Assembly (NCBI GenBank): GCA_034440635.1
Contig: JAOTON010002268.1
Coordinates: forward strand, 186,001 to 250,000
Reading direction: 5' to 3'
DNA length: 64,000 nucleotides
Origin: Lepas anatifera
Lineage: Eukaryota > Arthropoda > Thecostraca > Lepadidae
The position numbers and the translations under genes are program-made. This document shows positions 1 to 64,000 of this stretch, piece after piece; positions within the stretch are counted from its first letter, which is position 1; the number at the start of each line of letters is the position of its first letter. A model generated the notes under the pieces. That model ran no database searches and was not told the origin of the DNA. It saw only the letters and a program-made list of their open reading frames with translations.

Positions 1-654
1 TCTACAAAAAGTTCGAACTATATCATTGATCACTATTTGAACCCCAATAAAACTACTCTTCGTTCTTGCTGAAAAACACTGATCGCATCCGAGGTAACTC
101 CCTTAAGACATGTTTCCTTTGTTGTTTTTCTTTTATTAAGAGCGATCAATTTATTACGAGAAATCAAACACATGACTATCACAGATCGTAGCAGTTGCAA
201 AATCTTTGCACGAATGAAAATAACACCCGAACATCATACCGCAATCATCTTGGCCATCTGAGCCACTCCAGCTCAATCACCTGAGCCTCTCCAGCTCAGC
301 CATCTCCCATCACCATCGCATCCCGAAATTCTTTGATGATTGCAGAGGACGTTCACGTCCTTTGCAGCGAGGACATTGAAGGCCAGGAAGCGAACTGTTG
401 TTTTGGTCCTTTATTTCCAAACTGAAGACGAACTGGCATATGATCCACATAAGGAGGGCTTCAATTGGCCCATCACCACCACCACCTCCACGTATTCCAC
501 ATACTGTGTGCGCTCGCAGTGTCGCACCCACAGCCTGGATGTTATCATATACTCGCCGAACACTACACCAGGGCCTTGGGAGCTCGGGCTGAAAATGAGC
601 GCGAGGCGGTTGGCGGTCAGCGGAAAACCGGAGTGCAGATGTATTCTTTGTTTG
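1..654. other. Unique non-coding DNA, no gene recognised
   Basis: No recognisable gene. A short imperfect direct repeat around a CTCCAGCTCA motif lies near 265-300. From 310 to 750 frames are open on both strands at once (145 and 122 residues), but neither translation shows a known domain and the two overlap almost completely, which is what composition alone gives. Confidence 0.5.
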
Positions 655-755
655 CGTTCGAACGCTCTTGACAAAACGAATAACCATTATGCGAACTTTT
701 TTGGTTAAGCCAATATTGAGGTCACCAGAACTCAAAGAAGGTTCCAAACAGCGGC
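655..755 (+). mobile_element. Relic of a family C TTAA element
   Basis: The stretch around 690-755 is close to the reverse complement of 5405-5455 inside element C3. Both contain the phrase AATATTGAGGTCACCAGA followed by an AGAAGGTTCC-like stretch. Upstream, the 'gctcttgacaaaacga' region matches the 'gctcttgacgagacga' region of C1 near 8010-8030. No TTAA ends are visible, so this is an internal fragment of an old copy. Confidence 0.55.
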
Positions 756-1071
756 CGAATCAGGGGTAGGGGACGAAAAATTCAGTTGATCCCCCAAACG
801 AAACAGTTCAGTGAAGAGCCATATTCCCCCAAAAGCTGTCGACTTTTAGTCATTCTTTCCCCGGCTCCTGCTCCTTAAGCCTATAAGCAAGGTTTTGGAG
901 CTTTAACTGAACCACTCAACTTCAAACAGAACCAGTCAACTTCAGTGCAAGCATTGGACCTAGGTCCTCTTGATATCAAAAACCGCTTTTGAGTGAATGA
1001 TCCTTGAATAGCAAAAGCAAACATCTTGTGGCCAAATCTTTTACCGAGTTATTTTTTCTTTTATGACTTTG

Positions 1072-1112
1072 GTTGCCCCCCCTAAACCTACCGGCCCTAT
1101 CCGCCACTGGTT
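1072..1112 (-). mobile_element. Possible terminus of a hAT-like element
   Basis: Read on the minus strand this starts CAGTGGCGGATAGGG and runs into a G run, resembling the terminus of the 386-bp element at 37317-37702 (CAGTGGCGGATCCAG on its minus strand). I cannot find a partner end or a target duplication here. Confidence 0.3.
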
Positions 1113-3512
1113 CCATATGCCTGAGAATCCCTGGCTACACCCATAAAGCCATTTGTATGCAATGGAAGAAGTTTCGAAACACGTAGGTATGTACCTAATT
1201 GGACACTTCGCATTCCAATGCAGCTGCTTACCTTGCAAGTCCAATCCGTTTCCAAGTTCACACCACTTTAGCGACTGCCTGCTCCCAATGTCATAGGGCA
1301 CTGACACTGAAAAAGATTGGTCTAGAATATGCCTAAATAGGCTATACGCTAACCAAAGAAACTTTTCCACCGCAATCCGCTAACTGCACTAACACGGTCC
1401 CGCGTTCACTCCCCGTGGCCTGCGTCTTACTGAGGGAGGCGTTTGATCACGACACGAATGAAAAATGCAGTAGCGCACGTGCATCTTACACTTCCGGTGC
1501 TTCCGCGACACAAGCAATACCAGGTCAAAATGTGTACGGCATTTGTAAGGATACGACCATCTTGCCAATGTATTAGCAAGGCTGTCCTACTGCCGGCTTT
1601 GATCATACGGGACAGCGGTGCTACCCTTGTACTGGCTTAGTTGCGTGTTCATATCATTATGAGAGGACGACTAATGTTCGTTTCAAAACAATGTTTTAAC
1701 TACTTTTTGCTTTGCACGAACTGGAATTTGTCCTTGTTTAGCGTTGTTTGTTTTTTTTTTGGTTGTGCTCTAGTGAACCCCAATATCAGGGCTGCATTCG
1801 TATAGACATTGTGAAAATTTCTCTCAGTGTAATTAATATCCCATTGGCCAAGCTGACTGATTCTGAAACTGCGAAACAAAAATGTCAAACAAACCTTGTT
1901 TTCTTACCAGTTGCTTCAGCTTGTATGTGCTTCCCAAATGCCCCTCAGGTCAACTCTTGTTCTGCCCAAACATGGGTCATACCACGCCCCAACCCCTCCC
2001 TATACTCGCTAAAATATCACCTAGTTGGCTCCCACCTCAGGTTCTAGTTTTAGATCTCCCAGTGCAAACCCATCAGTGTAATTCGCAACTCCAGAATTCC
2101 ATGCCCAATCGGGTCGAGGTATCTCCAGTAATGTTCATTATTGCGACCTTTAGCGGATGGAAGTTGGACCACTGTAGACTACAATTTTTACACTCAAAAC
2201 CATCGAGGTAGAACGTATAAATACTGGTTATAGCTTTTACAACATTTGCCGTTCTTCAGCAGCTAAAGATCCATCAATTTTTTCTTAGGGATTTTCCTTC
2301 GCAATGTAGTAGAATTTATAGGGGCTTTTAAGCGACGTTTCTGAAAACAATCCTATCACCTTACCGACAGTGACACAATAAAGACGGCGCTCAAACTCCC
2401 AAGATGACAAGTTTTCAATAGCTACCAGGCCTCTGAAGAGTCTACGCTTGGTCTGTCCTCGTTGTTTCTTCCCACAGGCTTTCAAAGAGTATTATGTATA
2501 CTTCATCAGAGCACCTATTGATTCAGTCGGGTAAAGGTCAGGTAGGTGTTAGTTTCATGGTGGGGTTCGTTATTGATACAAATGTACAATGCACATTCAT
2601 GTTACTGATTTAACTGAATATTTGGATATTGTTCACAACACTCGTGATATTTTTATTCATTTATGTGTTGTTTATTTGTTTTTCTTTTTTTGGTGTCGGT
2701 TAGGATAATCATGGAAATTTAAAAATGTAGAGGCTGTTTAACGATGTCTTCTTGTTAGCCATGTCCACTACTCTCCACTACTCTCAGATGTGGCCCTGGT
2801 CATTCGGCCTCAACTGTTTGTAAGTATTGCATACATCGCCTCATCGGTTCTTTAACACCCAGCCAGGCGTGGGGCATTCCACGACAAATCGACCAAGCGA
2901 TAACACCCTGCACTTTAGGTTTTGATGAAAGTTTCTCTTTAGGGTTGTCCAGGGTGCGGATTATTGCTATGATATTTTTAGCTTCATCCGTCCAGTGTAT
3001 TTCTAGTTATGACCTCAGGCAGTTTTTGGCTCCAATGAAAAACCTCAGGCAGTTTTTGGTCACAATCAAAAGCTTTACTTTTCCAATGGTCATATCTGTG
3101 AGACTAGCCATGATAATTAGGTGAAATTATAGATTCCGCGAAATTTCAAGACCTGCATTACAATTTAGTGGTGTTTTTTTCGATAATATGCTTTAACCGG
3201 TGACCTAAAGGTCAGGTCACGTGATTTGATAATGACGACACTTAAAAGTGATATGTTTTCCCTTGAAAATGAAATTTGGGGTTGTGAAAAAATTTACCTT
3301 ACGATGTTAAGACAACTGAAATAGGTTTTTTTTCTCACAATTGTTTCATCGCAATTTTTAGTTAGCAATCCAAACGCAATGTGCCCAAGCCTTGTATCAT
3401 TTCCGTCCTAACAGCCCTCGATAAGACTGTTCTGAGAATTCAGTTTTCAGAGATGACCTTCAAAGAATACAAGATCTCATAATATAGCTCTATATTTCAA
3501 CTTTCCTATGTT
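1113..3512. other. AT-rich non-coding DNA with weak TTAA-element traces
   Basis: No gene recognised. Near 3010-3055 a phrase containing CCTCAGGCAGTTTTTGG occurs twice within about 45 bases. From about 2530 onward scattered AGGTCA/TGACCT hexamers occur (for example near 3200-3220), suggesting a badly decayed relative of the TTAA elements next door, but no ends can be placed. Confidence 0.4.
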
Positions 3513-4661
3513 TTAACCCTTCACCGCCAGGGGATCCGATCGGATCTGCCCCCCTCGGTTTTTCGCGGATGATTCCGAGTTGATATAAATGAGAGGCGCG
3601 TCACTTTGCACCCCTATTTTGTGATCAATTTGACAACGTGTGACCGAAAATTGGCATCAGGTCAGGTCAGGTGATCGAGTTATGACTTCATTTCTAAACC
3701 CATGTAAGGCGATTATGGTCTTTTAAAATGAGGTTGACAAAACTAGGGTGTACCTCGGCTTTTAGAAGAGCTAGATCAAGTTTCATTTGAAAGTTATTGA
3801 ACCCAAAAAGCTGCGCACTGTCATCCATTTTGATGTCAGGTAAATAGCCATGTCATCAAAGGCCACCAAAGGTCACGGTTTTCGAATTTTTGTTTATAGC
3901 TTTTGAACGAGATAAGATACAGAAAAATTTGGTGTCGTAGTGACGACCAAGACCACATGATTCAAATGATGTGCAACATGACCCTGAGTGTTGTGTCTGG
4001 GTTAAGGAAATGATGTCTCTCACTTACACAGTAAAGGTGAGTGTTCTGGTCCAGCTATATTATGCTGAAAGGCGTGCCCTCAGCCCTGCAAACTCAAATC
4101 CCACACAATGGTGTTACAACAACAGAAGGCCGCCCCTCATCTCTGGTGTTACGCTGTCGTTTTTTTTAATCTAAGTGTATTTAATCAATAACAAAATAGT
4201 TAACAACTCCAAGCGACTTCGACTCATCCCTATTTACGAATGCTCGGTAATACTTGAACTGGCGCTGCAGCGACAATTGCTACACAGCACAACAACTGAG
4301 ATGGCATTATTTGACCTTGACTTGAGATCCATGTCACGATGTGACCTTGCAGTGTTATGTTGCATAAAAATCGAATCCTTGGGTTCAGGCAAAGACATTG
4401 ATGCCTTTGACTTTGTTCTAGGTATAATGGTTCCCGAGTTATAAAGGTGTTCCTAAATGGGTCAGGATTTGACCCCTTTTGGCTCTGTGTGGCTTCACGG
4501 GTCAACGGATGTGGTTCAAACTCGACTTGAGAGTAGAAGACGGTAGAGCACTTCCAGTACTGGTTCATTTTTTCCGTATCACTTTCGATTCCCGAGATCG
4601 GAATGGTGCGATCGGACCCCCCGGCGGCGGCGGTGCGAAAAGAGCCCAGGTGCCAGGTTAA
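3513..4661 (-). mobile_element. TTAA-D1, non-autonomous TTAA element, family D
   Basis: Bounded by TTAA at 3513-3516 and 4658-4661. The left end carries a palindrome centred on CCGATCGG, followed by CCCCCCTCGGTTTTTCGC, the block shared by several families. The right end carries the longer, doubled GC-rich module and a CCGAGATCGG segment. Its partner D2 (49123-49708) is related at both ends and in the subterminal interior. About five AGGTCA/TGACCT hexamers are seen, including two overlapping near 3658-3668. No transposase reading frame. TTAA target sites are known from the piggyBac and Kolobok superfamilies; which one applies is not decided. The right TTAA is also the left TTAA of element C3. 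Confidence 0.75.
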
Positions 4662-5560
4662 CATGTACCCAGCGGGGGGAGGGGGCACAAAATTCACCCC
4701 TCCTGGCTTTTCCAAAATAACGCAAAAACAAATAAACGCAGAACAACGTAACTTACAGTGACTTATTTTCCAATTGGTTTCATGCATCTGACCCGATTTG
4801 GTAGGTCAGGTCATTTTAGGTCAAGGAGTTATTTAAAGTCAAACAAACTTACCCCAAAACCCAAAATCACTAGTTTGTAAGCGAGCCAAAAGAGCATCTA
4901 GCAACCGATCAGTTCCAAGCTATCATGCTATGATGAGGTCATTGGGTTGGTCAGCCCATTATAGTATATGGTGAAAAACATAAAGGCTGACTTTTAGTAA
5001 ATGCTTCACAGATAAATTTGAAAATTGTCATACCATGCACTTTTACCACCATCTTTTGCCATGAATTTTAGTTTTTGAGCATGTGATCTTTTAAAGGTCA
5101 TATTAGGTCATAGAGACATACATCGATTACTTTGCTAGTAACTTTGCACCGCATTGAGATAGAGCTTCAATTTTGTTTTCATTGTTCTTATCTTTTCACG
5201 GGGAGTCGATCGATATGCGGCATGACTATACCAAGCCAGCATGTGACCCTGACCTAGTTAGAGGTCAGATCATTTTCCCTTTTGGTCTTAGTATAGATAA
5301 CTGGATTGACTACGCTAAGAGTACTCCTATAATATCGTAATATTTTATCTAGCTCCGTTCAGTAAAAATCTGTAAGGGAAAATATACAATGCCCTGTTGT
5401 AAGCCTATGGAACCTTCTTGGAACTCTGGTGACCTCAATATTGACCTGACAAAAATAGTTTTACAAGTTCTTGTCACCTCGTGAAGAGCTTTCGCGTGCC
5501 GTTCGTGATTTTGCTTTAGCTTTTCCAGGGAAATCAAATACGGCGGCGGGGGGAGCTGCA
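4658..5560 (-). mobile_element. TTAA-C3, family C element, one end lost
   Basis: Starts at the TTAA shared with D1, with the single-module end (CCCAGCGGGGGGAGG), and is inverted relative to C1 and C2. The similarity to C1 includes the long sentence 'gcttttccagggaaat' near 5518-5534 and then fades near 5555-5560, before the doubled-module end, so that end is deleted or replaced. Several AGGTCA/TGACCT hexamers remain (for example 4803-4825 and 5090-5110). Non-coding. Confidence 0.7.
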
Positions 5561-6202
5561 TTGAGGCACATGGTAAGTCACGGGCAGATGCAGGTTTCAT
5601 TGTCGAGGGGAGCCACAACGACTAGGTTTGCACCAGGTAGTGCCGAAACGCAGTGAGGTCTCTTCGGGAATTCGATCAGAGGGTAACCACTCCCCTTTTC
5701 TCGCTCTGAATTCGCCCCTGATACCCTCAATGTCAAAAGTGTTGGATTGGAAGGTAACATTGAAAAGAAAATCAATTGTACATGGTGCTTTATACTTGGA
5801 CAACACAAAGGCATGTGTGTGATCGAAATGGGGTGCCCAGTTCAAAATGCTGCTTCGAATTCGTGACGAGGCAAATATGCTAACAGATCTACAGTGTTAC
5901 CATAACAATTGGTTTAGTACAAGGAGTCGAGCATACCTATACCAAGCTAATATATCACCGTGGAAGAAACAAGTGTCAAACATCACGCTATGCCAGATGC
6001 GAGCCATGCTTTTATCCCTTTCCCAATTGAGCAGGTGGTATTACTAATACCAGCCTTATCATTATTATTTTTTACTAGGACCACTCCCAACAGGCACACT
6101 TACCCAATTATAAGGAGTATTGGCGTGGGTGTTTAAGGTTCCTCTCCACCGGGTCAGACCGGACGCGGAAGGTGGTTTCCAACCGTGGGGGTTGAACCCA
6201 CC
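5561..6202. other. Unique DNA, no gene recognised
   Basis: Nothing recognisable. Several 60-80 codon frames overlap on both strands without domain signatures. Confidence 0.5.
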
Positions 6203-7234
6203 TTAACCCTCGCCCCAACGGGGGCCATCGATGGCCCCCCTAAGGTTTTTCCGGGATAGCAGAAAAACGAAGAGGCGCAGCACCGCGGTTGAGGGCTCTA
6301 CCTCTCACTGCATCATTTTCCCACCATCCCTGAAATTTTTTACCCCGGGTCACCCAAGGTCAGGTCACCAGACGAGGTCAACCAAGGTCACCTCACTTTA
6401 ACTTTAGAGCTCTGTAAGAGCTACATTTCGAATTCGATCAATTTGAAACTTCCTACACTTTATGGCCCTTCCAGGGTCTACAAGGTGTATATCCGGGATT
6501 TTTCGATTTCGTGCCCTGAGGTCAGGTCGCGAGGTGACCTCTCCCATTGAAAAAGCATAGAGAAAAGCTGTCTTATGATCTTAAAGTCACAAAAGCGATT
6601 TAAAATGCTCAGCTTGATCAGAAAAGCGTTCTTGGACACCCTTTCACGGATTCCAGGGGCCATATTTGCCCTTTGACTTCTCCAAGGTCATCCAAGGTCA
6701 CCAGGGGTCAAAAACAGTATTTTGACAATAACGTTTGACCTAATTAAGCTTAGAGCGCTGAAACAAACACCATCGTGTTTGTCTTGTCACTGGCTTTCAT
6801 TTGATATACAGCAAGGTCACTTTCTGACCTTTCGTAACCTCAGGTCATCTTAGGTCACGAGGTGACCTCTGGAGGTCAAACTAATTGCGGAAGGTCTTTA
6901 CGTTCCACATAGTGGAAAAAGGACTGACAATTTCCTATCAAATTTACTTTACCAGACTTCAATAGCTCTAATGGCATGAGAGGTATGCACAGTTTGCTTA
7001 AGCATTGCATATTTGAGTGAAAATTGCCGATCTGGACCTAATTTGACCTCTGGAGGTCAAACCATTGACCTGAGCACTAAAACATGCTAAGTAATTTCTT
7101 ACTGAATTCACGCGAGCTTTCTATTGCACCTTGCAGATTTGCGCTAACGCCCATATTTTCGGAGTTAGAGGAGGGCCATCGATGCCCCCGTGGGGCGAAG
7201 GTGGCGCTGGACCCCCCGGTGGGGCGCGGGTTAA
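6203..7234 (-). mobile_element. TTAA-B1, family B element, complete
   Basis: TTAA at 6203-6206 and 7231-7234, 1032 bp. The left (single-module) end reads TTAACCCTCGCCCCAACGGG and then the palindrome with core GGCCATCGATGGCC, followed by CCTAAGGTTTTTCCGGG. The right end has the doubled GGTGGGGCG-type module. The interior holds many AGGTCA/TGACCT hexamers, including the family B run of half-sites spaced by four bases near 6685-6710 (its third member here is GGGTCA). Small frames inside it are chance. Confidence 0.85.
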
Positions 7235-7691
7235 TCCATGCTATCCGATCTGAAGACAGGCAACGAAGCCACTATGCCACCTCGGCCGCAAATGCGACCT
7301 TGTCTCCAACTTAACTCCGATTTCTTGGACATAGAAACCTAACACTCCAAACTCAATTTTGCCACAGAAATCCAATGAAAAGACTCAAACTGCTGTAAGG
7401 ACGAGGCTAATAATGTCACAGGATGAATCAGCGCCCAAGAGAACCCCTTCAACAATGTTTCACCCAAATGTGGGATTTAGCGTGTTATCTTCAGATCTCT
7501 TGGTCGTTTTGCCATGGCACGCCCCACGTATCCACCATTAGATTCAGTCTCAAACGCTCGTGACCCATCCAAATGAATTTGACCACGCTTAGCAAGTACT
7601 TCAGTTTGCGACATTACCCATGGTGATCGATTAATTATTTAACTTCACAATACGTGGTCGAATTCATTGCATTCATTGCAAAAGAATCATC
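7235..7691. other. Unique DNA, no gene recognised
   Basis: No gene or repeat recognised. Frames of about 60 codons have no domain signatures. Confidence 0.5.
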
Positions 7692-7840
7692 ACCTGTAAC
7701 GATGGGAAATGTGTCATTGTTTTTATGAAAACAGCAAAACAGTTTGACAAATAGTCGATATAAAAGTGTTTTATCTACTATTTGTTGAAGTGTTTTGTTG
7801 TTCTAATAAAAACAATGACACATTTTCCATCTTTACAGAT
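7692..7840. repeat. Long foldback (inverted repeat), about 69-bp arms
   Basis: The left arm 7692-7760 is an imperfect reverse complement of the right arm 7772-7840, with about a dozen mismatches by eye and a loop of about 11 bases. The outer parts are strongest: AATGTGTCATTGTTTTTAT on the left against TAAAAACAATGACACATTTT on the right. It could be a very small palindromic MITE or the template of a hairpin RNA. The flanks do not show a clear target duplication. Confidence 0.8.
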
Positions 7841-7884
7841 ATGCCACCGCATATAGGTATGCAGAACGCTCACCTGCAGCATTA

Positions 7885-8911
7885 TTAACACGCACCCCGC
7901 TGGGATCCCTGGCATGACGCGCCCCGCTGGGGGGGCGAATTTAGCACCCCCCTCCTTATGCCATTTCCCAGGAAAGCTAAAGAAAAATTACGGACAGCGT
8001 TTGAAAGCTCTTGACGAGACGAAGATAAATTATATGGAGTACTTTTATGTCAGGTCAATATTTAGGTCAGCATATGTCAAATAAGGTCCCATAGGCTTAC
8101 AACAGGGCAGTGTACGTTTCCCCATCTAGATTTTTACTCAGAAAAGCTAGAGAAAATATTTATGCATCATTGGATTCCTCTTATTGTGCCACATCGAATG
8201 ACGTATAATATGACATCGCTAGGTTAAATTGTGAGAATATCCTGACATCGAGATAGGTCAAGGTCACAGGTTGACTTGGTATAGTCATGTTGAATATCAA
8301 TCGACTCCCCGTGATAATACAAGCACAATGCAAGCAAAATGGGAGCTTTATCTCAGTTCAGTGAGAAGTTATTGGCAAAACAATCACTGTATGCTCTTGT
8401 GACCTGATATAACCTTTGAGAGCTCAGATGGTCAAAAAATCATCTTTGTGATCAAGATTGTGGCAAGAATACACTGCTTGAGCATTTTCAGTTTTATCTA
8501 TTCCGTATTTACCTAAAAGGAGCCCTTTCTATTTTTCTCCATACACTTATAGTAATGGGGTGACCAAAAAATTGGCCCCACCTTAGGTCACCAATATTAA
8601 AATTCCGAGATAGCGGATTTGTAGACCCTAATGGCCTCATCATATTGTCAAAGTTTCAAACTGATCGGTTAGCTGATAATCCTTAGGCGCCGCTTCAAAC
8701 TCGTAATTTTAGGTTTTGAGGTCGGGTCGGTTAACCTTGAATAGCTCCTTGACCTGAAATGACCTAACCTAAAAAAATTGGTGAGATGCGTGAAATGATC
8801 AGGTATAAGGTAGTGTGAGTTTCGTTGTTCTGCGTCTCGTCATTTTTTGCCTTATCCGGGGAAAACCAGGAGGGGGGGCGAATTTTACCCCCCCGGCGGG
8901 GCGCATATTAA
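7885..8911 (+). mobile_element. TTAA-C1, family C element, complete
   Basis: TTAA at 7885-7888 and 8908-8911, 1027 bp. The left end carries the module CGCACCCCGCTGGG, a spacer, then CGCGCCCCGCTGGGG (doubled end), then a GGGCGAATTTAGCACCCCCC segment. The right end has a single module (GGCGGGGCGC) preceded by a GGGGCGAATTTTACCCC-type segment and GGGGAAAACC. About eight AGGTCA/TGACCT hexamers. It shares long stretches with C2 (20056-20990) and, inverted, with C3. No coding capacity. Confidence 0.85.
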
Positions 8912-8939
8912 AACCTACCACACACCCAGAAAATTTTAA

Positions 8940-9040
8940 GTGGGGGGGGGGGGAAAATTATTCTTTCTTTTCACCCAAAACTATAGTTAAAAATAAAAAA
9001 AAAATTAAAGGGGGGGGGCCCCCCCCCCCCCCCCCCACAC
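8940..9040. repeat. Poly-G and poly-C tracts
   Basis: A run of G near 8942-8953, an A-rich spacer, then a G run directly followed by a long C run (about 9011-9037). It can form a hairpin or G-quadruplex and is a likely site of read or assembly error. Confidence 0.85.
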
Positions 9041-9044
9041 ACCT

Positions 9045-9898
9045 TATAGCGTCAAGTTTGTGTAGCATCGATAATAGTACTATTTCTTAACTGTTTTAGC
9101 ATACAATCATTTCAGCCATCATAATACCAGCTGTACTTCCAGCTTCTTCCGTTTTAATGCGCTTAATTGGTAATGCCCAAATATTAATGTCACTGCATGA
9201 AACTTGATGCCAGTTTTGTCGAAGACTGCGAAAATTAAGCGTCGGCTGTGTGTGGAGTCAGCGTCCACTGCCGTCGGCAGTTGATACCCGGGCCCTGCTG
9301 GAGCCCACCCTGCAGGCCACTCAGCGGTCGTCAGCTGCGACCCCGCCGGCTGTGTCCCGGGGCGGCTGACCCGGCCTGCCGCGCCCAGCCACGTTCCTGC
9401 CCCACAAAGGCGCCTCAGTCGGCAGGATAATTGCAGAAATGAGAGATAACCGACAAAAGGATCCGACAAAGGCAACAAACGAAGTCGCCGTCACAATCAC
9501 GGCCCATTGTTGTATAATTCGTGTTTATTGTAGGGGGCGGCTACCACAGTGGAGCTCAATTGGCTGCAGTGCCCACACTGCAGCTCCGTCTACAGTTGCC
9601 GCCGGCCCAAAACTGCACCGCTGGCAGCGCCGCTCTGAAGCCGCACTAAGAACCATGCTCCACAGAACTGGAACCAAGACTGCTCTTATACGGCCTGTGC
9701 GCCCGGCCGGTGAGATAATCGCAGGCTGTTTCGGCAGCAAAGCACTTGATGTTCGATCATAGTGCTTACTTTCAGGCCGTTGTCGAAAAAGTCCTAATCT
9801 TGTTGGTTTGAACACCTTTTTTGGCGTGACATGTCATAATTATCTGGATGTGCCTGATGTGCTATCAGTGAAGAACGGTGACATGGAAACGTTTTGTT
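9045..9898. other. Unique DNA with a GC-rich island
   Basis: From about 9240 to 9425 and 9530 to 9730 the sequence is GC-rich and unlike the neighbouring repeats. Frames are open on both strands (up to 119 residues) with no recognisable domain. It could be unique regulatory or untranslated DNA; there is no direct evidence. Confidence 0.4.
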
Positions 9899-12773
9899 TC
9901 AACACGCGCATTGACGGGGGTCTGAGCCACCTTCGCCTTGACGGGGGGCGTGTACCCGCCCCCACTAAGATCTCGAGAACCGTGCTAGGTAGCGAAAAAC
10001 GGTAAAGAGTGTTGGATAGCCCATCCACTTCTCCATCGAAATTATTTGCACCATTTTTTCAGGTCACATTTAAGGTCACTAGAGGTCAAAACATGCCGTA
10101 ATAGGGATAACATGTAAATCACTTTTTCGGACATTAAATTTGAACAAGTAAATATAGAGAAAACGACATGAACTATATGAATCGTCGCAGCAAGCCGCAT
10201 CAAATGATATATAATATGACCTTGCTAGGTAAAATCAAGGATTTGACCTGACCTGAGGTCAGGTCAATATCAAATTGGGCAAAATGCATATCATTAGAAC
10301 TGCAATAACAAGGCAACAGAGGTGTAGAAACTTGCCAACTCGGCTACTGGAGTTGGTGACACATTTACAAAAATCAAGGTGCATAAGTGTGACAAAATTG
10401 CAATCCTGAATATATGGTTCAAAATCAAACCACATATTTTCGAAATAGAGAATAAAGCGTGTAGCGAATATAATAATTTAGCAACTCTGTTCTTCAATTG
10501 CACAGCGAAGCATCAGTGATACAATATTGGTACTGTGTTCAGTTCCTACTAAAACGAGGGACCCCCGCTGCAGAAAACCCGGAAACCGCCGTCACAGTTG
10601 CCAGATTTTAACATGCAGCCCAATGGTGCCGATTGTTAGTAGTTGCCAGAAAGTTGCCGCCAAGATGCTCGAAATGTGACAGTCAATTTTTTTCGAGAAA
10701 TACACGATTGTGGGCATATTTAAGGCATTAACGATAGCGCAGATACATTATCAAGTACTTCTCTGTCCATTTTGTCAGGTTAAATCATATTTAAAGTTTG
10801 AGTCTTTTCGATTTAGCGGCCCCTATTTCTTTGAAGTTAGTATTAAGTACGCCTAAAGGCTACTAAGAAAAGTACTAAATGAGTGAAAAATAAACATAGC
10901 TGGGCAGCAATTCTCCTTAAACTACGCACCAGTGACAAGACTAGTTTGAAATGTTTATGTGATGTAGAGCGATGTAGAGCCTGCCAAAAATTTAAACAAG
11001 TGGGAAGCCATTTCTTTTGAGGGCGTATTTATTAGGTATATCTGAGATAAGTGCAGGCTAAAACTAGCTAGAATAAATAGTGCTGTCCATGGCTAATCTA
11101 AGATGAATGTAGGCGTCTTTGAGACTGATGCACTTTCACATATCAAACTTGGTTTTTCATTCCTTAGCTTGCTTGTGCCTTACCTTATTTGTGTCCTAGA
11201 TCAAGATTAGTTAGGTAGATTTGGAGCTGGAGGAAGTTGGGAGAGTTGGCGCCAGCAACAGACTGGCAAAAACAGTAATTCACGTGAGATTTCATGATCA
11301 AATTATCATGTCAATATTGTACAGATATCAAATGTGTGCCAATGCAGTCCTCCACAAAGTGTCAAAACACACACTGGAGAGGGGCCGGCACTAACGTGCA
11401 CTGAAGGGGGCCTAATAGACCCCCCTTCTCATTTAAGAAAATCACAGAAAATCTCAGAAAGACTTCGAAAAACGCTGGTTAAGGGTGCGTTGATTACTAC
11501 CAGTGGCAGTAAGCAACACACAGGACCTGAACTGCATGGAGTTAAAGCAGGATTTTGACTACACTGGATCTTTCTTTGGTATGAGACTTCCAATACCTAT
11601 GTACCTATTAGGCCAATAGACATAATTTTACATCTATGCAGGGTAGTTTCATCTATGTAGGGTAGAGTTTTTACTGCAAGAAGGAACGACCAGGCAGGTG
11701 ATAATCGGGGTGGGAGGCAAATTTTAAGCATTTGATCTGTCTATAAAAATGCTACCTAAGGATCCAATTTACCAACACATTTTAGGTAGATCCAAATCCT
11801 ATGTTGACATTGACATTTTGTCTCTTTTGTTGATATATGAGATAGAAGTTCAGTGGGGGGGGAGCTGTGATAAGGGTTCCCAATTGTGTGTAAGTGTACG
11901 CTCCCATTCATAGATTAGTTCCTAATAATAATTATTGTGATGATAATTGCCACATTTAATCATGGGGAAATGTACCATAATTGAAAACACTCCTTCAAAA
12001 AATGAAAACTTCTTCAAAAGGGAAATGCATGTCATTGGGGGAAACTGCAGTCAGAGTTACCAATAATAGTTGTGATCCCAATACTGGAAACAATGGTGCA
12101 TAATTGGAAATTTTCCTTCCAAAAACAAAAACATGATCTAAAAATGAAAACACAGTTTACTACTTTCATGCTGTAATGGCTTGGTGCTTGAACCTTGTCT
12201 GCTGCAAAAAGTAAGAGACAGGTAGATGACATTCAGCATATTGGAAATAGTATTCAAGTATACAATTATTATTTCCAGCTTTGTGTGACAGAGGAGGCAT
12301 ACGTCGCATTGAGTTTGTGACAGCCAGCATTCTTTCTGCACCTCTGCAAGGCAAATCTAATGCAGTTAAAATAAACGCTCCATCTCTATTCATTACTTAG
12401 TTATTCAGTTAAAACCATTTTTCCCCTGTATTTTCAATGGAGAGGTCATGGCTCGTACCTGACCTTAGGTCATCGATATCAAAAATACCGGAACATATTT
12501 TAGAGAACTCGGTGGGACCATTATGTGATATGAGTTTCAATAGGATACGTTAACCCCGTTCCGACTTATGCTATCTTTTTTGAGGTCAGGTCACTTGACC
12601 TGTACTGGTGACCTGACCTGAAATGGCCTAACCTTAAAATTTTGACATAAGTTGTAAAAGTGATGAGGAAAAAGGCATGCCAAGTATGGTGGCGCTACGC
12701 GCCACCGTTTTTAGCGTGTATCTCCGAAAAACCCGAGGGGCCGGGTACCCGCCCCCGTCAATGTGCGTGTTAA
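9899..12773 (+). mobile_element. TTAA-A1, family A element split by a hAT insertion
   Basis: The doubled-module end starts at 9899 (TCAA in place of TTAA, then CACGCGCATTGACGG), and a second TTGACGGGG module follows at 9938-9949. The single-module end closes at TTAA 12770-12773 (CCCCCGTCAATGTGCGTG). Removing the 2030-bp hAT element and its duplicated 8 bp leaves about 837 bp, the normal length of family A. The central palindrome of overlapping TGACCT/AGGTCA lies at about 10244-10266, just left of the insertion. Confidence 0.85.
10309..12354. mobile_element. hAT-type non-autonomous element, copy 1 (with 8-bp TSD)
   Basis: The element proper is 10317-12346 (2030 bp). It starts CAGAGGTGTAGAAAC and ends TTTCTGCACCTCTG, so the termini are inverted repeats of about 14 bp. 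It is flanked by a perfect 8-bp direct repeat, CAAGGCAA, at 10309-10316 and 12347-12354. An 8-bp duplication with CAGAGGTG-like ends is the hAT signature. No transposase frame is present; the longest frames are about 75 codons. A second copy lies at 25305-28433. It sits inside A1, so it inserted after A1 did. Confidence 0.92.
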
Positions 12774-13585
12774 CGTGCGGTGGTATACGTCTGATTTTAT
12801 TCGCCACGTTCTGCAATGTTCTATATTATGTGCAACTTATGAACACTGCCCCAATCCCAGTCAATATTCACTGTTCGAAACTTGGCAAATGTAGCCGCCA
12901 TAAATAAATTCATACAAGTTCAGTTAGATATGACTGCGATACATTTATATTTTGTGGGAACTAACAAATTGCAGTTCAAATAGTCTGGAGCAAAACAAGA
13001 TCATTATTTTTTTAAACGGTAGCGAATGAATTTAAAAAGCTCTCTTTAGACTCAAAACAGCACGCTTTAGCACTCATCAAATAGCATTGTCGGATAAAGT
13101 AAGATATCTAGCTTTTATATTAGACCTAATTAGAGGGCATAACGACCTTCAGCAGAGGGCACAATGACCATTTCCATCCGAGAAAGGTAATGTGACCTCT
13201 CTTTCAAGGCGCCCACACAACAAACAAACATTTATAATGAGAGCAGAGGCTGTCCCGGCGATGTTGAAATAGAGGTCGTTCCGGAATTGACCCGCCTCTC
13301 TATGACTCGGGTCAACTCCGGGTCACCATAACCTCTGCGTGGATTACCAATTTTCGCTTTCTTCCCTCGGAGTATTGATATCTTCATATTAATTTTCGCC
13401 AGCGATAGAGTATCACAAGCATTTGAGCGGTTCACCGTTTAAGAACCCACTTGGTCTTCAAAACTACCCAAGTCTCTTTGTCCTAGAACGAAATCTGTCA
13501 AATAACTTTGTAAACGTCGCGTGTCTTCCCTTGTATCTACTTAAAATATAAAATTTATCCATATTTAATATATCCACATATCCAT
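12774..13585. other. Unique AT-rich DNA, no gene recognised
   Basis: No gene, known repeat or domain-bearing frame seen. Confidence 0.5.
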
Positions 13586-13591
13586 AATATA

Positions 13592-13659
<68 letters not shown>
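13586..13659. repeat. (AT)n microsatellite
   Basis: About 70 bp of nearly pure alternating A and T. Confidence 0.97.
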
Positions 13660-13662
<3 letters not shown>

Positions 13663-15189
13663 CTCTATTTGATTCTCTTCCCTTTCATCCAATACTATTC
13701 AACTGATCAGAAAACTCTTCGTACCAGGTTGGCACCAAAACAAAATGCACAAAAATACAGTTACCACCACCACCTCCCCAGTCTAAGTCAGATAATTAAA
13801 AAAAGATATAAGAGATTCCAGCGCCCGCCACTAATCAGCCAATTTTTCCCTATCCTCTCCAATTTCTGGAGACAAAACTGGAAGACTGGAGACGGGGTCA
13901 AAAAGGTAAGAACGTGTGTACGTTGAATGCCCCTCCAGTTAGATGCTGCGTTGGAAAAAAACCCATGGGGTGTCAGGGGGTACAATTCCTTGGGCCCTGG
14001 CTTTCCAGAGGCTGGAGGATTTCCGCTATGTATGCTGTAATTATCGCACATGCACACAGTTTTCCCTAAGATAACCGATTGTCTCCCATTGCAGGTACTG
14101 GCGTTGGACGTACTTTTTGTCCGAGTCGTTAATTGGTTCGGTCACGTGCGGCTCGTAAGAAAGGTTCAGAACAAATTGGGACCACGTGCGGTGCCAAAAC
14201 GTTTTCCGGAAGCACCAGGGGTTCTTTCTGAATGCTAACTTATTTTCGCAGAAGAGAATAGTGTTCAAAGTAAAGACTTTGACATCAGTATAAATTGTCC
14301 ATTCCAGTTCTGAGCGGGGTGAACTTATGAATTATTCGTCAGTTTACTTTAGTCTGCGGGATTCCATTAAATGTAAACTGAACAGATAACAGAGAGGTGC
14401 ATGGTGCTGGGCTTTTTCACCGTGGATCTGGCTTTTCTTTGTGGCAAGTGATCTGCGGGTCCCGCTCCGTCTCGTTGTTTCATTTCTCTGCCTGTCAGCT
14501 GAAATCCCTAATGGTAGTCAAACGTTGCACCTATAATGTACATAATTTTGTCTCGACTCAAATCGGAATACAGTGCCAAACCTTGAATAATACTTACATG
14601 GACTCACGCAAGTTTTGAGTTTGTCCGAAACTACGGTGAACACGCGTTAGAAAGAAGGAGTAAAAAATCAAAGGGCAGTGCCTTACAAAAAAGAAGTAAA
14701 TAAATTTTATTACTGGTCATATTTAGTAATAAGGTAATATTATTATTATAAATGTGTTAAATAAGTAAAGGGAAAAGAATTTTGTAGGTATATATTAGGT
14801 AATTTATACTTATATTTAATTACTAAACTGAATGTAAATAATATCAATATACCTATATTGACTTTTATACTAGTATAGATAATATATGTTATAAGAAAAT
14901 ATTATTAGAAGGAAAATTATAAATGTAATAGAAAAAAAGTAAAATAAAGAAAGAAGAAAGTGGAGACAAAGTTAACAAATTTAACATCCGGTTTTCGCTG
15001 TTTCTGGGCAAAGAACATATACCCCCGGCGATTGAAAGCTCTGAGTACCATATACAATTGTATTTCCCATCAACACAGGGCTTTACAATTTAGGGTTTCA
15101 AGATGTGAAAATTAACTGCTAGATCGACCTTAGAGCACCAGTTCTATGAAAACCTAAATTTCTTCCCTCCAGCACCTGTCTAATGGCTC
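13660..15189. other. Unique non-coding DNA with a very AT-rich block
   Basis: No gene recognised. From about 14690 to 14965 the sequence is extremely AT-rich, with many short TATT/ATTA runs. The rest carries only short frames. Confidence 0.5.
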
Positions 15190-16009
15190 CTAATACGCGC
15201 ATTGACGGGGGTCCGAGCCACCTTCGCTTTGACGGGGGTACCCGCGCCCCCTCTAAGATCTCGAGAACCACGTTAGGTAGCGAAAAACGGTAAACGGTGT
15301 TGGGTAGTCCATCTACTTCTCCATCAAAAATATCTGAACCATTTTTTCAGGTGACGTTTAGGGTCACTAAAGGTCAAAACATTGGGATAATATGTAAACG
15401 AAGGTTTTCGGTCATTACATCTGAACAAGTAAAGATAGAGCAAAACGATTTAAACCATATGAATCCTTGCAGCATGCCAAATCGAATGAAATATAATATG
15501 ACATTGCTAGGTCAAATCAAGGGTTTGAGCTGAGGTCAGGTCGAGGTCAAATTAGGTAAAATGCATATCACTAGAACCGCAAAGACAATGAAAGACTAAT
15601 GCAATCAAAATAAGTGCTCTGCCACCATTCGTTACTAAGTTATTCAGTTAAAGCCATTTTTCCATGTATTTCCAATGGAGAGGTCATGGCTCGTACCTGA
15701 CCTTAGGTCGCCGATAGCAAAAATACCAGAACATATTTTAGAGAACTCAATGAGCCCATTATGTAATACGGGTTTCAATCGGATAAGTTCACCCTGTTCC
15801 GACTTATGGTATCTTAAACTTTTTTAGGTCAGGTCACTTGACCTGTACTGGTAACCTGACCTAACCTAGCCTTAAAATTTTAACAAAAGTCGTAGAAATA
15901 ATGAGAGAAAATGCATGCCAAGTACGGCGGCGCTACGCGCCGCCGTTTATGTACTGTTTCCGAAAAACCCGAGGGGGCGGGTACCAGCCCCCGTCAATGC
16001 GCGTGTTAA
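15190..16009 (+). mobile_element. TTAA-A2, family A element, complete
   Basis: The left end is decayed (CTAATACGCGCATTGACGG) with the doubled module; the right end is TTAA 16006-16009. 820 bp. Subterminal CTAAGATCTCGAGAACCAC near 15253-15271 and the GGCGGCGCTACGCGCCGCC hairpin near 15928-15946 match the other A copies. Its substitutions and damaged left terminus make it one of the older A copies here. Confidence 0.85.
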
Positions 16010-17344
16010 AGCTGTTCGAGCTTACAGTCCCGGCTATTTCGGCCTCTGCTCTCATGATAAATATTTGTTTTTGTTTTGAGTTCTCCTTGAAAGAGAGGTC
16101 CCATTACAGAACATGAATAAATTCCTTTACAAATAAAAGCATAGCAGTCCCCAGCAAACTCGTTTCTCACTTAGAAGTTTTGAGTCGACTCTACTCTGAC
16201 ACGTTTTGTGATTGATTCTAATTGTGACTCAACTAATCTGTTTGAGTAAGTGGTCTGACTGATTTAAAAATAGAATCGACTCAGAGTCGAACTCTCTGGA
16301 TTGCGTCCCAACAGGTCTGGACTCCCCAGTTGATACAAATGTGGAGGGCTGCATCTGCGGAGTAGAGAGATGTCATGTAAGATAAGATCGCCATCCGGTC
16401 TTCATTTGAACCGTCTGCGAATTCCGAGGTTTTAACATCAACTTTTAACATTCAAGGTGCGAATTCCAAGGTTTTAACCCCGACAGTTTTAACATCACTG
16501 TAATTTTTTAGTGATGTCGGGCCCACTGAATAGCGACATGTTTGGACTGTTAACCAGGGGCCTCATTGTTTAGCAACGTGTTGAGCCTGTCAATCCTCAC
16601 AGGATTAAGCCTCGCGTTCCCATTAACTTGTGGAATATAAACATTGTGCCGATCTAACATTCACTTTGTAGTCTGCCCGTGCACTGAAGCTGCGCAGGCG
16701 AAAATCGAGGATTGTATCGGCAACGGCGCGCTGGACCCTAAGTGGAAGTGGGGCCTGGGTAGTGTGAGCCAGTGTGTGGCGCCGTTTTCGCCTGGGGCGA
16801 TCGGTCAGCGTCGGAGGGCATTGAGGCGCCCTCGGACTTCGCCAGTCCTGAGGCGACAGTATCAGGCCGGGCCACAATGCTGTCACAGCGCTATCGGGCG
16901 CCGCGTTTTTCAACGTCCACCAGCACAGTCACATGCGATCAAGACTGTGTCGTATGCGACGTGCCTGACGCAGCTTTGGATCCAAGGTAGCTGTAGGAAA
17001 AAAATCTGGGAATGCTTACGATAGCGCACTGTGGTAATATGATAAAGTGTTATGTATTTTTACGTACACGAAATGATCTCTATTATTTTCCTATCAACGC
17101 TTCTAAGCTAACCAGGGACGGTAGATTCAGGGGACAGAGTAAGCAGTTGCACACCATGAAAAAACTGAGGGTGTGCAAAAGTATATTTTTGTACACCCGG
17201 TTTTGGCTTGGTCCGGGGAGACACCCCCCGCCCCCCGCCCGGATTTGGCGGGCGCCCCCGGGCGGTCACGAGACAATCAGATCTAAACACCACCTACCTG
17301 AAGAGATAGGACCCTCTGTGTGAAATAAAGACATTTTCACATAT
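16010..17344. other. Unique DNA with a GC-rich island at about 16670-16990
   Basis: Near 16410-16500 a GCGAATTCCRAGGTTTTAAC phrase is repeated twice. The island 16670-16990 is open on both strands (up to 126 residues) but shows no domain. At 17205-17285 there is a very GC-rich patch with self-complementary GGCGGGCG/CGCCCGCC-like runs just before the minisatellite. Confidence 0.45.
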
Positions 17345-17960
17345 GATTAGCGCCCCCTGACATCAAAGCCGCTCCATGGAGAGCAAATAGGCGCCCCCAG
17401 GAGAGAAAAAGGCGCCCGCTCTGGATAGCTTAGGCACTCTGGGATAGCAAAGGCGACCCCTGGACAGGAAAAGGCTCCCTTTAGAATAGTAACGGCGCCC
17501 CTGGATAGTATAGGCGCACTCTGGACAACAAAGGGTGCCATCCCCCACAGAGCAAAGGCACACCAGGATAGCATAGGCACCCGTTTGATGGAAAGGCGCC
17601 CCCCAGAACAAATGCGCACCCTGGACAGCAAAAGGCACCTCCCCTCCCCAAGAGCAAAGGTGCCCCCTCTGGATAGCATAGGTGCCCTTGGGTAGCAAAG
17701 GTGCCCTTGGGTAGCAAAGGTGCCCCCTGGACAGCAGAGGCGCCTCATGTACAGCAAAAGGCGCCCCCAAGAAGAGCAACGGCGCCTCTGGATAGCATGG
17801 GCGCCCCCTGGTTAGAACATGCGCTCCCTGGACAGCAAAAGGCGCCCCTTGGCAAACGTCGCCCTCCGTCTCGGCGCCCCTTTGGGTTAACCTCCCCCCT
17901 CGAGTGGATTCCCCTTGGGATCCGAAGGCACCCCCTCCCCGGCACCCTCCCAGAAATCCT
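17345..17960. repeat. GC-rich minisatellite, unit about 20-27 bp
   Basis: A degenerate head-to-tail array with unit close to GGCGCCCCTGGATAGCAAA, repeated some 25 times with variable spacing. The minus strand therefore stays open in several frames (up to 207 residues, rich in repeated GAPLLSR-like octets). This is a product of the repeat and not a gene. The frame-preserving look comes from units often being 21, 24 or 27 bp. Confidence 0.85.
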
Positions 17961-18409
17961 GCACACCCGCTCGAAATGAAATCCACCGTCCCTGAAGTTC
18001 ATCAACTCTTTACTTTGGTGCAACGATAATGTATTTATACGCAAGCAGGAACTGTTCGATTTTTAAGCCTTGTCACGCATAATTTTGACATTAACTCAAT
18101 AAGTTTCAGGGCAGATCCAGGATTTCCTCAGGGAGGGAAGGGGGCGGATTTTAGCTCCGAGGCACTTCCTTCAAAGTGTTCCTTTCAGGTTTAAGGTCTC
18201 GCTAGTTTTAATGAGCGTTAACTATTTTTTAATCTGAAAATGTGGTAGATGCAGGAGTGGATCCAGAATTTCCTGGAAGGAGATGGGACGGATATAAGTA
18301 TTGGTGTCTGTACTCAGGGAGCCTGCATTGTTGCATTTATTTAAGGGAAATAATTTGCAAATGAATAATAGGTGCCTTATTTCTAACACGTTTTTAAAAC
18401 TTAACATTT
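17961..18409. other. Unique DNA with two GGATCCAG-type element starts
   Basis: Near 18107 (CAGGGCAGATCCAGGATTTC) and 18245 (CAGGAGTGGATCCAGAATTTC) the sequence looks like the start of elements related to those at 37317 and 40220. A G-rich stretch follows the first. No target duplications found. Confidence 0.4.
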
Positions 18410-18665
18410 TCGTGGGCCTGAGACCAACTCTTGAGGGACCCTTGAGGCCAGCTCTGGCAGCCCCCGGGACCAACTCAGGGGGGGGGCACTCGAGACCAAG
18501 ACTTTAGGGCCCCGGGGGGTAACTCTTGGGCTCCCGAGAAAAGCTATTGCGAGCCTCAAGAACAACTTTTGGCGGTCCCTGAGACCAGCTCTTAGAGGCT
18601 TCGAGACTAGCACTTGAAAGCATCCCAGAGACAAACTCTTGGGGGCCCCCGAAAAAATACTTGGT
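18410..18665. repeat. Second GC-rich minisatellite, unit about 24 bp
   Basis: A degenerate array with unit close to GGCCCCGAGACCAACTCTTG, about ten copies. It has the same layout as the arrays at 17345 and 28434-33600: a G/C run followed by a less GC-rich half, following GGATCCAG-like element starts at 18107 and 18245. Confidence 0.75.
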
Positions 18666-18939
18666 GACCTTTGTGATCTAGCAGCACTTCATGATCTACT
18701 GAACCTTGTACATTTGCGCCACAAATGATAACGAATACAAACGAGGCATTCCTAACAAAAAGAGACTATGATTAAGACACTATGACAGTTATCATCTTTT
18801 CGGTATTTTCTTTATATATTAAAAAAATTTCGCGGTTGAAACTAGTCGTTGCAGCGAGGCATACTCGCTTACCACCACTTAACACGCCTCACCCACTTGA
18901 TCACCTTAATCACCAATCACTTAACATCACTTAACGCAC
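18666..18939. other. Unique AT-rich DNA ending in TTAA-rich stretch
   Basis: The last 90 bases contain several TTAA and CACTTAAC phrases in loose repetition, just before element C2 begins. No gene. Confidence 0.5.
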
Positions 18940-19007
18940 TTAACACTGGGGTCCCTGGCATGATGCACCCCGCTGGGAGCAAATTTCGCCCCCCCGTATC
19001 TCATTTC

Positions 19008-20058
19008 CCAGGTGTTGCGATTGTAAGCTGGTCTGGGAACTGTTTTCGAAAATAGTGGACTGTATCAATTGTATGAGTGTTACCTACAGGGGCGTAGCCA
19101 GGATTTCGCTCAGGGAGGGGCGGCGCCCCAAAAAGGGCCCCTGCGACAGCGCCGAAAGGGCCCTGATGGGTAAAAAGGGCCCGTCTTGTTACAGAATAGA
19201 GCGCTGAAGAGGGCTTAAGAGGGCCCTGTCTGATAAAAAATGTCAAATTTAGCCACAGAGCATAGCGCGGGCGAGCTGCGCTTGTGCCCTCAGGGGGCCC
19301 TTCGGGCCCTCGGAGAGGGGCCCCCCCCCCTAACTATATCGTTCGGTTTATCTATCCAGAATCTTTCCAATCACCGTCAACAGAGGAACCCGGAGGATCA
19401 ATTGGCCGAATCTATTTTCAATATTTTTGCACGTGATGTCAAGAGGGAACCAAATAACACCGACAGATAAGTCACAGAGATGACATAACAGGTTACACGG
19501 TTGGATACGGTCTGCGACCACTCGGCGGGGCTGCACCGGTGAATACTCACGCGTACAGGCCTGCACCGGCCTGCACCAATCCTTAAAGGCCGGCCGCTAC
19601 GCGCGACCGGATAATATTCAAAACACTCGCACACACGTTGAAATCCTCACTTCAAAGTTACACCGGTGGTGGGGCTCCGAAATGACTAGCGTTCGAATTA
19701 AATATGAAAGGTTAGAGCTATCCCTAGCGGGATGAACGAACTGGTCAGGCAGGCCAAATTCGCCCACTGAAGATAATTTTATGTTAAATTCCAATAAATT
19801 ATAATGTATACATAAATAAGGTGTCTTTGCGCTGGCAAACAGTGCTAAACGCAGAGCTCACCCCACACCCACCGGCGGAGTCGTCCCAACTGACTTCTCA
19901 ACGAGTCGCAACAATAGCGGCGCGTGCCGCCCAGACTTTAATTGCCATGACTACCAGCGAATCGCGCGAACAGAAAGTGAAGTACCTCCGAGCGCTCTAC
20001 TATTGAAGTTATACCACGCGAAATAAGGTCGATTTTAAGATTCAATTTCAACACCAGG
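19008..20058. mobile_element. Probable solo LTR (1041 bp) with 5-bp TSD
   Basis: 19013-20053 starts TGTTGCGATTG and ends TTTCAACA, that is TG...CA with a short inverted repeat TGTTG/CAACA. It is flanked by the 5-bp direct repeat CCAGG (19008-19012 and 20054-20058). This is the form of a solo LTR. AATAAATTATAATG and ATAAATAAGG near 19795-19820 could serve as poly(A) or promoter signals. No internal retroelement coding is present. BEL/Pao is possible from the TGTTG start and the BEL/Pao coding remnant elsewhere in the window, but this is inference. Confidence 0.75.
19088..19330 (+). mobile_element. CAGGGGCGTAGCC-type insertion inside the LTR
   Basis: Begins CAGGGGCGTAGCCAGGATTT, a terminus style used by many non-autonomous DNA transposons. 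It runs through repeated AAGGGCCC phrases to a C run near 19320-19330. No mirrored end or target duplication found, so the right boundary is uncertain. Confidence 0.45.
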
Positions 20059-20996
20059 AAAGCTAGATAAAATTACGGACGGAGTTCGAAAGCTCTTGGC
20101 GAGACGAAGAGAAATTATTGGAAACATGTTTATGTCAGGTCAATATTGAGGTCAGCATAGGTCAAAGAAGTTCCATACGATTACAACAGGGCAGTACACG
20201 TTTCCACCTCTAGATATTTACTCAGTAATGCTAGAAAAAAACATTTATGCAGCATTAGATTCTTCTCATCGTGGTGAATTGAATGATGTATAATATGACC
20301 ATGCTAGGTCAAATTGTGAAAATGACCTGACCTCGAGCTAGGTCAGGGTCACAGGGTGACCTAGCATGGTCATGTTGCATATCAGTCGACTCCCCGTGAC
20401 AATATAAGCACAATGCAAAGAAAACAAAAGCTTTATCTCAATTCAGTGAGAAGTTATTGGCAAAACAATCATTGTATGCTCCTGTGACCTGACATTACCT
20501 TTAATAGGTCATATGGTCAAAAACTCAACTTGATCGTCAAGATCGTGGTAAGAATACATGGTATGAAGATTTTCAGCTTTATCTATTCAGTAATTAATGA
20601 AAATAAACCCTTCCAATTTTTCACCATAGACTTACAATGGGGTGAGAAAAAAATTGTTCCCACCCTAGGTCAACAATATCAAAATTACGAGATCGCAGGT
20701 TTGTAGACCCTAATGACCTTACCATATTGTGAAAGCTTCAAACTATTCGGTTGGCAGATCTTTCTTAGGCGCCGCTTCAAATTCGTGATTTTAGGTATGG
20801 AGGTCGGGTCGCTGGACCTTGGATAGCTCCTTGACATGATATGAACTGACCTAAAAAATTGATCGGATGCGTCAAATTAATCAGGAGTAAGGTAGGCTGT
20901 AAGTTTCGTTGCTCTACGTTTCTTCGTTTTTGCGTTATCTGTGGAAAACCAGGAATGGGGCGAATTTCACCCCCCTCCCAGCGAAGCGCAAGTCAA

Positions 20997-21474
20997 GTCA
21001 CACTTAGCACAGTTATTCTAAGAGAGTCGAGGCACGACCTTTTTCTCTAAGCAGCGAGCCTTGAGCATTACGTCAGGTTGCTAAGACTGCTAGTAGATAC
21101 CTCATGTAACGTGACCATCCGGGAAGGACGGGGTTGACAGGGGATTAATTTCGATTTTGTATATCATTGAACGGTAAGTACTGGGACGAATGAAACATCG
21201 ATCAAGTGGTTTCTCGGCATGTATTTTACATAGTCTTCGGCCCCATTCATTCATTCATTTATATATTACTCACACTTCCACACTACTAAGGTGGCTTTTA
21301 AAATGGTGTCGTGATGAATATGAAGTGATTATGAACTATGGAGGGAGATGGCCGGGATGAGGAAAAGTGAAGATAAAGAGGATGGGATTCTACCTGGAGG
21401 GGTCGCTGCAGCCCCAGGCACATACGCTCACAGCCTCCAGGTAGAGTAAGGTTAAGGCAAGGATTATATACCGG
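20997..21474. other. Unique DNA, no gene recognised
   Basis: No gene or repeat recognised apart from a short ATTCATTCATTC run near 21246. Confidence 0.5.
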
Positions 21475-22323
21475 TTAACACGCGCATTGACGAGGGGGGC
21501 GGGAACCCGCCCCCTCGGGTTTTTCGGAGATAGCAGAAAAACGGCGGCGCGTAGCGCCACCGTACTTGGCATACCTTTTCCCTCATCATTTTTACAACTT
21601 CTGTGAAAATTTTAAGGTTAGGTCATCTCAGGTCAGGTCACCAGTACAGGTCAAGTGACCCGACCTCAAAAAAGTTTAAGATAGTATAAGTCAGAGCAGG
21701 GTGAACTTATCCCATTGAAATTCATATCACATAATGGCCCCACCAAGTTCTCTAAAATATGTTCCGGTATTTTTGATATCGATGACCTAAGATCAGGTAC
21801 GAGGCATGACCTTCTCCGTTGAAAATACATGGGAAAAATGGTTTTTACGGAATAACTCAGTAACGGATGGTGATAGAGCATTTATTTTAGCTTCATTAGA
21901 CTCGCCTGGGCTTTGCAGTTCTAATGATATGCATTTTATATAATTTGACCCTGACCTGACCTCAGGTCAGGTTAAATCCTTGATTTGACCTAGCAAGGTC
22001 CAATTATATATCATTCGATTCGGCTTGCTGAGAGGATTCATATAGTTCAAGTCGTTTTGCTCTATCTCTACTTGTTAAGATGTAATGGCCGAAAAAACTG
22101 AATTTACATGTTATCCCTATGACGGCATGTTTTGACCTCCCGTGACCTTAAAGGTGACCTGACAAAAAAATGGTTCAAATGTTTTCGATGGAGAAGTGGA
22201 CGGGCAGCCCTACACCGTTTACCCTTTTTCGCTACCTACCGTGGTTCTCGAGATCTTAGGGGGGCGGGTACCCGCCCCCGTCAATGCGAAGGTGGCTCAG
22301 ACCCCCGTCAATGCGCGTGTTAA
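21475..22323 (-). mobile_element. TTAA-A3, family A element, complete
   Basis: TTAA at 21475-21478 and 22320-22323, 849 bp, single-module end on the left and doubled CCCCCGTCAATGCG on the right. Left subterminal sequence CCCTCGGGTTTTTCGGAGA followed by the GGCGGCGCGTAGCGCCACC hairpin. TGACCT/AGGTCA cluster at about 21953-21970 in the centre. Closest in layout to A5. Confidence 0.88.
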
Positions 22324-22564
22324 AAAGAAAACACACACACAGAGACAAAATCGCACACACATTTCGAAAATTTAAACTAGAATAATATGAGGGTAAAAAT
22401 GTAGCATTCTTCGGCTTCGTATTCTTTTTGTCTTCGATCTGATAATTTTTGTTGTTTGCACTCCATCTTGTCTGTGACAGTGTTGATTTATTTTATGCTT
22501 CACTGCTGTTTAATTGTTGCGTTTTTTTGTCTTTTCTCTAATCTCCAGTTTTTTCTCGTCTTTA
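22324..22564. other. Unique AT-rich DNA
   Basis: Short CA-rich run at 22330-22342, otherwise nothing recognised. Confidence 0.5.
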
Positions 22565-22755
22565 ATCCAGACCAGGGAACGCCAATTTTGGCCGACAAAA
22601 CCTATCAGGTCGGATCCAAATCCTATCGCAGGGGCGACGATGCATACAACCTGGGGAAGAGCCCGAGAAACAACCATTCAGGGGATGCCATCAACCTTTC
22701 AGGGGGCATCGTGACTATTACAGTAGGTAACGAGGGTCAAACGGGGGAGAGCAAC
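22565..22755 (+). repeat. Minisatellite-like element related to 40220-40496
   Basis: Phrases such as TTTTGGCCGACAAAACCTATC and TCAACCTTTCAGGGGGCATC match TTTTGGCCGGAAAAAACCTA and CACCTTTCAGGGGCGC in the 40220 element. Units of about 25 bp, G-rich and variable. The 103- and 66-residue frames here are chance. Confidence 0.6.
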
Positions 22756-24728
22756 CCCCACCTGTGATACTGTTAAAAAATTAAAAAATGCTCATAAAGC
22801 TGAGCTTTCGGCTAAATTACATGTAGCCGAAAATAAAAGGTTTGGACTGGGTCAGCAGCTTCGCTATCCTACGGGAGTGCAAAGGTTCACAATTCATTCA
22901 CTCCGCTCTCACTCGGTGACATTCAGGATCCGCGCCCAACGGTACGCCTGCCGAAAATCATAATGTTTGGAAAAATCACAAATTTTTATCTGAATAGTTT
23001 CGTATCCGAAGCGCCAACTCGTTTTATTTTTCTGGACATTCACGCATAGGGGAAATCCGTGCAAGAGCACGCACTTAGCTTTCTAAACGCTTTCACTTAT
23101 CTTCTACATGTCTAATAGCTAAAAAAAATTATATGGTTCTTTAGCGTGAAGAATTGTCTATGTGTGGTCCATGTTTCAACTCGATGTCTTTAAAAGGAGC
23201 TCGCCACAGGCCCATCAAAAATAAAAACTCACCTGCATACTCGTGGTCGGTAAAAGTACGCAAAAGAGGAGGCTGGAGTAGGCATTTATGCCTCTCTGTG
23301 CCTTAGGTGCATTGGCCATGTCGCTAAGTTTTTTTGTGACCAAACTAGGCAATCGTAGGATTTTATATCGCTCTAAATGTACAAACAAGAACTATGTTGC
23401 AATGTTTGGTTTCCAAAATCTGAATTACAGACGCAATCTCGAGCGAAAATACATTTGCATATATCATAAGCATGCGTACTCTTGCACATTGGTCTACTAC
23501 GTACTCTTGCCGGGCATGCTCCCTTGGAAAGAAAGTCTTGATAAACATGTTGGCAGGCGTTTTAGCGTGAGCTCCGGTCCTGCAGCTCAGTCCTAGATCA
23601 GCGTTGTTACTGATGACAGACCGTAATACAATACAATCGATAATAGAAGCATGGTCTACAAGTTTACCTACTTAAGAAATATTACATCAAGGGTGCCCAA
23701 AAACGTATTTTGCTATACTTCCGCGGGAAAAACAGGAGCACGTTGAATTTTTGTTAGCAACGAGGGCACTAACCCTGCTGTTTTATACCAGGGTATCCAC
23801 CTTCTCAGTAGTTACTAAGTAACCAAAACAGCTGTTGCGTACTCTTATCTCCTGCGTACTCTTACCCGCCCTTACCCTACTTAATCAATCGTGAGTTTTA
23901 TCCAGCCACTGGTCGACCAGTGCAAGACGAGCCTTGCCTCAGCGGGTCAGATTGTGTGCCGGGAGCAGGCTGGCCGGGCCGGTGTGATTGCATTGGTTGT
24001 GTTATGGGCAGCTGGTGTTTGACTGTTGGGCGGTGATCTGTGTTTGGCAGCTGCCGTATGGTCAGCACAGGACTCACGCTGGCTCTCGCAGCTTGCCCGC
24101 GCTGGCAACGACACGCCGCTGATTGCTTCCGCTGTGCGCCAGCCGCCATGCTGGCAGATTACAGGGCGTCTGACCGACCATTCTCCAATGGAGGAGGCAG
24201 GGGATCTGGACTCTGGGTGGACTCGGGATTTTATGGCTGTGTCCTGATTAAACAATTTCTAATAGTGCTAAATAATCAATAATGGCCCTTGAAAGCAAAA
24301 AGAAGAAGTAAAAATTACTGTTTATTTCATGTCACACATGTGTATTCTAGCGTGGATTTGCAGACCGAAGCTAAATGAGGGACATTCACAAAATTGGTCC
24401 CGCGCTGGAGGGAGTTCTAGAGTTCCATCACATAATTTTCGAGGTTGCCGGAGAGCTGAACAGAAACCAAACCTTGCACACATTTGAAAAAAATAAATCC
24501 TCAACACCTCAGTGGGTGAATGAATTCCAAAAAATATAAATATTGATCTTTTTCTAGGCTTTAAAAGTCAGACCTATATTTCGAGATTGCCACAGTGAGC
24601 TCGACCAATCAAAGCACTTCATCTGCATTGCATGTTAGCCAAACATGCTATTCTAGCTAATATGTAAAAATTGAGTGACCAGCTGTCTGGGTCATCCTTC
24701 ATTTAAGTACAGATGTATGCGAACATTA

Positions 24729-24731
<3 letters not shown>
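22756..24731. other. Unique DNA with a GC-rich island at about 23890-24215
   Basis: No gene recognised. The island has open frames on both strands (80-100 residues) without domains. Elsewhere AT-rich with frames up to 102 residues and no signatures. Candidate regulatory DNA only by composition. Confidence 0.4.
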
Positions 24732-24792
<61 letters not shown>

Positions 24793-24837
24793 TATATTCC
24801 AATAGATATTATTATATTAGATATATAGTATATCTTA

Positions 24838-24891
<54 letters not shown>
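24732..24891. repeat. Two (AT)n microsatellites
   Basis: About 55 bp at 24732-24787 and about 45 bp at 24846-24890, separated by AT-rich sequence. They directly abut the start of the compound repeat block at 24896. Confidence 0.95.
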
Positions 24892-24895
<4 letters not shown>

Positions 24896-25190
24896 CAGGG
24901 GCGCAGCCAGGGGGGCACAGGGGCACGTGCCCCCCATCGGTGCCGGGGTGCCCTTTTGATTGCCAGGTGGTGTACCCTCTTTGGGCCGTGCCGCTCGAAA
25001 TTTGGTGCCCTACGCCGTTGGGCCTAGATAGAACTAGACTGAATTTAGCGATTTAAACTATTGTTTGACAATTAAATGCCTTTTGGTCAGTTAGGGCATT
25101 CTGTCGCCTTTCCAAGCACCCGGGAAGAGTAAAGGCACGTAATCCGTTTCCAGATAATGCCTCATCGTCGCCTATAATCGTACGGGCAGA
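24896..25190 (+). repeat. Head unit H1
   Basis: About 300 bp starting CAGGGGCGCAGCCAGG and continuing through GGCACGTGCCCCCCATCGG, GCCCTACGCCGTTG and GCATTCTGTCGCCTTTCC to TAATCGTACGG. Near-copies start at about 28610 (H2), 29147 (H3) and 30687 (H4). Non-coding. Confidence 0.8.
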
Positions 25191-25304
25191 GCTATTCTAG
25201 TGCCACTTGAGCTCATCTGGTGCCCACTGAGCGCTGGTCTTGGCCCCTGGAGCTGATCATGTGCCCTCAGAGCTGATCTGATGCCCTCGTAGTCAATCTG
25301 GTGC
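25191..25304 (+). repeat. 20-bp tandem array, first block
   Basis: About five diverged copies of a unit close to CTGAGCTGATCTGGTGCCCC. Its last 8 bases TCTGGTGC are the target duplication of hAT copy 2. Confidence 0.8.
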
Positions 25305-25902
25305 CAGAGGTGCAGAAACTTGCCAACTCGGCTACCGGAGTTTGTGACACATTTACGAAAATCGAGGTGCATAATTGTGACAAAGTAGCGATCCTGACTG
25401 AATGGTTCAAAATCAAACCACATATTTTTCGAAATAGAGAATGAAGCGTGTAGCGAATATTTTAACTTAGCAGCTCTGTTCTTCAATTGCACAGCGTACC
25501 ATTAGTGATACAATATTGGTACTGTGTTCAGTTTCTACTAGAACGAGGACCCCCGCTGCAGAAAACCCGCAAACCGCTGTCACAGTTGCCAGATTTTATC
25601 ATGCAGCCCAATGGTGCCGATTGTTAGTAGTTTGCAGAAAGTTGTCGCCCAGATACCCGAAATGTGACAGTCAATTTTTTCGAGAAATACACGATTGTGG
25701 GCATATTTAACGCATTAAAGACAACGCAGATACGTTATCAAGTACTTCTCTGTCCATTTTGCCAGGTTAAATAATATTTAAAGTTTGAGTCTCCTCGATT
25801 TGGTGGTCCCTATTTCTTTGAATTTAGTACTAAGTACGCCTAAAAGCTACTAAGAAAAGTACTTAATGAGTGAAAATAAACATAGCTGGGCAGCAATTCT
25901 AC

Positions 25903-26929
25903 TTAACCCGCGCCCCACCGGGGGTCCGGCGCCACTTCGCCCCACCGGGGGCCATCGATGGCCCCCCTCTAACTCGAAAATATGGGCGTTAGCGCAAATC
26001 TGCAAAGTGCAATAGAAAGCTCGCGTGAATTCAGTAAGAAATTACTTCGCATGTTTTAGTGCTCAGGTCAATGGTTTGACCTCCAGAGGTCAAATTAGGT
26101 CAAGATCGGCAATTTTCACTCAAATATGCAATGCTTAAGCAAACTGGGCAGAACTCTTATGCCATTAGAGCTACTGAAGTCTGGTAAAGTACATTTGATA
26201 GCAAATTGCCAGTACTTTTTCCGCTATTTGGAACGTAAAGACCTCCCGCCAGTGGTTTGACCGCCAGAGGTCACCTCGTGACTTATATGACCTGAGGTCA
26301 CGAAAGGTCAAAAGTGACCTTGCCGTATATCAAATGAAAGCCAGTGACAAGACAAACACGATGGTGTTTGTTCCACCGCTCTAGCTCAATTAGGTTAAAA
26401 GTTATTGACAAAATACTGTTTTTGACCTCCGGTGACCTTGGATGACCTTGGAATAGTCAAAGGGCAAATATGACCCCTGTGATCCGTGAAAGGTTGTCCA
26501 AAAACGTTGTTCTGAGCAGCCTGAGTATTTGCAATCATTTTTGTGGCTTTTATATCATGAAATAGCTTTTCCCCATGCTTTTCCAATGGGAGAGGTCGCC
26601 TCGTGACCTGACCTCAGGGCACGAAATCAAAAAATCCCGGATATACACCTTGTAGACCCTGGAGGAGTCATGAAGTTTAGGAAGTTTCAAATCGATCGAC
26701 TTTGAAATGTAGCTCTTACAGAGCTCTAAAGTGAAGTGAGGTGACCTTGGTTGACCTCGTCTGGTGACCTGACCTTGGGTGACCCGGGGTAAAAAATTTC
26801 AGGGATGATGGGAAAATGATGCAGTGAGAGGTAGAGCCCTCAACCGCGGTGCTGCGCCTCGTCGTTTTTCTGCTATCCCGGAAAAACCTTAGGGGGGCCA
26901 TCGATGGCCCCCGGTGGGGCGAGGGTTAA
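25903..26929 (+). mobile_element. TTAA-B2, family B element inside hAT copy 2
   Basis: TTAA at 25903-25906 and 26926-26929. Doubled GCCCCACCGGGGG module on the left, single on the right. Palindrome GGGGGCCATCGATGG near both ends. The uninterrupted hAT copy 1 near 10900-10930 reads CAATTCTCCTTAAACTACGC, where copy 2 reads CAATTCTACTTAA, the element, then TTAAACTACGC. That is an empty site with a single TTAA, direct proof of TTAA target duplication. Confidence 0.93.
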
Positions 26930-27943
26930 ACTACGCAACAGCGACATGACAAGTTAGAAATTTTTATGTGATATAGAGCCTGCCAAAATTTAAACAGGCG
27001 GAAAGCCACCTATTTTGAGGGCATATTTAGTAGGTATATGTGAGATAAGTGCAAGCTAAAACTAGCTAGAATAAATACTGCTGCCCATGGCTAATCTAAG
27101 ATGAATGTAGGCTACTGAAAGACTGATGCACTTTCTCATATCAAACTTGGTTTTTCATTCCTTGGCTTGCTTGTGCCTTACCTTATTTGTGCCCTAGAGT
27201 GGTTAGATAGATTTGGAGCTGGAGGAATTTAGGAGAGTTGGCGCCAGCAACAGGCTGGCAATAATAGTGATTCAGGTGAGATTTCATGATCAAATTATCA
27301 ATCAATATTGTACAGATAGCAAATGTGTGCATATGCAGTCCTTCAAAAGTGTTAACACCCACACTGGAGAGGGGCCTGGCACTAACGTGCACTGGAGGGG
27401 CTGAGTAGACCTCCTTCTCATCTCAGAAAATCACAGCAAATCTCAGAAAGAAATAGACTTCGAAAAACGCTGGTTGGGGTGTGTTGCTTACTACCAGTGG
27501 TGGTAAGCAACGCACAGGACCTGAACTGCATGGAGTTAAAGCAGGATTTTGACTACACTGGATCTTTGGTATGTGAATTCCAATACCTCTGTACCTATTA
27601 GGCCAATAGACATAATTTTACATCTATGCGGCTAGTTGCCTCAGAGTTTTTACTGCAAGAAGGAATGACCAGGCAGGTGATAATCGTGAGTGGAAGGCAA
27701 ATTTTAAGCATTTGATATGTTTATAAAAATGCTACCTAAGGTCCACTTTACCAAACATTTTAGATAGAATTAAATACTACGTTAAAATTGACATTTTCGT
27801 CCCTTTTTGATATGTGAGAGAGAAGTTTAGGAGGGGAGCTGTGGTTAGGGTTCCCAATTGTGTGCACACATTAATGGGAATAAATGACATGCATGCTTTA
27901 TTACGTGCTTACATGCTAACATGCTTAATTAATAACATGCAAT

Positions 27944-27997
27944 ATTAATGGGAGCATACATGTACATACATGTATGTACATGTACGCTCCCATTAAT
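27944..27997. repeat. Perfect-arm cruciform, 27-bp arms without loop
   Basis: The left arm (ATTAATGGGAGC then ATACATGTACATACA) matches the reverse complement of the right arm at 26 of 27 positions. Only the right half has a counterpart in hAT copy 1 (near 11897-11915), so the palindrome arose or was inserted in copy 2. The preceding 60 bp contain repeated ACATGC. Confidence 0.85.
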
Positions 27998-28433
27998 AGA
28001 TAGGTATGTTCCCAATAATCACTATTTTCATGATAATTGCTACATTTAATAATTTGGGAAGTGCCATAATTGGAAACACTCCTTCAAAAATGAAAACTTC
28101 TTCAAAAGGTAAATGCATGTCATTGGGGAAACTGCGGTCAGAGTTGCCAATAATGGTTATGACCCCAATACTGGAAAAAATGACCCATAATTGGAAATTT
28201 TCCTTCCAAAAACAAAAACATGATCTAAAAATGAAAACACAGTTTACTACTTTCATGCTATAATGGTTTGGTGCTTGAACCTTGTCTGCTGCAAAAAGTA
28301 AGAGACGGGTAGAGGACATTCAGCATATTGGAAATGGTATTCAAGTATACAATTATGATTTCCAGCTCTGTGTGACAGAGGAGGCATACGTCACATTGAG
28401 CTTGTGACAGTCAGCATACTTTCTGCACCTCTG

Positions 28434-29631
28434 TCTGGTGCCACCCCCTCCCCTGAGAAAATAATTGTGCCTTCTGAACCTATATATTGCTCTTTGAGTT
28501 AGTCTGATGCCTCCGAGCTTGCCTGGTGCCGTATTAGCTGTTTTAGTGCCCCTTGAGCTGATCCGGGCCCCCTGAATTTATTTAATGCCTCCCGTAGTTT
28601 ATCTACTGTCCCGGACCGCAGCCAGGAGGCACAGGGGGCACGTCCTCCTATCGGTGCCGGGTGACCTTTTGATTGCCAGGTGGTGTACCCCTTTGGCCAT
28701 GCCGCTCGAAATTTAGTGCCCTACGCCGTTGAACCTAGATGGAACTAGACTGCATTTAGCGATTTCAACTATTGTTTGACAACTAAGTGCCTTTTGGTCA
28801 GCTAGGGCATTCTGTCGCCTTTCCAAGCATCCGGGAAGAGTATAGGCACGTAATCCGTTTCCAGATAATGCCTCATCGTCGCCAATAATCGTACGGACAG
28901 AGCTCATCTGGTGCCCCCTGGAGGTGATCATGTGCCTTCTGAGCTGATCTGATGCCCTCGTAGTCAATCTGGTGCCCCCCCTCCCCTGAATAAATAAGTG
29001 TGCCTTCTGAACCTACATAATGCTCTCTAAGTTAGTCTGATGCCTCCGAGCTTGCCTGGTGCCCTATTAGCTGTTTTAGTGCCCCTTGAGCTGATCCGGG
29101 CCCCTGAACTTATTTAATGCCTCCCGAAGTTTATCTACTGTCCAGGGGGCACAGAGGGCACGTGCCCCCATCGGTGCCGGGTGCCCTTTTTATTTCCAGG
29201 TGGTGTACCCCCTTTGGGCCGTGCCGCTCGAAATTTAGTGCCCTACGTCGTTGAACCTAGATGGAACTAGACTGCGTTTAGCGATTTCAACTATTGTTTG
29301 GCAATTAAGTGCCTTTGTGGTCAGCTAGGGCATTCTGTCGCCTTTCCAAGCACCCGGGAAGAGTATGGGGACCTAGTATGTGTCCACCTAATGCCTCATC
29401 GTCGCCAATAATCGTACGGATGGAGCTCATCTGGTGCCCCCTGGAGTTGATATTATGCCCTCTGAGCTGATCTGGTGCCCTCGTAGTCAATCTGGTGCCC
29501 CCATGAGAAAATAGGTGTGCGTTCTGAGCCTATATAATACTCTCTGAGTTAGTTCGATACATCCGAGCTTGCCTGGTGTCCTTTTAGCTGTTTTAGTGCC
29601 CCTTGAGCTGATCCGGGCCCCCTGAGCTTAT
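28434..29631 (+). repeat. Tandem higher-order units: 20-bp arrays plus heads H2 and H3
   Basis: 28434-28609 array, 28610-28905 head H2, 28906-29146 array, 29147-29420 head H3, 29421-29631 array. Each period is about 510-580 bp and each array ends in a GTTTATCTACTGTCC-like phrase just before the next head. Units follow CTGAGCTGATCTGGTGCCCC with many substitutions. Confidence 0.75.
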
Positions 29632-30662
29632 TTAACCCTCGCCCCACCGGGGGCCATCGATGGCCCCCCTAAGGCTTTTTCCGGGATAGCAGAAAAACGA
29701 CGGGGCAGAGCACCGCGGTTGAGGGCTCTACCTCTCACTACATTATTTTCCCATCATCCCTGAAATTTTTACCCCGGGTCACCCAAGGTCAGGTCACCAG
29801 ACGAGGTCAACCAAGGTCACCTCACTTCACCTTTAGAGCTCTGTAAGAACTACATTTCAAAGTCGATCAATTTGAAACTTCCTACACTTCATAACCCCTC
29901 CAGGGTCTACAAGGTGTATATCCGGGATTTTTCGATTTCGTGCCCTGAAGTCAGGTCACGAGGCGACCTCTCCCATTGGAAAAGCATGGGGAAAAGCTTG
30001 TTCATTGATATAAAAGCCACAAAAATGATTGCAAATACTCAGACTGGTCAGAACAAAGTTTCTTGGACACCCTTTCACGGATCCCAGGGGTCATATTTGC
30101 CCTTTGACTTTTCCAAGGTCATCCAAGGTCACCAGAGGTCAAAAAAACAGTATTTTGACAATAACTTTTGACCTAATTACGCTAGAGCGATGAAACAAAC
30201 ACCATCGTGTTTGTCTTGTCACTGGCTTTCATTTGATATACAGCAAGGTCACTTTTTGACCTTTCGTGACCTCAGGTCATATTAGGTCACGAGGTGACCT
30301 CTGGCGGTCAAACCACTGGCGGGAGGTCTTTACGTTCCACATAGCGGAAAAAGTACAGGCAATTTGCTATCAAATGTACTTTACCAGGCCTCAATAGCTC
30401 TAATGACATACGATGCCCAGTTTGCTTAATCATTGCATATTTGAGTGAAAATAGCCGATCTTGACCTAATTTGACCTCTGGAGGTCAAACCATAGACCTG
30501 AGCACTAAAACATGCGAAGTAATTTCTTACTGAATTCACGCAAGCTTTCTATTGCACTTTGCAGATTTGCGCTAACGCCCATATTTTCGGAGTTAGAGGG
30601 GGGCCATCGATGCCCCCGGTGGGGCGAAGAAGGCGCTGGACCCCCGGTGGGGCGAGGGTTAA
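29632..30662 (-). mobile_element. TTAA-B3, family B element inside the tandem array
   Basis: TTAA at 29632-29635 and 30659-30662, 1031 bp, doubled module on the right. The array reads GCTTATTTAA, the element, then TTAATGCCCCCGG. The neighbouring unfilled array unit near 29110-29125 reads ACTTATTTAATGCCTCCCG, an empty site with one TTAA. Interior contains AGGTCA-N4-AGGTCA-N4-AGGTCA near 30115-30140 and about 20 half-sites overall. Confidence 0.93.
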
Positions 30663-32049
30663 TGCCCCCGGAGTTGATCTACTGTCCAGGGGTGCAGCCA
30701 GGGGGGCACAGGGGGCACGTGCCCCCCATCACTGCCGGGATGCCCTTTTGACTGCCAGGTGGTGTACCCAACTTGGGCCGTGCCGCTCGAAATTTAGTGC
30801 CCTACGCCGTTGAACCTAGATGTAACTGGACCGCATGTATCGATTGAAACTATTGTTGGACAACTTAATACCTTTTTCGGTCAGCTAGGGCATTCTGTCG
30901 CCTTTCCAAGCACCCGGGAAGAGTATGGGGACCTAGTATGTGTCCACCTAATGCCTCATCGTCGCCAATAATCGTACGGGTGAAGCTAATCTAGTGCTCA
31001 TTGATTTCATCTCTTGGCCTCTCAGCTGGTACAGTGCCCCTTTAGCTGATTACTTGCCATCTAAGCTGATCTGGTGCTCCTGAGTCAATCGAGTGCCCCA
31101 CTGAGCAAATAATTGTGCCTCCTGAAACTATATAATGCCCTCTGAGTTAGTCTAATGCCTTCGAGCTTGATTGGTGCCCTAATAGTTGATTTAGTGCCCC
31201 TTGAGCTGATTCGGACCCCCGAGCTGATCTCATGCCTCCCCAATTTGATTCTGTCTCTTAAGTCAATGTGGTGCCTCTTCAGCTGATTAGGTGCCCCCTC
31301 AGCTGATTATTGATGTCTCCTTAGATGGCCTGGTGCCCCCTTGAGCTGGTTTGGTGGTCCCTGAGCCCACCTTGTGTCACCTGAGCTGTTATGTTGCTCT
31401 CTGAGCTATTTATGCTCCTGCCATAGTCAGGGGGCTGGGAGCTGATCTGGCCCGCGAGCGGATCGGGTGCCACGTCAGCTGCACTAATGCCCCGTAGTCG
31501 ATCTGGTGCCTCCTGAGCCCATCTGATGCCCTCTGAGCTAGTCTGGTGCCCCCTGAGCTAATCCGGTGCCCTTTAAGCTGATCTGGGCCTCCTTACGTGA
31601 TTTCATGAGCAGCTCTAAAGCCTTGAGCTCAGCTGGGCCCACAGAGGCTGATGAGGGCCCCTGAGATAGTATGGGGCTCCTGAGCTGATTAATGCCTCCT
31701 GACTTGATCTGGTATTCCTGAGCTGGTCCGGGACCACTGATCTGATTGTTTGTCCCCGAAGCTGATCTGGTGCCCTATGGGCCGATCTGGTGTCCCCTGA
31801 GCAGCTCTGGCGGTTTTGAACTGCTTGGGCCCCGAGCTGGTGAGGGATCACTGAGCTGATTTAGTGCCCCTGAATTGAACTTGCCCCCTGCGCTGATCGA
31901 TCCGGTGCACCCTGAGCAGATATACTGCCTCCTGAACTTAACTAATGCCTCCTGAGTCGATCTTGTGCCTGCTGAGTTATCGTTGTGTCTCCTGAGCCCA
32001 TCTTATTCCCTCTGAGCTAGTCTGGTGCCCAATGGCTAATATGGTCCCT
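30663..32049 (+). repeat. Head H4 and long 20-bp tandem array
   Basis: The array resumes after B3 for 24 bp, then head H4 runs 30687-30985, and roughly 1.06 kb (about 50 units) of diverged GAGCTGATCTGGTGCCCCCT follows. The 61-99 residue frames on the minus strand (SSGAPDQLR-like repeats) are translations of this array, not proteins. Confidence 0.85.
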
Positions 32050-32896
32050 TTAACACGCGCATTGACGGGGGTCTGAGCCACCTTCGCTTTGACGGGGGGT
32101 ACCCGCCCCCCCTAAGAACTCGAGAACCACGGTAGGTAGCGAAAAACGGTAAATAGCGTTGGGCTGCCCATCCATTTCTCCATCGAAAACATTTGCGCCA
32201 TTTTTTTGTCAGGTCACATTTAAGGTCACGAGAGGTCAAAACATGCCGTCATAGGGATAACACGTAAATTAAGTTTTTCGGCCATTACATCTGAACAAGT
32301 AAATATAGAGCAAAACGACTTGAACTATATGAATCCTCTCAGCAAGCCGAATCGAATGATATATAATTTGATCTTGCTAGGTCAAATCAAGGATTTGACC
32401 TGACCTGAGGTCAGGTCGGGGTCAAATTATATAAAATGCATATCACTAGAACCGCAAAGCCTAGGCGAGTCTAATGCAGCTAAAATAAATGCTCTATCGC
32501 CATCCGTTACTGAGTTATGTTATTCTGTAAAAACCATTTTCCTATGTATTTCCATTGGAGAGGTCATGCCTCGTACCTGACCTTAGGTTATCGGTATCAA
32601 AAATACCGGAACATATTTTAGAGAACTCGGTGGGGCCACTATGTGATATGAGTTTCAATCAGATAAGTTCACCCTGCTCCGACTTATGCTATCTTAAACT
32701 TTTTTGAGGTCGGGTCACTTGACCTGTACTGGTGACCTGACCTGAGATGACCTAACCTTAAATTTTTCACAGTAGTTGTCAAAATGATGAGGGAAAAGGC
32801 ATGCCAAGTACGGCGGCGCTACGCGCCGCCGTTTTTCTGCTATCTGCGAAAGACCCGAGGGGGGCGGGTACCCACCCCCGTCAATGCGCGTGTTAA
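32050..32896 (+). mobile_element. TTAA-A4, family A element inside the tandem array
   Basis: TTAA at 32050-32053 and 32893-32896, 847 bp, doubled module on the left. Flanks read GGTCCCTTTAA before and TTAAGCTGACCCGGGCC after. A sister array unit near 31567-31590 reads GTGCCCTTTAAGCTGATCTG, i.e. the same unit with a single TTAA. Central palindrome of TGACCT/AGGTCA near 32396-32418. Confidence 0.93.
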
Positions 32897-33600
32897 GCTG
32901 ACCCGGGCCTCCTGGGTTGATTGCGTGATTTCCTGAGCAGCTCCCAGGCCCTGAGCTGAGCTGGGCCTACAGGGGGTTGGTGAGGGCCCCTTAGATGGTA
33001 TGGGGCTCCTGAGCTGATTAAGTGCCTCCTGACTTGATCTGGTATTCCCGAGCTGATCTGGGTCCTGAGCTGGTCGGGGACCACTAATCTGATTGTTTGT
33101 CCCCGAGACTGATCTGGTGCCCTATGGGCCGATCTGGTGTCCCCTGAGCAGCTTTGGGGGTTTTGAACTGCTTGGGCCCCGAGCTGGTGAGGGATTCCTG
33201 AGCTGAATTAGTGCCCCTGACTTGATCTTGCCCCCTGACCTGACTTCAGGCCCCTGAACTGATCTGGGGTCCCAAGAGCTGATCTGGGGCCCAAGAGCGG
33301 ATCTGGGTTCTGAGGGTACCCTGAGCTGGTCTGGGCGCTGAGCTTGTGAGAGCCCCTTTAGTTGGCTTGAGGCCCTCTGAAGTGATCCGGCGCCTTAAAC
33401 TGTTCTGGGCCTTCTTGAACTGGTTTAAGGCCCTATGAGCCTATATGTGTCCCATTGAGCTAGTCTGATGACCTCATCTCTGGGACCAATGAGCTAGTCT
33501 AGTCCCTGGGTGAAGCATGAGCTGCTCTGTGGCCCTAATCTACATCAGGGGCCCCTGAGGTGGTCTTGAATAGCCAGATAATAAGAACACAAGGCCAACT
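32897..33600 (+). repeat. 20-bp tandem array, final block
   Basis: About 30 further diverged units, becoming irregular after about 33400 where CTGAGCTAGTCTAGTCCCTGG-like phrases appear. Part of it closely repeats 31590-31850 (same order of unit variants), so a block of several hundred bases was duplicated as a whole. Confidence 0.8.
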
Positions 33601-34019
33601 CCCATCATCTCGGGGCGGGGTCACTGAGCTAGTCTAGTCCCTGGAGGCACAACTGGGGGGATGGGGGGAAGCTGCTCTGGAGGCCTCTGATCCACACTTG
33701 GGGGACCCAGAGCTGGTCTTGAATAGATGGGGAATAAGAACACAATGGAAACTCCCCTTGTAAAACGGAGCTAACGATGAATGAGGAATCTCTAAAACGG
33801 CTTGTGATACCTAGGCACCCCTGGTTATATAAATTCCTTATTATGCTGGTGGATTCTGGGAAGGGATGATAAAAAGGAATGTGCCCCTGAGCTTAGAGCA
33901 TAGTCCCCTAAACCAGGATTTCTACTAATTAATTTAGATGAAGAACTAGTTTTCACAATTTTCAGCCCAGTCACACCATCCCCATCCAAACCACCGGCCT
34001 GTTCACTTTTTCTTTACTC
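33601..34019. other. Tail of the compound block, non-tandem
   Basis: Contains two related phrases, GATAATAAGAACACAAGGCC near 33578 and GGAATAAGAACACAATGGAA near 33730, so one segment of about 150 bp is duplicated. Otherwise nothing recognised. Confidence 0.5.
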
Positions 34020-35053
34020 TTAACCCTCGCCCCACCGGGGGGGCCATCGATGGCCCCCCTAAGGTTTTTCCGGGATAGCAGAAAAACGACGAGGCGCAGC
34101 ACCGCGGTTGAGAGCTCTACCTCTCACTGCATCATTTTCCCATCATCCCTAAAATTTTTTACCCCGGGTCACCCAAGGTCAGGTCACCAGACGAGGTCAA
34201 CCAAGGTCACCTCACTTCACCTTTAGAGCTCTGTAAGAGCTACATTTCAAAGTCGATCAATTTGAAACTTCCTACACTTCATGACCCCTCCAGGGTCTAC
34301 AAGGTGTATATCCGGGATTTTTCGATTTCGTGCCCTGAGGTCAGGTCACGAGGCGACCTCTCCCATTGGAAAAGCATGGGGAAAAACTATTTCATGATAT
34401 AAAAGCCACAAAAATGATTGCAAATACTCAGACTGCTCAGAACAACGTTTTTGGACACCCTTTCACGGATCCCAGGGGTCATATTTGCCCTTTGACTTTT
34501 CCAAGGTCATCCAAGGTCACCAGAGGTCAAAAACAGTATTTTAACAATAACTTTTGACCTAATTGAGCTAGAGCAATGAAACAAACACCATCGTGTTTGT
34601 CTTGTCACTGGCTTTTATTTGATGTACGGCAAGGTCACTTTTTGACCTTTCGTGACCTCAGGTCATATTAGGTCACAAGGTGACCTCTGGCGGTCAAACC
34701 ACTGGCGGGAGGTCTTTACGTTCCACATAGCGGAAAAAGTACTGGCAATTTGCTATCAAATGTACTTTACCAGGCCTCAATAGCTCTAATGACATAAGAG
34801 TTATGCCCAGTTTGCTTAATCATTGCATATTTGAGTGAAAATAGCCGATCTTGACCTAATTTGACCTCTGGAGGTCAAACCATTGACCTGAGCACTAAAA
34901 CATGCGAAGTAATTTCTTACTGAATTCACGCGAGCTTTCTATTGCACTTCGCAGATTTGCGCTAACGCCCATATTTTCGGAGTTAGAGGGGGGCCATCGA
35001 TGGCCTCCGGTGGGGCGAAGGTGGCGCCGGACCCCCGGTGGGGCGCGGGTTAA
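34020..35053 (-). mobile_element. TTAA-B4, family B element, complete
   Basis: TTAA at 34020-34023 and 35050-35053, 1034 bp, doubled module on the right. I count about 20 AGGTCA/TGACCT hexamers. At 34504-34529 three AGGTCA are spaced by exactly 4 bases (34504, 34514, 34524), a DR4-DR4 layout. CCAAGGTCA, which fits the FTZ-F1/SF-1/ERR extended half-site, occurs several times. The 63-residue frame starting at 34366 recurs in B2 and B6 only because the elements are copies. Confidence 0.9.
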
Positions 35054-35592
35054 CTGGGACCGAGCCTTGAGAATATGGAACCAAATAAACGCGTTCAAAA
35101 GGTATCTCCCAAATCTTTCCGGCAGCAAAAGTGTGTTCTTCCAAAGACACTATGCTACTCTTCGTCCCACGGCGATTGTGGGAGGCAAGGAACTTAATCC
35201 TTGTTCAGCCAGGGCTCACTCGTCACGACAAAACCAGTGGGCATAACACATGAATTTTTGACTCCAATATGCCTTAACCTGCACATTGTAACAGATATCA
35301 CATGCTCCGCTGATTTCTCTGATGTTAAGTACTTGCATGAGTTGGCTGATTTTTCCTTAAATCTATCCAAAAACAGTCGTGTTTTGGCTACTTCCATAAC
35401 ATTTTGGTGATATTTTTTCCTTTAATCGAGGTTTTCTTCTCCTTCAATGATTTATTTGCATTTTTATTGAACCAAAGATGCCCAAAAAATGATATAAACA
35501 AAGATATAGTAATATTTTTAGGTTACGTTAAAAAGTGCCCTTTTTCCCCCGGGGTGCCCCTCAAAGTTGGTGTGCCCCCCCATACGAAAGCT
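35054..35592. other. Non-repetitive tail of the compound block
   Basis: No domain or known repeat in 35054-35500. From 35530 the sequence is G/C-run rich (CCCCGGGGTGCCCCTC) and leads into the inverted end at 35593-35607. Confidence 0.5.
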
Positions 35593-35607
35593 CTGGCTGC
35601 GCCCCTG

Positions 35608-36150
35608 GGGTGACCCCATCGCGACTGCGTCCACTTGAAGATACATATCTCCTCTTGGGCACTTGAATGGCGACTTCTTTGTGCAGAGTCTTAGCATTGC
35701 TTTCATGATGTGCTCTGGTATCTCCGGGGCATCGAAAGTTTCATGTTGGTAGGCGTTATCAACAAGAATATCTATAGTTTTCTCTACTGGCACGTTAGTA
35801 AATCGACTGGTCACGTCAAGAGATGCAAGCATACCTCTGCGTTCATTACTCTTCAGTATGTCGAGAAATTCCGAGGATGATTTCAAAGAAAATTTACTAG
35901 GCACAAAAGGGCGAATAATTTCATTTAGGGTTTTGGCTAGTTTGTAGGTTGGCAAAGGTATCTATGAAACTATCGGGCGTAAAAGGTTGCCTTGTTTGTG
36001 GGTTTGACGTTACCGTAGAAGTACCCAGGTTTAAAATCCCCCACCACTTTCTCAAGTTTCTTATTTGTTTTCTTGTTTGCGGCATCGATCAATGCGTTGG
36101 CCTGCTTTTTTAGTTATTCAATAGGATTTTTCGTGATCTTCGTAAACTTG
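35608..36150 (-). pseudogene. Penelope-like element reverse transcriptase fragment (broken)
   Basis: Minus-strand translation shows the finger/palm part of a Penelope-like element (PLE) reverse transcriptase: a YGN motif followed by a KPTNK-type stretch near 36020-36045, an LRPIVS motif near 35980, SLDVTSRFTNVPV (domain with the first catalytic Asp) near 35805-35840 and VDAVAMGSP near 35608-35640. The family normally has VDGVAMGSPLG, so one Gly is Ala here. Broken by an in-frame TAA near 36113-36118, a frameshift near 36000, an in-frame TAG near 35970, and at 35607 by a repeat end that cuts exactly after GSP. The downstream YxDD part and the GIY-YIG endonuclease are not found in the window. 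PLEs are eukaryotic retroelements common in invertebrates. Confidence 0.85.
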
Positions 36151-36347
36151 TCACCTTTATAGTCATAATCACCTTTATAATCACCTTTATATAATCACCT
36201 TTTTCTATAAAATTCAACACAATATGCTCAGAAAATAATCTGCTTCCCCGTTCTTCAAACATATATATAAATCCTGTTCGCGCCATTTTTGTTTTAATCA
36301 GTAGTTTTACAACACAAAATTGAACCCGGCATGTAAAAATCACCCCA
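36151..36347. other. Short TATAATCACCTTT repeats and unknown flank
   Basis: At 36152-36205 the phrase ATAATCACCTTTAT occurs about three times. The rest could be more of the Penelope-like element but shows no motif. Confidence 0.4.
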
Positions 36348-37197
36348 TTAACCCGCGCCCCACCGGGGGTCTAGCGCCACCTTCGCCCCACCGGGGGGCA
36401 TCGATGGCCCCCCTCTAACTACGACAATATGGGCGTTAGCGTAAATCTGCAAAGTGTAATAGAAAGCTAACGTGCATTCAGTAAGAAATTACTTCACATG
36501 TTTTAGTGCTCAGATCAATAGTTTGACCTCCAGAGGTCATATTAGGTCAAGATCGGCAATTTTCACTCAAATATGCAATGCTTAAGCAAACTGGGCAGAA
36601 CTCTTATGCCATTAGAGCTACTGAAGTCTGGTAAAGTACATTTCATAGGAAATTGTCAGTCCTTTTTCCGCTATGTGAAACGTAAAGATCTCCCGCCAGT
36701 GGTTTGACCTCCAGAGGTCACCTCATGACCTAAGATGACCTGAGGTCACGAAAAATCAGAAAGTGACCATGCTGTATATCAAATGAAAGCCAGTGACAAG
36801 ACAAACACGATGGTGTTTGTTTCAGCGCTCTAGCTTAATTAGGTCAAATTTTTTGTCAAAATACTGTTTTTGACCCCTGGTGACCTTGGATGACCTTGGA
36901 GAGGTCAAAGGGCAAATATGGCCCCTGGAATCCGTGAAAGGGTGTCCAAGAACGTTTTTCTGATCAAGCTGAGCATTTTCAATCGCTTTTGTGACTTTTA
37001 GATCATAAGACAGCTTTTCCCCATGCTTTTTCAATGGGAGAGGTCACCTCGTGATCTGACCTCAGGGCACGAAATCGAAAAATCCCGGATATACAACTTG
37101 TAGACCCTGGAGGGGCCATAAACTGTAGGAAGTTTCAAATCGATCGATTTCGAAATGTAGCTCTTACAGAGCTCTAAAGTTGAAGTGAGGTGACCTT
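36348..37197 (+). mobile_element. TTAA-B5, family B element truncated on the right
   Basis: TTAA at 36348-36351, then the doubled module and CATCGATGGCCCCCC. Family B similarity is continuous to about 37197 (GAAGTGAGGTGACCTT), then switches abruptly to TAGTCAGATAT repeats. The last 180 bp and the right TTAA are missing. The truncation point lies inside the TGACCT-rich subterminal region. Confidence 0.85.
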
Positions 37198-37308
37198 ATT
37201 AGTCAGATATATTAGTCAGAGATTGAAGGTATATTTAGTCAGATATTGAAGCAGCATGCTGTATAAGTTATGTTGCAAAAAACAGCGTCATTTCTTAACA
37301 GCGTCACA
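37198..37308. repeat. Short TTAGTCAGATAT repeats at the B5 break
   Basis: The phrase TTAGTCAGAT occurs three times between 37198 and 37250, directly at the point where B5 ends. Confidence 0.6.
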
Positions 37309-37710
37309 AATTTGTCCAGTGCCAGATCTAGCCGGTAGATTCTGGGGGACAAGCCAGTTGGATAGAAAAAAACGGCATGGATCCACCATTTAACCACACT
37401 GTACGTTTTGGATAAAAATCCAAGAACCGATATGCAGTAAAAAATCGTCGTGGGGTCAAACATGTGGCCATAAGATGCTTATTTTGCTTTCCAATGCCCA
37501 ATGCTTACACTGAAACTGACTGGTTCTGTTTGAAGTTGGGAGTTGAAGCACCAAAACCTGGCTTATTAGCTAAAAAGGCGTCGGGGCAAAAAGGAGGTCG
37601 ACAACTTTCAGGGGAGCAAAAACATAGGTTTGCCCGAGCTTTTACGTTTGGGGTGGGGCAAATGCCTGTTTTGCCCCCTCTCCCCACCTGGATCCGCCAC
37701 TGAATTTGTC
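37309..37710 (-). mobile_element. hAT-type MITE, 386 bp, with perfect 8-bp TSD
   Basis: The element proper is 37317-37702: left end CAGTGCCAGATCTAG, right end CTGGATCCGCCACTG, imperfect inverted repeats of 15 bp. It is flanked by AATTTGTC at 37309-37316 and 37703-37710. The interior has GGGGCAAAA and TTTTGCCCCC runs near the right end. This copy fixes the class of the many GGATCCAG-ended pieces in the window: 8-bp target duplication, therefore hAT-like. Non-coding. Confidence 0.9.
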
Positions 37711-38459
37711 CTAACTTCAGCTCCAGTAAACCGGCTGCAGATTTACTTTCTCCAAGTAGACAATGTTAGAGACCGTGCCTGACTGACACTGACCGAACCT
37801 ATATAGAGCTGATCTACAGGTGGGTGGGTTGGGTGTCGGGTGAACGTGGCTGAGGTGTAAAGTTTGCAGAAGCTTTTCTTGCAGCTCACATTCCTTTGAA
37901 GGGTGGTGCAGCGAGGCTCATTTATGAGCAACGTCATGTCACCCTGGCGCTACCTTGGGCTCATAATTAAAAGTTTTGAATGTCATAAACTTGAATATAT
38001 CTCCAAATTGATATGAATATGTTTCTGTTAGTTTATAGAAGAGTACACATCAGTGTGGACGTAAAGCGGAGTGTGACAAGTAAGATATCACATCGAACAT
38101 TTATATACTTCAAAACAGTCTGAAAGGCACAAGCTTCGTCGTCCATATGCTGTTGGCAAACTGGAACAGACGCAAACAGGACATGTCTTCTGTACACGTG
38201 CGCAGAGTGTGTGCGTGTGGCCCAGGGGAGGTCAGAGATAGCCGGGCTCAGAAGATTAGTGCCGAGCGGTGTGTTAGATCGCCGGGGACACGAGACAACA
38301 CACTGGCGGCTGCTCAATTATTCAGGTGACAGAGACCCTCTCCGGCGAAAACATAATACCAGCCCGGACACACGCCAGTGTCAGACAACGCAAACACTGA
38401 ACAGCATCGGCGCAGAGGCCTGGCAGATATACAGGCACTAACGAGGAGAGAAGAGAGGG

Positions 38460-38460
<1 letters not shown>
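37711..38460. other. Unique DNA, moderately GC-rich at about 38130-38440
   Basis: No gene recognised. Frames of 60-94 residues on both strands without domain signature. Confidence 0.45.

Positions 38461-38499
<39 letters not shown>
38461..38499. repeat. (GA)n microsatellite
   Basis: Nearly pure GA dinucleotide run of about 39 bp. It produces the RERERE stretch seen in overlapping frames. Confidence 0.97.
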
Positions 38500-38502
<3 letters not shown>

Positions 38503-40219
38503 TGTTGCTTACCTCAAAATCATAAAGCGACAATCGTGTCGGCTCCTTTTACCTTTGGTGCTCAGAGACATGTTGATCTCAATATTGTTTCCGTTTTTGC
38601 CAAACTTTGGCAATGTTCTGTCTTGAAACACTATGCTATCTTAAAACAACATATTTAGGTTCCAACGAGCTGCCTGTGCTTCAAATTGTACTTCGGTGAC
38701 AGACCAACTCAAAATAGAAACAGTGTTGTCGTCTTCCAGTTTAGTGCCTGACGTCACAGTTTTCCTCCGCAATTGAGTGACTCCTAGAACAAACTTTAAT
38801 CTGTCGAAGTCACAGCTTCAAAGTGAGATGTTTGTGGGAGGGTGTATGTCTGGTCAGTGATCATTAGTCCACCGGACCAGACTATCCAGCGGCTTCAGAA
38901 ACCGGTGACTGGTGGTATTTACACCCGCAACGCCGAACGCCCACATCAGACATCAATGCATAAGGTTAGGTGATGCTGGCTGACAAGTCTTAATTGCGCC
39001 CCAAGGCAGCTCTCCACAAATAAAGTGGTGGCCAAATGATGGGGTGAAGGTGGGTGCTTGCTACGGCTCCAACTGCACGTGCCAGGGACATCAGGTGTCA
39101 CCAATACTCGCTCAATCGATTATCTTCACCAAATGAGTTAAGGCGAGACAGAAGTTCAAGGCATATCACTGTCGGATCCAAGGGGGGTCGAAGGGGCTGT
39201 GGCCGCCTCCAAAGCCTAAAATAGTATCTTTTGACCCCCCAAAGGACCATTGTCTTACAAAATACTATGTTTTTGCGGTTTCTTCTCAATTCAGCCCCTG
39301 CGCCCAAAACGTTGGCCCCCTCACCTAATTTCAGTGTTCTGTTGTTTGGGAAATTGGGTTGGGCTAAATCATGCGAAATTTAATTGCATGCGTACGGTGG
39401 AATGAATGATATACCCTGGAAAAACATGGGCCCAGTTCAGATCCTGTCTGCCTTGAAATTAAAAAGAGGTGACGTAGTGCAATGATTTGATTGTTGTAAA
39501 ACGGTTCGGTGAATTTCTCAAATTTCGTATTCTGTAGTTTTGATTCGTTTTATTGTCGGTAGTGTCGTGAGGTACTTTGATAATTGCTAAACAAACTGAT
39601 AATTGCAGAACACGTTCCGCGGTTCTAAGTCTAATGGAGACTATAGAGAAGATAATCGCAGGAATGCCACTATTGAAGAAAACGATAATGGAACAATAGG
39701 CTAGTGAACTTCTATACCCTGGAGGAGGAAGGAGGAGAAAGGAGTCGAAGACCCAAGGGGGACAGCCTATACCACCTGGGGGACATTTGTTGCGTTTCGA
39801 GGAGCACCGTCCTGACGTTTTGTACGCTTTTTCTAGGCTTTGGACGTTTTAAAAGACCTACTGGGAAGGAGCTGAGCAAAACAGAGTAAAGTGGCACTGC
39901 CGTCTGGAAAAGGGTTGGTCAAAGAGCTGAACGGAAGTATGTGGTTCTACTGGACGGGCAGCAAAGAATGAAGCACGCCAGAAAACAGTGCGCCTCTGCT
40001 AAAGTAACCTCCTACAGCCAATTCTAAGGCGCTGGTACCGCACAGTCCATTTATTCCAAAGGTGTTCAGGTATTCTAAAGGTGTTCATTTATTCCAAAGG
40101 TCTTGGGCGCCCGGCGTCCCAAGTTGGCGGTTCTCAGACCCTAAGGAGGAGAGGGGCTACAGCCCTCACCGGCCACCCCTTGAAATAGCCCTCTAATAGG
40201 TATGTACATCCAACCATAT
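38500..40219. other. Unique DNA, one possible hAT-like end
   Basis: At about 39166-39195 CACTGTCGGATCCAAGG followed by a G run resembles a GGATCCAG-type terminus; no partner end is clear. Near 40055-40105 ATTCCAAAGGTGTTCAG/ATTCTAAAGGTGTTCAT/ATTCCAAAGGTCTTGGG is a three-copy 23-25 bp repeat. No gene. Confidence 0.45.
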
Positions 40220-40496
40220 CAGGGTTGGATCCAGGATTAGCGGATCCAGGATTGTCAATCGGGAGGGGCACTTTCGGGTGGGAGGGCGTCATCCGGATCA
40301 GGGGGGCGCTACTTTTGGCCGGAAAAAACCTATCCTGTGGGCGCTGAATCCTATCGGTGGGCTCCAATATACGCAACCTGACGAAGAGCGACATTTCAGT
40401 GGGGGCATCACCTTTCAGGGGCGCCGTGGCCCTTATAGGGGGTCCCTTGGTTCGATCAGGGGAGGCACCTGCCCCCTTGCTCCCCCTGGATCCGCG
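40220..40496 (+). mobile_element. GGATCCAG-ended element with minisatellite interior
   Basis: Starts CAGGGTTGGATCCAGG and closes near CCCCCTGGATCCGCG (about 40482-40496). Interior is G-rich, about ten diverged units of 24-27 bp (GGGGGCGCTACTTTTGGCC type). Related to 22565-22755 and 48440-48715. The expected CTG terminus after CCGC is degenerate and no target duplication is evident. It creates most of an open frame of 183 codons that has no protein signature. Confidence 0.6.
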
Positions 40497-41515
40497 TATG
40501 CATCGAGCATCATATCAACTGCAATGCCTCTTGCGACAATGAGTTCGAGTGTAACACAGACAGAGAATCGCCAGTTCATGATTGGACTATTATCCGGAGG
40601 AACACCCAAGAATCCATACTTCAGCAGCGGACCATTCATATTGTCCATCAGCCGGCTGTGCAGGTTGCCAAGAAAAGCGGCGGCAGCGGCGGCGGCTAAT
40701 GTGTGTGACACAGCTGCGCAGGCCCGGGGCGGCCACCTGGCGATAGCCTGGAATGTGGCCTGGATGCAGCAACATCTGAAGCTGTGTGAAAGTCGGCCCG
40801 ATAGCCTGCGATGCGTCAGCGCCACATGACTGTGCGGAAGCTGTCGGCAGGCATTTGTCGGCTGGTTGCCCGGTTGGATTCGGGGCGGATTGGTAGCGAT
40901 AGGTGCAAGACTTCAAAGCTTTGTCCCAATCAGCTAGCTCTTATTTGAAGGAAAAGTGAAGGGCATGGTATTGTATGAAGCTACATGTGTTCTGAAGCAG
41001 GCTATTTTTAGCATGTTAACTGGAGGGCCATTTTTCCCCCAGTCGGCAGAAATTCCCACCCCTCAGTGATCGGCAATTGGACCTCCAGTGAAATAAACAG
41101 GGGAAGGCTGCAAATTGGATAGACGTCAACTCACGTAACGAAAATAAGACCGAACACCACCCGATAATAATTATTTTGTTCTATTGGTCGTCCCACATTA
41201 GCAATCCACAAAAAATTGTGCTAGAAAATTTCCACCAGTGGTTGTCTACTCCATCGTGCGAAAACGAAACAAAACGCATAGTTGCAGGAAATCCCGGCAA
41301 AGCAGCCTCAGCATCAACTAATCACAGATCTGGAGCCTACAACCAATCAAATATCCGACCAGAAGCCTCCGACCCAGCCAGTTCCGTGGGATTGCATGAT
41401 GTTCTCATTTCACACGTTGTCAGTTGATAGCACTCAGAGCTCGTTTGTGGATCAGGCGGGACACGGTGTAGTCAAAGCGCGTCAGAATGTTTGCTGGTGC
41501 GGTGGTGTGAATTGC
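40497..41515. other. Unique DNA with GC-rich stretch at about 40660-40870
   Basis: Frames open on both strands in the GC-rich part; no domain. CGG-rich run at 40675-40700 (GCGGCGGCAGCGGCGGCGG). Confidence 0.45.
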
Positions 41516-42361
41516 TTAACACGCGCATTGACGGGGGCGGGTACCCGCCCCCCTCGGGTTTTTCGGAGACAGTAGAAAAACGGCGGCGCGTAGCGCCGCC
41601 GTACTTGGTATACCTTTTCCCTCATCATTTTTACAACTTCTGTGAAAATTTTAAGGTTAGGTCATCTCAGGTCAGGTCACCAGTACAGGTCAAGTGACCC
41701 GACCTCAAAAAAGTTTAAGATAGCATAAGTCGGAGCAGGGTGAACTTATCCGATTGAAACTCATATCACATAATGGCCCCACCGAGTTCTCTAACATATG
41801 TTCCGGTATTTTTGATATCGATGACCTAAGTTCAGGTACGAGGCATGACCTCTCCATTGGAAATACATGGGAAAATGGTTTTTACGAAATAACTCAGTAA
41901 CGGATGGTGATAGAGCATTTATTTTAGCTGCATTAGACTCGCCTGGGCTTTGTGGTTCTAATGATATGCATTTTATATAATTTGACCCTGACCTGACCTC
42001 AGGTCAGGTCAAATCCTTGATTTGACCTAGCAAGGTCAAATTATATATCATTAGATTCGGCTTGCTAAGAGGATTCATACAGTTCAAGTCGTTTTGCTCT
42101 ATCTTCACTTGTTCAGATGTAATGCCCGAAAAACTGAATTTTACATGTTATCCCTATGACGGGCATGTTTTGACCTCTCGTGACCTTAAATGTGACCTGA
42201 CAAAAAAATGGTACAAATGTTTTCGATGGAGAAGTAGATGGGCAACCCAACGCCGTTTACCGTTTTTTGCTACATACCGTGGTTCTCGAGATCTTAGGGG
42301 GCGGGTACCCGCCCCCCGTCAATGCGAAGGTGGCTCAGACCCCCGTCAATGCGCGTGTTAA
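41516..42361 (-). mobile_element. TTAA-A5, family A element, complete
   Basis: TTAA at 41516-41519 and 42358-42361, 846 bp. Single module left, doubled right. Palindrome GGGGGCGGGTACCCGCCCCC at the left end (about 41535-41554), hairpin GGCGGCGCGTAGCGCCGCC at 41583-41601, central TGACCT/AGGTCA palindrome at about 41989-42011. It has intact ends and high similarity to A3 and A6, so it is among the younger copies. Confidence 0.92.
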
Positions 42362-43369
42362 CCTATTTATTTTTTATTAGGGTGGCAGCATACGTAAAAT
42401 TCATAGTGAGATTGCTGCATCAAACTGTTTTCTGTAGACTTGGTACGTTATTAGTTGGGCTTTCTCATCAATTCCTTGATGTTGAAAATCGACAGAGATT
42501 ATATATTCAGCCAAGTCCTTTGCCAAATATCAAACTGGCTTCTGAGAAACCCATCCAACGGAGAAAGAGTTGGCAACGCTGTATGACCCTGACAGTTTAT
42601 GTGTTGATAAGCCACAAAAATTATTCACTGGTTTTTGCACTAGATTTCCCGGATGATTTTGATAGCAGCAACTGCACATAATAAATAGTAGGTATGTAGA
42701 TACATAAAAGCTTGTCTCGATTTAGCCTATAAGCTACATGTGTTCGATAACTTAGGAATTTATTCACCTTGCCACACTGATAAAGAAAAAGAAGAAAATA
42801 AATTATTAATCTTGAATACAGTGCGGCATCACCAACAGAAGTCGTTTCTTATTTTGTTCGTCACCGGCTTCTGACAATAATTTAAAATTGGGAAACATTT
42901 TTTAACACTGACGCGTCTAAGTTTTATTACCCCCCTCCCTCCAAATGAGGTATTAATCCACTGGAGACACTATTACGTTCAGCACAAGAAAAGAGCCCCC
43001 CTGATTTTTCCTTAAAATGCCCGGTTCTGAAGTGAGTTTTATTTGACTGGCGAGCCTCGCTGGTGCTGCTGTGTTAAATGCCAATAATTGCGATCAGCAT
43101 GGCATTTGCTTTTTAAGACAAGTTAAGTGACAACTCAGCTGTCCCCAGGCGTGAAATATGGTTAAATCATGTCAGCAACGCTTAAAATGTAGCGGCTTCA
43201 GAATATAGGTTTGCTTCCGGCTTTTATCTACCTTTTATTTATAAGTTGTTTTCTTCTTTTGAACTCCCCAAGCAGGCCATGAGTTAGGTAATCATTACGG
43301 AATTATTTTTCCCCATTAATCCTAATCACTTCTGCGGCGCGTAACTGTTTACCCATTTCTCCCGGCCTC
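42362..43369. other. Unique AT-rich DNA, no gene recognised
   Basis: A 119-codon frame (42322-42681) starts inside A5 and continues to 42681. Its non-element part has no recognisable domain. Otherwise nothing. Confidence 0.45.
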
Positions 43370-44240
43370 TCCCCGATTGCCGCTTTGTCACTCACTCGCG
43401 TATTCCGGCCGGGTCGTGTCCGAAACATCGCAGCCAGCTGCTGAATTATTTAGAGCACCCTTTCATCTGTCGGCCACCGGCCTCCTGGCCCCGTAAAAAG
43501 CACCTCAACTCGATAACTTCCACAATAAACCGACGCCGTCTCCTAAAACATTGTAGAGGCGGCGTCGATATCTCACCGCACGCCGGACGCCGGTCATTTA
43601 TTTCGAAATTACCGGCGAAATTGTGTCATATTTTGGCCACAAATAATGAGAGGGTTCTGCGGGCTCGGCTCAGCAGAGCTCCCCAGGGTAGGAGCAGCCG
43701 ACCGGCGCGCCGCCAACGGCACAACCAATCGCCGCCGGCGCATTTACCAAGCGGCCACGCCGGCTCATAACTTTTGTCGGTTGAAATTGAGTTGGAAACA
43801 ATTTCCTTAAGTGATACACACAACGCCTGCAGAAGCGCTACACCGCAGGTTGCCCCGCGATTTCCGATCTAAGACGCCCGGCGTTCGACATGCGGTGTTG
43901 GACGTGTCTCGGGACAAGAATCGCTGATTACGGCTCCGGCGGCTGCGCGGGTCGGGCCGCCGTTCATGATGCCCGCCTCGTGCCCGGCTCGTCGGCGCGA
44001 CGCTGCGGAGCTGCGCTCCGCCGACGGCGGCACGTCGCACCGTTTTTTATCAGTGTTTATCGGTAGTGCCGGTCGACGGGGGAAATTTGCGTGACAATAG
44101 GGACTGAGGACTGAATGGGGCAGACAGAGAGAGGGCATTCCAGCGGGTGGCGGTGGCATGCCTCATTAGGTCCGTCGTCAGACAAGGGGCTGTAGTTCGC
44201 CGCCGCCGCCGCCTCGTTCGCACCTGTCTGCCAGCGAGAA
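43370..44240. other. GC-rich unique island
   Basis: About 870 bp clearly richer in G and C than the surroundings, containing GCGGCGTCGATATCTC, CCGACGCCGTCTCC and CGCCGCCGCCGCCTCG phrases and AT-rich islets such as GGTCATTTATTTCG and ACAAATAATGAG. At 43534-43565 ACGCCGTCTCC...AGGCGGCGTC forms a short hairpin. Open on the minus strand in several frames (up to 125 residues) without a domain. Candidate CpG-rich regulatory or promoter DNA by composition only. Confidence 0.4.
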
Positions 44241-46920
44241 GCCAAGTCGCGCCTGAAAATTGGCTCACAAGTGGCTTGGCTTACTCCTTGCAATAAGGCA
44301 GGAATGGAGTAGTCAATGCCTCGGCACTGATATTGCGTTACCATCGACGCCTGCTTTTCGAGGAAGGTTGCGTTATTGGGGGCGTGTGAACTGCTCCGTG
44401 AGTTTAAACGTGAAGAACGCCTGCACACACACATTTTGAATTTTATAGTGTTATGTGTTACTTATTCACAGAAAATATATGTTTTCTTATGTTTTTATGA
44501 ATCTCAATGCACTATCAGGGGTGGAGTAGAGCCTTGTTCGACTACATGAGCGTCAATATTATGCGCTAAATGTGTTTTCTGCCCTATTGCATTCTACATC
44601 TGACCAGAAAAATGTAATCCCACGATTTACAGTTTATCTATTTATCTATCGTCAGAAAACAGACCGCCTAGAGCTCACTCGGCTGCCCAGATGTGATCCC
44701 GCTCTGGCTTTATGGCACATGTGCGAGGTCGGCCAACGATTTAGACCCATGGGAGCGATCTAGGCGCGGCAGCCACCCAATTAAAGCTCTGACGAACGTT
44801 ATGCATGGGTCTCAATCTCTACTTGCTATTTCGGTCCCTCCGGACTTTCTTGTGTTGACTGAGGCTAAGGTATATCTGCTTCTTACCGAACTTGTAAAAG
44901 CTCATTTTAACTACCCACAAACACCAGGCATAGAACGGAGTAACAAAAACCAAAGGATATATTAATCCGCATTAATCGATTGATCATATTGTTGAAATGC
45001 AAAGATACTTATCGATATTTCGGGCATAAGGGCTCGTTCACAGCATTTTTGCAGGTGATTTTTGCTCGCACGTGGCACCCGCGGTCAACTGGCTGATAAG
45101 TCACTATCCACAAGCCGTCATCATGCCCCAAGTATTACTAATGTGAAATGAAAGGAAAGCATTATCTTATGAAATTTTGAACTGGTCCATCTACTGTCGG
45201 CTGAATAAAACCAAAAGCTGGTACCACTGAAAAACTGATTTCGTTAGCAGCATGCACATACCACAATTTTAGAAAGCCCACGCGCACAGTTCGCTCGCAC
45301 ACAATTAAGGAAGGCGGCATCGACGCGTATGGATGGTCCAGGCGGAAGTCTTGGACGGAACATCGGTGTGAATCAAGTGATTTATTCACCATATATTTAG
45401 ACAGCCCCTGCGTGCAGAAACGCTGTGAACCAGCCTCAACTCGAGTACAGTTCTTAATCATTGCAGAATATTGAAGAAGCAGGTTCTTTTTAGAACGCAA
45501 GGGGCTCATCTGAGCACCAAAAGGGCTCCGATATTTCCACCTGACGCACTCTTCTTTATCGTCTAGCATAGAAGATCTGATCGGGGGCTATAACGACCTT
45601 CATAAGAAGTCACGTCCAAGCTCATGTCTGAAACGCTTGAACAGGCCCATGACTTAAGGGGGGTCGTTCTTGTAAGTCCTTAAAATCGTAAAGACACATG
45701 TCTCCCATGGAGCAAACTGATAGTTTGCGGGCCGGTGGAAGAAGATACCAACCGACACCGTTCCCAGTTTGTATGCAAAACCATGTAGGACATAAGCCTT
45801 TTATTTGAGATGAAACGTTTTGCCCGGCCTCCATTGATTCATCGCCAACATGCTGAAAGTCCCCGTCTGGATTTACAGAGGTGATCATTTCACAATAAGC
45901 TTCCTCAGCACATTACGCTCACCTGACTGCCAGCGAGGCCGGCTGCCCCGCCCCGACCGTCCTTCGCCCTCTCACAATGGCCGTCGGCATACAAAAAAGA
46001 GTTATTGCAATAAATAAGCATTAGAACGACGATAGGCCATCCAGCCTCACGACAATGGGCCTTTGTAAATCATCCGCACTGAATGGGTATGAGAACCGCG
46101 CAGTCACGTGCATCTCAGAAGCTCAACAAATAAGGGAACTCGAATTGAACGCTCCCTCGTTTCACTGAGAATATCAGGGGCGCATGTAGTCGCTGGATAT
46201 CTCTCGCGAGAGATAGGTCAACTTGCAACGTGAGCGCTACACTCAGGCTTCCTTTCCATAATCATTGTGAATGACTGACACACAGTATATCGTTACAACA
46301 GTTTATCTTGCATTTTTCAACAACAAACAGCCACCTTTGAACTGTGGCTGCCTGTGATGTTCGTTGAGAATAGTGAATGGCTCTATTCAAATGAAACGTA
46401 GCTGATGCCCCGCGCCTGCGGCGCATCCCGATGTCATCGCTCTCTTTTCAATGTCGAAACGGCGCGGCATGCTCCGGTCACTGCGATTTGACCCCAAGTC
46501 TTTACCACCTGCCACCAGCGCCACCTCTCAAGGTCTTGTAGCAAAGATCGGCTCGTGACCTGACGATACGGTACGGACATGGCCGCAGGGGTTGCGCAAG
46601 GTCATTATTTTCAGGGACGGCGAGTCATGAAGCCGGCTGATTAGTGACTGTTGCACGAGGGCAGTAAACATAGCCTTGTATTGACTTCAAAACCATTCCT
46701 TTCACATTATGTTGAAGCGAATGTGGCGCCTTGGTCGAATCCTGAAACTTAGTGTAATTAGGGCTACTTTTAGCCGAAAATCATGGAATCGTCCATGATT
46801 TATCTGGAAAATACACAATAAGCTCGATATTTTGACTTTTTTAAATGCGCCTCTAGGGAAAAAATTATCTGCTTGTGGATAATGTCATGATCTGGCAACC
46901 ACTACCATATTCCACAGGCT
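44241..46920. other. Unique DNA, no gene recognised
   Basis: Frames up to 135 residues (45162-45569, minus strand) show no domain, signal peptide or repeat, and length alone is not significant in 64 kb. Several GC-rich patches (45930-45970, 46400-46560). Confidence 0.45.
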
Positions 46921-46927
46921 TCAAGGG

Positions 46928-46975
46928 CTTCGATTGGCTGATACTCACCGTGACGTCATCATATGTCGTCACACC
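46928..46975. promoter_or_regulatory. CCAAT/CRE motif cluster
   Basis: CGATTGGCTG (inverted CCAAT) at about 46930 is followed about 20 bp later by TGACGTCATCATATG (consensus CRE, TGACGTCA, plus the E-box CATATG) and a half-CRE TCGTCACACC. Such spacing is seen in animal promoters and enhancers; there is no transcript evidence here. Confidence 0.3.
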
Positions 46976-47725
46976 AACAGCTTGACAACTGTGGCTTGCT
47001 GCTTGAGGTACATGAGGGGTACATTTCAGATAGGTTTTTAGCTTTTCCCTGCGGAAATTTTTAATTTCAAGACAAATGATATATGGAGTGCCGGGTTTTC
47101 TGGCATGCTTTATAACTTAACTATCTCAGTTAAAATCACGTTATAAAGGTGCCACATTCCCTTTAATGCAGTAAACACTTCTGCAGAGTCAAGACAAGAC
47201 AATTATTTACTTCTACTACTCATTATTAGACAATAGGATACTACGCTCAGGTAGATAGTTATTATACAACAGAAATTATATCACACAATTCACGTGCATA
47301 AAAATATCACCATTTAACTTTTATTTTCTTTTGCTGTTTGTTGGGCCCTTGGCGATTTGTTTCTCGGGCAGGCTGAGCCTCCCTTTTATCCCACCGCCGC
47401 CAATTTGGTTTCGATCATTGTTTTTACCGCCGGCGCGGATTGCAAACGCTCGTCAGCTGATAGATGTTGACAGTGCGACGAAGAAGAAAGCAGAGACTCT
47501 GGCGCAGTCCCAGCAAAAAGCACGGTCTTGACGTGCGGCGAAAACCAAGCGTTATCTTCTTTTTTACCATACATATGGAATAATTTGTCAGAAAAGTGCA
47601 ATAAAAATAAAAACATCTAAGTTTCGTGTTATGGATACGCTGCACGATAATGTTGTTTTATCAATGCTTCTAGAGAGATATTATGGCAGACAGCGCGGTG
47701 AAGAGTGGTTAGACCCGTGAATATC
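46976..47725. other. Unique DNA, no gene recognised
   Basis: Nothing supported. A frame pair on opposite strands at 47331-47645 has no domain. Confidence 0.45.
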
Positions 47726-48295
47726 ACATGAATGGTCATTGCTCGTGGGTGCTGTTGGGGTGCTGGCCGTGTCGAGGCTGCTCATTTCACGGCAGTGCCA
47801 CTGGCGCCCAGGGGCGCCACGGTTCTGCGTTCATTGTCAACCCCAACGATTGATAACGCCGCCGTAGATAATAGCAATGACAATTATGCTCAATCCAACA
47901 ACACGCCTGGACATGGCGCGACCAACGTTGCGGCAGAACCATCAGTGGTCACTGTTGCGCGCAGACGGTGCTGCATTGACCGCACCCTGGCTACATCAGC
48001 GTGCCGCCGCGCCACAATACAGACTGTGACAATGCCGGCGCAGGTCTGACGATCACTGCACCGATACAGAGGTAATGCGCATTATCAACAGGATAGCAAC
48101 GGCGGGAGGCGTGCGGTCATCGACCACCGCTGGACGCCGGCGTTGTTCGGTGAACGTGCATACATCGGGGACGGCCCGACCGAATTGGTCAGTCCCGCTC
48201 CGGTCACCGTGGTGACCAATGTCCCACAATCGCTCAATACCTGCGCACAAGCGCATACACCACTGGCCAGCGCAGCCCATGACTTTACGCACGAG
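47726..48295. other. GC-rich unique island
   Basis: Open on both strands (105 and 79 residues), rich in GCGCC and GGCGC, not repeated elsewhere in the window. No domain. Confidence 0.4.
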
Positions 48296-48439
48296 GAGGT
48301 ATGGAAGATTACAGCTTCGTATGTTTTTCTTGGAGAGGGTGGGGGATTAAACCTCTTGTAATGACAAAAAGTTGTCCATATTGTGAGAGTTTCAGTCAGG
48401 CAAAAAAACTTGTTTCACATTAAACTTTCGATGGAGGGA

Positions 48440-48725
48440 CAATTTTAGTGAGAGGGAGCATTTGGGTTCGGGGGGTGCCATTGGGGCCTGGAGGGGCGCT
48501 AGTTGAGCCAGAAAATACATTTTTAAGGTGTAACCTATCAGAGGGGCTCCAAATTCCACAGTAGGGGGCATACTTTCTTCAGCGGGGAGGGAGAGTGGGA
48601 AGCGACGTTTCAGAGAGACACCGTAACGGTTCCAGGTGACGCCAGGGCGCGGTGAGGAGAGCCGGGTGGGTCGATTGTGGGGCTGGAACCCGCAACATTA
48701 CCCCCTGGATCCAGTCCCCTCCTCC
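48440..48725. mobile_element. GGATCCAG-ended, G-rich unit element
   Basis: Diverged units of about 25 bp (GGGGGTGCCATTGGGGCC, GGGGCGCTAGTTGAGCC, GTAACCTATCAGAGGGGCTCC) ending with CCCCCTGGATCCAG near 48700-48715. Same class as 40220-40496; its left end is degraded. Confidence 0.55.
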
Positions 48726-49122
48726 ACCTGAGTTTTCATGTTCCAGATTATATCCACCAATCGTATTGCATTGTAGGATAAGTTATGAAAAGGTATGAAG
48801 GAAACATTAAAATGTTACGTTCACCTCCTTCAGATATTTTGAAATTTCTACTCTTCTTTGGCAGAAGCCGAACCGAAATTGTTGTGGTTCCGAAATAAGT
48901 AAGCATAAAACTCAAAACTGGCCTTATCTGCGTTCCGCTAGCCAAAATATATTTCCTCTAATGACAGTTCCACTATACTAGACAGATGTACCTTGAGAAG
49001 TGTTGATAGAACATAATTTGATAACAGGCAGAATAACAAACACGTAAGAAATACGTGACTTTCATGATTACGCATAGAGCAGTGCTGCTCGTAATAAGTG
49101 ACTTTGACTTGCTCTGTGGATC
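48726..49122. other. Unique AT-rich DNA
   Basis: No gene or repeat recognised. Confidence 0.5.
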
Positions 49123-49708
49123 TTAGCCCGACACCGCCTGGGCTCTTTTCGTACACCACCGCCCGGTGCGTCCGATCGGAACTCGCCCCCTATACACACA
49201 TACCTTTAACAGGATACCTTTACCTAACACCTTTGAGAGGATGACGACCTTGGTAACCTTAAAAGGATAAAAATATGTCTTAATTGTGTTCTTAAGACTT
49301 AATTGTGTTCCGTTCAGAAGTTATAGATACAAAACAACCATGACTTTTGATGAAGTCTGGTGGCCTTGGTATGACCTGTCCTCAAAATGGATGACCCATG
49401 CATATATTTGGTTTCAAGAGTCTTCCAACTATGTTTAGCAGCTTGATTTAGCTTTTCTAGAAGTCGAGTTATACTTTGGTTTTGTCAGCCCCATTTAAAA
49501 AAAACAGAATCGCCTTACATTGGTTTAGAAATGACGTCATAACTCGTTGACCTGACCTGATCAGATGTCAATGCTTGGTCATTAGTTTTCAAATCGATCG
49601 CCCTAGATATCTAAAAAGTGACGCGCGTTTCATTTTAATCTTTTGGAACCACTTGCAAAGAACCTAAAGGGGTCCGATCGGACCCCTCCCCGGGCGATGA
49701 AGGGTTAA
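49123..49708 (+). mobile_element. TTAA-D2, family D element, internally deleted
   Basis: Right end TTAA 49705-49708, preceded by GGGGTCCGATCGGACCCC (about 49671-49688), a perfect palindrome. Left end TTAG (decayed TTAA) followed by CACCGCCTGGGCTCTTTTCG-like sequence matching D1's right end. 586 bp against 1149 bp in D1, so about half of the interior is missing. The interior near 49490-49560 matches D1 near 3660-3750 in reverse complement. Confidence 0.75.
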
Positions 49709-52071
49709 CTGGGGAGAGAGGAAGGTCACAGGGGGGTCCCTGAGGCAGATTCAGCAATCGTCAATGAGGGAACGACAAAGCCGCTAAATCATGCATCAAT
49801 ATTAGATCGCCAACCTCCTCCCGTATCTAGAAATGCGCTCTCTGCCTGAGTGCAAGCGCTGAGTCAGAGTCATTGCTGACGCTGAGTCTGAGTCAGGTCT
49901 GCGTCGCGCCATCCTGAGCACAGAACCAGGAATAACCGAGCTTGCAGCATGGAAACGGGGCCACTGCCCCCGCTGAGGTAGAAAAGAACAGAACCGGTAA
50001 CCTCTGATGAACCAGAAGTCTCAGCAATGCATGTAAAGGAGCCCGACTATGGATAATGCTCACAGTTTTGGGGATTAGACTGAACTGCTGCGGAAGATAG
50101 GATACAAATTGGGATTCTACCTGCTTTATGGAAAGTTAAGAATATTGATGGACTATTTTTTGATAAATCCTCGGATTAGAGCAGTAAGATTATTGGAAAT
50201 TTTTCCACCTCGGAATCGAGCAGTCACACCAACATTTCTATCAAGGGGAGGCCGGGGTTGTTGCAGCGTTGGTTGAATGCATCAATGGCTATAACTAGCT
50301 ACCCATTCATCAAACTGTAATGCAAACAGGCTCAGAAGAAGTGCCTCTGTGCAAAACCTATCTGAAGTAGAAATAAACTGGGATTGAATTTTCGGTTCGG
50401 AGCAGAAGTTAGATTTAATATTCCATAATGCCCAATGAAAAATTAATCTGGACATTTGACCCGCGCATGGCACAGGGTTTTTTTAGATCCCCTTCACGCT
50501 GTTCGAGCATATCTCCTTGCATAGGCGGCGGAACGGCGCGGGGCACCGGGGCACCGTGCCCCCCTGGACGGACCAGGGGGCACCACCATTAAGGCTGAAA
50601 TAGAGGGATATTTTTCTACGACGTTTTGGTGCGTTCTCTTTTGAGTAGGTATAGTTGCAAAATAATTTTAACTTTAGCAGTTTTTTTCTAGAATCATTTT
50701 TATTTTAAAATAACATATTTTTGTGTAAGGTGTTCCTCTATATAAAAATGCCCCCAGCTTATTTATACTTCCAGGGAACAAAACCCTTCACGGGATTTTG
50801 CATGAAATATACATTCCGCAGAGGATATAACCTAACACATATTTCACTTATCTTAAACTATGCTGTCGCAAATAGTACGCGTATCGCCAACGGGAAATAG
50901 GCCCTTCCCGGGGGCTTTCTGCTCTCCGTTGAGTGGTGACTTAGCAGGGCGCGTAGTGGAGACGAATTCCGACTGAATTCCGCCGTGAAAACGTGCACTG
51001 CTGTACAAAAGATGAGTGTTGGGATAGGCGATATATCAAATGAAGTATAGACGTCAAACACTACGAAACTTAAGTTTATCAATTATCGTTCCAGATTTTG
51101 AATACCATAACTTCTAGCATTGCTTATTTCTAAGGCTCAGACATACTCCTTTCTCTTTGACAAAAGTGCCATCCCGGTGACTCTTTTTCTTCCCATTTTC
51201 TTCCTTTTTGCGGTGCCATTCTTTCCAGCCCCCTTCTCAAGTGTGGTTTCTTTTCCATTCTAATCTAGACTTGAGTAGCACTCGGCCATTCCAGGGGCAG
51301 AGGCTCCACACCAAACACGTCGACGCACCGGAAGTACTGGATCAGTTCGGGTAAAACAAATTGATAACTTTCAGGGCAGAGTCGATGCGGTGTTGCCGTG
51401 TCCACACACGTTTGTGCAGCACACATGCGGCTCGGCAACGTGACAAAATCGCCACAACTAAAAAGTATCGCTCTACAAGCTCGTAAGTAGTTCTATACCT
51501 ATATCCCGGTATGTATGTATTGTTGTCGACGACGACAGGAATGGAGAGACGTAACGCGCATATGTGAGATTTATTTTTGCTGATGATGAATGAAGAGGCG
51601 AACGGTGATGAAATGCGGTTTTCTGGAACAAAGGAAAGGGAAAACAATATATGATTTCTATCAGAAAAATCATAGGTACTTTATGCAGAACATCAAAATA
51701 AATAAAAGAAGGAATGTCCGATGATACAATCTCGGTTTGTACTCAGTCTTTTTCATTCCTCGTCCTCAAGTCTTGTTTCCCTTACAGCCTTATCCTGTTC
51801 AACTTTACACAATCAACAATCAATCAATCAATCGTAATAATCAATATAGATGCCTGCCCTCTCAGATATATCTACATCAATAATCAATAATCAATCGTAT
51901 AATCAAGCTAATTTTGAGCAGTTTTAATTCATATCTAGTCTATGTTTTGTACACTATACAAATTGTTTCAAAAGACGATCAGAGCCTAGTTTTTTCTACC
52001 ACTTGTTTTCTCGCTCTTTTTCTTATTTTAAATTTGGCCAAAATATATCGCGAGATCTTTTCGAAGCAAAG
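49709..52071. other. Unique DNA with one decayed element start
   Basis: At 50523-50580 GGCGGCGGAACGGCGCGGGG followed by GGGGCACCGTGCCCCCC (a short palindrome) looks like the start of a CAGGGGCG-type element. 49855-49900 has repeated GCTGAGTC. Near 51800-51900 CAATCAATCAATC and ATAATCAATA repeats occur. Frames up to 101 codons without domains. Confidence 0.45.
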
Positions 52072-52115
52072 ATGTTGCCGGGTCCTCCTCACGGAGAAGG
52101 ACCCGGCGTCAACAT
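52072..52115. repeat. Stable hairpin, 9-bp core stem plus outer stem
   Basis: CCGGGTCCT pairs with AGGACCCGG around a loop near CCTCACGGAGA, and an outer ATGTTG pairs with CAACAT with a small asymmetric bulge. It stands alone in unique DNA. Could be an RNA structure or chance. Confidence 0.5.
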
Positions 52116-52897
52116 GTATGTTATCATGAAAGTTTGAATTAGGAGGCCCGTTGACCCTAGGAGCAAGAAAATAAAGGAGTCAAAGCCCGATTTAGGACTT
52201 GGCCGTTCAGCGGCAGCAACGCGGGCTACAGAAAGGAGGGAGTCACGCTCTGTAGATTGCGATTAGGAAACACCCAACGCTACGCACACCTTTCGTTTAG
52301 CTAGTCGTGTCCAGAACGGTTCCCGCGTTCTGGTGATAGACCCATCGCTAAACATGTCCTGGTGGAATATTGGGACTTTGAGATAGAGAACACTCGTTAT
52401 CTGAAGGGGTCTCCCACACTGGATTCACTCCTGTATGAGGGAGCATCTCTATGTTGAGATCACCAGTATAATGTATTATCTGGAAAGCGATGGTTTTTAT
52501 GTAATTTAAGCCCCTTCGTAGCTGTTGAGGTTTCTTGCATAAAATATCTTAATATGTCCGTACATTCAAGGATTAAACCCTAATTACTGTTTTGTACCCA
52601 ACTGTTATTTTTGTACTTTTTTGTCTTAAAGATGACGACGTAACTACGGCTTGACGGAATTTCCGTAGTTCCGTCCTTCTAACTACACTGAAAACGATTA
52701 CGAAGAAGGTTTGGGTTCATGCAGCGGTAGAATATTCGGTTACCATTTTTCAGAATCCCAGGGATCTTACCAGTTGAGGTTTTTGAAACCTTGCTGCGGT
52801 AGAATATTATGCCACCATTTTTCAGAATGCCCAGGGTTCTTACCATTTCCATTCTTCAGAACGTTTCGCATTCTTACGGGAAGAACCAAGATCGGTC
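52116..52897. other. Unique DNA with a diverged direct repeat near 52700-52860
   Basis: GCAGCGGTAGAATATTCGGT...CCATTTTTCAGAATCCCAGG recurs as GCTGCGGTAGAATATTATGC...CCATTTTTCAGAATGCCCAGG about 75 bp later. No gene recognised. Confidence 0.5.
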
Positions 52898-54381
52898 TTA
52901 ACCCTATTTCCAACAGGGTGGGGGCAGATTCTGCCCACCCCTCAGGTTTTTCTGTAGTATCTCCGAAACGGTTTAAGATAGGCTCTTGAAATGTTGTGAC
53001 TTTTCTTAATGCTAATTAGCGGGTGTTCCCTGCAACATTTAAAAAATAAATATTTACCAGAGGCGGAGCTATGGTTTGCTAATTTGGGGGTTCATCTAGA
53101 AGCCAAGCAATGTCGTCGGCGTTGTGTTTGTCCTACAATTAAGCTGTCTGTTACGAATTGCCGGCAGTTGTAATGTTTGAATGTTATTACTGAGATTAGG
53201 ATGACACTTGATGTGTATTTTTATATAATTTTGGCCATAGGCGGTTCCAAAGGCTCAAATGCATTGATGCATCATCAAATGCATCATGCATTGATCCCAT
53301 GGGTATTATATGATGATAGGAAATCATAGGCGTGCTCTGGTACCGTAATTAGGGGGTTCACTCGCACTCAAGTTCATTTTAGTGTTGTGTGTGCATTGAA
53401 TGGGACAAAACATTGTAACTATGCATTTAGTATTAACACTTAATGAGATTTGGAGTGATAGTTGATGTGCATTTTGATATATTTTTGGCCATAGGCGGTT
53501 CCAGGAGCTCAAAATGGGGGTCTACAATGTTATCCATTCGAACTCTTCCATAGTGAATGAAATGCCTACAGAATGGACGGGAAGGGTAAAAATAAGGATG
53601 TATTGATCCCACTCGTGTATTATATCATAAAAACATATCATAGGCGTGCTCACGTACCGTGTTTGGGGGGTTCACTAACTTTCAAACGTATTTTAGTGTT
53701 GTGTCTGCAATGAATGGGGCAAAACATCGTAGATAGGTATGCAGTTAGTCCTAACACCAAATGGACACAATTGATCCATAGGTGGATCCAGGAGTGTTCC
53801 CCGGGTAGGGCAAGGAGTAGACAAAGGCGGGGTAATTTGAAAAGTAGCCATACCTGAAAGGTTCAGTAATTTGTGTCTTACCCCACTTTTCGCTTCCCTG
53901 ATTCCGCCTCTGACATAGTCTTAGCATTTGAGCACTTTGCTTGATATCAGAGATATCACACTGTACCTGGCGTGTGAATTTCTGTAAAAAAGAAGGCATG
54001 TATAAAATTCATATAACCCTCCCCCCAATTTCTGGCCCTAGAACCGCCCTTTAATTTTGAATGTCGCCTAAATGAGAGATATGACTATTTCCAAGCAATT
54101 TCCTGTCAATCCATACTAATTTCATGCCAAAAACCATCCTAAAAAACAAGAGTTACGGATAATCTAAAAAAGACAGAAATCTTGTATATTTTAAACTCCC
54201 TGCCGTCAATTTTCAAAGTTTTGAAATTTTCTTTGTTTTCAAAATGGAGTTTAGTGCAAGAGGAATTGCTTGCAGTTTGAATTTTTAAAATCGGCCGGGT
54301 AAATCTCGAGATCTTAGGGGGCAGAATCTGCCCTCCCGTTGGAGATAGGGGTAGCCGGGAGCCCGTTGGAAATAGGGTTAA
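52898..54381 (-). mobile_element. TTAA-E, family E element, single copy
   Basis: TTAA at 52898-52901 and 54378-54381, 1484 bp. Left: TTAACCCTATTTCCAACAGG, then GGGCAGATTCTGCCC palindrome, then CCTCAGGTTTTTCTG. Right: GGGCAGAATCTGCCC, then the module CCGTTGGAGATAGGG and again CCGTTGGAAATAGGG, so the doubled end. CTCGAGATCTTAGGGGGC near 54305-54322 is shared with family A. Unlike A, B, C and F the interior has almost no AGGTCA; it is filled with other inserted repeats. Confidence 0.85.
53160..53760 (+). repeat. Diverged direct repeat of about 260 bp inside TTAA-E
   Basis: Two and a fraction units, each containing TTTTGGCCATAGGCGGTTCC, then TATTATATGATGATAGGAAA-type sequence, ATCATAGGCGTGCTC, GGGGGTTCACT, TTTTAGTGTTGTGT and GGGACAAAACAT-type sequence. 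First full unit about 53231-53491, second about 53492-53760. CAGAGGCGGAGC at about 53057 and ATTCCGCCTCTG at about 53901 form an inverted pair around the repeats, suggesting an inserted DNA transposon; no target duplication seen. Confidence 0.65.
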
Positions 54382-54409
54382 GCCTTCAAAATGAAGAACA
54401 ATTTGCAGT
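54382..54409. other. Short spacer
   Basis: Directly after the right TTAA of element E, leading into the minisatellite. Confidence 0.4.
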
Positions 54410-54606
54410 CTGAAGGGTCTGAAGAACAGTCTGAAGGGAGACGCCTACTTGGCGTTCTGAGAGAAGACACCTTCCTGGCGTTCGGGGAGACGCCTATCTG
54501 ATGTTCTGAGGGGAGATACCTTCCTGGAATTCCTAGGGAAGACGCCTTCCTGATATTCCGAGGGGAGACGCCACCTGACGTTCCGACGGGAGACGCCTAC
54601 CCGGCG
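54410..54606 (+). repeat. Minisatellite, unit about 32-35 bp
   Basis: About six units built on GGGAGACGCCTTCCTGGCGT then TCYGAG, alternating 'gacgcc' and 'gatacc' variants. Within each unit ACGCC...GGCGT can pair as a small hairpin. Confidence 0.85.
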
Positions 54607-54966
54607 TACAATTACATGCCAGTTGTTACAGTTACAGGCCAGTTGTTTTTTTCACTTCATGGGACAAGTGCCCCTCCACTACCCCCAGTATGTTCTGTGA
54701 GAACTGTATTTGGATGTTTTGCGAACTCTCTGTGAGCTGCTGTCCACAGTAGGATCCTGTCTTCCGGGTCCTCTGGGGTTGGGCACAAATTCTCGTTTCC
54801 CACGCGTATGTATGTACACATTCTCATTTCAGAGCAACGCTCGGGCTGCCCTTCAGCTGGTAGCTGGTCCAAGCGGCAGTTCATGGCCTCCAGGAACGAG
54901 TTCAGAACAGCATCCCCTTAATATGGGAAATGACAGTCAAACTTGTATTGCCTTCCAGGAGAGAGC

Positions 54967-55002
<36 letters not shown>

Positions 55003-56683
55003 GAGGAGGTGGAGGAGAGATAGCCAGGAGACTGAGAGCAATAGGGTTAACGCTTATTGTTCGCAATTTTCTGCAACCACTGAACTTGGAGTGGATTCCA
55101 TGTCCCCGAATCCTGGGATATTGCAGGAAAAGATGAAAGAGTACAAAACAGAAATGTATGCACGAATTCTCCGGACATCCGAACATTAGCACCTTCCTGC
55201 CGGCTTTTACAAACACAAATGGCCTTAACATTAAAGCCTTTTGTTAAAACAATGTATCCTCCTATCAAAGTTGACTAGAAAATCAGCACTCAATACATAA
55301 CTACCCTTGTACTCATCATCTACAGTCGAACAGGCCTGAGCCCAGCTCGTCCCGTGAGTTCAAAATACCAACTGGAGACAAAATGACAATGACAGATGGC
55401 ATGCAAACAGTTAAACCCTACCACGGTTTTGAAAGATTTCATGAAGGGTACGAAAACCTTAGGGCGTGTGGCGCGTGGCAGTCCTTTCTCATGCCGGTGA
55501 CGACATTCGAACGTTAGAGCACATACGGTTTTCAGGCATATTGGCGTCACATTCCTACGTTAGTTCCGCAACAGACATGATCATGCAGCGTGATAATTCT
55601 GGCGCACGAGATAATGCTTTCTATTTCTTCACTGACAACATACGGTATAATAATCTCATTTGATCTGGTTAATCTGATGTATGAAATATCTCGTTAGGCC
55701 ACTGATGGAGTGTAGGATTCTGAATATTCGGAAATATAAAGAAACGCTTCCACCTTTCCGACCAAAGTGGAGTCACCAGAGCGCACATCACTGCCGCAGC
55801 CCTCCAGCTCCGGCCCCTGCCTGGGCCGCCTGTCCCAGGGGACACGGTCTTTCTGTCCAGGCAAGTTGGACAATGTTGGATGCCCTGAATAATTCCCTTT
55901 GATTCCGATCCTGCTGGGTTTGAGCTGCCACTTGGGAGATGCGCCCGTACTGGGGCGCTGTCATCACATTCTCGAAACAACTCCTCTCTCTCTCTTTCTC
56001 TCTCCTCTCTCTCTCTCTCTCTAAAAGAATATGTTACCTTAACATGTGGTACAAGATGGGCAAATTGTGTTATATCAAGCTCAGATCAGCAGAATAGCCC
56101 TTTACTCACTGCTGTTACAACATTTTTTTTAGGTGAGGTCACTTGTCCTTCAGTTTTGTCAGGCCTGAAATTTCCGGAAATTTGCGCAGATGATGATAAA
56201 TAAGGGATGCTGATAACTGCAGCGTTCTGTCTCACCGCTTTCTGGCTGCTTAAGAAAAAACTTACATATACCTATATGTTCAAACACCGCCTAAAAGGAC
56301 AATCCAGGGGTTTCTTGATCGGTGACTCAGCATATAGTTAGCTCAAGGGAATATGACTCCTCGTGAGTTTTGACTTGAGCTGAACACATGCACATTTTCA
56401 TGGAGCGATAGCTCTTCATGGCGTGCTTCTTTGTAAACTACTTTGTAAATGCTATCACACCTACTCTCCCCTGCTCTCTACGAGCCTAACGGCCGCACGC
56501 AGCTTTTCGTTGATAACTGCGGCCAGTGCGGGGTCGTTGGGGATCGAATCCGACTTTAATACACCCTAGTTCTCCGAAAATGGCGAGCTCTAGAGCGACG
56601 AAAACGTAAAACCAAAAAATGTTGTTGGGTTGTTACTTATTGTTGTACCATTGCTGTTGTATACTGAAGGTACCTTATTCAAT
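54607..56683. other. Unique DNA with (GA)n and (CT)n microsatellites
   Basis: (GA)n at 54961-55003 and (CT)n at 55981-56022. The 159-codon frame 54710-55189 and the 109-codon minus-strand frame are kept open by the GA run and have no domain. No gene recognised. Confidence 0.5.
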
Positions 56684-57830
56684 TTAAATTTGTAGCAGAA
56701 TAGAGGCGTGAATGTGGGTAGAAGCCGACATCCAGGTACACCATTTTTCCCACTTCAAAGGTTATCCCCAAGTGATGTTGCCAGAAATTCGAAGGGCTAT
56801 TCGTCCCCGACTACAAACGTCGGCCACAACATACTTAACACGCGCATTGACGGGGGTCTGAGCCACCTTCGCATTGACGGGGGCGGGTACCCGCCCCTAA
56901 GATCTCGAGAACCACGGTAGGTAGCGAAAAACGGTAAACGGCGTTGGGCTGCCCATCCACTTCTCCATCGAAAACATTTGAACCATTTTTTTGTCAGGTC
57001 ACATTTAAGGTCACGAGAGGTCAAAACATGCCCGTCATAGGGATAACATGTAAATTCAGTTTTTCGGCCATGAAATCTGAACAAGTAAAGATAGAGCAAA
57101 AGAACTTGAACTATATGAATCCTCTTAGCAAGCCGAATCGAATGATATATAATTTGACCTTGCTAGGTCAAATCAAAGGATTTGACCTGACCTGAGGTCA
57201 GGTCACGGTCAAATTATATAAAATGCATATCATTAGAACTGCAAAGCCCAGGCGAGTCTAATGCAGCTAAAATAAATGCTCTATCACCATCCGTTACTGA
57301 GTTATCCCGTAAAAACTATTTTTCCCATGTATTTCCAATGGAGAGGTCATGCCTCGTACCTGACCTTAGGTCATCGATATCAAAAATACCGGAACATATT
57401 TTAGAGAACTCGGTGGGGCCATTATGTGATGTGAGTTTCAATCGGATAAGTTCACCCTGCTCCGACTTATGCTATCTTAAACTTTTTTTAGGTCGGGTCA
57501 CTTGACCTGTACTGGTGACCTGACCTGAGATGACCTAACCTTAAAATTTTCACAGAAGTTGTAAAAATGATGAGGGAAAAGGTATACCAAGTGCGGCGGC
57601 GCTACGCGCCGCCGTTTTTCTGCTGTCTCCGAAAAACCCGAGGGGGCGGGTACCCGCCCCGTCAATGCGCGTGTTAAAATGGGAGGGAGTACTAAATATC
57701 TGAATTTGCCATTAATACGCCGCGTTTCCATCGGATACCTACATTAATCTTGTCTGTTTTAGGTACATTTTGTTTTGTAGAACAGTTCGAAATATGAACA
57801 GAATCTGGAAACAAACCGGCCCTCTGTTAA
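56684..57830 (+). repeat. Segment S1 (TTAA-bounded), filled copy carrying A6
   Basis: Begins TTAAATTTGTAGCAGAATAG (TTAA 56684-56687) and ends CGGCCCTCTGTTAA (TTAA 57827-57830). Without A6 it is about 300 bp and matches S2 (58861-59155) at roughly 95% by eye. Exactly bounded by TTAA on both sides. Confidence 0.9.
56835..57677 (+). mobile_element. TTAA-A6, family A element with empty-site control
   Basis: TTAA at 56835-56838 and 57674-57677, 843 bp, doubled module left. About 16 AGGTCA/TGACCT hexamers, including the central perfect palindrome at 57183-57205 (11-bp arms of overlapping half-sites around one G). The empty site is in S2: near 59000 the sequence reads ACAACATACTTAAAATGGG with one TTAA. 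Confidence 0.95.
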
Positions 57831-58860
57831 CCCGCGCCCCACCGGGGGTCCGGCGCCACCTTCGCCCCACCGGGGGGCCATCGATGGCCCCCCTCTAACT
57901 CCGAAAATATGGGCGTTAGCGCAAATCTGCAAAGTGCAATAGAAAGCTTGCGTGAATTCAGTAAGAAATTACTTCGCATGTTTTAGTGCTCAGGTCAATG
58001 GTTTGACCTCCAGAGGTCAAATTAGGTCAAGATCGGCTATTTTCACTCAAATATGCAATGATTGAGCAAACTGGGCATAACTCTTATGTCGTTAGAGCTA
58101 TTGAGGCCTGGTAAAGTACATTTGATAGAAAATTGCCAGTACTTTTTCCGCTATGTGGAACGTAAAGACCTCCCGCCAGTGGTTTGACCTCCAGAGGTCA
58201 CCTCGTGACCTAATATGACCTGAGGTCACGAAAGGTCAGAAAGTGACCTTGCCATATATCAAATGAAAGCCAATGACAAGACAAACATGATGGTGTTTGT
58301 TTCACCGCTCTAGCCCAATTAGGTCAAAAGTTATTGCCAAAATACTGTTTTTGACCTCTGGTGACCTTGGATGACCTTGGAAAAGTCAAAGGGCAAATAT
58401 GACCCCTGGGATCCGTGAAAGGGTGTCCAAAAACGTTGTTCTGAGCAGTCTGAGTATTTGCAATCATTTTTGTGGCTTTTATATCATGAAACAACTTTTC
58501 CCCATGCTTTTCCAATGGGAGAGGTCGCCTCGTGACTTGACCTCAGGGCACGAAATCGAAAAATCCCGGATATACATCTTGTAGACCCTGGAGGGGATTA
58601 TGAAGTGTAGGAAGTTTCAAATCGATCGACTTTGAAATGTAGCTCTTACAGAGCTCTAAAGGTGAAGTGAGGTGACCTTGGTTGACCTCGTCTTGTGACC
58701 TGACCTTGGGTGACCCGGGGTAAAAAATTTCAGGGATGATGGGAAAATGATGCAGTGAGAGGTAGAGCCCTGAACCGCGGTGCTGCGCCTCGTCGTTTTT
58801 CTGCTATCCCGGAAAAACCTTAGGGGGGCCATCGATGGCCCCCGGTGGGGCGAGGGTTAA
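57827..58860 (+). mobile_element. TTAA-B6, family B element between S1 and S2
   Basis: TTAA at 57827-57830 and 58857-58860, 1034 bp, doubled module left. Half-site run TGACCT-N4-TGACCT-N4-TGACCT in inverse orientation near 58351-58376. It joins the right TTAA of S1 to the left TTAA of S2. Confidence 0.93.
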
Positions 58861-59159
58861 ATTTGTAGCAGAATAGAGGCGTGAATGTGGGTAGAAGCCG
58901 ACATCCAGGTGCACCATTTCCCACTTCTAGTTATCCCCAAGTGATGTTGCCAGAAATTCGAAGGGCTATTCGTCCCCGACTACAAAAGTTGGCCACAACA
59001 TACTTAAAATGGGAGGAGTACTAAATATCTGAATGTGCCATAAATACGCCGCGTTTCCATCGGATACCTACATTAATCTTGTCTGTTTTAGGTACATTTT
59101 GTTTTGTAGAACAGTTCGAAATATGAACAGAATCTGGAACCAAACCGGCCCTCTGTTAA
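58861..59159 (+). repeat. Segment S2, empty copy of S1
   Basis: 295 bp from ATTTGTAGCAGAATAGAGGC to CCCTCTG, then TTAA 59156-59159. Several substitutions and small indels against S1 (for example CACTTCAAAGGTTATCC in S1 versus CACTTCTAGTTATCC). Confidence 0.9.
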
Positions 59160-61645
59160 TAGTTTTTGCAATAGATTGACAAAAAACGTAATTTTTGAAC
59201 CAATTGTCCGACGAGGGAGTATTTTCAAATGATGGCAAAGGGCTGCTGTCACCAGCTTCAGACAATAAAAAGCTCGCAGCCATAACCAGACATCATTGAC
59301 TGAGCTTTATGCAGTAGCTGATCAAAATGGCAGTTTCCCCTAATACGCTAATCGAAATTTAGACGAACACAATTCCCTGTTTCTCACTCATCGCCTGTCG
59401 ACGCTCTAATTCCCACGTCTCAGCCCCGGACGACATACGCTCGCTAGGGTCAAGCGAGGCGCCCAAGGTCACGAACGACCTTCGCAACCGGCCACAGGCG
59501 GTGTAGGCAGGCGGCCCCAGTGCGGCAGCGAGGGCCAGGGCAGTGCGCTATATCTGCATGCTCGATGGAGCGCGGCAACTAACATCCGAGACAGAGACGT
59601 CCGCACTCCAGGGACCGTTAGTGACGGGCAACGATCTCGGATCACATCCCATTCAGAGGCCGGCGCTTCTACGCATATGACTTTTCCGTGATGCATGACG
59701 CACTGAAAATAGTGCCCAACCTAGGTATGATTGTAGTGTTGTTCGACTACAGAATTGGCCATGCGTGCTAGCTCGAGCACTGCAATTCGGTCAGCTCATT
59801 CCGAGACCCTTGTCTGGTTTTGGACGGTTCTTGAAAGAGGCTGTGAGATGTTAGGTATCTGCCGTCATTCTCTTGAAGTGCGTGTTTGCGCCAAAATTTC
59901 ACTGGAAACCAAAGAAAGGGAATGACACTGCAAGGGCTTAAAAGGGCACATTCATAGATAATCAAAAGTCACATTCCAATTCTCTCATTTTCTCCATTGC
60001 GCACTTTTGTTTCCTGCTTTGCGCAATACACCTAACTAGGGTTCCATAATAGCCCTCAATAAATGGTATAATGGTCTCTGTATGTTTAAGGGGAATAGGT
60101 CAATGGGGAACAGGTCTCCCGTTATTTAGGAATCAGAAGGGCTCTGGTTCGTATTGGATAAAATCCGAAGCGCTGGGGACCATTAGGAGGGGCCGAGGAC
60201 CATGAATGGCCCCCGGCTTGTTTACAAAATATGCCCTTATCGTGTCTTTTTCCTTGGAAATCTTCTGGAGCTTGTGTTATTTGAACTTTATTCTTCTATT
60301 CAGAACTCCAACGATACAGCCACTCCAACTTCCAGAGGGCAGAAAGGGGAAGTGGAGAACAGTGAGCGGGCATACGGTCATGTTGGAAAAAGGACTAGCA
60401 TTTGCTTATGACGACATCCACCGTATTTATTTTTCGGTTAGGTGTGGGCCAATAGAGTGGAATTAATAGCCTTACATGTAACAGTGCAATGAGACCATCC
60501 GGAAGCAGCACGAGAGAGAGAAGCATGCTTGTTGAAAAACTTTTGTATTTAATAAGGATTAAATACTATTCACTGCTATAATTTATGGATATGTTCTTAC
60601 TTGAGAAACAGTTCAAGGGGCCACACCCGATTCGTAATCTTATGCTTAACCCAACGAAGGATCGTTAAACTATCGAAAAATTCGAATCTGTGACAACTAT
60701 CACAAGGCGCGTGTATACTGGAGCATACCATTTTCCGGCTTCAGTTCATCTTTTCGGCGCATTCTCAGCGGACTGGCGAACCACTGAAAGGCCGGGTCTC
60801 TATGAAGACAGAGCACCGTCGCGTTCTTCATCCTGGGTCGCTATCTGCCGTGACAAAACATCGGCAGCCCGCCTGAGACAAGGCTTCTGCGAGCGGCGGT
60901 CCATTGTGAACGGGGCAGAGGCGTGTCCAGCGCTTAAGCTGGCGGGCGTCTTCTCACTAGCAAGGAAAATGCCATAAAACGTGTTTGAATTCAGTACGAA
61001 TGATCCATACTGAATTCCACGCCGTTTGAATGAATTCCCAGTGTGCGAGTCCCAGACTGCGCCCCTGATCTGCCGTCTGTCCTGCATCAGCCATGGCTCG
61101 TTCATTATGGGGCGGTATTCAGCGATGTCGCCTTCGGCCTCCGCTATCTGGCCGGTCTGATCAGCCAGCGCGCCCGACATTGATTTTGCCATTAGCTGTG
61201 AAGCCGGTCGCAGTTTTCAGTCGCTCATTTATTGTCTTAGCGCGACACCGGTGATGCAGAGCTGGGAGACTGTCGATACTTTTAAAACGATGCACTGACT
61301 TAAAATTAAGACCAAAAAGTGAATATTTTAGTCAATTTTCATGAATGACCATTGATTCTATAATTAAAAAATGACCATTTTAAAAAAACACACTCGCATC
61401 TGTTGTAAATTATGTTACCGGCTAAGCCTAATGTGTAAGGTAAGATTTAAGCCTAGTTGCGGACCAAGCATATTACCTAATGTTCCAAATCATGCAGTGT
61501 GGCTTAATTTTGCACTCGCTTTATGTTTATCTGACCATGTATGTTATAACCTCATTCATCATTGGGTCCTCCAGCACGGGATCTACTAGAGTACCCTTTG
61601 ACCCATGAGGCCATCGAAAATTCCCATTTAGCGTTCAGTGTAACG
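59160..61645. other. Unique DNA with GC-rich islands
   Basis: Islands at about 59395-59700 and 60690-61250, open on both strands (up to 130 residues) without recognisable domains. The second holds AT-rich islets such as CTCATTTATTGTC. Nothing else recognised. Confidence 0.4.
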
Positions 61646-62665
61646 TTAACCCCCGCCTTGGTGGGGGTGTTTGAACATCCCCATCCGGTTTTCCGGCGGC
61701 ATGAAGAAACAGCGGTGCGAAGCGCCGCCGTACTTGGCCCACCTTATCCTTGATTAATTCCGCAACTTTCACAAAAAAATTAAGGTTGGGTCATCTCAGC
61801 AGGTCAGGTCACCTGTGCAGGTCAAGTGACCTCACCTCAAAAAATGTTTAAGGTGGCATAAATAGGAAATGGGTGAATCTATCGGAATGAAACTTATACT
61901 ATATAATGGGTCCACCGAGTGCTACAACATTCATATCCGGGATTTTTCATATCGATGACCTAAGGTCAAGTACAGACCATGACCTCTCCATTGGAAATAC
62001 ATCGGGAAAAACAGAAATTGGGCGGGCTGTATTTGGGTAGATACAGCTGAGAATACCTTCATATTATCCAAATCGTAGTATACTGGGTCCCTCTCTAGGT
62101 TCAGCTTGTAATTTTTACCTTTGACCTCTTAGAGGTCATTTGGGGTTATTTAAGCAGTTTTCAGACTTATGTCAATAACTTTGAATGAAATGATGATACA
62201 TATTTTATTTTTATATCATTGCTCAGATTGCTCAGATTTATTTTTTTATCAGATTGCTATTGCAAGTCGCTCGATATGCATATTGTCTATGCTACGTGAA
62301 AAAGTGACCTTGACCTGACCTGAGGTCAGGTCTTTTTTACCTGGTATGGTCATATTATAGACTATTCGCTTTGTGGTGATGAGAGGAAGTGAACGGTACC
62401 TAAAAAATTGATTTAACTCAATTCTGTCAAACGCTAGAGCCCAAAAAACTTGACTCAAAATCCCACTTTCATCTACCTGTCATGACCTCAATATTAACCT
62501 GAGCCAAAAAGTGACGGATATAGTTTCTTCACGAATTGGTATGAGCTATCCACCAGCGTTCGCGTTTTCTTCTATCCCGCATAGGGGCCGAGTTCAAGGG
62601 GGAGTGTTCAAACACCCCCCACCAGGGTGAAAGGTGGCTCGGAGGCCCGCCGGGGTGCGGGTTAA
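61646..62665 (-). mobile_element. TTAA-F, family F element, single copy
   Basis: TTAA at 61646-61649 and 62662-62665, 1020 bp. Left: TTAACCCCCGCCTTGGTGGG, GTGTTTGAACATCCCC, then CCGGTTTTCCGGC and a GCGGTGCGAAGCGCCGCC hairpin. Right: GTGTTCAAACACCCCCC, GAAAGGTGGCTCGGAGG and GCCGGGGTGCGGGTTAA, the same sentence as A and B with other modules. The interior is a diverged relative of family A (for example ATCGATGACCTAAGGTCAAG near 61951) with about 14 half-sites and a central palindrome at about 62311-62332. Confidence 0.88.
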
Positions 62666-62703
62666 AAAGGCCAAACAACTGCAGAGGGGCTTGCGTATAT
62701 AAT
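62666..62703. other. Spacer between TTAA-F and the BEL/Pao remnant
   Basis: Short stretch without recognised content. Confidence 0.4.
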
Positions 62704-63036
62704 ATGCAGGATATGAACTTTATAAGATATGGACGTGTTCACGCCGCTGCCGGAGCTGCGTCAGTGAATAAAATCCAAGTTGGAGTGAAAAATAGAGATA
62801 TTCATGAAAATTTCGCTGCCTTGTATAACAAGGAATTCGAAGATCAAATCAGGCAATCCGATGCAGGCCTCTCTGTTGAGGAAAAAATGCTAAAGAGAGC
62901 TGAAAATGACATCAGATTTATGGATGGCCATTACGAAGTACCGTTGTCTCTAAAGGACAACAGCTTATTCCTTAACAATAGGACACAGGCTCAGTCTAGA
63001 GCGGAGGGTCTGAAAAGAAGGCTGCTCCGAGACTAA
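62704..63036 (+). pseudogene. BEL/Pao retrotransposon pol fragment (protease-RT linker)
   Basis: A 110-residue frame matching the conserved linker between aspartic protease and reverse transcriptase in BEL/Pao polyproteins: NFAALYNKEFED-type lead-in, SVEEKM, then DGHYEVPL near residue 78 and an NNRTQAQSRAEGLKRRLLRD tail. In intact elements this continues into the reverse transcriptase; here the frame stops after LLRD and the reverse transcriptase, RNase H and most of the integrase are absent. The ATG is probably incidental; the fragment starts 38 bp after TTAA-F. The frame itself is undamaged over 110 codons, so decay is recent or partial. Confidence 0.85.
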
Positions 63037-63043
63037 AAGTAGA

Positions 63044-63243
63044 CCTGGATGCAGGGGCGCCGCCACGGAATTTTCATGGGGGACGGACCTGGGCTGGTGC
63101 TGACCGGGGAGTCGAATTTTGAGCATATTCGGTACCTAACAGCATTAATGACGATTGACCAAAAAATTTTGGGGGACGTCCCCCTGGTTGGCCAGCAGGG
63201 GGACGCGTCCCCCGTCCCCCGCTTTCGCGCCCATGCCTGGATT
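63044..63243 (+). mobile_element. hAT-like MITE, 184 bp, within the BEL/Pao remnant
   Basis: The element proper is 63052-63235, starting CAGGGGCGCCGCCACGG and ending CTTTCGCGCCCATG (imperfect inverted ends). Flanks CCTGGATG (63044-63051) and CCTGGATT (63236-63243) agree at 7 of 8 bases, an 8-bp target duplication. Interior has G runs and GGGGGACGTCCCCC (perfect palindrome, near 63171-63184). Confidence 0.8.
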
Positions 63244-63244
63244 A

Positions 63245-63592
63245 TTATACAAGTTTCGTTTCCGATATTGTTTACAAACATTACTCAGAGTGGGTGGACG
63301 TTTGGAAAATGCTGATGTAAGTGCTTCTTCTAAGCATCAGGTCATTTTGCCAAAGGAGGGGCACATCACCGAATTGATAATTAATCAGAGAAGCACATGA
63401 GCAAGCGGGACACTCGGGTAGAGAGCATGTGTTAGCGTACTTACGATCAAACTATTGGGTTGTTAATAAGAATTCGGAGGTGCGCTGAGTGCGCTCTCCA
63501 TGTTTCACGGCAAGAAGACTCAAGGGCAGCCTTCAACGCAAATCATGTCAGACTTACCTTTAGAAAGGACGTCAGTCTCAGACGGAGTCTTT
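63245..63592 (+). pseudogene. BEL/Pao integrase N-terminal fragment (broken)
   Basis: Immediately after the MITE, one frame gives [14 protein letters not shown] and a KHQVILP motif, the signature just before the zinc-binding (HHCC) domain of BEL/Pao integrases. A stop/frameshift near 63395-63400 follows; the next frame shows GHSGREHVLAYL and NYWVV, then a TGA, then CFTARR, and after another shift STQIMSDLPLERT. The second Cys of the expected CxxC pair is Ala here. So the piece has at least two frameshifts and one stop in about 350 bp and is not functional. The catalytic DDE core is absent. Confidence 0.85.
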
Positions 63593-63877
63593 TGACTAAG
63601 CTAGTCTAGACTGAGCTAGTCTAGAGACTAGCTCGTCTATAAATGCGCTCAGGCGCTTTTAGGCACGGAGGGAGAGTGTGACTTACATTAGATCCGACAA
63701 TGGGAGCAATATGGTAGGCTCAGAACGAGAACTGAGAGAAGAGATAGAGAGTTGCAGGTGAAAATGTTGAAGCCCCAGAAGTCTTCAAAGGGTGGGGTGT
63801 TAGCACCGTATTTACTTAAGCCCTCTTAGTATTTCCCTCTTCTTTTTATTCGTTTCGTCAGAGATTGCAGCGATGAT
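63593..63877. other. Unique DNA with a CTAGTCTAGA-type palindromic cluster
   Basis: 63600-63636 holds overlapping self-complementary phrases (AGTCTAGACT, GCTAGTCTAGAGACTAGC). No gene. Confidence 0.5.
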
Positions 63878-64000
63878 TTAACACGCGCATTGACGGGGGT
63901 CTGAGTCACCTTCGCTTTGACGAGGGGGCGGGTACCCGCCCCCTAAGATTTCAAGAACCACGGTAGGTAACGAAAAACGGTAAACTGCGTTGGGTAGCCC
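63878..64000 (+). mobile_element. TTAA-A7, family A element, cut by the window edge
   Basis: TTAA at 63878-63881, CACGCGCATTGACGG, second module TTGACGAGGGGG, GGGCGGGTACCCGCCC palindrome and CCTAAGATTTCAAGAACCAC. Doubled-module end; the rest lies outside the window. Confidence 0.92.

Follow-up and report, generated by a model that had tools for sequence, protein, structure and literature searches.

Short transposons of Lepas anatifera carry arrays of the hexamer AGGTCA (or its complement TGACCT) that were conserved in the amplifying lineage, and these arrays probably act in cis in the mobility of a piggyBac lineage of MITEs. To judge from its pattern of substitution, the word seems to have been preserved for helping the elements multiply rather than for host use. 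A first-pass annotation of the 64,000-nucleotide stretch analyzed here (the window) had described the arrays as transposon-borne, with every insertion bringing a ready-made, DR4-spaced cluster, and both the mapping of the elements and the presence of DR4 in all family B copies agree with it; the recurrence of clusters every ~167 bp and the contrast of shared with singleton substitutions go beyond it.

With 268 occurrences against 31 expected under a first-order Markov model (8.7-fold), AGGTCA/TGACCT exceeds expectation more than any other hexamer of the window. Transposon copies amounting to 14,898 bp hold 237 of the 268, and the remaining DNA has 31 in 49.1 kb, or 0.63 per kb with the hexamers of a short element, G, included, as expected from the earlier claim that the elements are enriched and unique DNA is poor in the word. 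Family B has TTAA at both ends of the copies at 6203..7234 (plus strand, 1032 bp, 18 hexamers), 25903..26929 (minus, 18), 29632..30663 (plus, 18), 34020..35053 (plus, 20) and 57827..58860 (minus, 20), and a further copy at 36347..37197 (minus, 15) is without its first ~180 bp. TTAA likewise flanks the family C copies at 21475..22323 (minus, 13), 32050..32896 (plus, 13), 41516..42361 (minus, 15) and 56835..57677 (plus, 16); the copy at 15191..16010 (plus, 10) has lost its left TTAA, and another was divided by a later insertion at 10317-12346 into halves at 9898..10316 and 12347..12773 (both plus, 8 hexamers each). F1 lies at 7885..8911 (plus, 1027 bp between TTAA sites, 8 hexamers), and its relatives are F2, with worn ends, at 20054..20997 (plus, 13) and F4, with TTAA at one end and the other worn, at 4658..5550 (minus, 10); family F3 occupies 61646..62665 (minus, 1020 bp, TTAA at both ends, 14). 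Element G, a further TTAA element, is partial at 3513..3909 (plus, 3 hexamers), where it starts with a G/C-rich palindrome, as other elements do, and has AGGTCAGGTCA 147 bp from its end; its second copy is at 49311..49708 (minus, 3 hexamers, two overlapping; 71.6% identity over 409 columns). With families matched to those of the annotation by inference, the per-copy counts are 18-20 in the five full B copies and 15 in the truncated one, 10-16 in its A (our C, the split copy counted as one), 8, 13 and 10 in its C (our F1, F2 and F4) and 14 in its F (our F3). The elements at 3513-3909 and 4658-5550 extend the hexamer-bearing region past the range first annotated.

On the evidence of their ends and relatives, the elements are short non-autonomous, non-coding MITE-like transposons of one piggyBac lineage with two end types. 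They measure 820-1035 bp, and no B or C copy holds any of the window's four frames of at least 150 codons. The TTAA target-site duplication is seen at 56835-57677, where the filled copy has TTAA on each side and the adjoining repeat at 58857..59159 (plus) keeps the empty target with a single TTAA (CACAACATAC-TTAA-AATGGG). In the window together with a 200-kb sample from 20 other places of the 1.04-Gb genome, 18 of the 20 B and C copies of full length have TTAA at both ends (B 11/11, C 7/9), as do, by eye, 17 of 20 further B copies, with L009, L014 and L028 lacking it at one or both ends. The termini open with CCCT in B, CCCG at the other end of B and in a coding relative, and CACG in C (piggyBac pattern CC[C/T]T), and terminal-repeat matches with at most two mismatches number 19,762 + 18,517 for C and 20,113 + 18,155 for B, against 0 and 1 for the controls.

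The coding relative, at G000:C1623, has an intact 689-codon open frame starting at a GTG, with a match to PF13843 (E=1.9e-64) and an alignment to piggyBac 6x67 over ~510 residues (E=3.2e-70). Its D305, D389 and D488, which we take to be the catalytic residues, are invariant across the 13 sequences compared, as are, fully or nearly so, eight Cys/His positions, presumably the zinc residues. Apart from the core and the Cys/His-rich C-terminal part typical of such enzymes, Pfam showed no DNA-binding domain in the transposase. The element carries 10 hexamers within its last 602 bp, and copies at C618 (96% over 4325 bp) and C2098 (95% over 901 bp, right part only read) have 11, at the right end, and 10, respectively. 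The left end has none within 900 bp in two full copies, which means that two array-bearing ends are not required. With hexamers masked, this left end is homologous to the right ends of C, F1 and F3 (z 6.4, 10.9 and 5.4), and homology of the right end to any MITE end is not detectable; B and C do not derive directly from the coding relative. It represents the one hexamer-bearing autonomous lineage read. Three other piggyBac elements, bounded by the best TTAA inverted pair, have 2, 1 and 2 hexamers, and a fourth has 4 scattered in ~2.9 kb; L055-L057 (0, 0 and 1) were excluded as controls because their true right ends do not all lie within the stretches. G000:C1258, considered as an autonomous master of B on account of B ends around a piggyBac gene, proved from its relatives to be a different piggyBac with ends CCTCTTGAG lying inside a B copy, and a viral_contigs scan with the transposase gave 3 pattern matches and no relative.

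The abundance of the word extends beyond the window. AGGTCA/TGACCT occurs 420 times in the 200-kb sample against ~100 expected, third in rank after TATATA and ATATAT, and when counted inside and outside elements, as had been proposed, 297 of the 420 fall within the 9.8% of the DNA matching such elements. Genome-wide, perfect DR4 (AGGTCAnnnnAGGTCA) is found 109,864 + 113,511 = 223,375 times against 181 + 225 = 406 for a reversed-pattern control, and DR1 (AGGTCAnAGGTCA) 10,337 + 10,813 = 21,150 times against 103 + 95 = 198.

Substitutions were classed in 36 B and 14 C rows, CpG columns set aside, as shared (at least two rows), which come mostly from the multiplying lineage, or single-copy, which arose mostly after insertion. 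Shared-substitution sites are about threefold rarer in hexamers (10/207) than outside (186/1235, p=1.6e-5), counted on alignments rather than a tree, so that subfamily structure makes the sites non-independent; sites substituted in at least three rows number 3/207 and 97/1235 (p=1.8e-4). Singleton sites, in contrast, are equally frequent in hexamers (73/207, 0.353) and outside (452/1235, 0.366; p=0.76). The idea that hexamers mutate more slowly than their neighbors therefore holds for the multiplying lineage and fails after insertion, and the two results together indicate that the hexamers seem to have been selected during amplification and then to have decayed neutrally.

A first simple rate test of the hexamers had been borderline. 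When the hexamer mask was slid round the element, an equally low shared rate was reached in 1 of 882 shifts for B and 1 of 692 for C, or in 8 of 879 for B without its 20 best-match copies (C set unchanged), and stratification by base gave odds ratios of 0.24 and 0.27. The shared rate is 2.8-8.3% at the six hexamer positions against a background of 18.3% and 16-26% at the next three bases; low rates occur also at offsets -7 and -6 (1/15, 1/18) and +11 to +13 (2/24, 2/21, 2/19). Of 28 control words seen at least five times in B and C, seven fall below AGGTCA in shared rate; all seven, judged by their letters, overlap AGGTCA/TGACCT sites. Between families, identity at hexamers exceeds that outside for B-left/C-right (28/34 vs 202/343), C-right/F3-right (40/41 vs 231/318), F1/F4 (41/42 vs 609/851) and the weakest usable comparison, B/F1 (39/58 vs 304/538). 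Shared substitutions and cross-family identity thus both uphold the suggestion that the hexamers survive while the rest diverges.

Such apparent selection during amplification, followed by neutral decay, favors a cis-acting role in mobility over a general keeping of the hexamers as host enhancers. A protein would have to bind the hexamer clusters for efficient movement of a copy, so that the arrays would be filtered at each round of transposition, and array-bearing copies would spawn most new copies. The putative binder may be the lineage's own transposase complex, the leading candidate though at less than even odds, because other sampled piggyBac elements are without arrays and piggyBat is known for multi-site ends. 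Slightly less weight goes to a host protein of nuclear-receptor type that binds PuGGTCA, as suggested by the exactness of the half-site, the prevalence of DR4 and a spacing on the nucleosome scale, and the remainder to something else. The annotation had offered a receptor cluster or a transposon-serving repeat; the latter fits better, although the left end of the coding relative, with no hexamer in 900 bp, weighs against a two-ended array like that of Ac or Spm. piggyBac-type transposases are known to bind at the terminal repeat and palindrome, and the arrays start ~150 bp inside, past both, a position that tells against the proposed role in mobility, as do the two ends of the coding relative and the lack of a further Pfam domain in its transposase.

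Within elements the hexamer clusters repeat every ~167 bp (0 of 2000 random placements equally strong), with the first cluster usually 145-195 bp in from an element end, and pair distances in unselected genomic DNA peak near 160, 320, 500 and 670 bp. Nucleosome phasing of the elements is suggested by this spacing alone. A 10-bp AA/TT/TA/AT signal does not exceed shuffles in four of five families; B alone exceeds them, at 10.2 bp alone among the periods tried, and rotational nucleosome positioning therefore gains no general support.

As to the form of the motif, half-site pairs in the sample are most often DR4 (49 pairs; DR-1 31, ER1 19, ER4 16), and DR1, DR2, DR3, IR0 and IR1 are absent among the 30 pair types listed there. 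All six B copies retain DR4 spacing, as first annotated, with GGGTCA as the third site of a triple in the copies at 6203 and 36348 by alignment, and PuGGTCA half-sites at receptor-type spacing are found both in the sample (DR4) and genome-wide (DR4 and DR1). Given the mixture of orientations and spacings (DR4, overlapping DR-1, ER1, ER4), no single receptor dimer explains the arrays. The extended site CCAAGGTCA is found in family B, but the extended ERR/FTZ-F1 site is ruled out as the general motif, since CCA precedes 33 and TCA 14 of the 420 sample hexamers and the preceding base is A in 9 of 37 B and C consensus sites; GTC, which precedes 43 of 420, comes from overlapping sites.

Elements that recruit a germ-cell host factor of nuclear-receptor type, with nucleosome-spaced clusters opening or phasing chromatin and so raising mobility, would also be selected at the transposition stage, and we regard this tentatively as a contender. 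It would account for the exact half-site, for the genome-wide DR4 and DR1 counts over their controls, and for the ~167-bp period, which appears in unselected DNA as well. Among the 18 variants one base away, GGGTCA is the most enriched within elements (4.3-fold, with AGGTCA at 22-fold), though decay of AGGTCA also yields GGGTCA. Against this reading, AGGTGA (3.5-fold) and AGGTCG (2.8-fold) outrank the receptor-type AGTTCA (1.5-fold), and the overlapping AGGTCAGGTCA sites, 31 pairs in the sample, leave no room for two receptor domains simultaneously; the dinucleotide signal is missing from four of five families, and the other sampled piggyBac elements, which would benefit likewise, do not show arrays. 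The fuller proposal, that a piggyBac lineage adopted the nuclear-receptor half-site and that nucleosome-spaced clusters let a host receptor or PuGGTCA protein phase and open germ-cell chromatin, tying mobility to a hormone pathway and leaving more than 200,000 perfect DR4 sites in the host, is on the whole unlikely.

Tandem duplication of a ~150-170-bp unit containing a chance AGGTCA, with the period as its relic, may well be the origin of the spacing, since two adjacent units at the coding relative's right end are still similar (score 41; 99th percentile of shuffles 25). As the full account, however, such history is improbable: none of 42 unit pairs in B, C, F1, F3 and F4 exceeds the 99th shuffle percentile with hexamers masked, while the hexamers persist, and a relic leaves the shared-substitution deficit unexplained. 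Ready-made hormone-response clusters retained as host enhancers, the first-pass view, would fit the motif and its DR4 spacing, and Alu-derived retinoic acid response elements are receptor-bound in human cells (PMC1785376), but hexamers decay after insertion at the rate of their neighbors, which excludes general host retention, though not co-option of a few copies, and makes this view very unlikely. Chance, base composition or a mutation cold spot has practically no claim, given the enrichment in the window, the sample and genome-wide DR4, and singletons that are not lowered in hexamers as a cold spot would require.

The cis-acting arrays proposed here have partial counterparts elsewhere. The elements share with piggyBac and piggyBat (Myotis) the TTAA target, a homologous transposase with a Cys/His-rich C-terminal part, and asymmetric ends in which a palindrome follows the terminal repeat. 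Ac, Spm and Hermes have many copies of a short word near their ends, selected through transposase binding and confined to the outer few hundred bp, whereas the clusters here reach the element middle with a ~167-bp period, and the coding relative has 10-11 hexamers at one end and 0 within 900 bp of the other. The left end of piggyBat has three transposase binding sites (PMC11707139); its repeated sites are longer, few, within ~130 bp of the end and unequal between ends, unlike the 8-20 hexamers clustered across the whole MITE here. Coral (Acropora) CMITEs are piggyBac-type TTAA MITEs whose internal region is better conserved between families than the terminal repeats, for which their authors suggest a possible transposition role, and the accessible portion of that paper describes no short repeated motif or nucleosome-scale spacing of the kind seen here (PMC2872659). 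T2-MITE/Kolobok of Xenopus shares the TTAA target and abundant MITEs (PMC6004289), but Kolobok termini are AGGRR or RR and ours start CCC, CAC or CAT, which together with the piggyBac transposase of the coding relative rules out Kolobok membership. Alu has spread receptor half-sites in great abundance, both as retinoic acid response elements of DR2 type (PMC1785376) and as HNF4 sites (PMC3252374); its consensus DR2 sites arise largely from CpG decay in individual copies, unlike the arrays here, which are common to a family and conserved during multiplication. The human consensus DR4 total works out at ~12,400 if the 6,198 of that study make up about 50% (PMC1785376). The Lepas DR4 count of 223,375 stands in roughly one third as much DNA. 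No such array was described in titles or abstract starts among the literature matches listed, from a search whose scope left out most subscription journals.

Short-repeat arrays in DNA transposons are usually taken as transposase sites, and receptor sites in transposons as a resource from which hosts build regulation. Comparing shared with singleton substitutions tells these two levels of selection apart by sequence alone, an approach applicable to other transposon-borne motifs. If the transposase binds the arrays, a piggyBac lineage would have arrived in evolution at the very word that an unrelated family of host proteins recognizes; if a host receptor does, a hormone pathway would gate the transposon burst behind roughly one tenth of the DNA sampled from a 1-Gb genome. 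With either binder, the AGGTCA-binding proteins of the host would face an enormous number of decoy sites.

Self-comparison of the window resolved six copies each of two families, B and C. B elements are about 1035 bp long, with one copy truncated; C elements measure about 845 bp, and a later insertion has split one copy. Besides these there are three F1-related elements, a single F3 element and two fragments of G, a shorter element. Of the 268 AGGTCA/TGACCT hexamers in the window, 237 lie inside B, C, F1-related and F3 elements, G not being counted. The insertion that splits the C copy (10317-12346) is itself a long repeat, a second copy of which, at 25305-28433, is in turn interrupted by a B copy. 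Diverged 20-bp tandem repeat blocks of the GAGCTGATCTGGTGCCCTCT type, broken up by B and C copies, occupy 24896-33700, and on the minus strand at 17363-17986 a 207-codon open frame overlaps a tandem array with units of about 20 bp. A TTAA-bounded repeat of roughly 303 bp at 58857-59159 has a second copy, carrying a C insertion, across the B element at 57827-58860 (region 56684-59159); this repeat may be a small TTAA element or have arisen by tandem duplication.

Most element copies have TTAA at both ends, and one insertion has a matching empty site, in which TTAA occurs once. The ends were compared by reading inward from TTAA with the hexamers masked and the first 50 bp skipped, and they still fall into homologous classes. 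The first, in which a G/C-rich palindrome comes after the terminal repeat, comprises the left end of B, the right ends of C, F1, F3 and F4, and the left end of a coding piggyBac element on contig C1623; in the second, the left ends of C, F1 and F3 are mutually homologous. By eye, the terminal repeat's inner part recurs once more in both B-right and C-left; under the same masking and skip, no homology to another end was found for B-right or for the coding element's right end.

A piggyBac domain search of the genome gave 711 candidates, 116 of which were scored, and three of the 11 loci fetched whole or in part (C1623, C618 and C2098) form one lineage, 95-96% identical, that carries hexamers and ends like those of the short non-coding elements (MITEs). 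The C1623 element measures 4,274 bp, its terminal repeats match at 15 of 16 bases, and its open frame, counted from a GTG, has 689 codons; among named proteins its closest relative, at 51% identity, is one of the barnacle Amphibalanus amphitrite. Hexamers at its right end lie 164-187, 334-355, 494-504 and 602 bp from the end, and none occurs within 900 bp of the left end. Three elements of other piggyBac lineages, each delimited by its best TTAA inverted pair, have 2, 1 and 2 hexamers, and another, nested in a B copy, has four, scattered. This nested element (fetched stretches L060 and L058; G000:C1258:2507400-2512800) has CCTCTTGAG ends, its frame is split in two, and it is flanked by ACAT and ATAT, not TTAA. 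An F1-type element lies near each of two coding-element copies, about 10 bp off in fetched stretch L054 (4656-4667) and about 440 bp off, reversed, at C1623.

The genome comprises 1,044,440,039 bases in 2126 contigs. Twenty 10-kb stretches beyond the window, taken at round coordinates on 12 contigs known from their B copies and thus not a strictly random sample, held 420 hexamers where about 100 were expected. The 19.5 kb matching our element library contained 297 of the 420 (15.2 per kb), and the DNA outside such matches the other 123 (0.68 per kb). More sensitive matching placed 298 inside and still left five clusters of at least three hexamers outside; of three inspected, one (in L045) has the same kind of start as other elements: TTAA, then a terminal repeat, then a G/C palindrome. 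Hexamer-bearing elements account for roughly a tenth of the DNA sampled. At up to two mismatches, the C terminal repeat has 38,279 matches genome-wide and that of B 38,268, and because both ends of one copy can match, these counts would correspond to roughly 20,000 copies each of B and C with good ends. Matches to B of at least 380 bp occur 10 times per 200 kb in the sample, a density from which the B copy number would be higher than the terminal-repeat estimate if worn copies were included. Perfect DR4 (direct half-sites 4 bases apart) occurs 223,375 times, one per 4.7 kb, against 406 for a reversed-pattern control. At many of the places listed (e.g. G000 C13:201956-202119), DR1 sites (AGGTCAAAGGTCA) form recurrent pairs separated by about 130-150 bp, which suggests a further family with its own half-site spacing.

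Within clusters, the commonest start-to-start distances are 10 (DR4, ER4), 5 (overlapping DR-1) and 7 (ER1). The clusters themselves are periodic. B, C, F1, F3, F4 and the right end of the coding element, each taken as a consensus or a single sequence, are partly homologous and so not six independent cases; pooled, they gave a best period of 167 bp (individually 156-172), and when the same clusters were placed at random 2000 times, no placement was as strong. Where the element end is well kept, 143-197 bp separate it from the first cluster; for F4 (worn end) and G (far end) the distance is 114-131 bp. Hexamer pair distances in the sampled genome peak near 0-40, 160, 320, 500 and 670 bp and dip between these values. 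Two 167-bp units are alike in the coding element and none are in the MITEs (0 of 42 pairs above the shuffles' 99th percentile), so a duplication whose spacers diverged afterwards may have given rise to the period.

Some protein would recognise these clusters in mobilisation, and the first-pass annotation had weighed both a transposase and hormone receptors. The transposase of the elements' own lineage is our tentative first candidate, given that the other sampled piggyBac elements lack arrays. A piggyBat study (PMC11707139) describes three sites at the left end and weaker, partial motifs at the right; the ends of piggyBat and of the coding element are both asymmetric, a resemblance that would fit such a binder. 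A host receptor-like protein is nearly as probable: the half-site is exact, GGGTCA is the variant with the highest enrichment, DR4 exceeds DR1 by 10.6 to 1 genome-wide, the clusters begin past the terminal 50 bp, and their spacing is nucleosome-like. Against a role of nucleosomes, a 10-bp dinucleotide signal was not found in four of five families.

Subterminal arrays are known in Ac, Spm and Hermes. Each ingredient is known singly: repeat-borne receptor sites in Alu (PMC1785376), a subterminal array in piggyBat (PMC11707139), and piggyBac-type MITEs with a conserved interior in the coral CMITE (PMC2872659). Among the literature matches listed, there was no description of whole-element hexamer arrays at a nucleosome-scale period, conserved only during amplification, in about a tenth of sampled DNA.

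That conservation is seen in the substitutions. For window copies only, a pooled circular-shift test was borderline (B 87/881, C 58/694); shared substitutions, present in at least two aligned copies, affected 1 of 209 hexamer sites versus 57 of 1208 others, and private ones 25 of 209 versus 158 of 1208. In an enlarged set of 36 B and 14 C rows (a split C copy counting as two rows, and two C rows, window_61646 and the L036 hit, left out for their poor match), singletons were equally common inside and outside majority-hexamer columns, and shared substitutions were far rarer inside, a deficit that persisted without the 20 best-match B copies. The deficit spans all six AGGTCA bases and stops sharply on the 3' side; shared rates are 10-12% at positions -1 and -2, and further low-rate offsets lie at -7, -6 and +11 to +13. 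Because singletons mostly arose after insertion and shared changes mostly before it, the hexamers appear, on these alignments, to have been preserved in source copies but not in dead copies, and this pattern is the prediction of selection on mobility, not of host retention.
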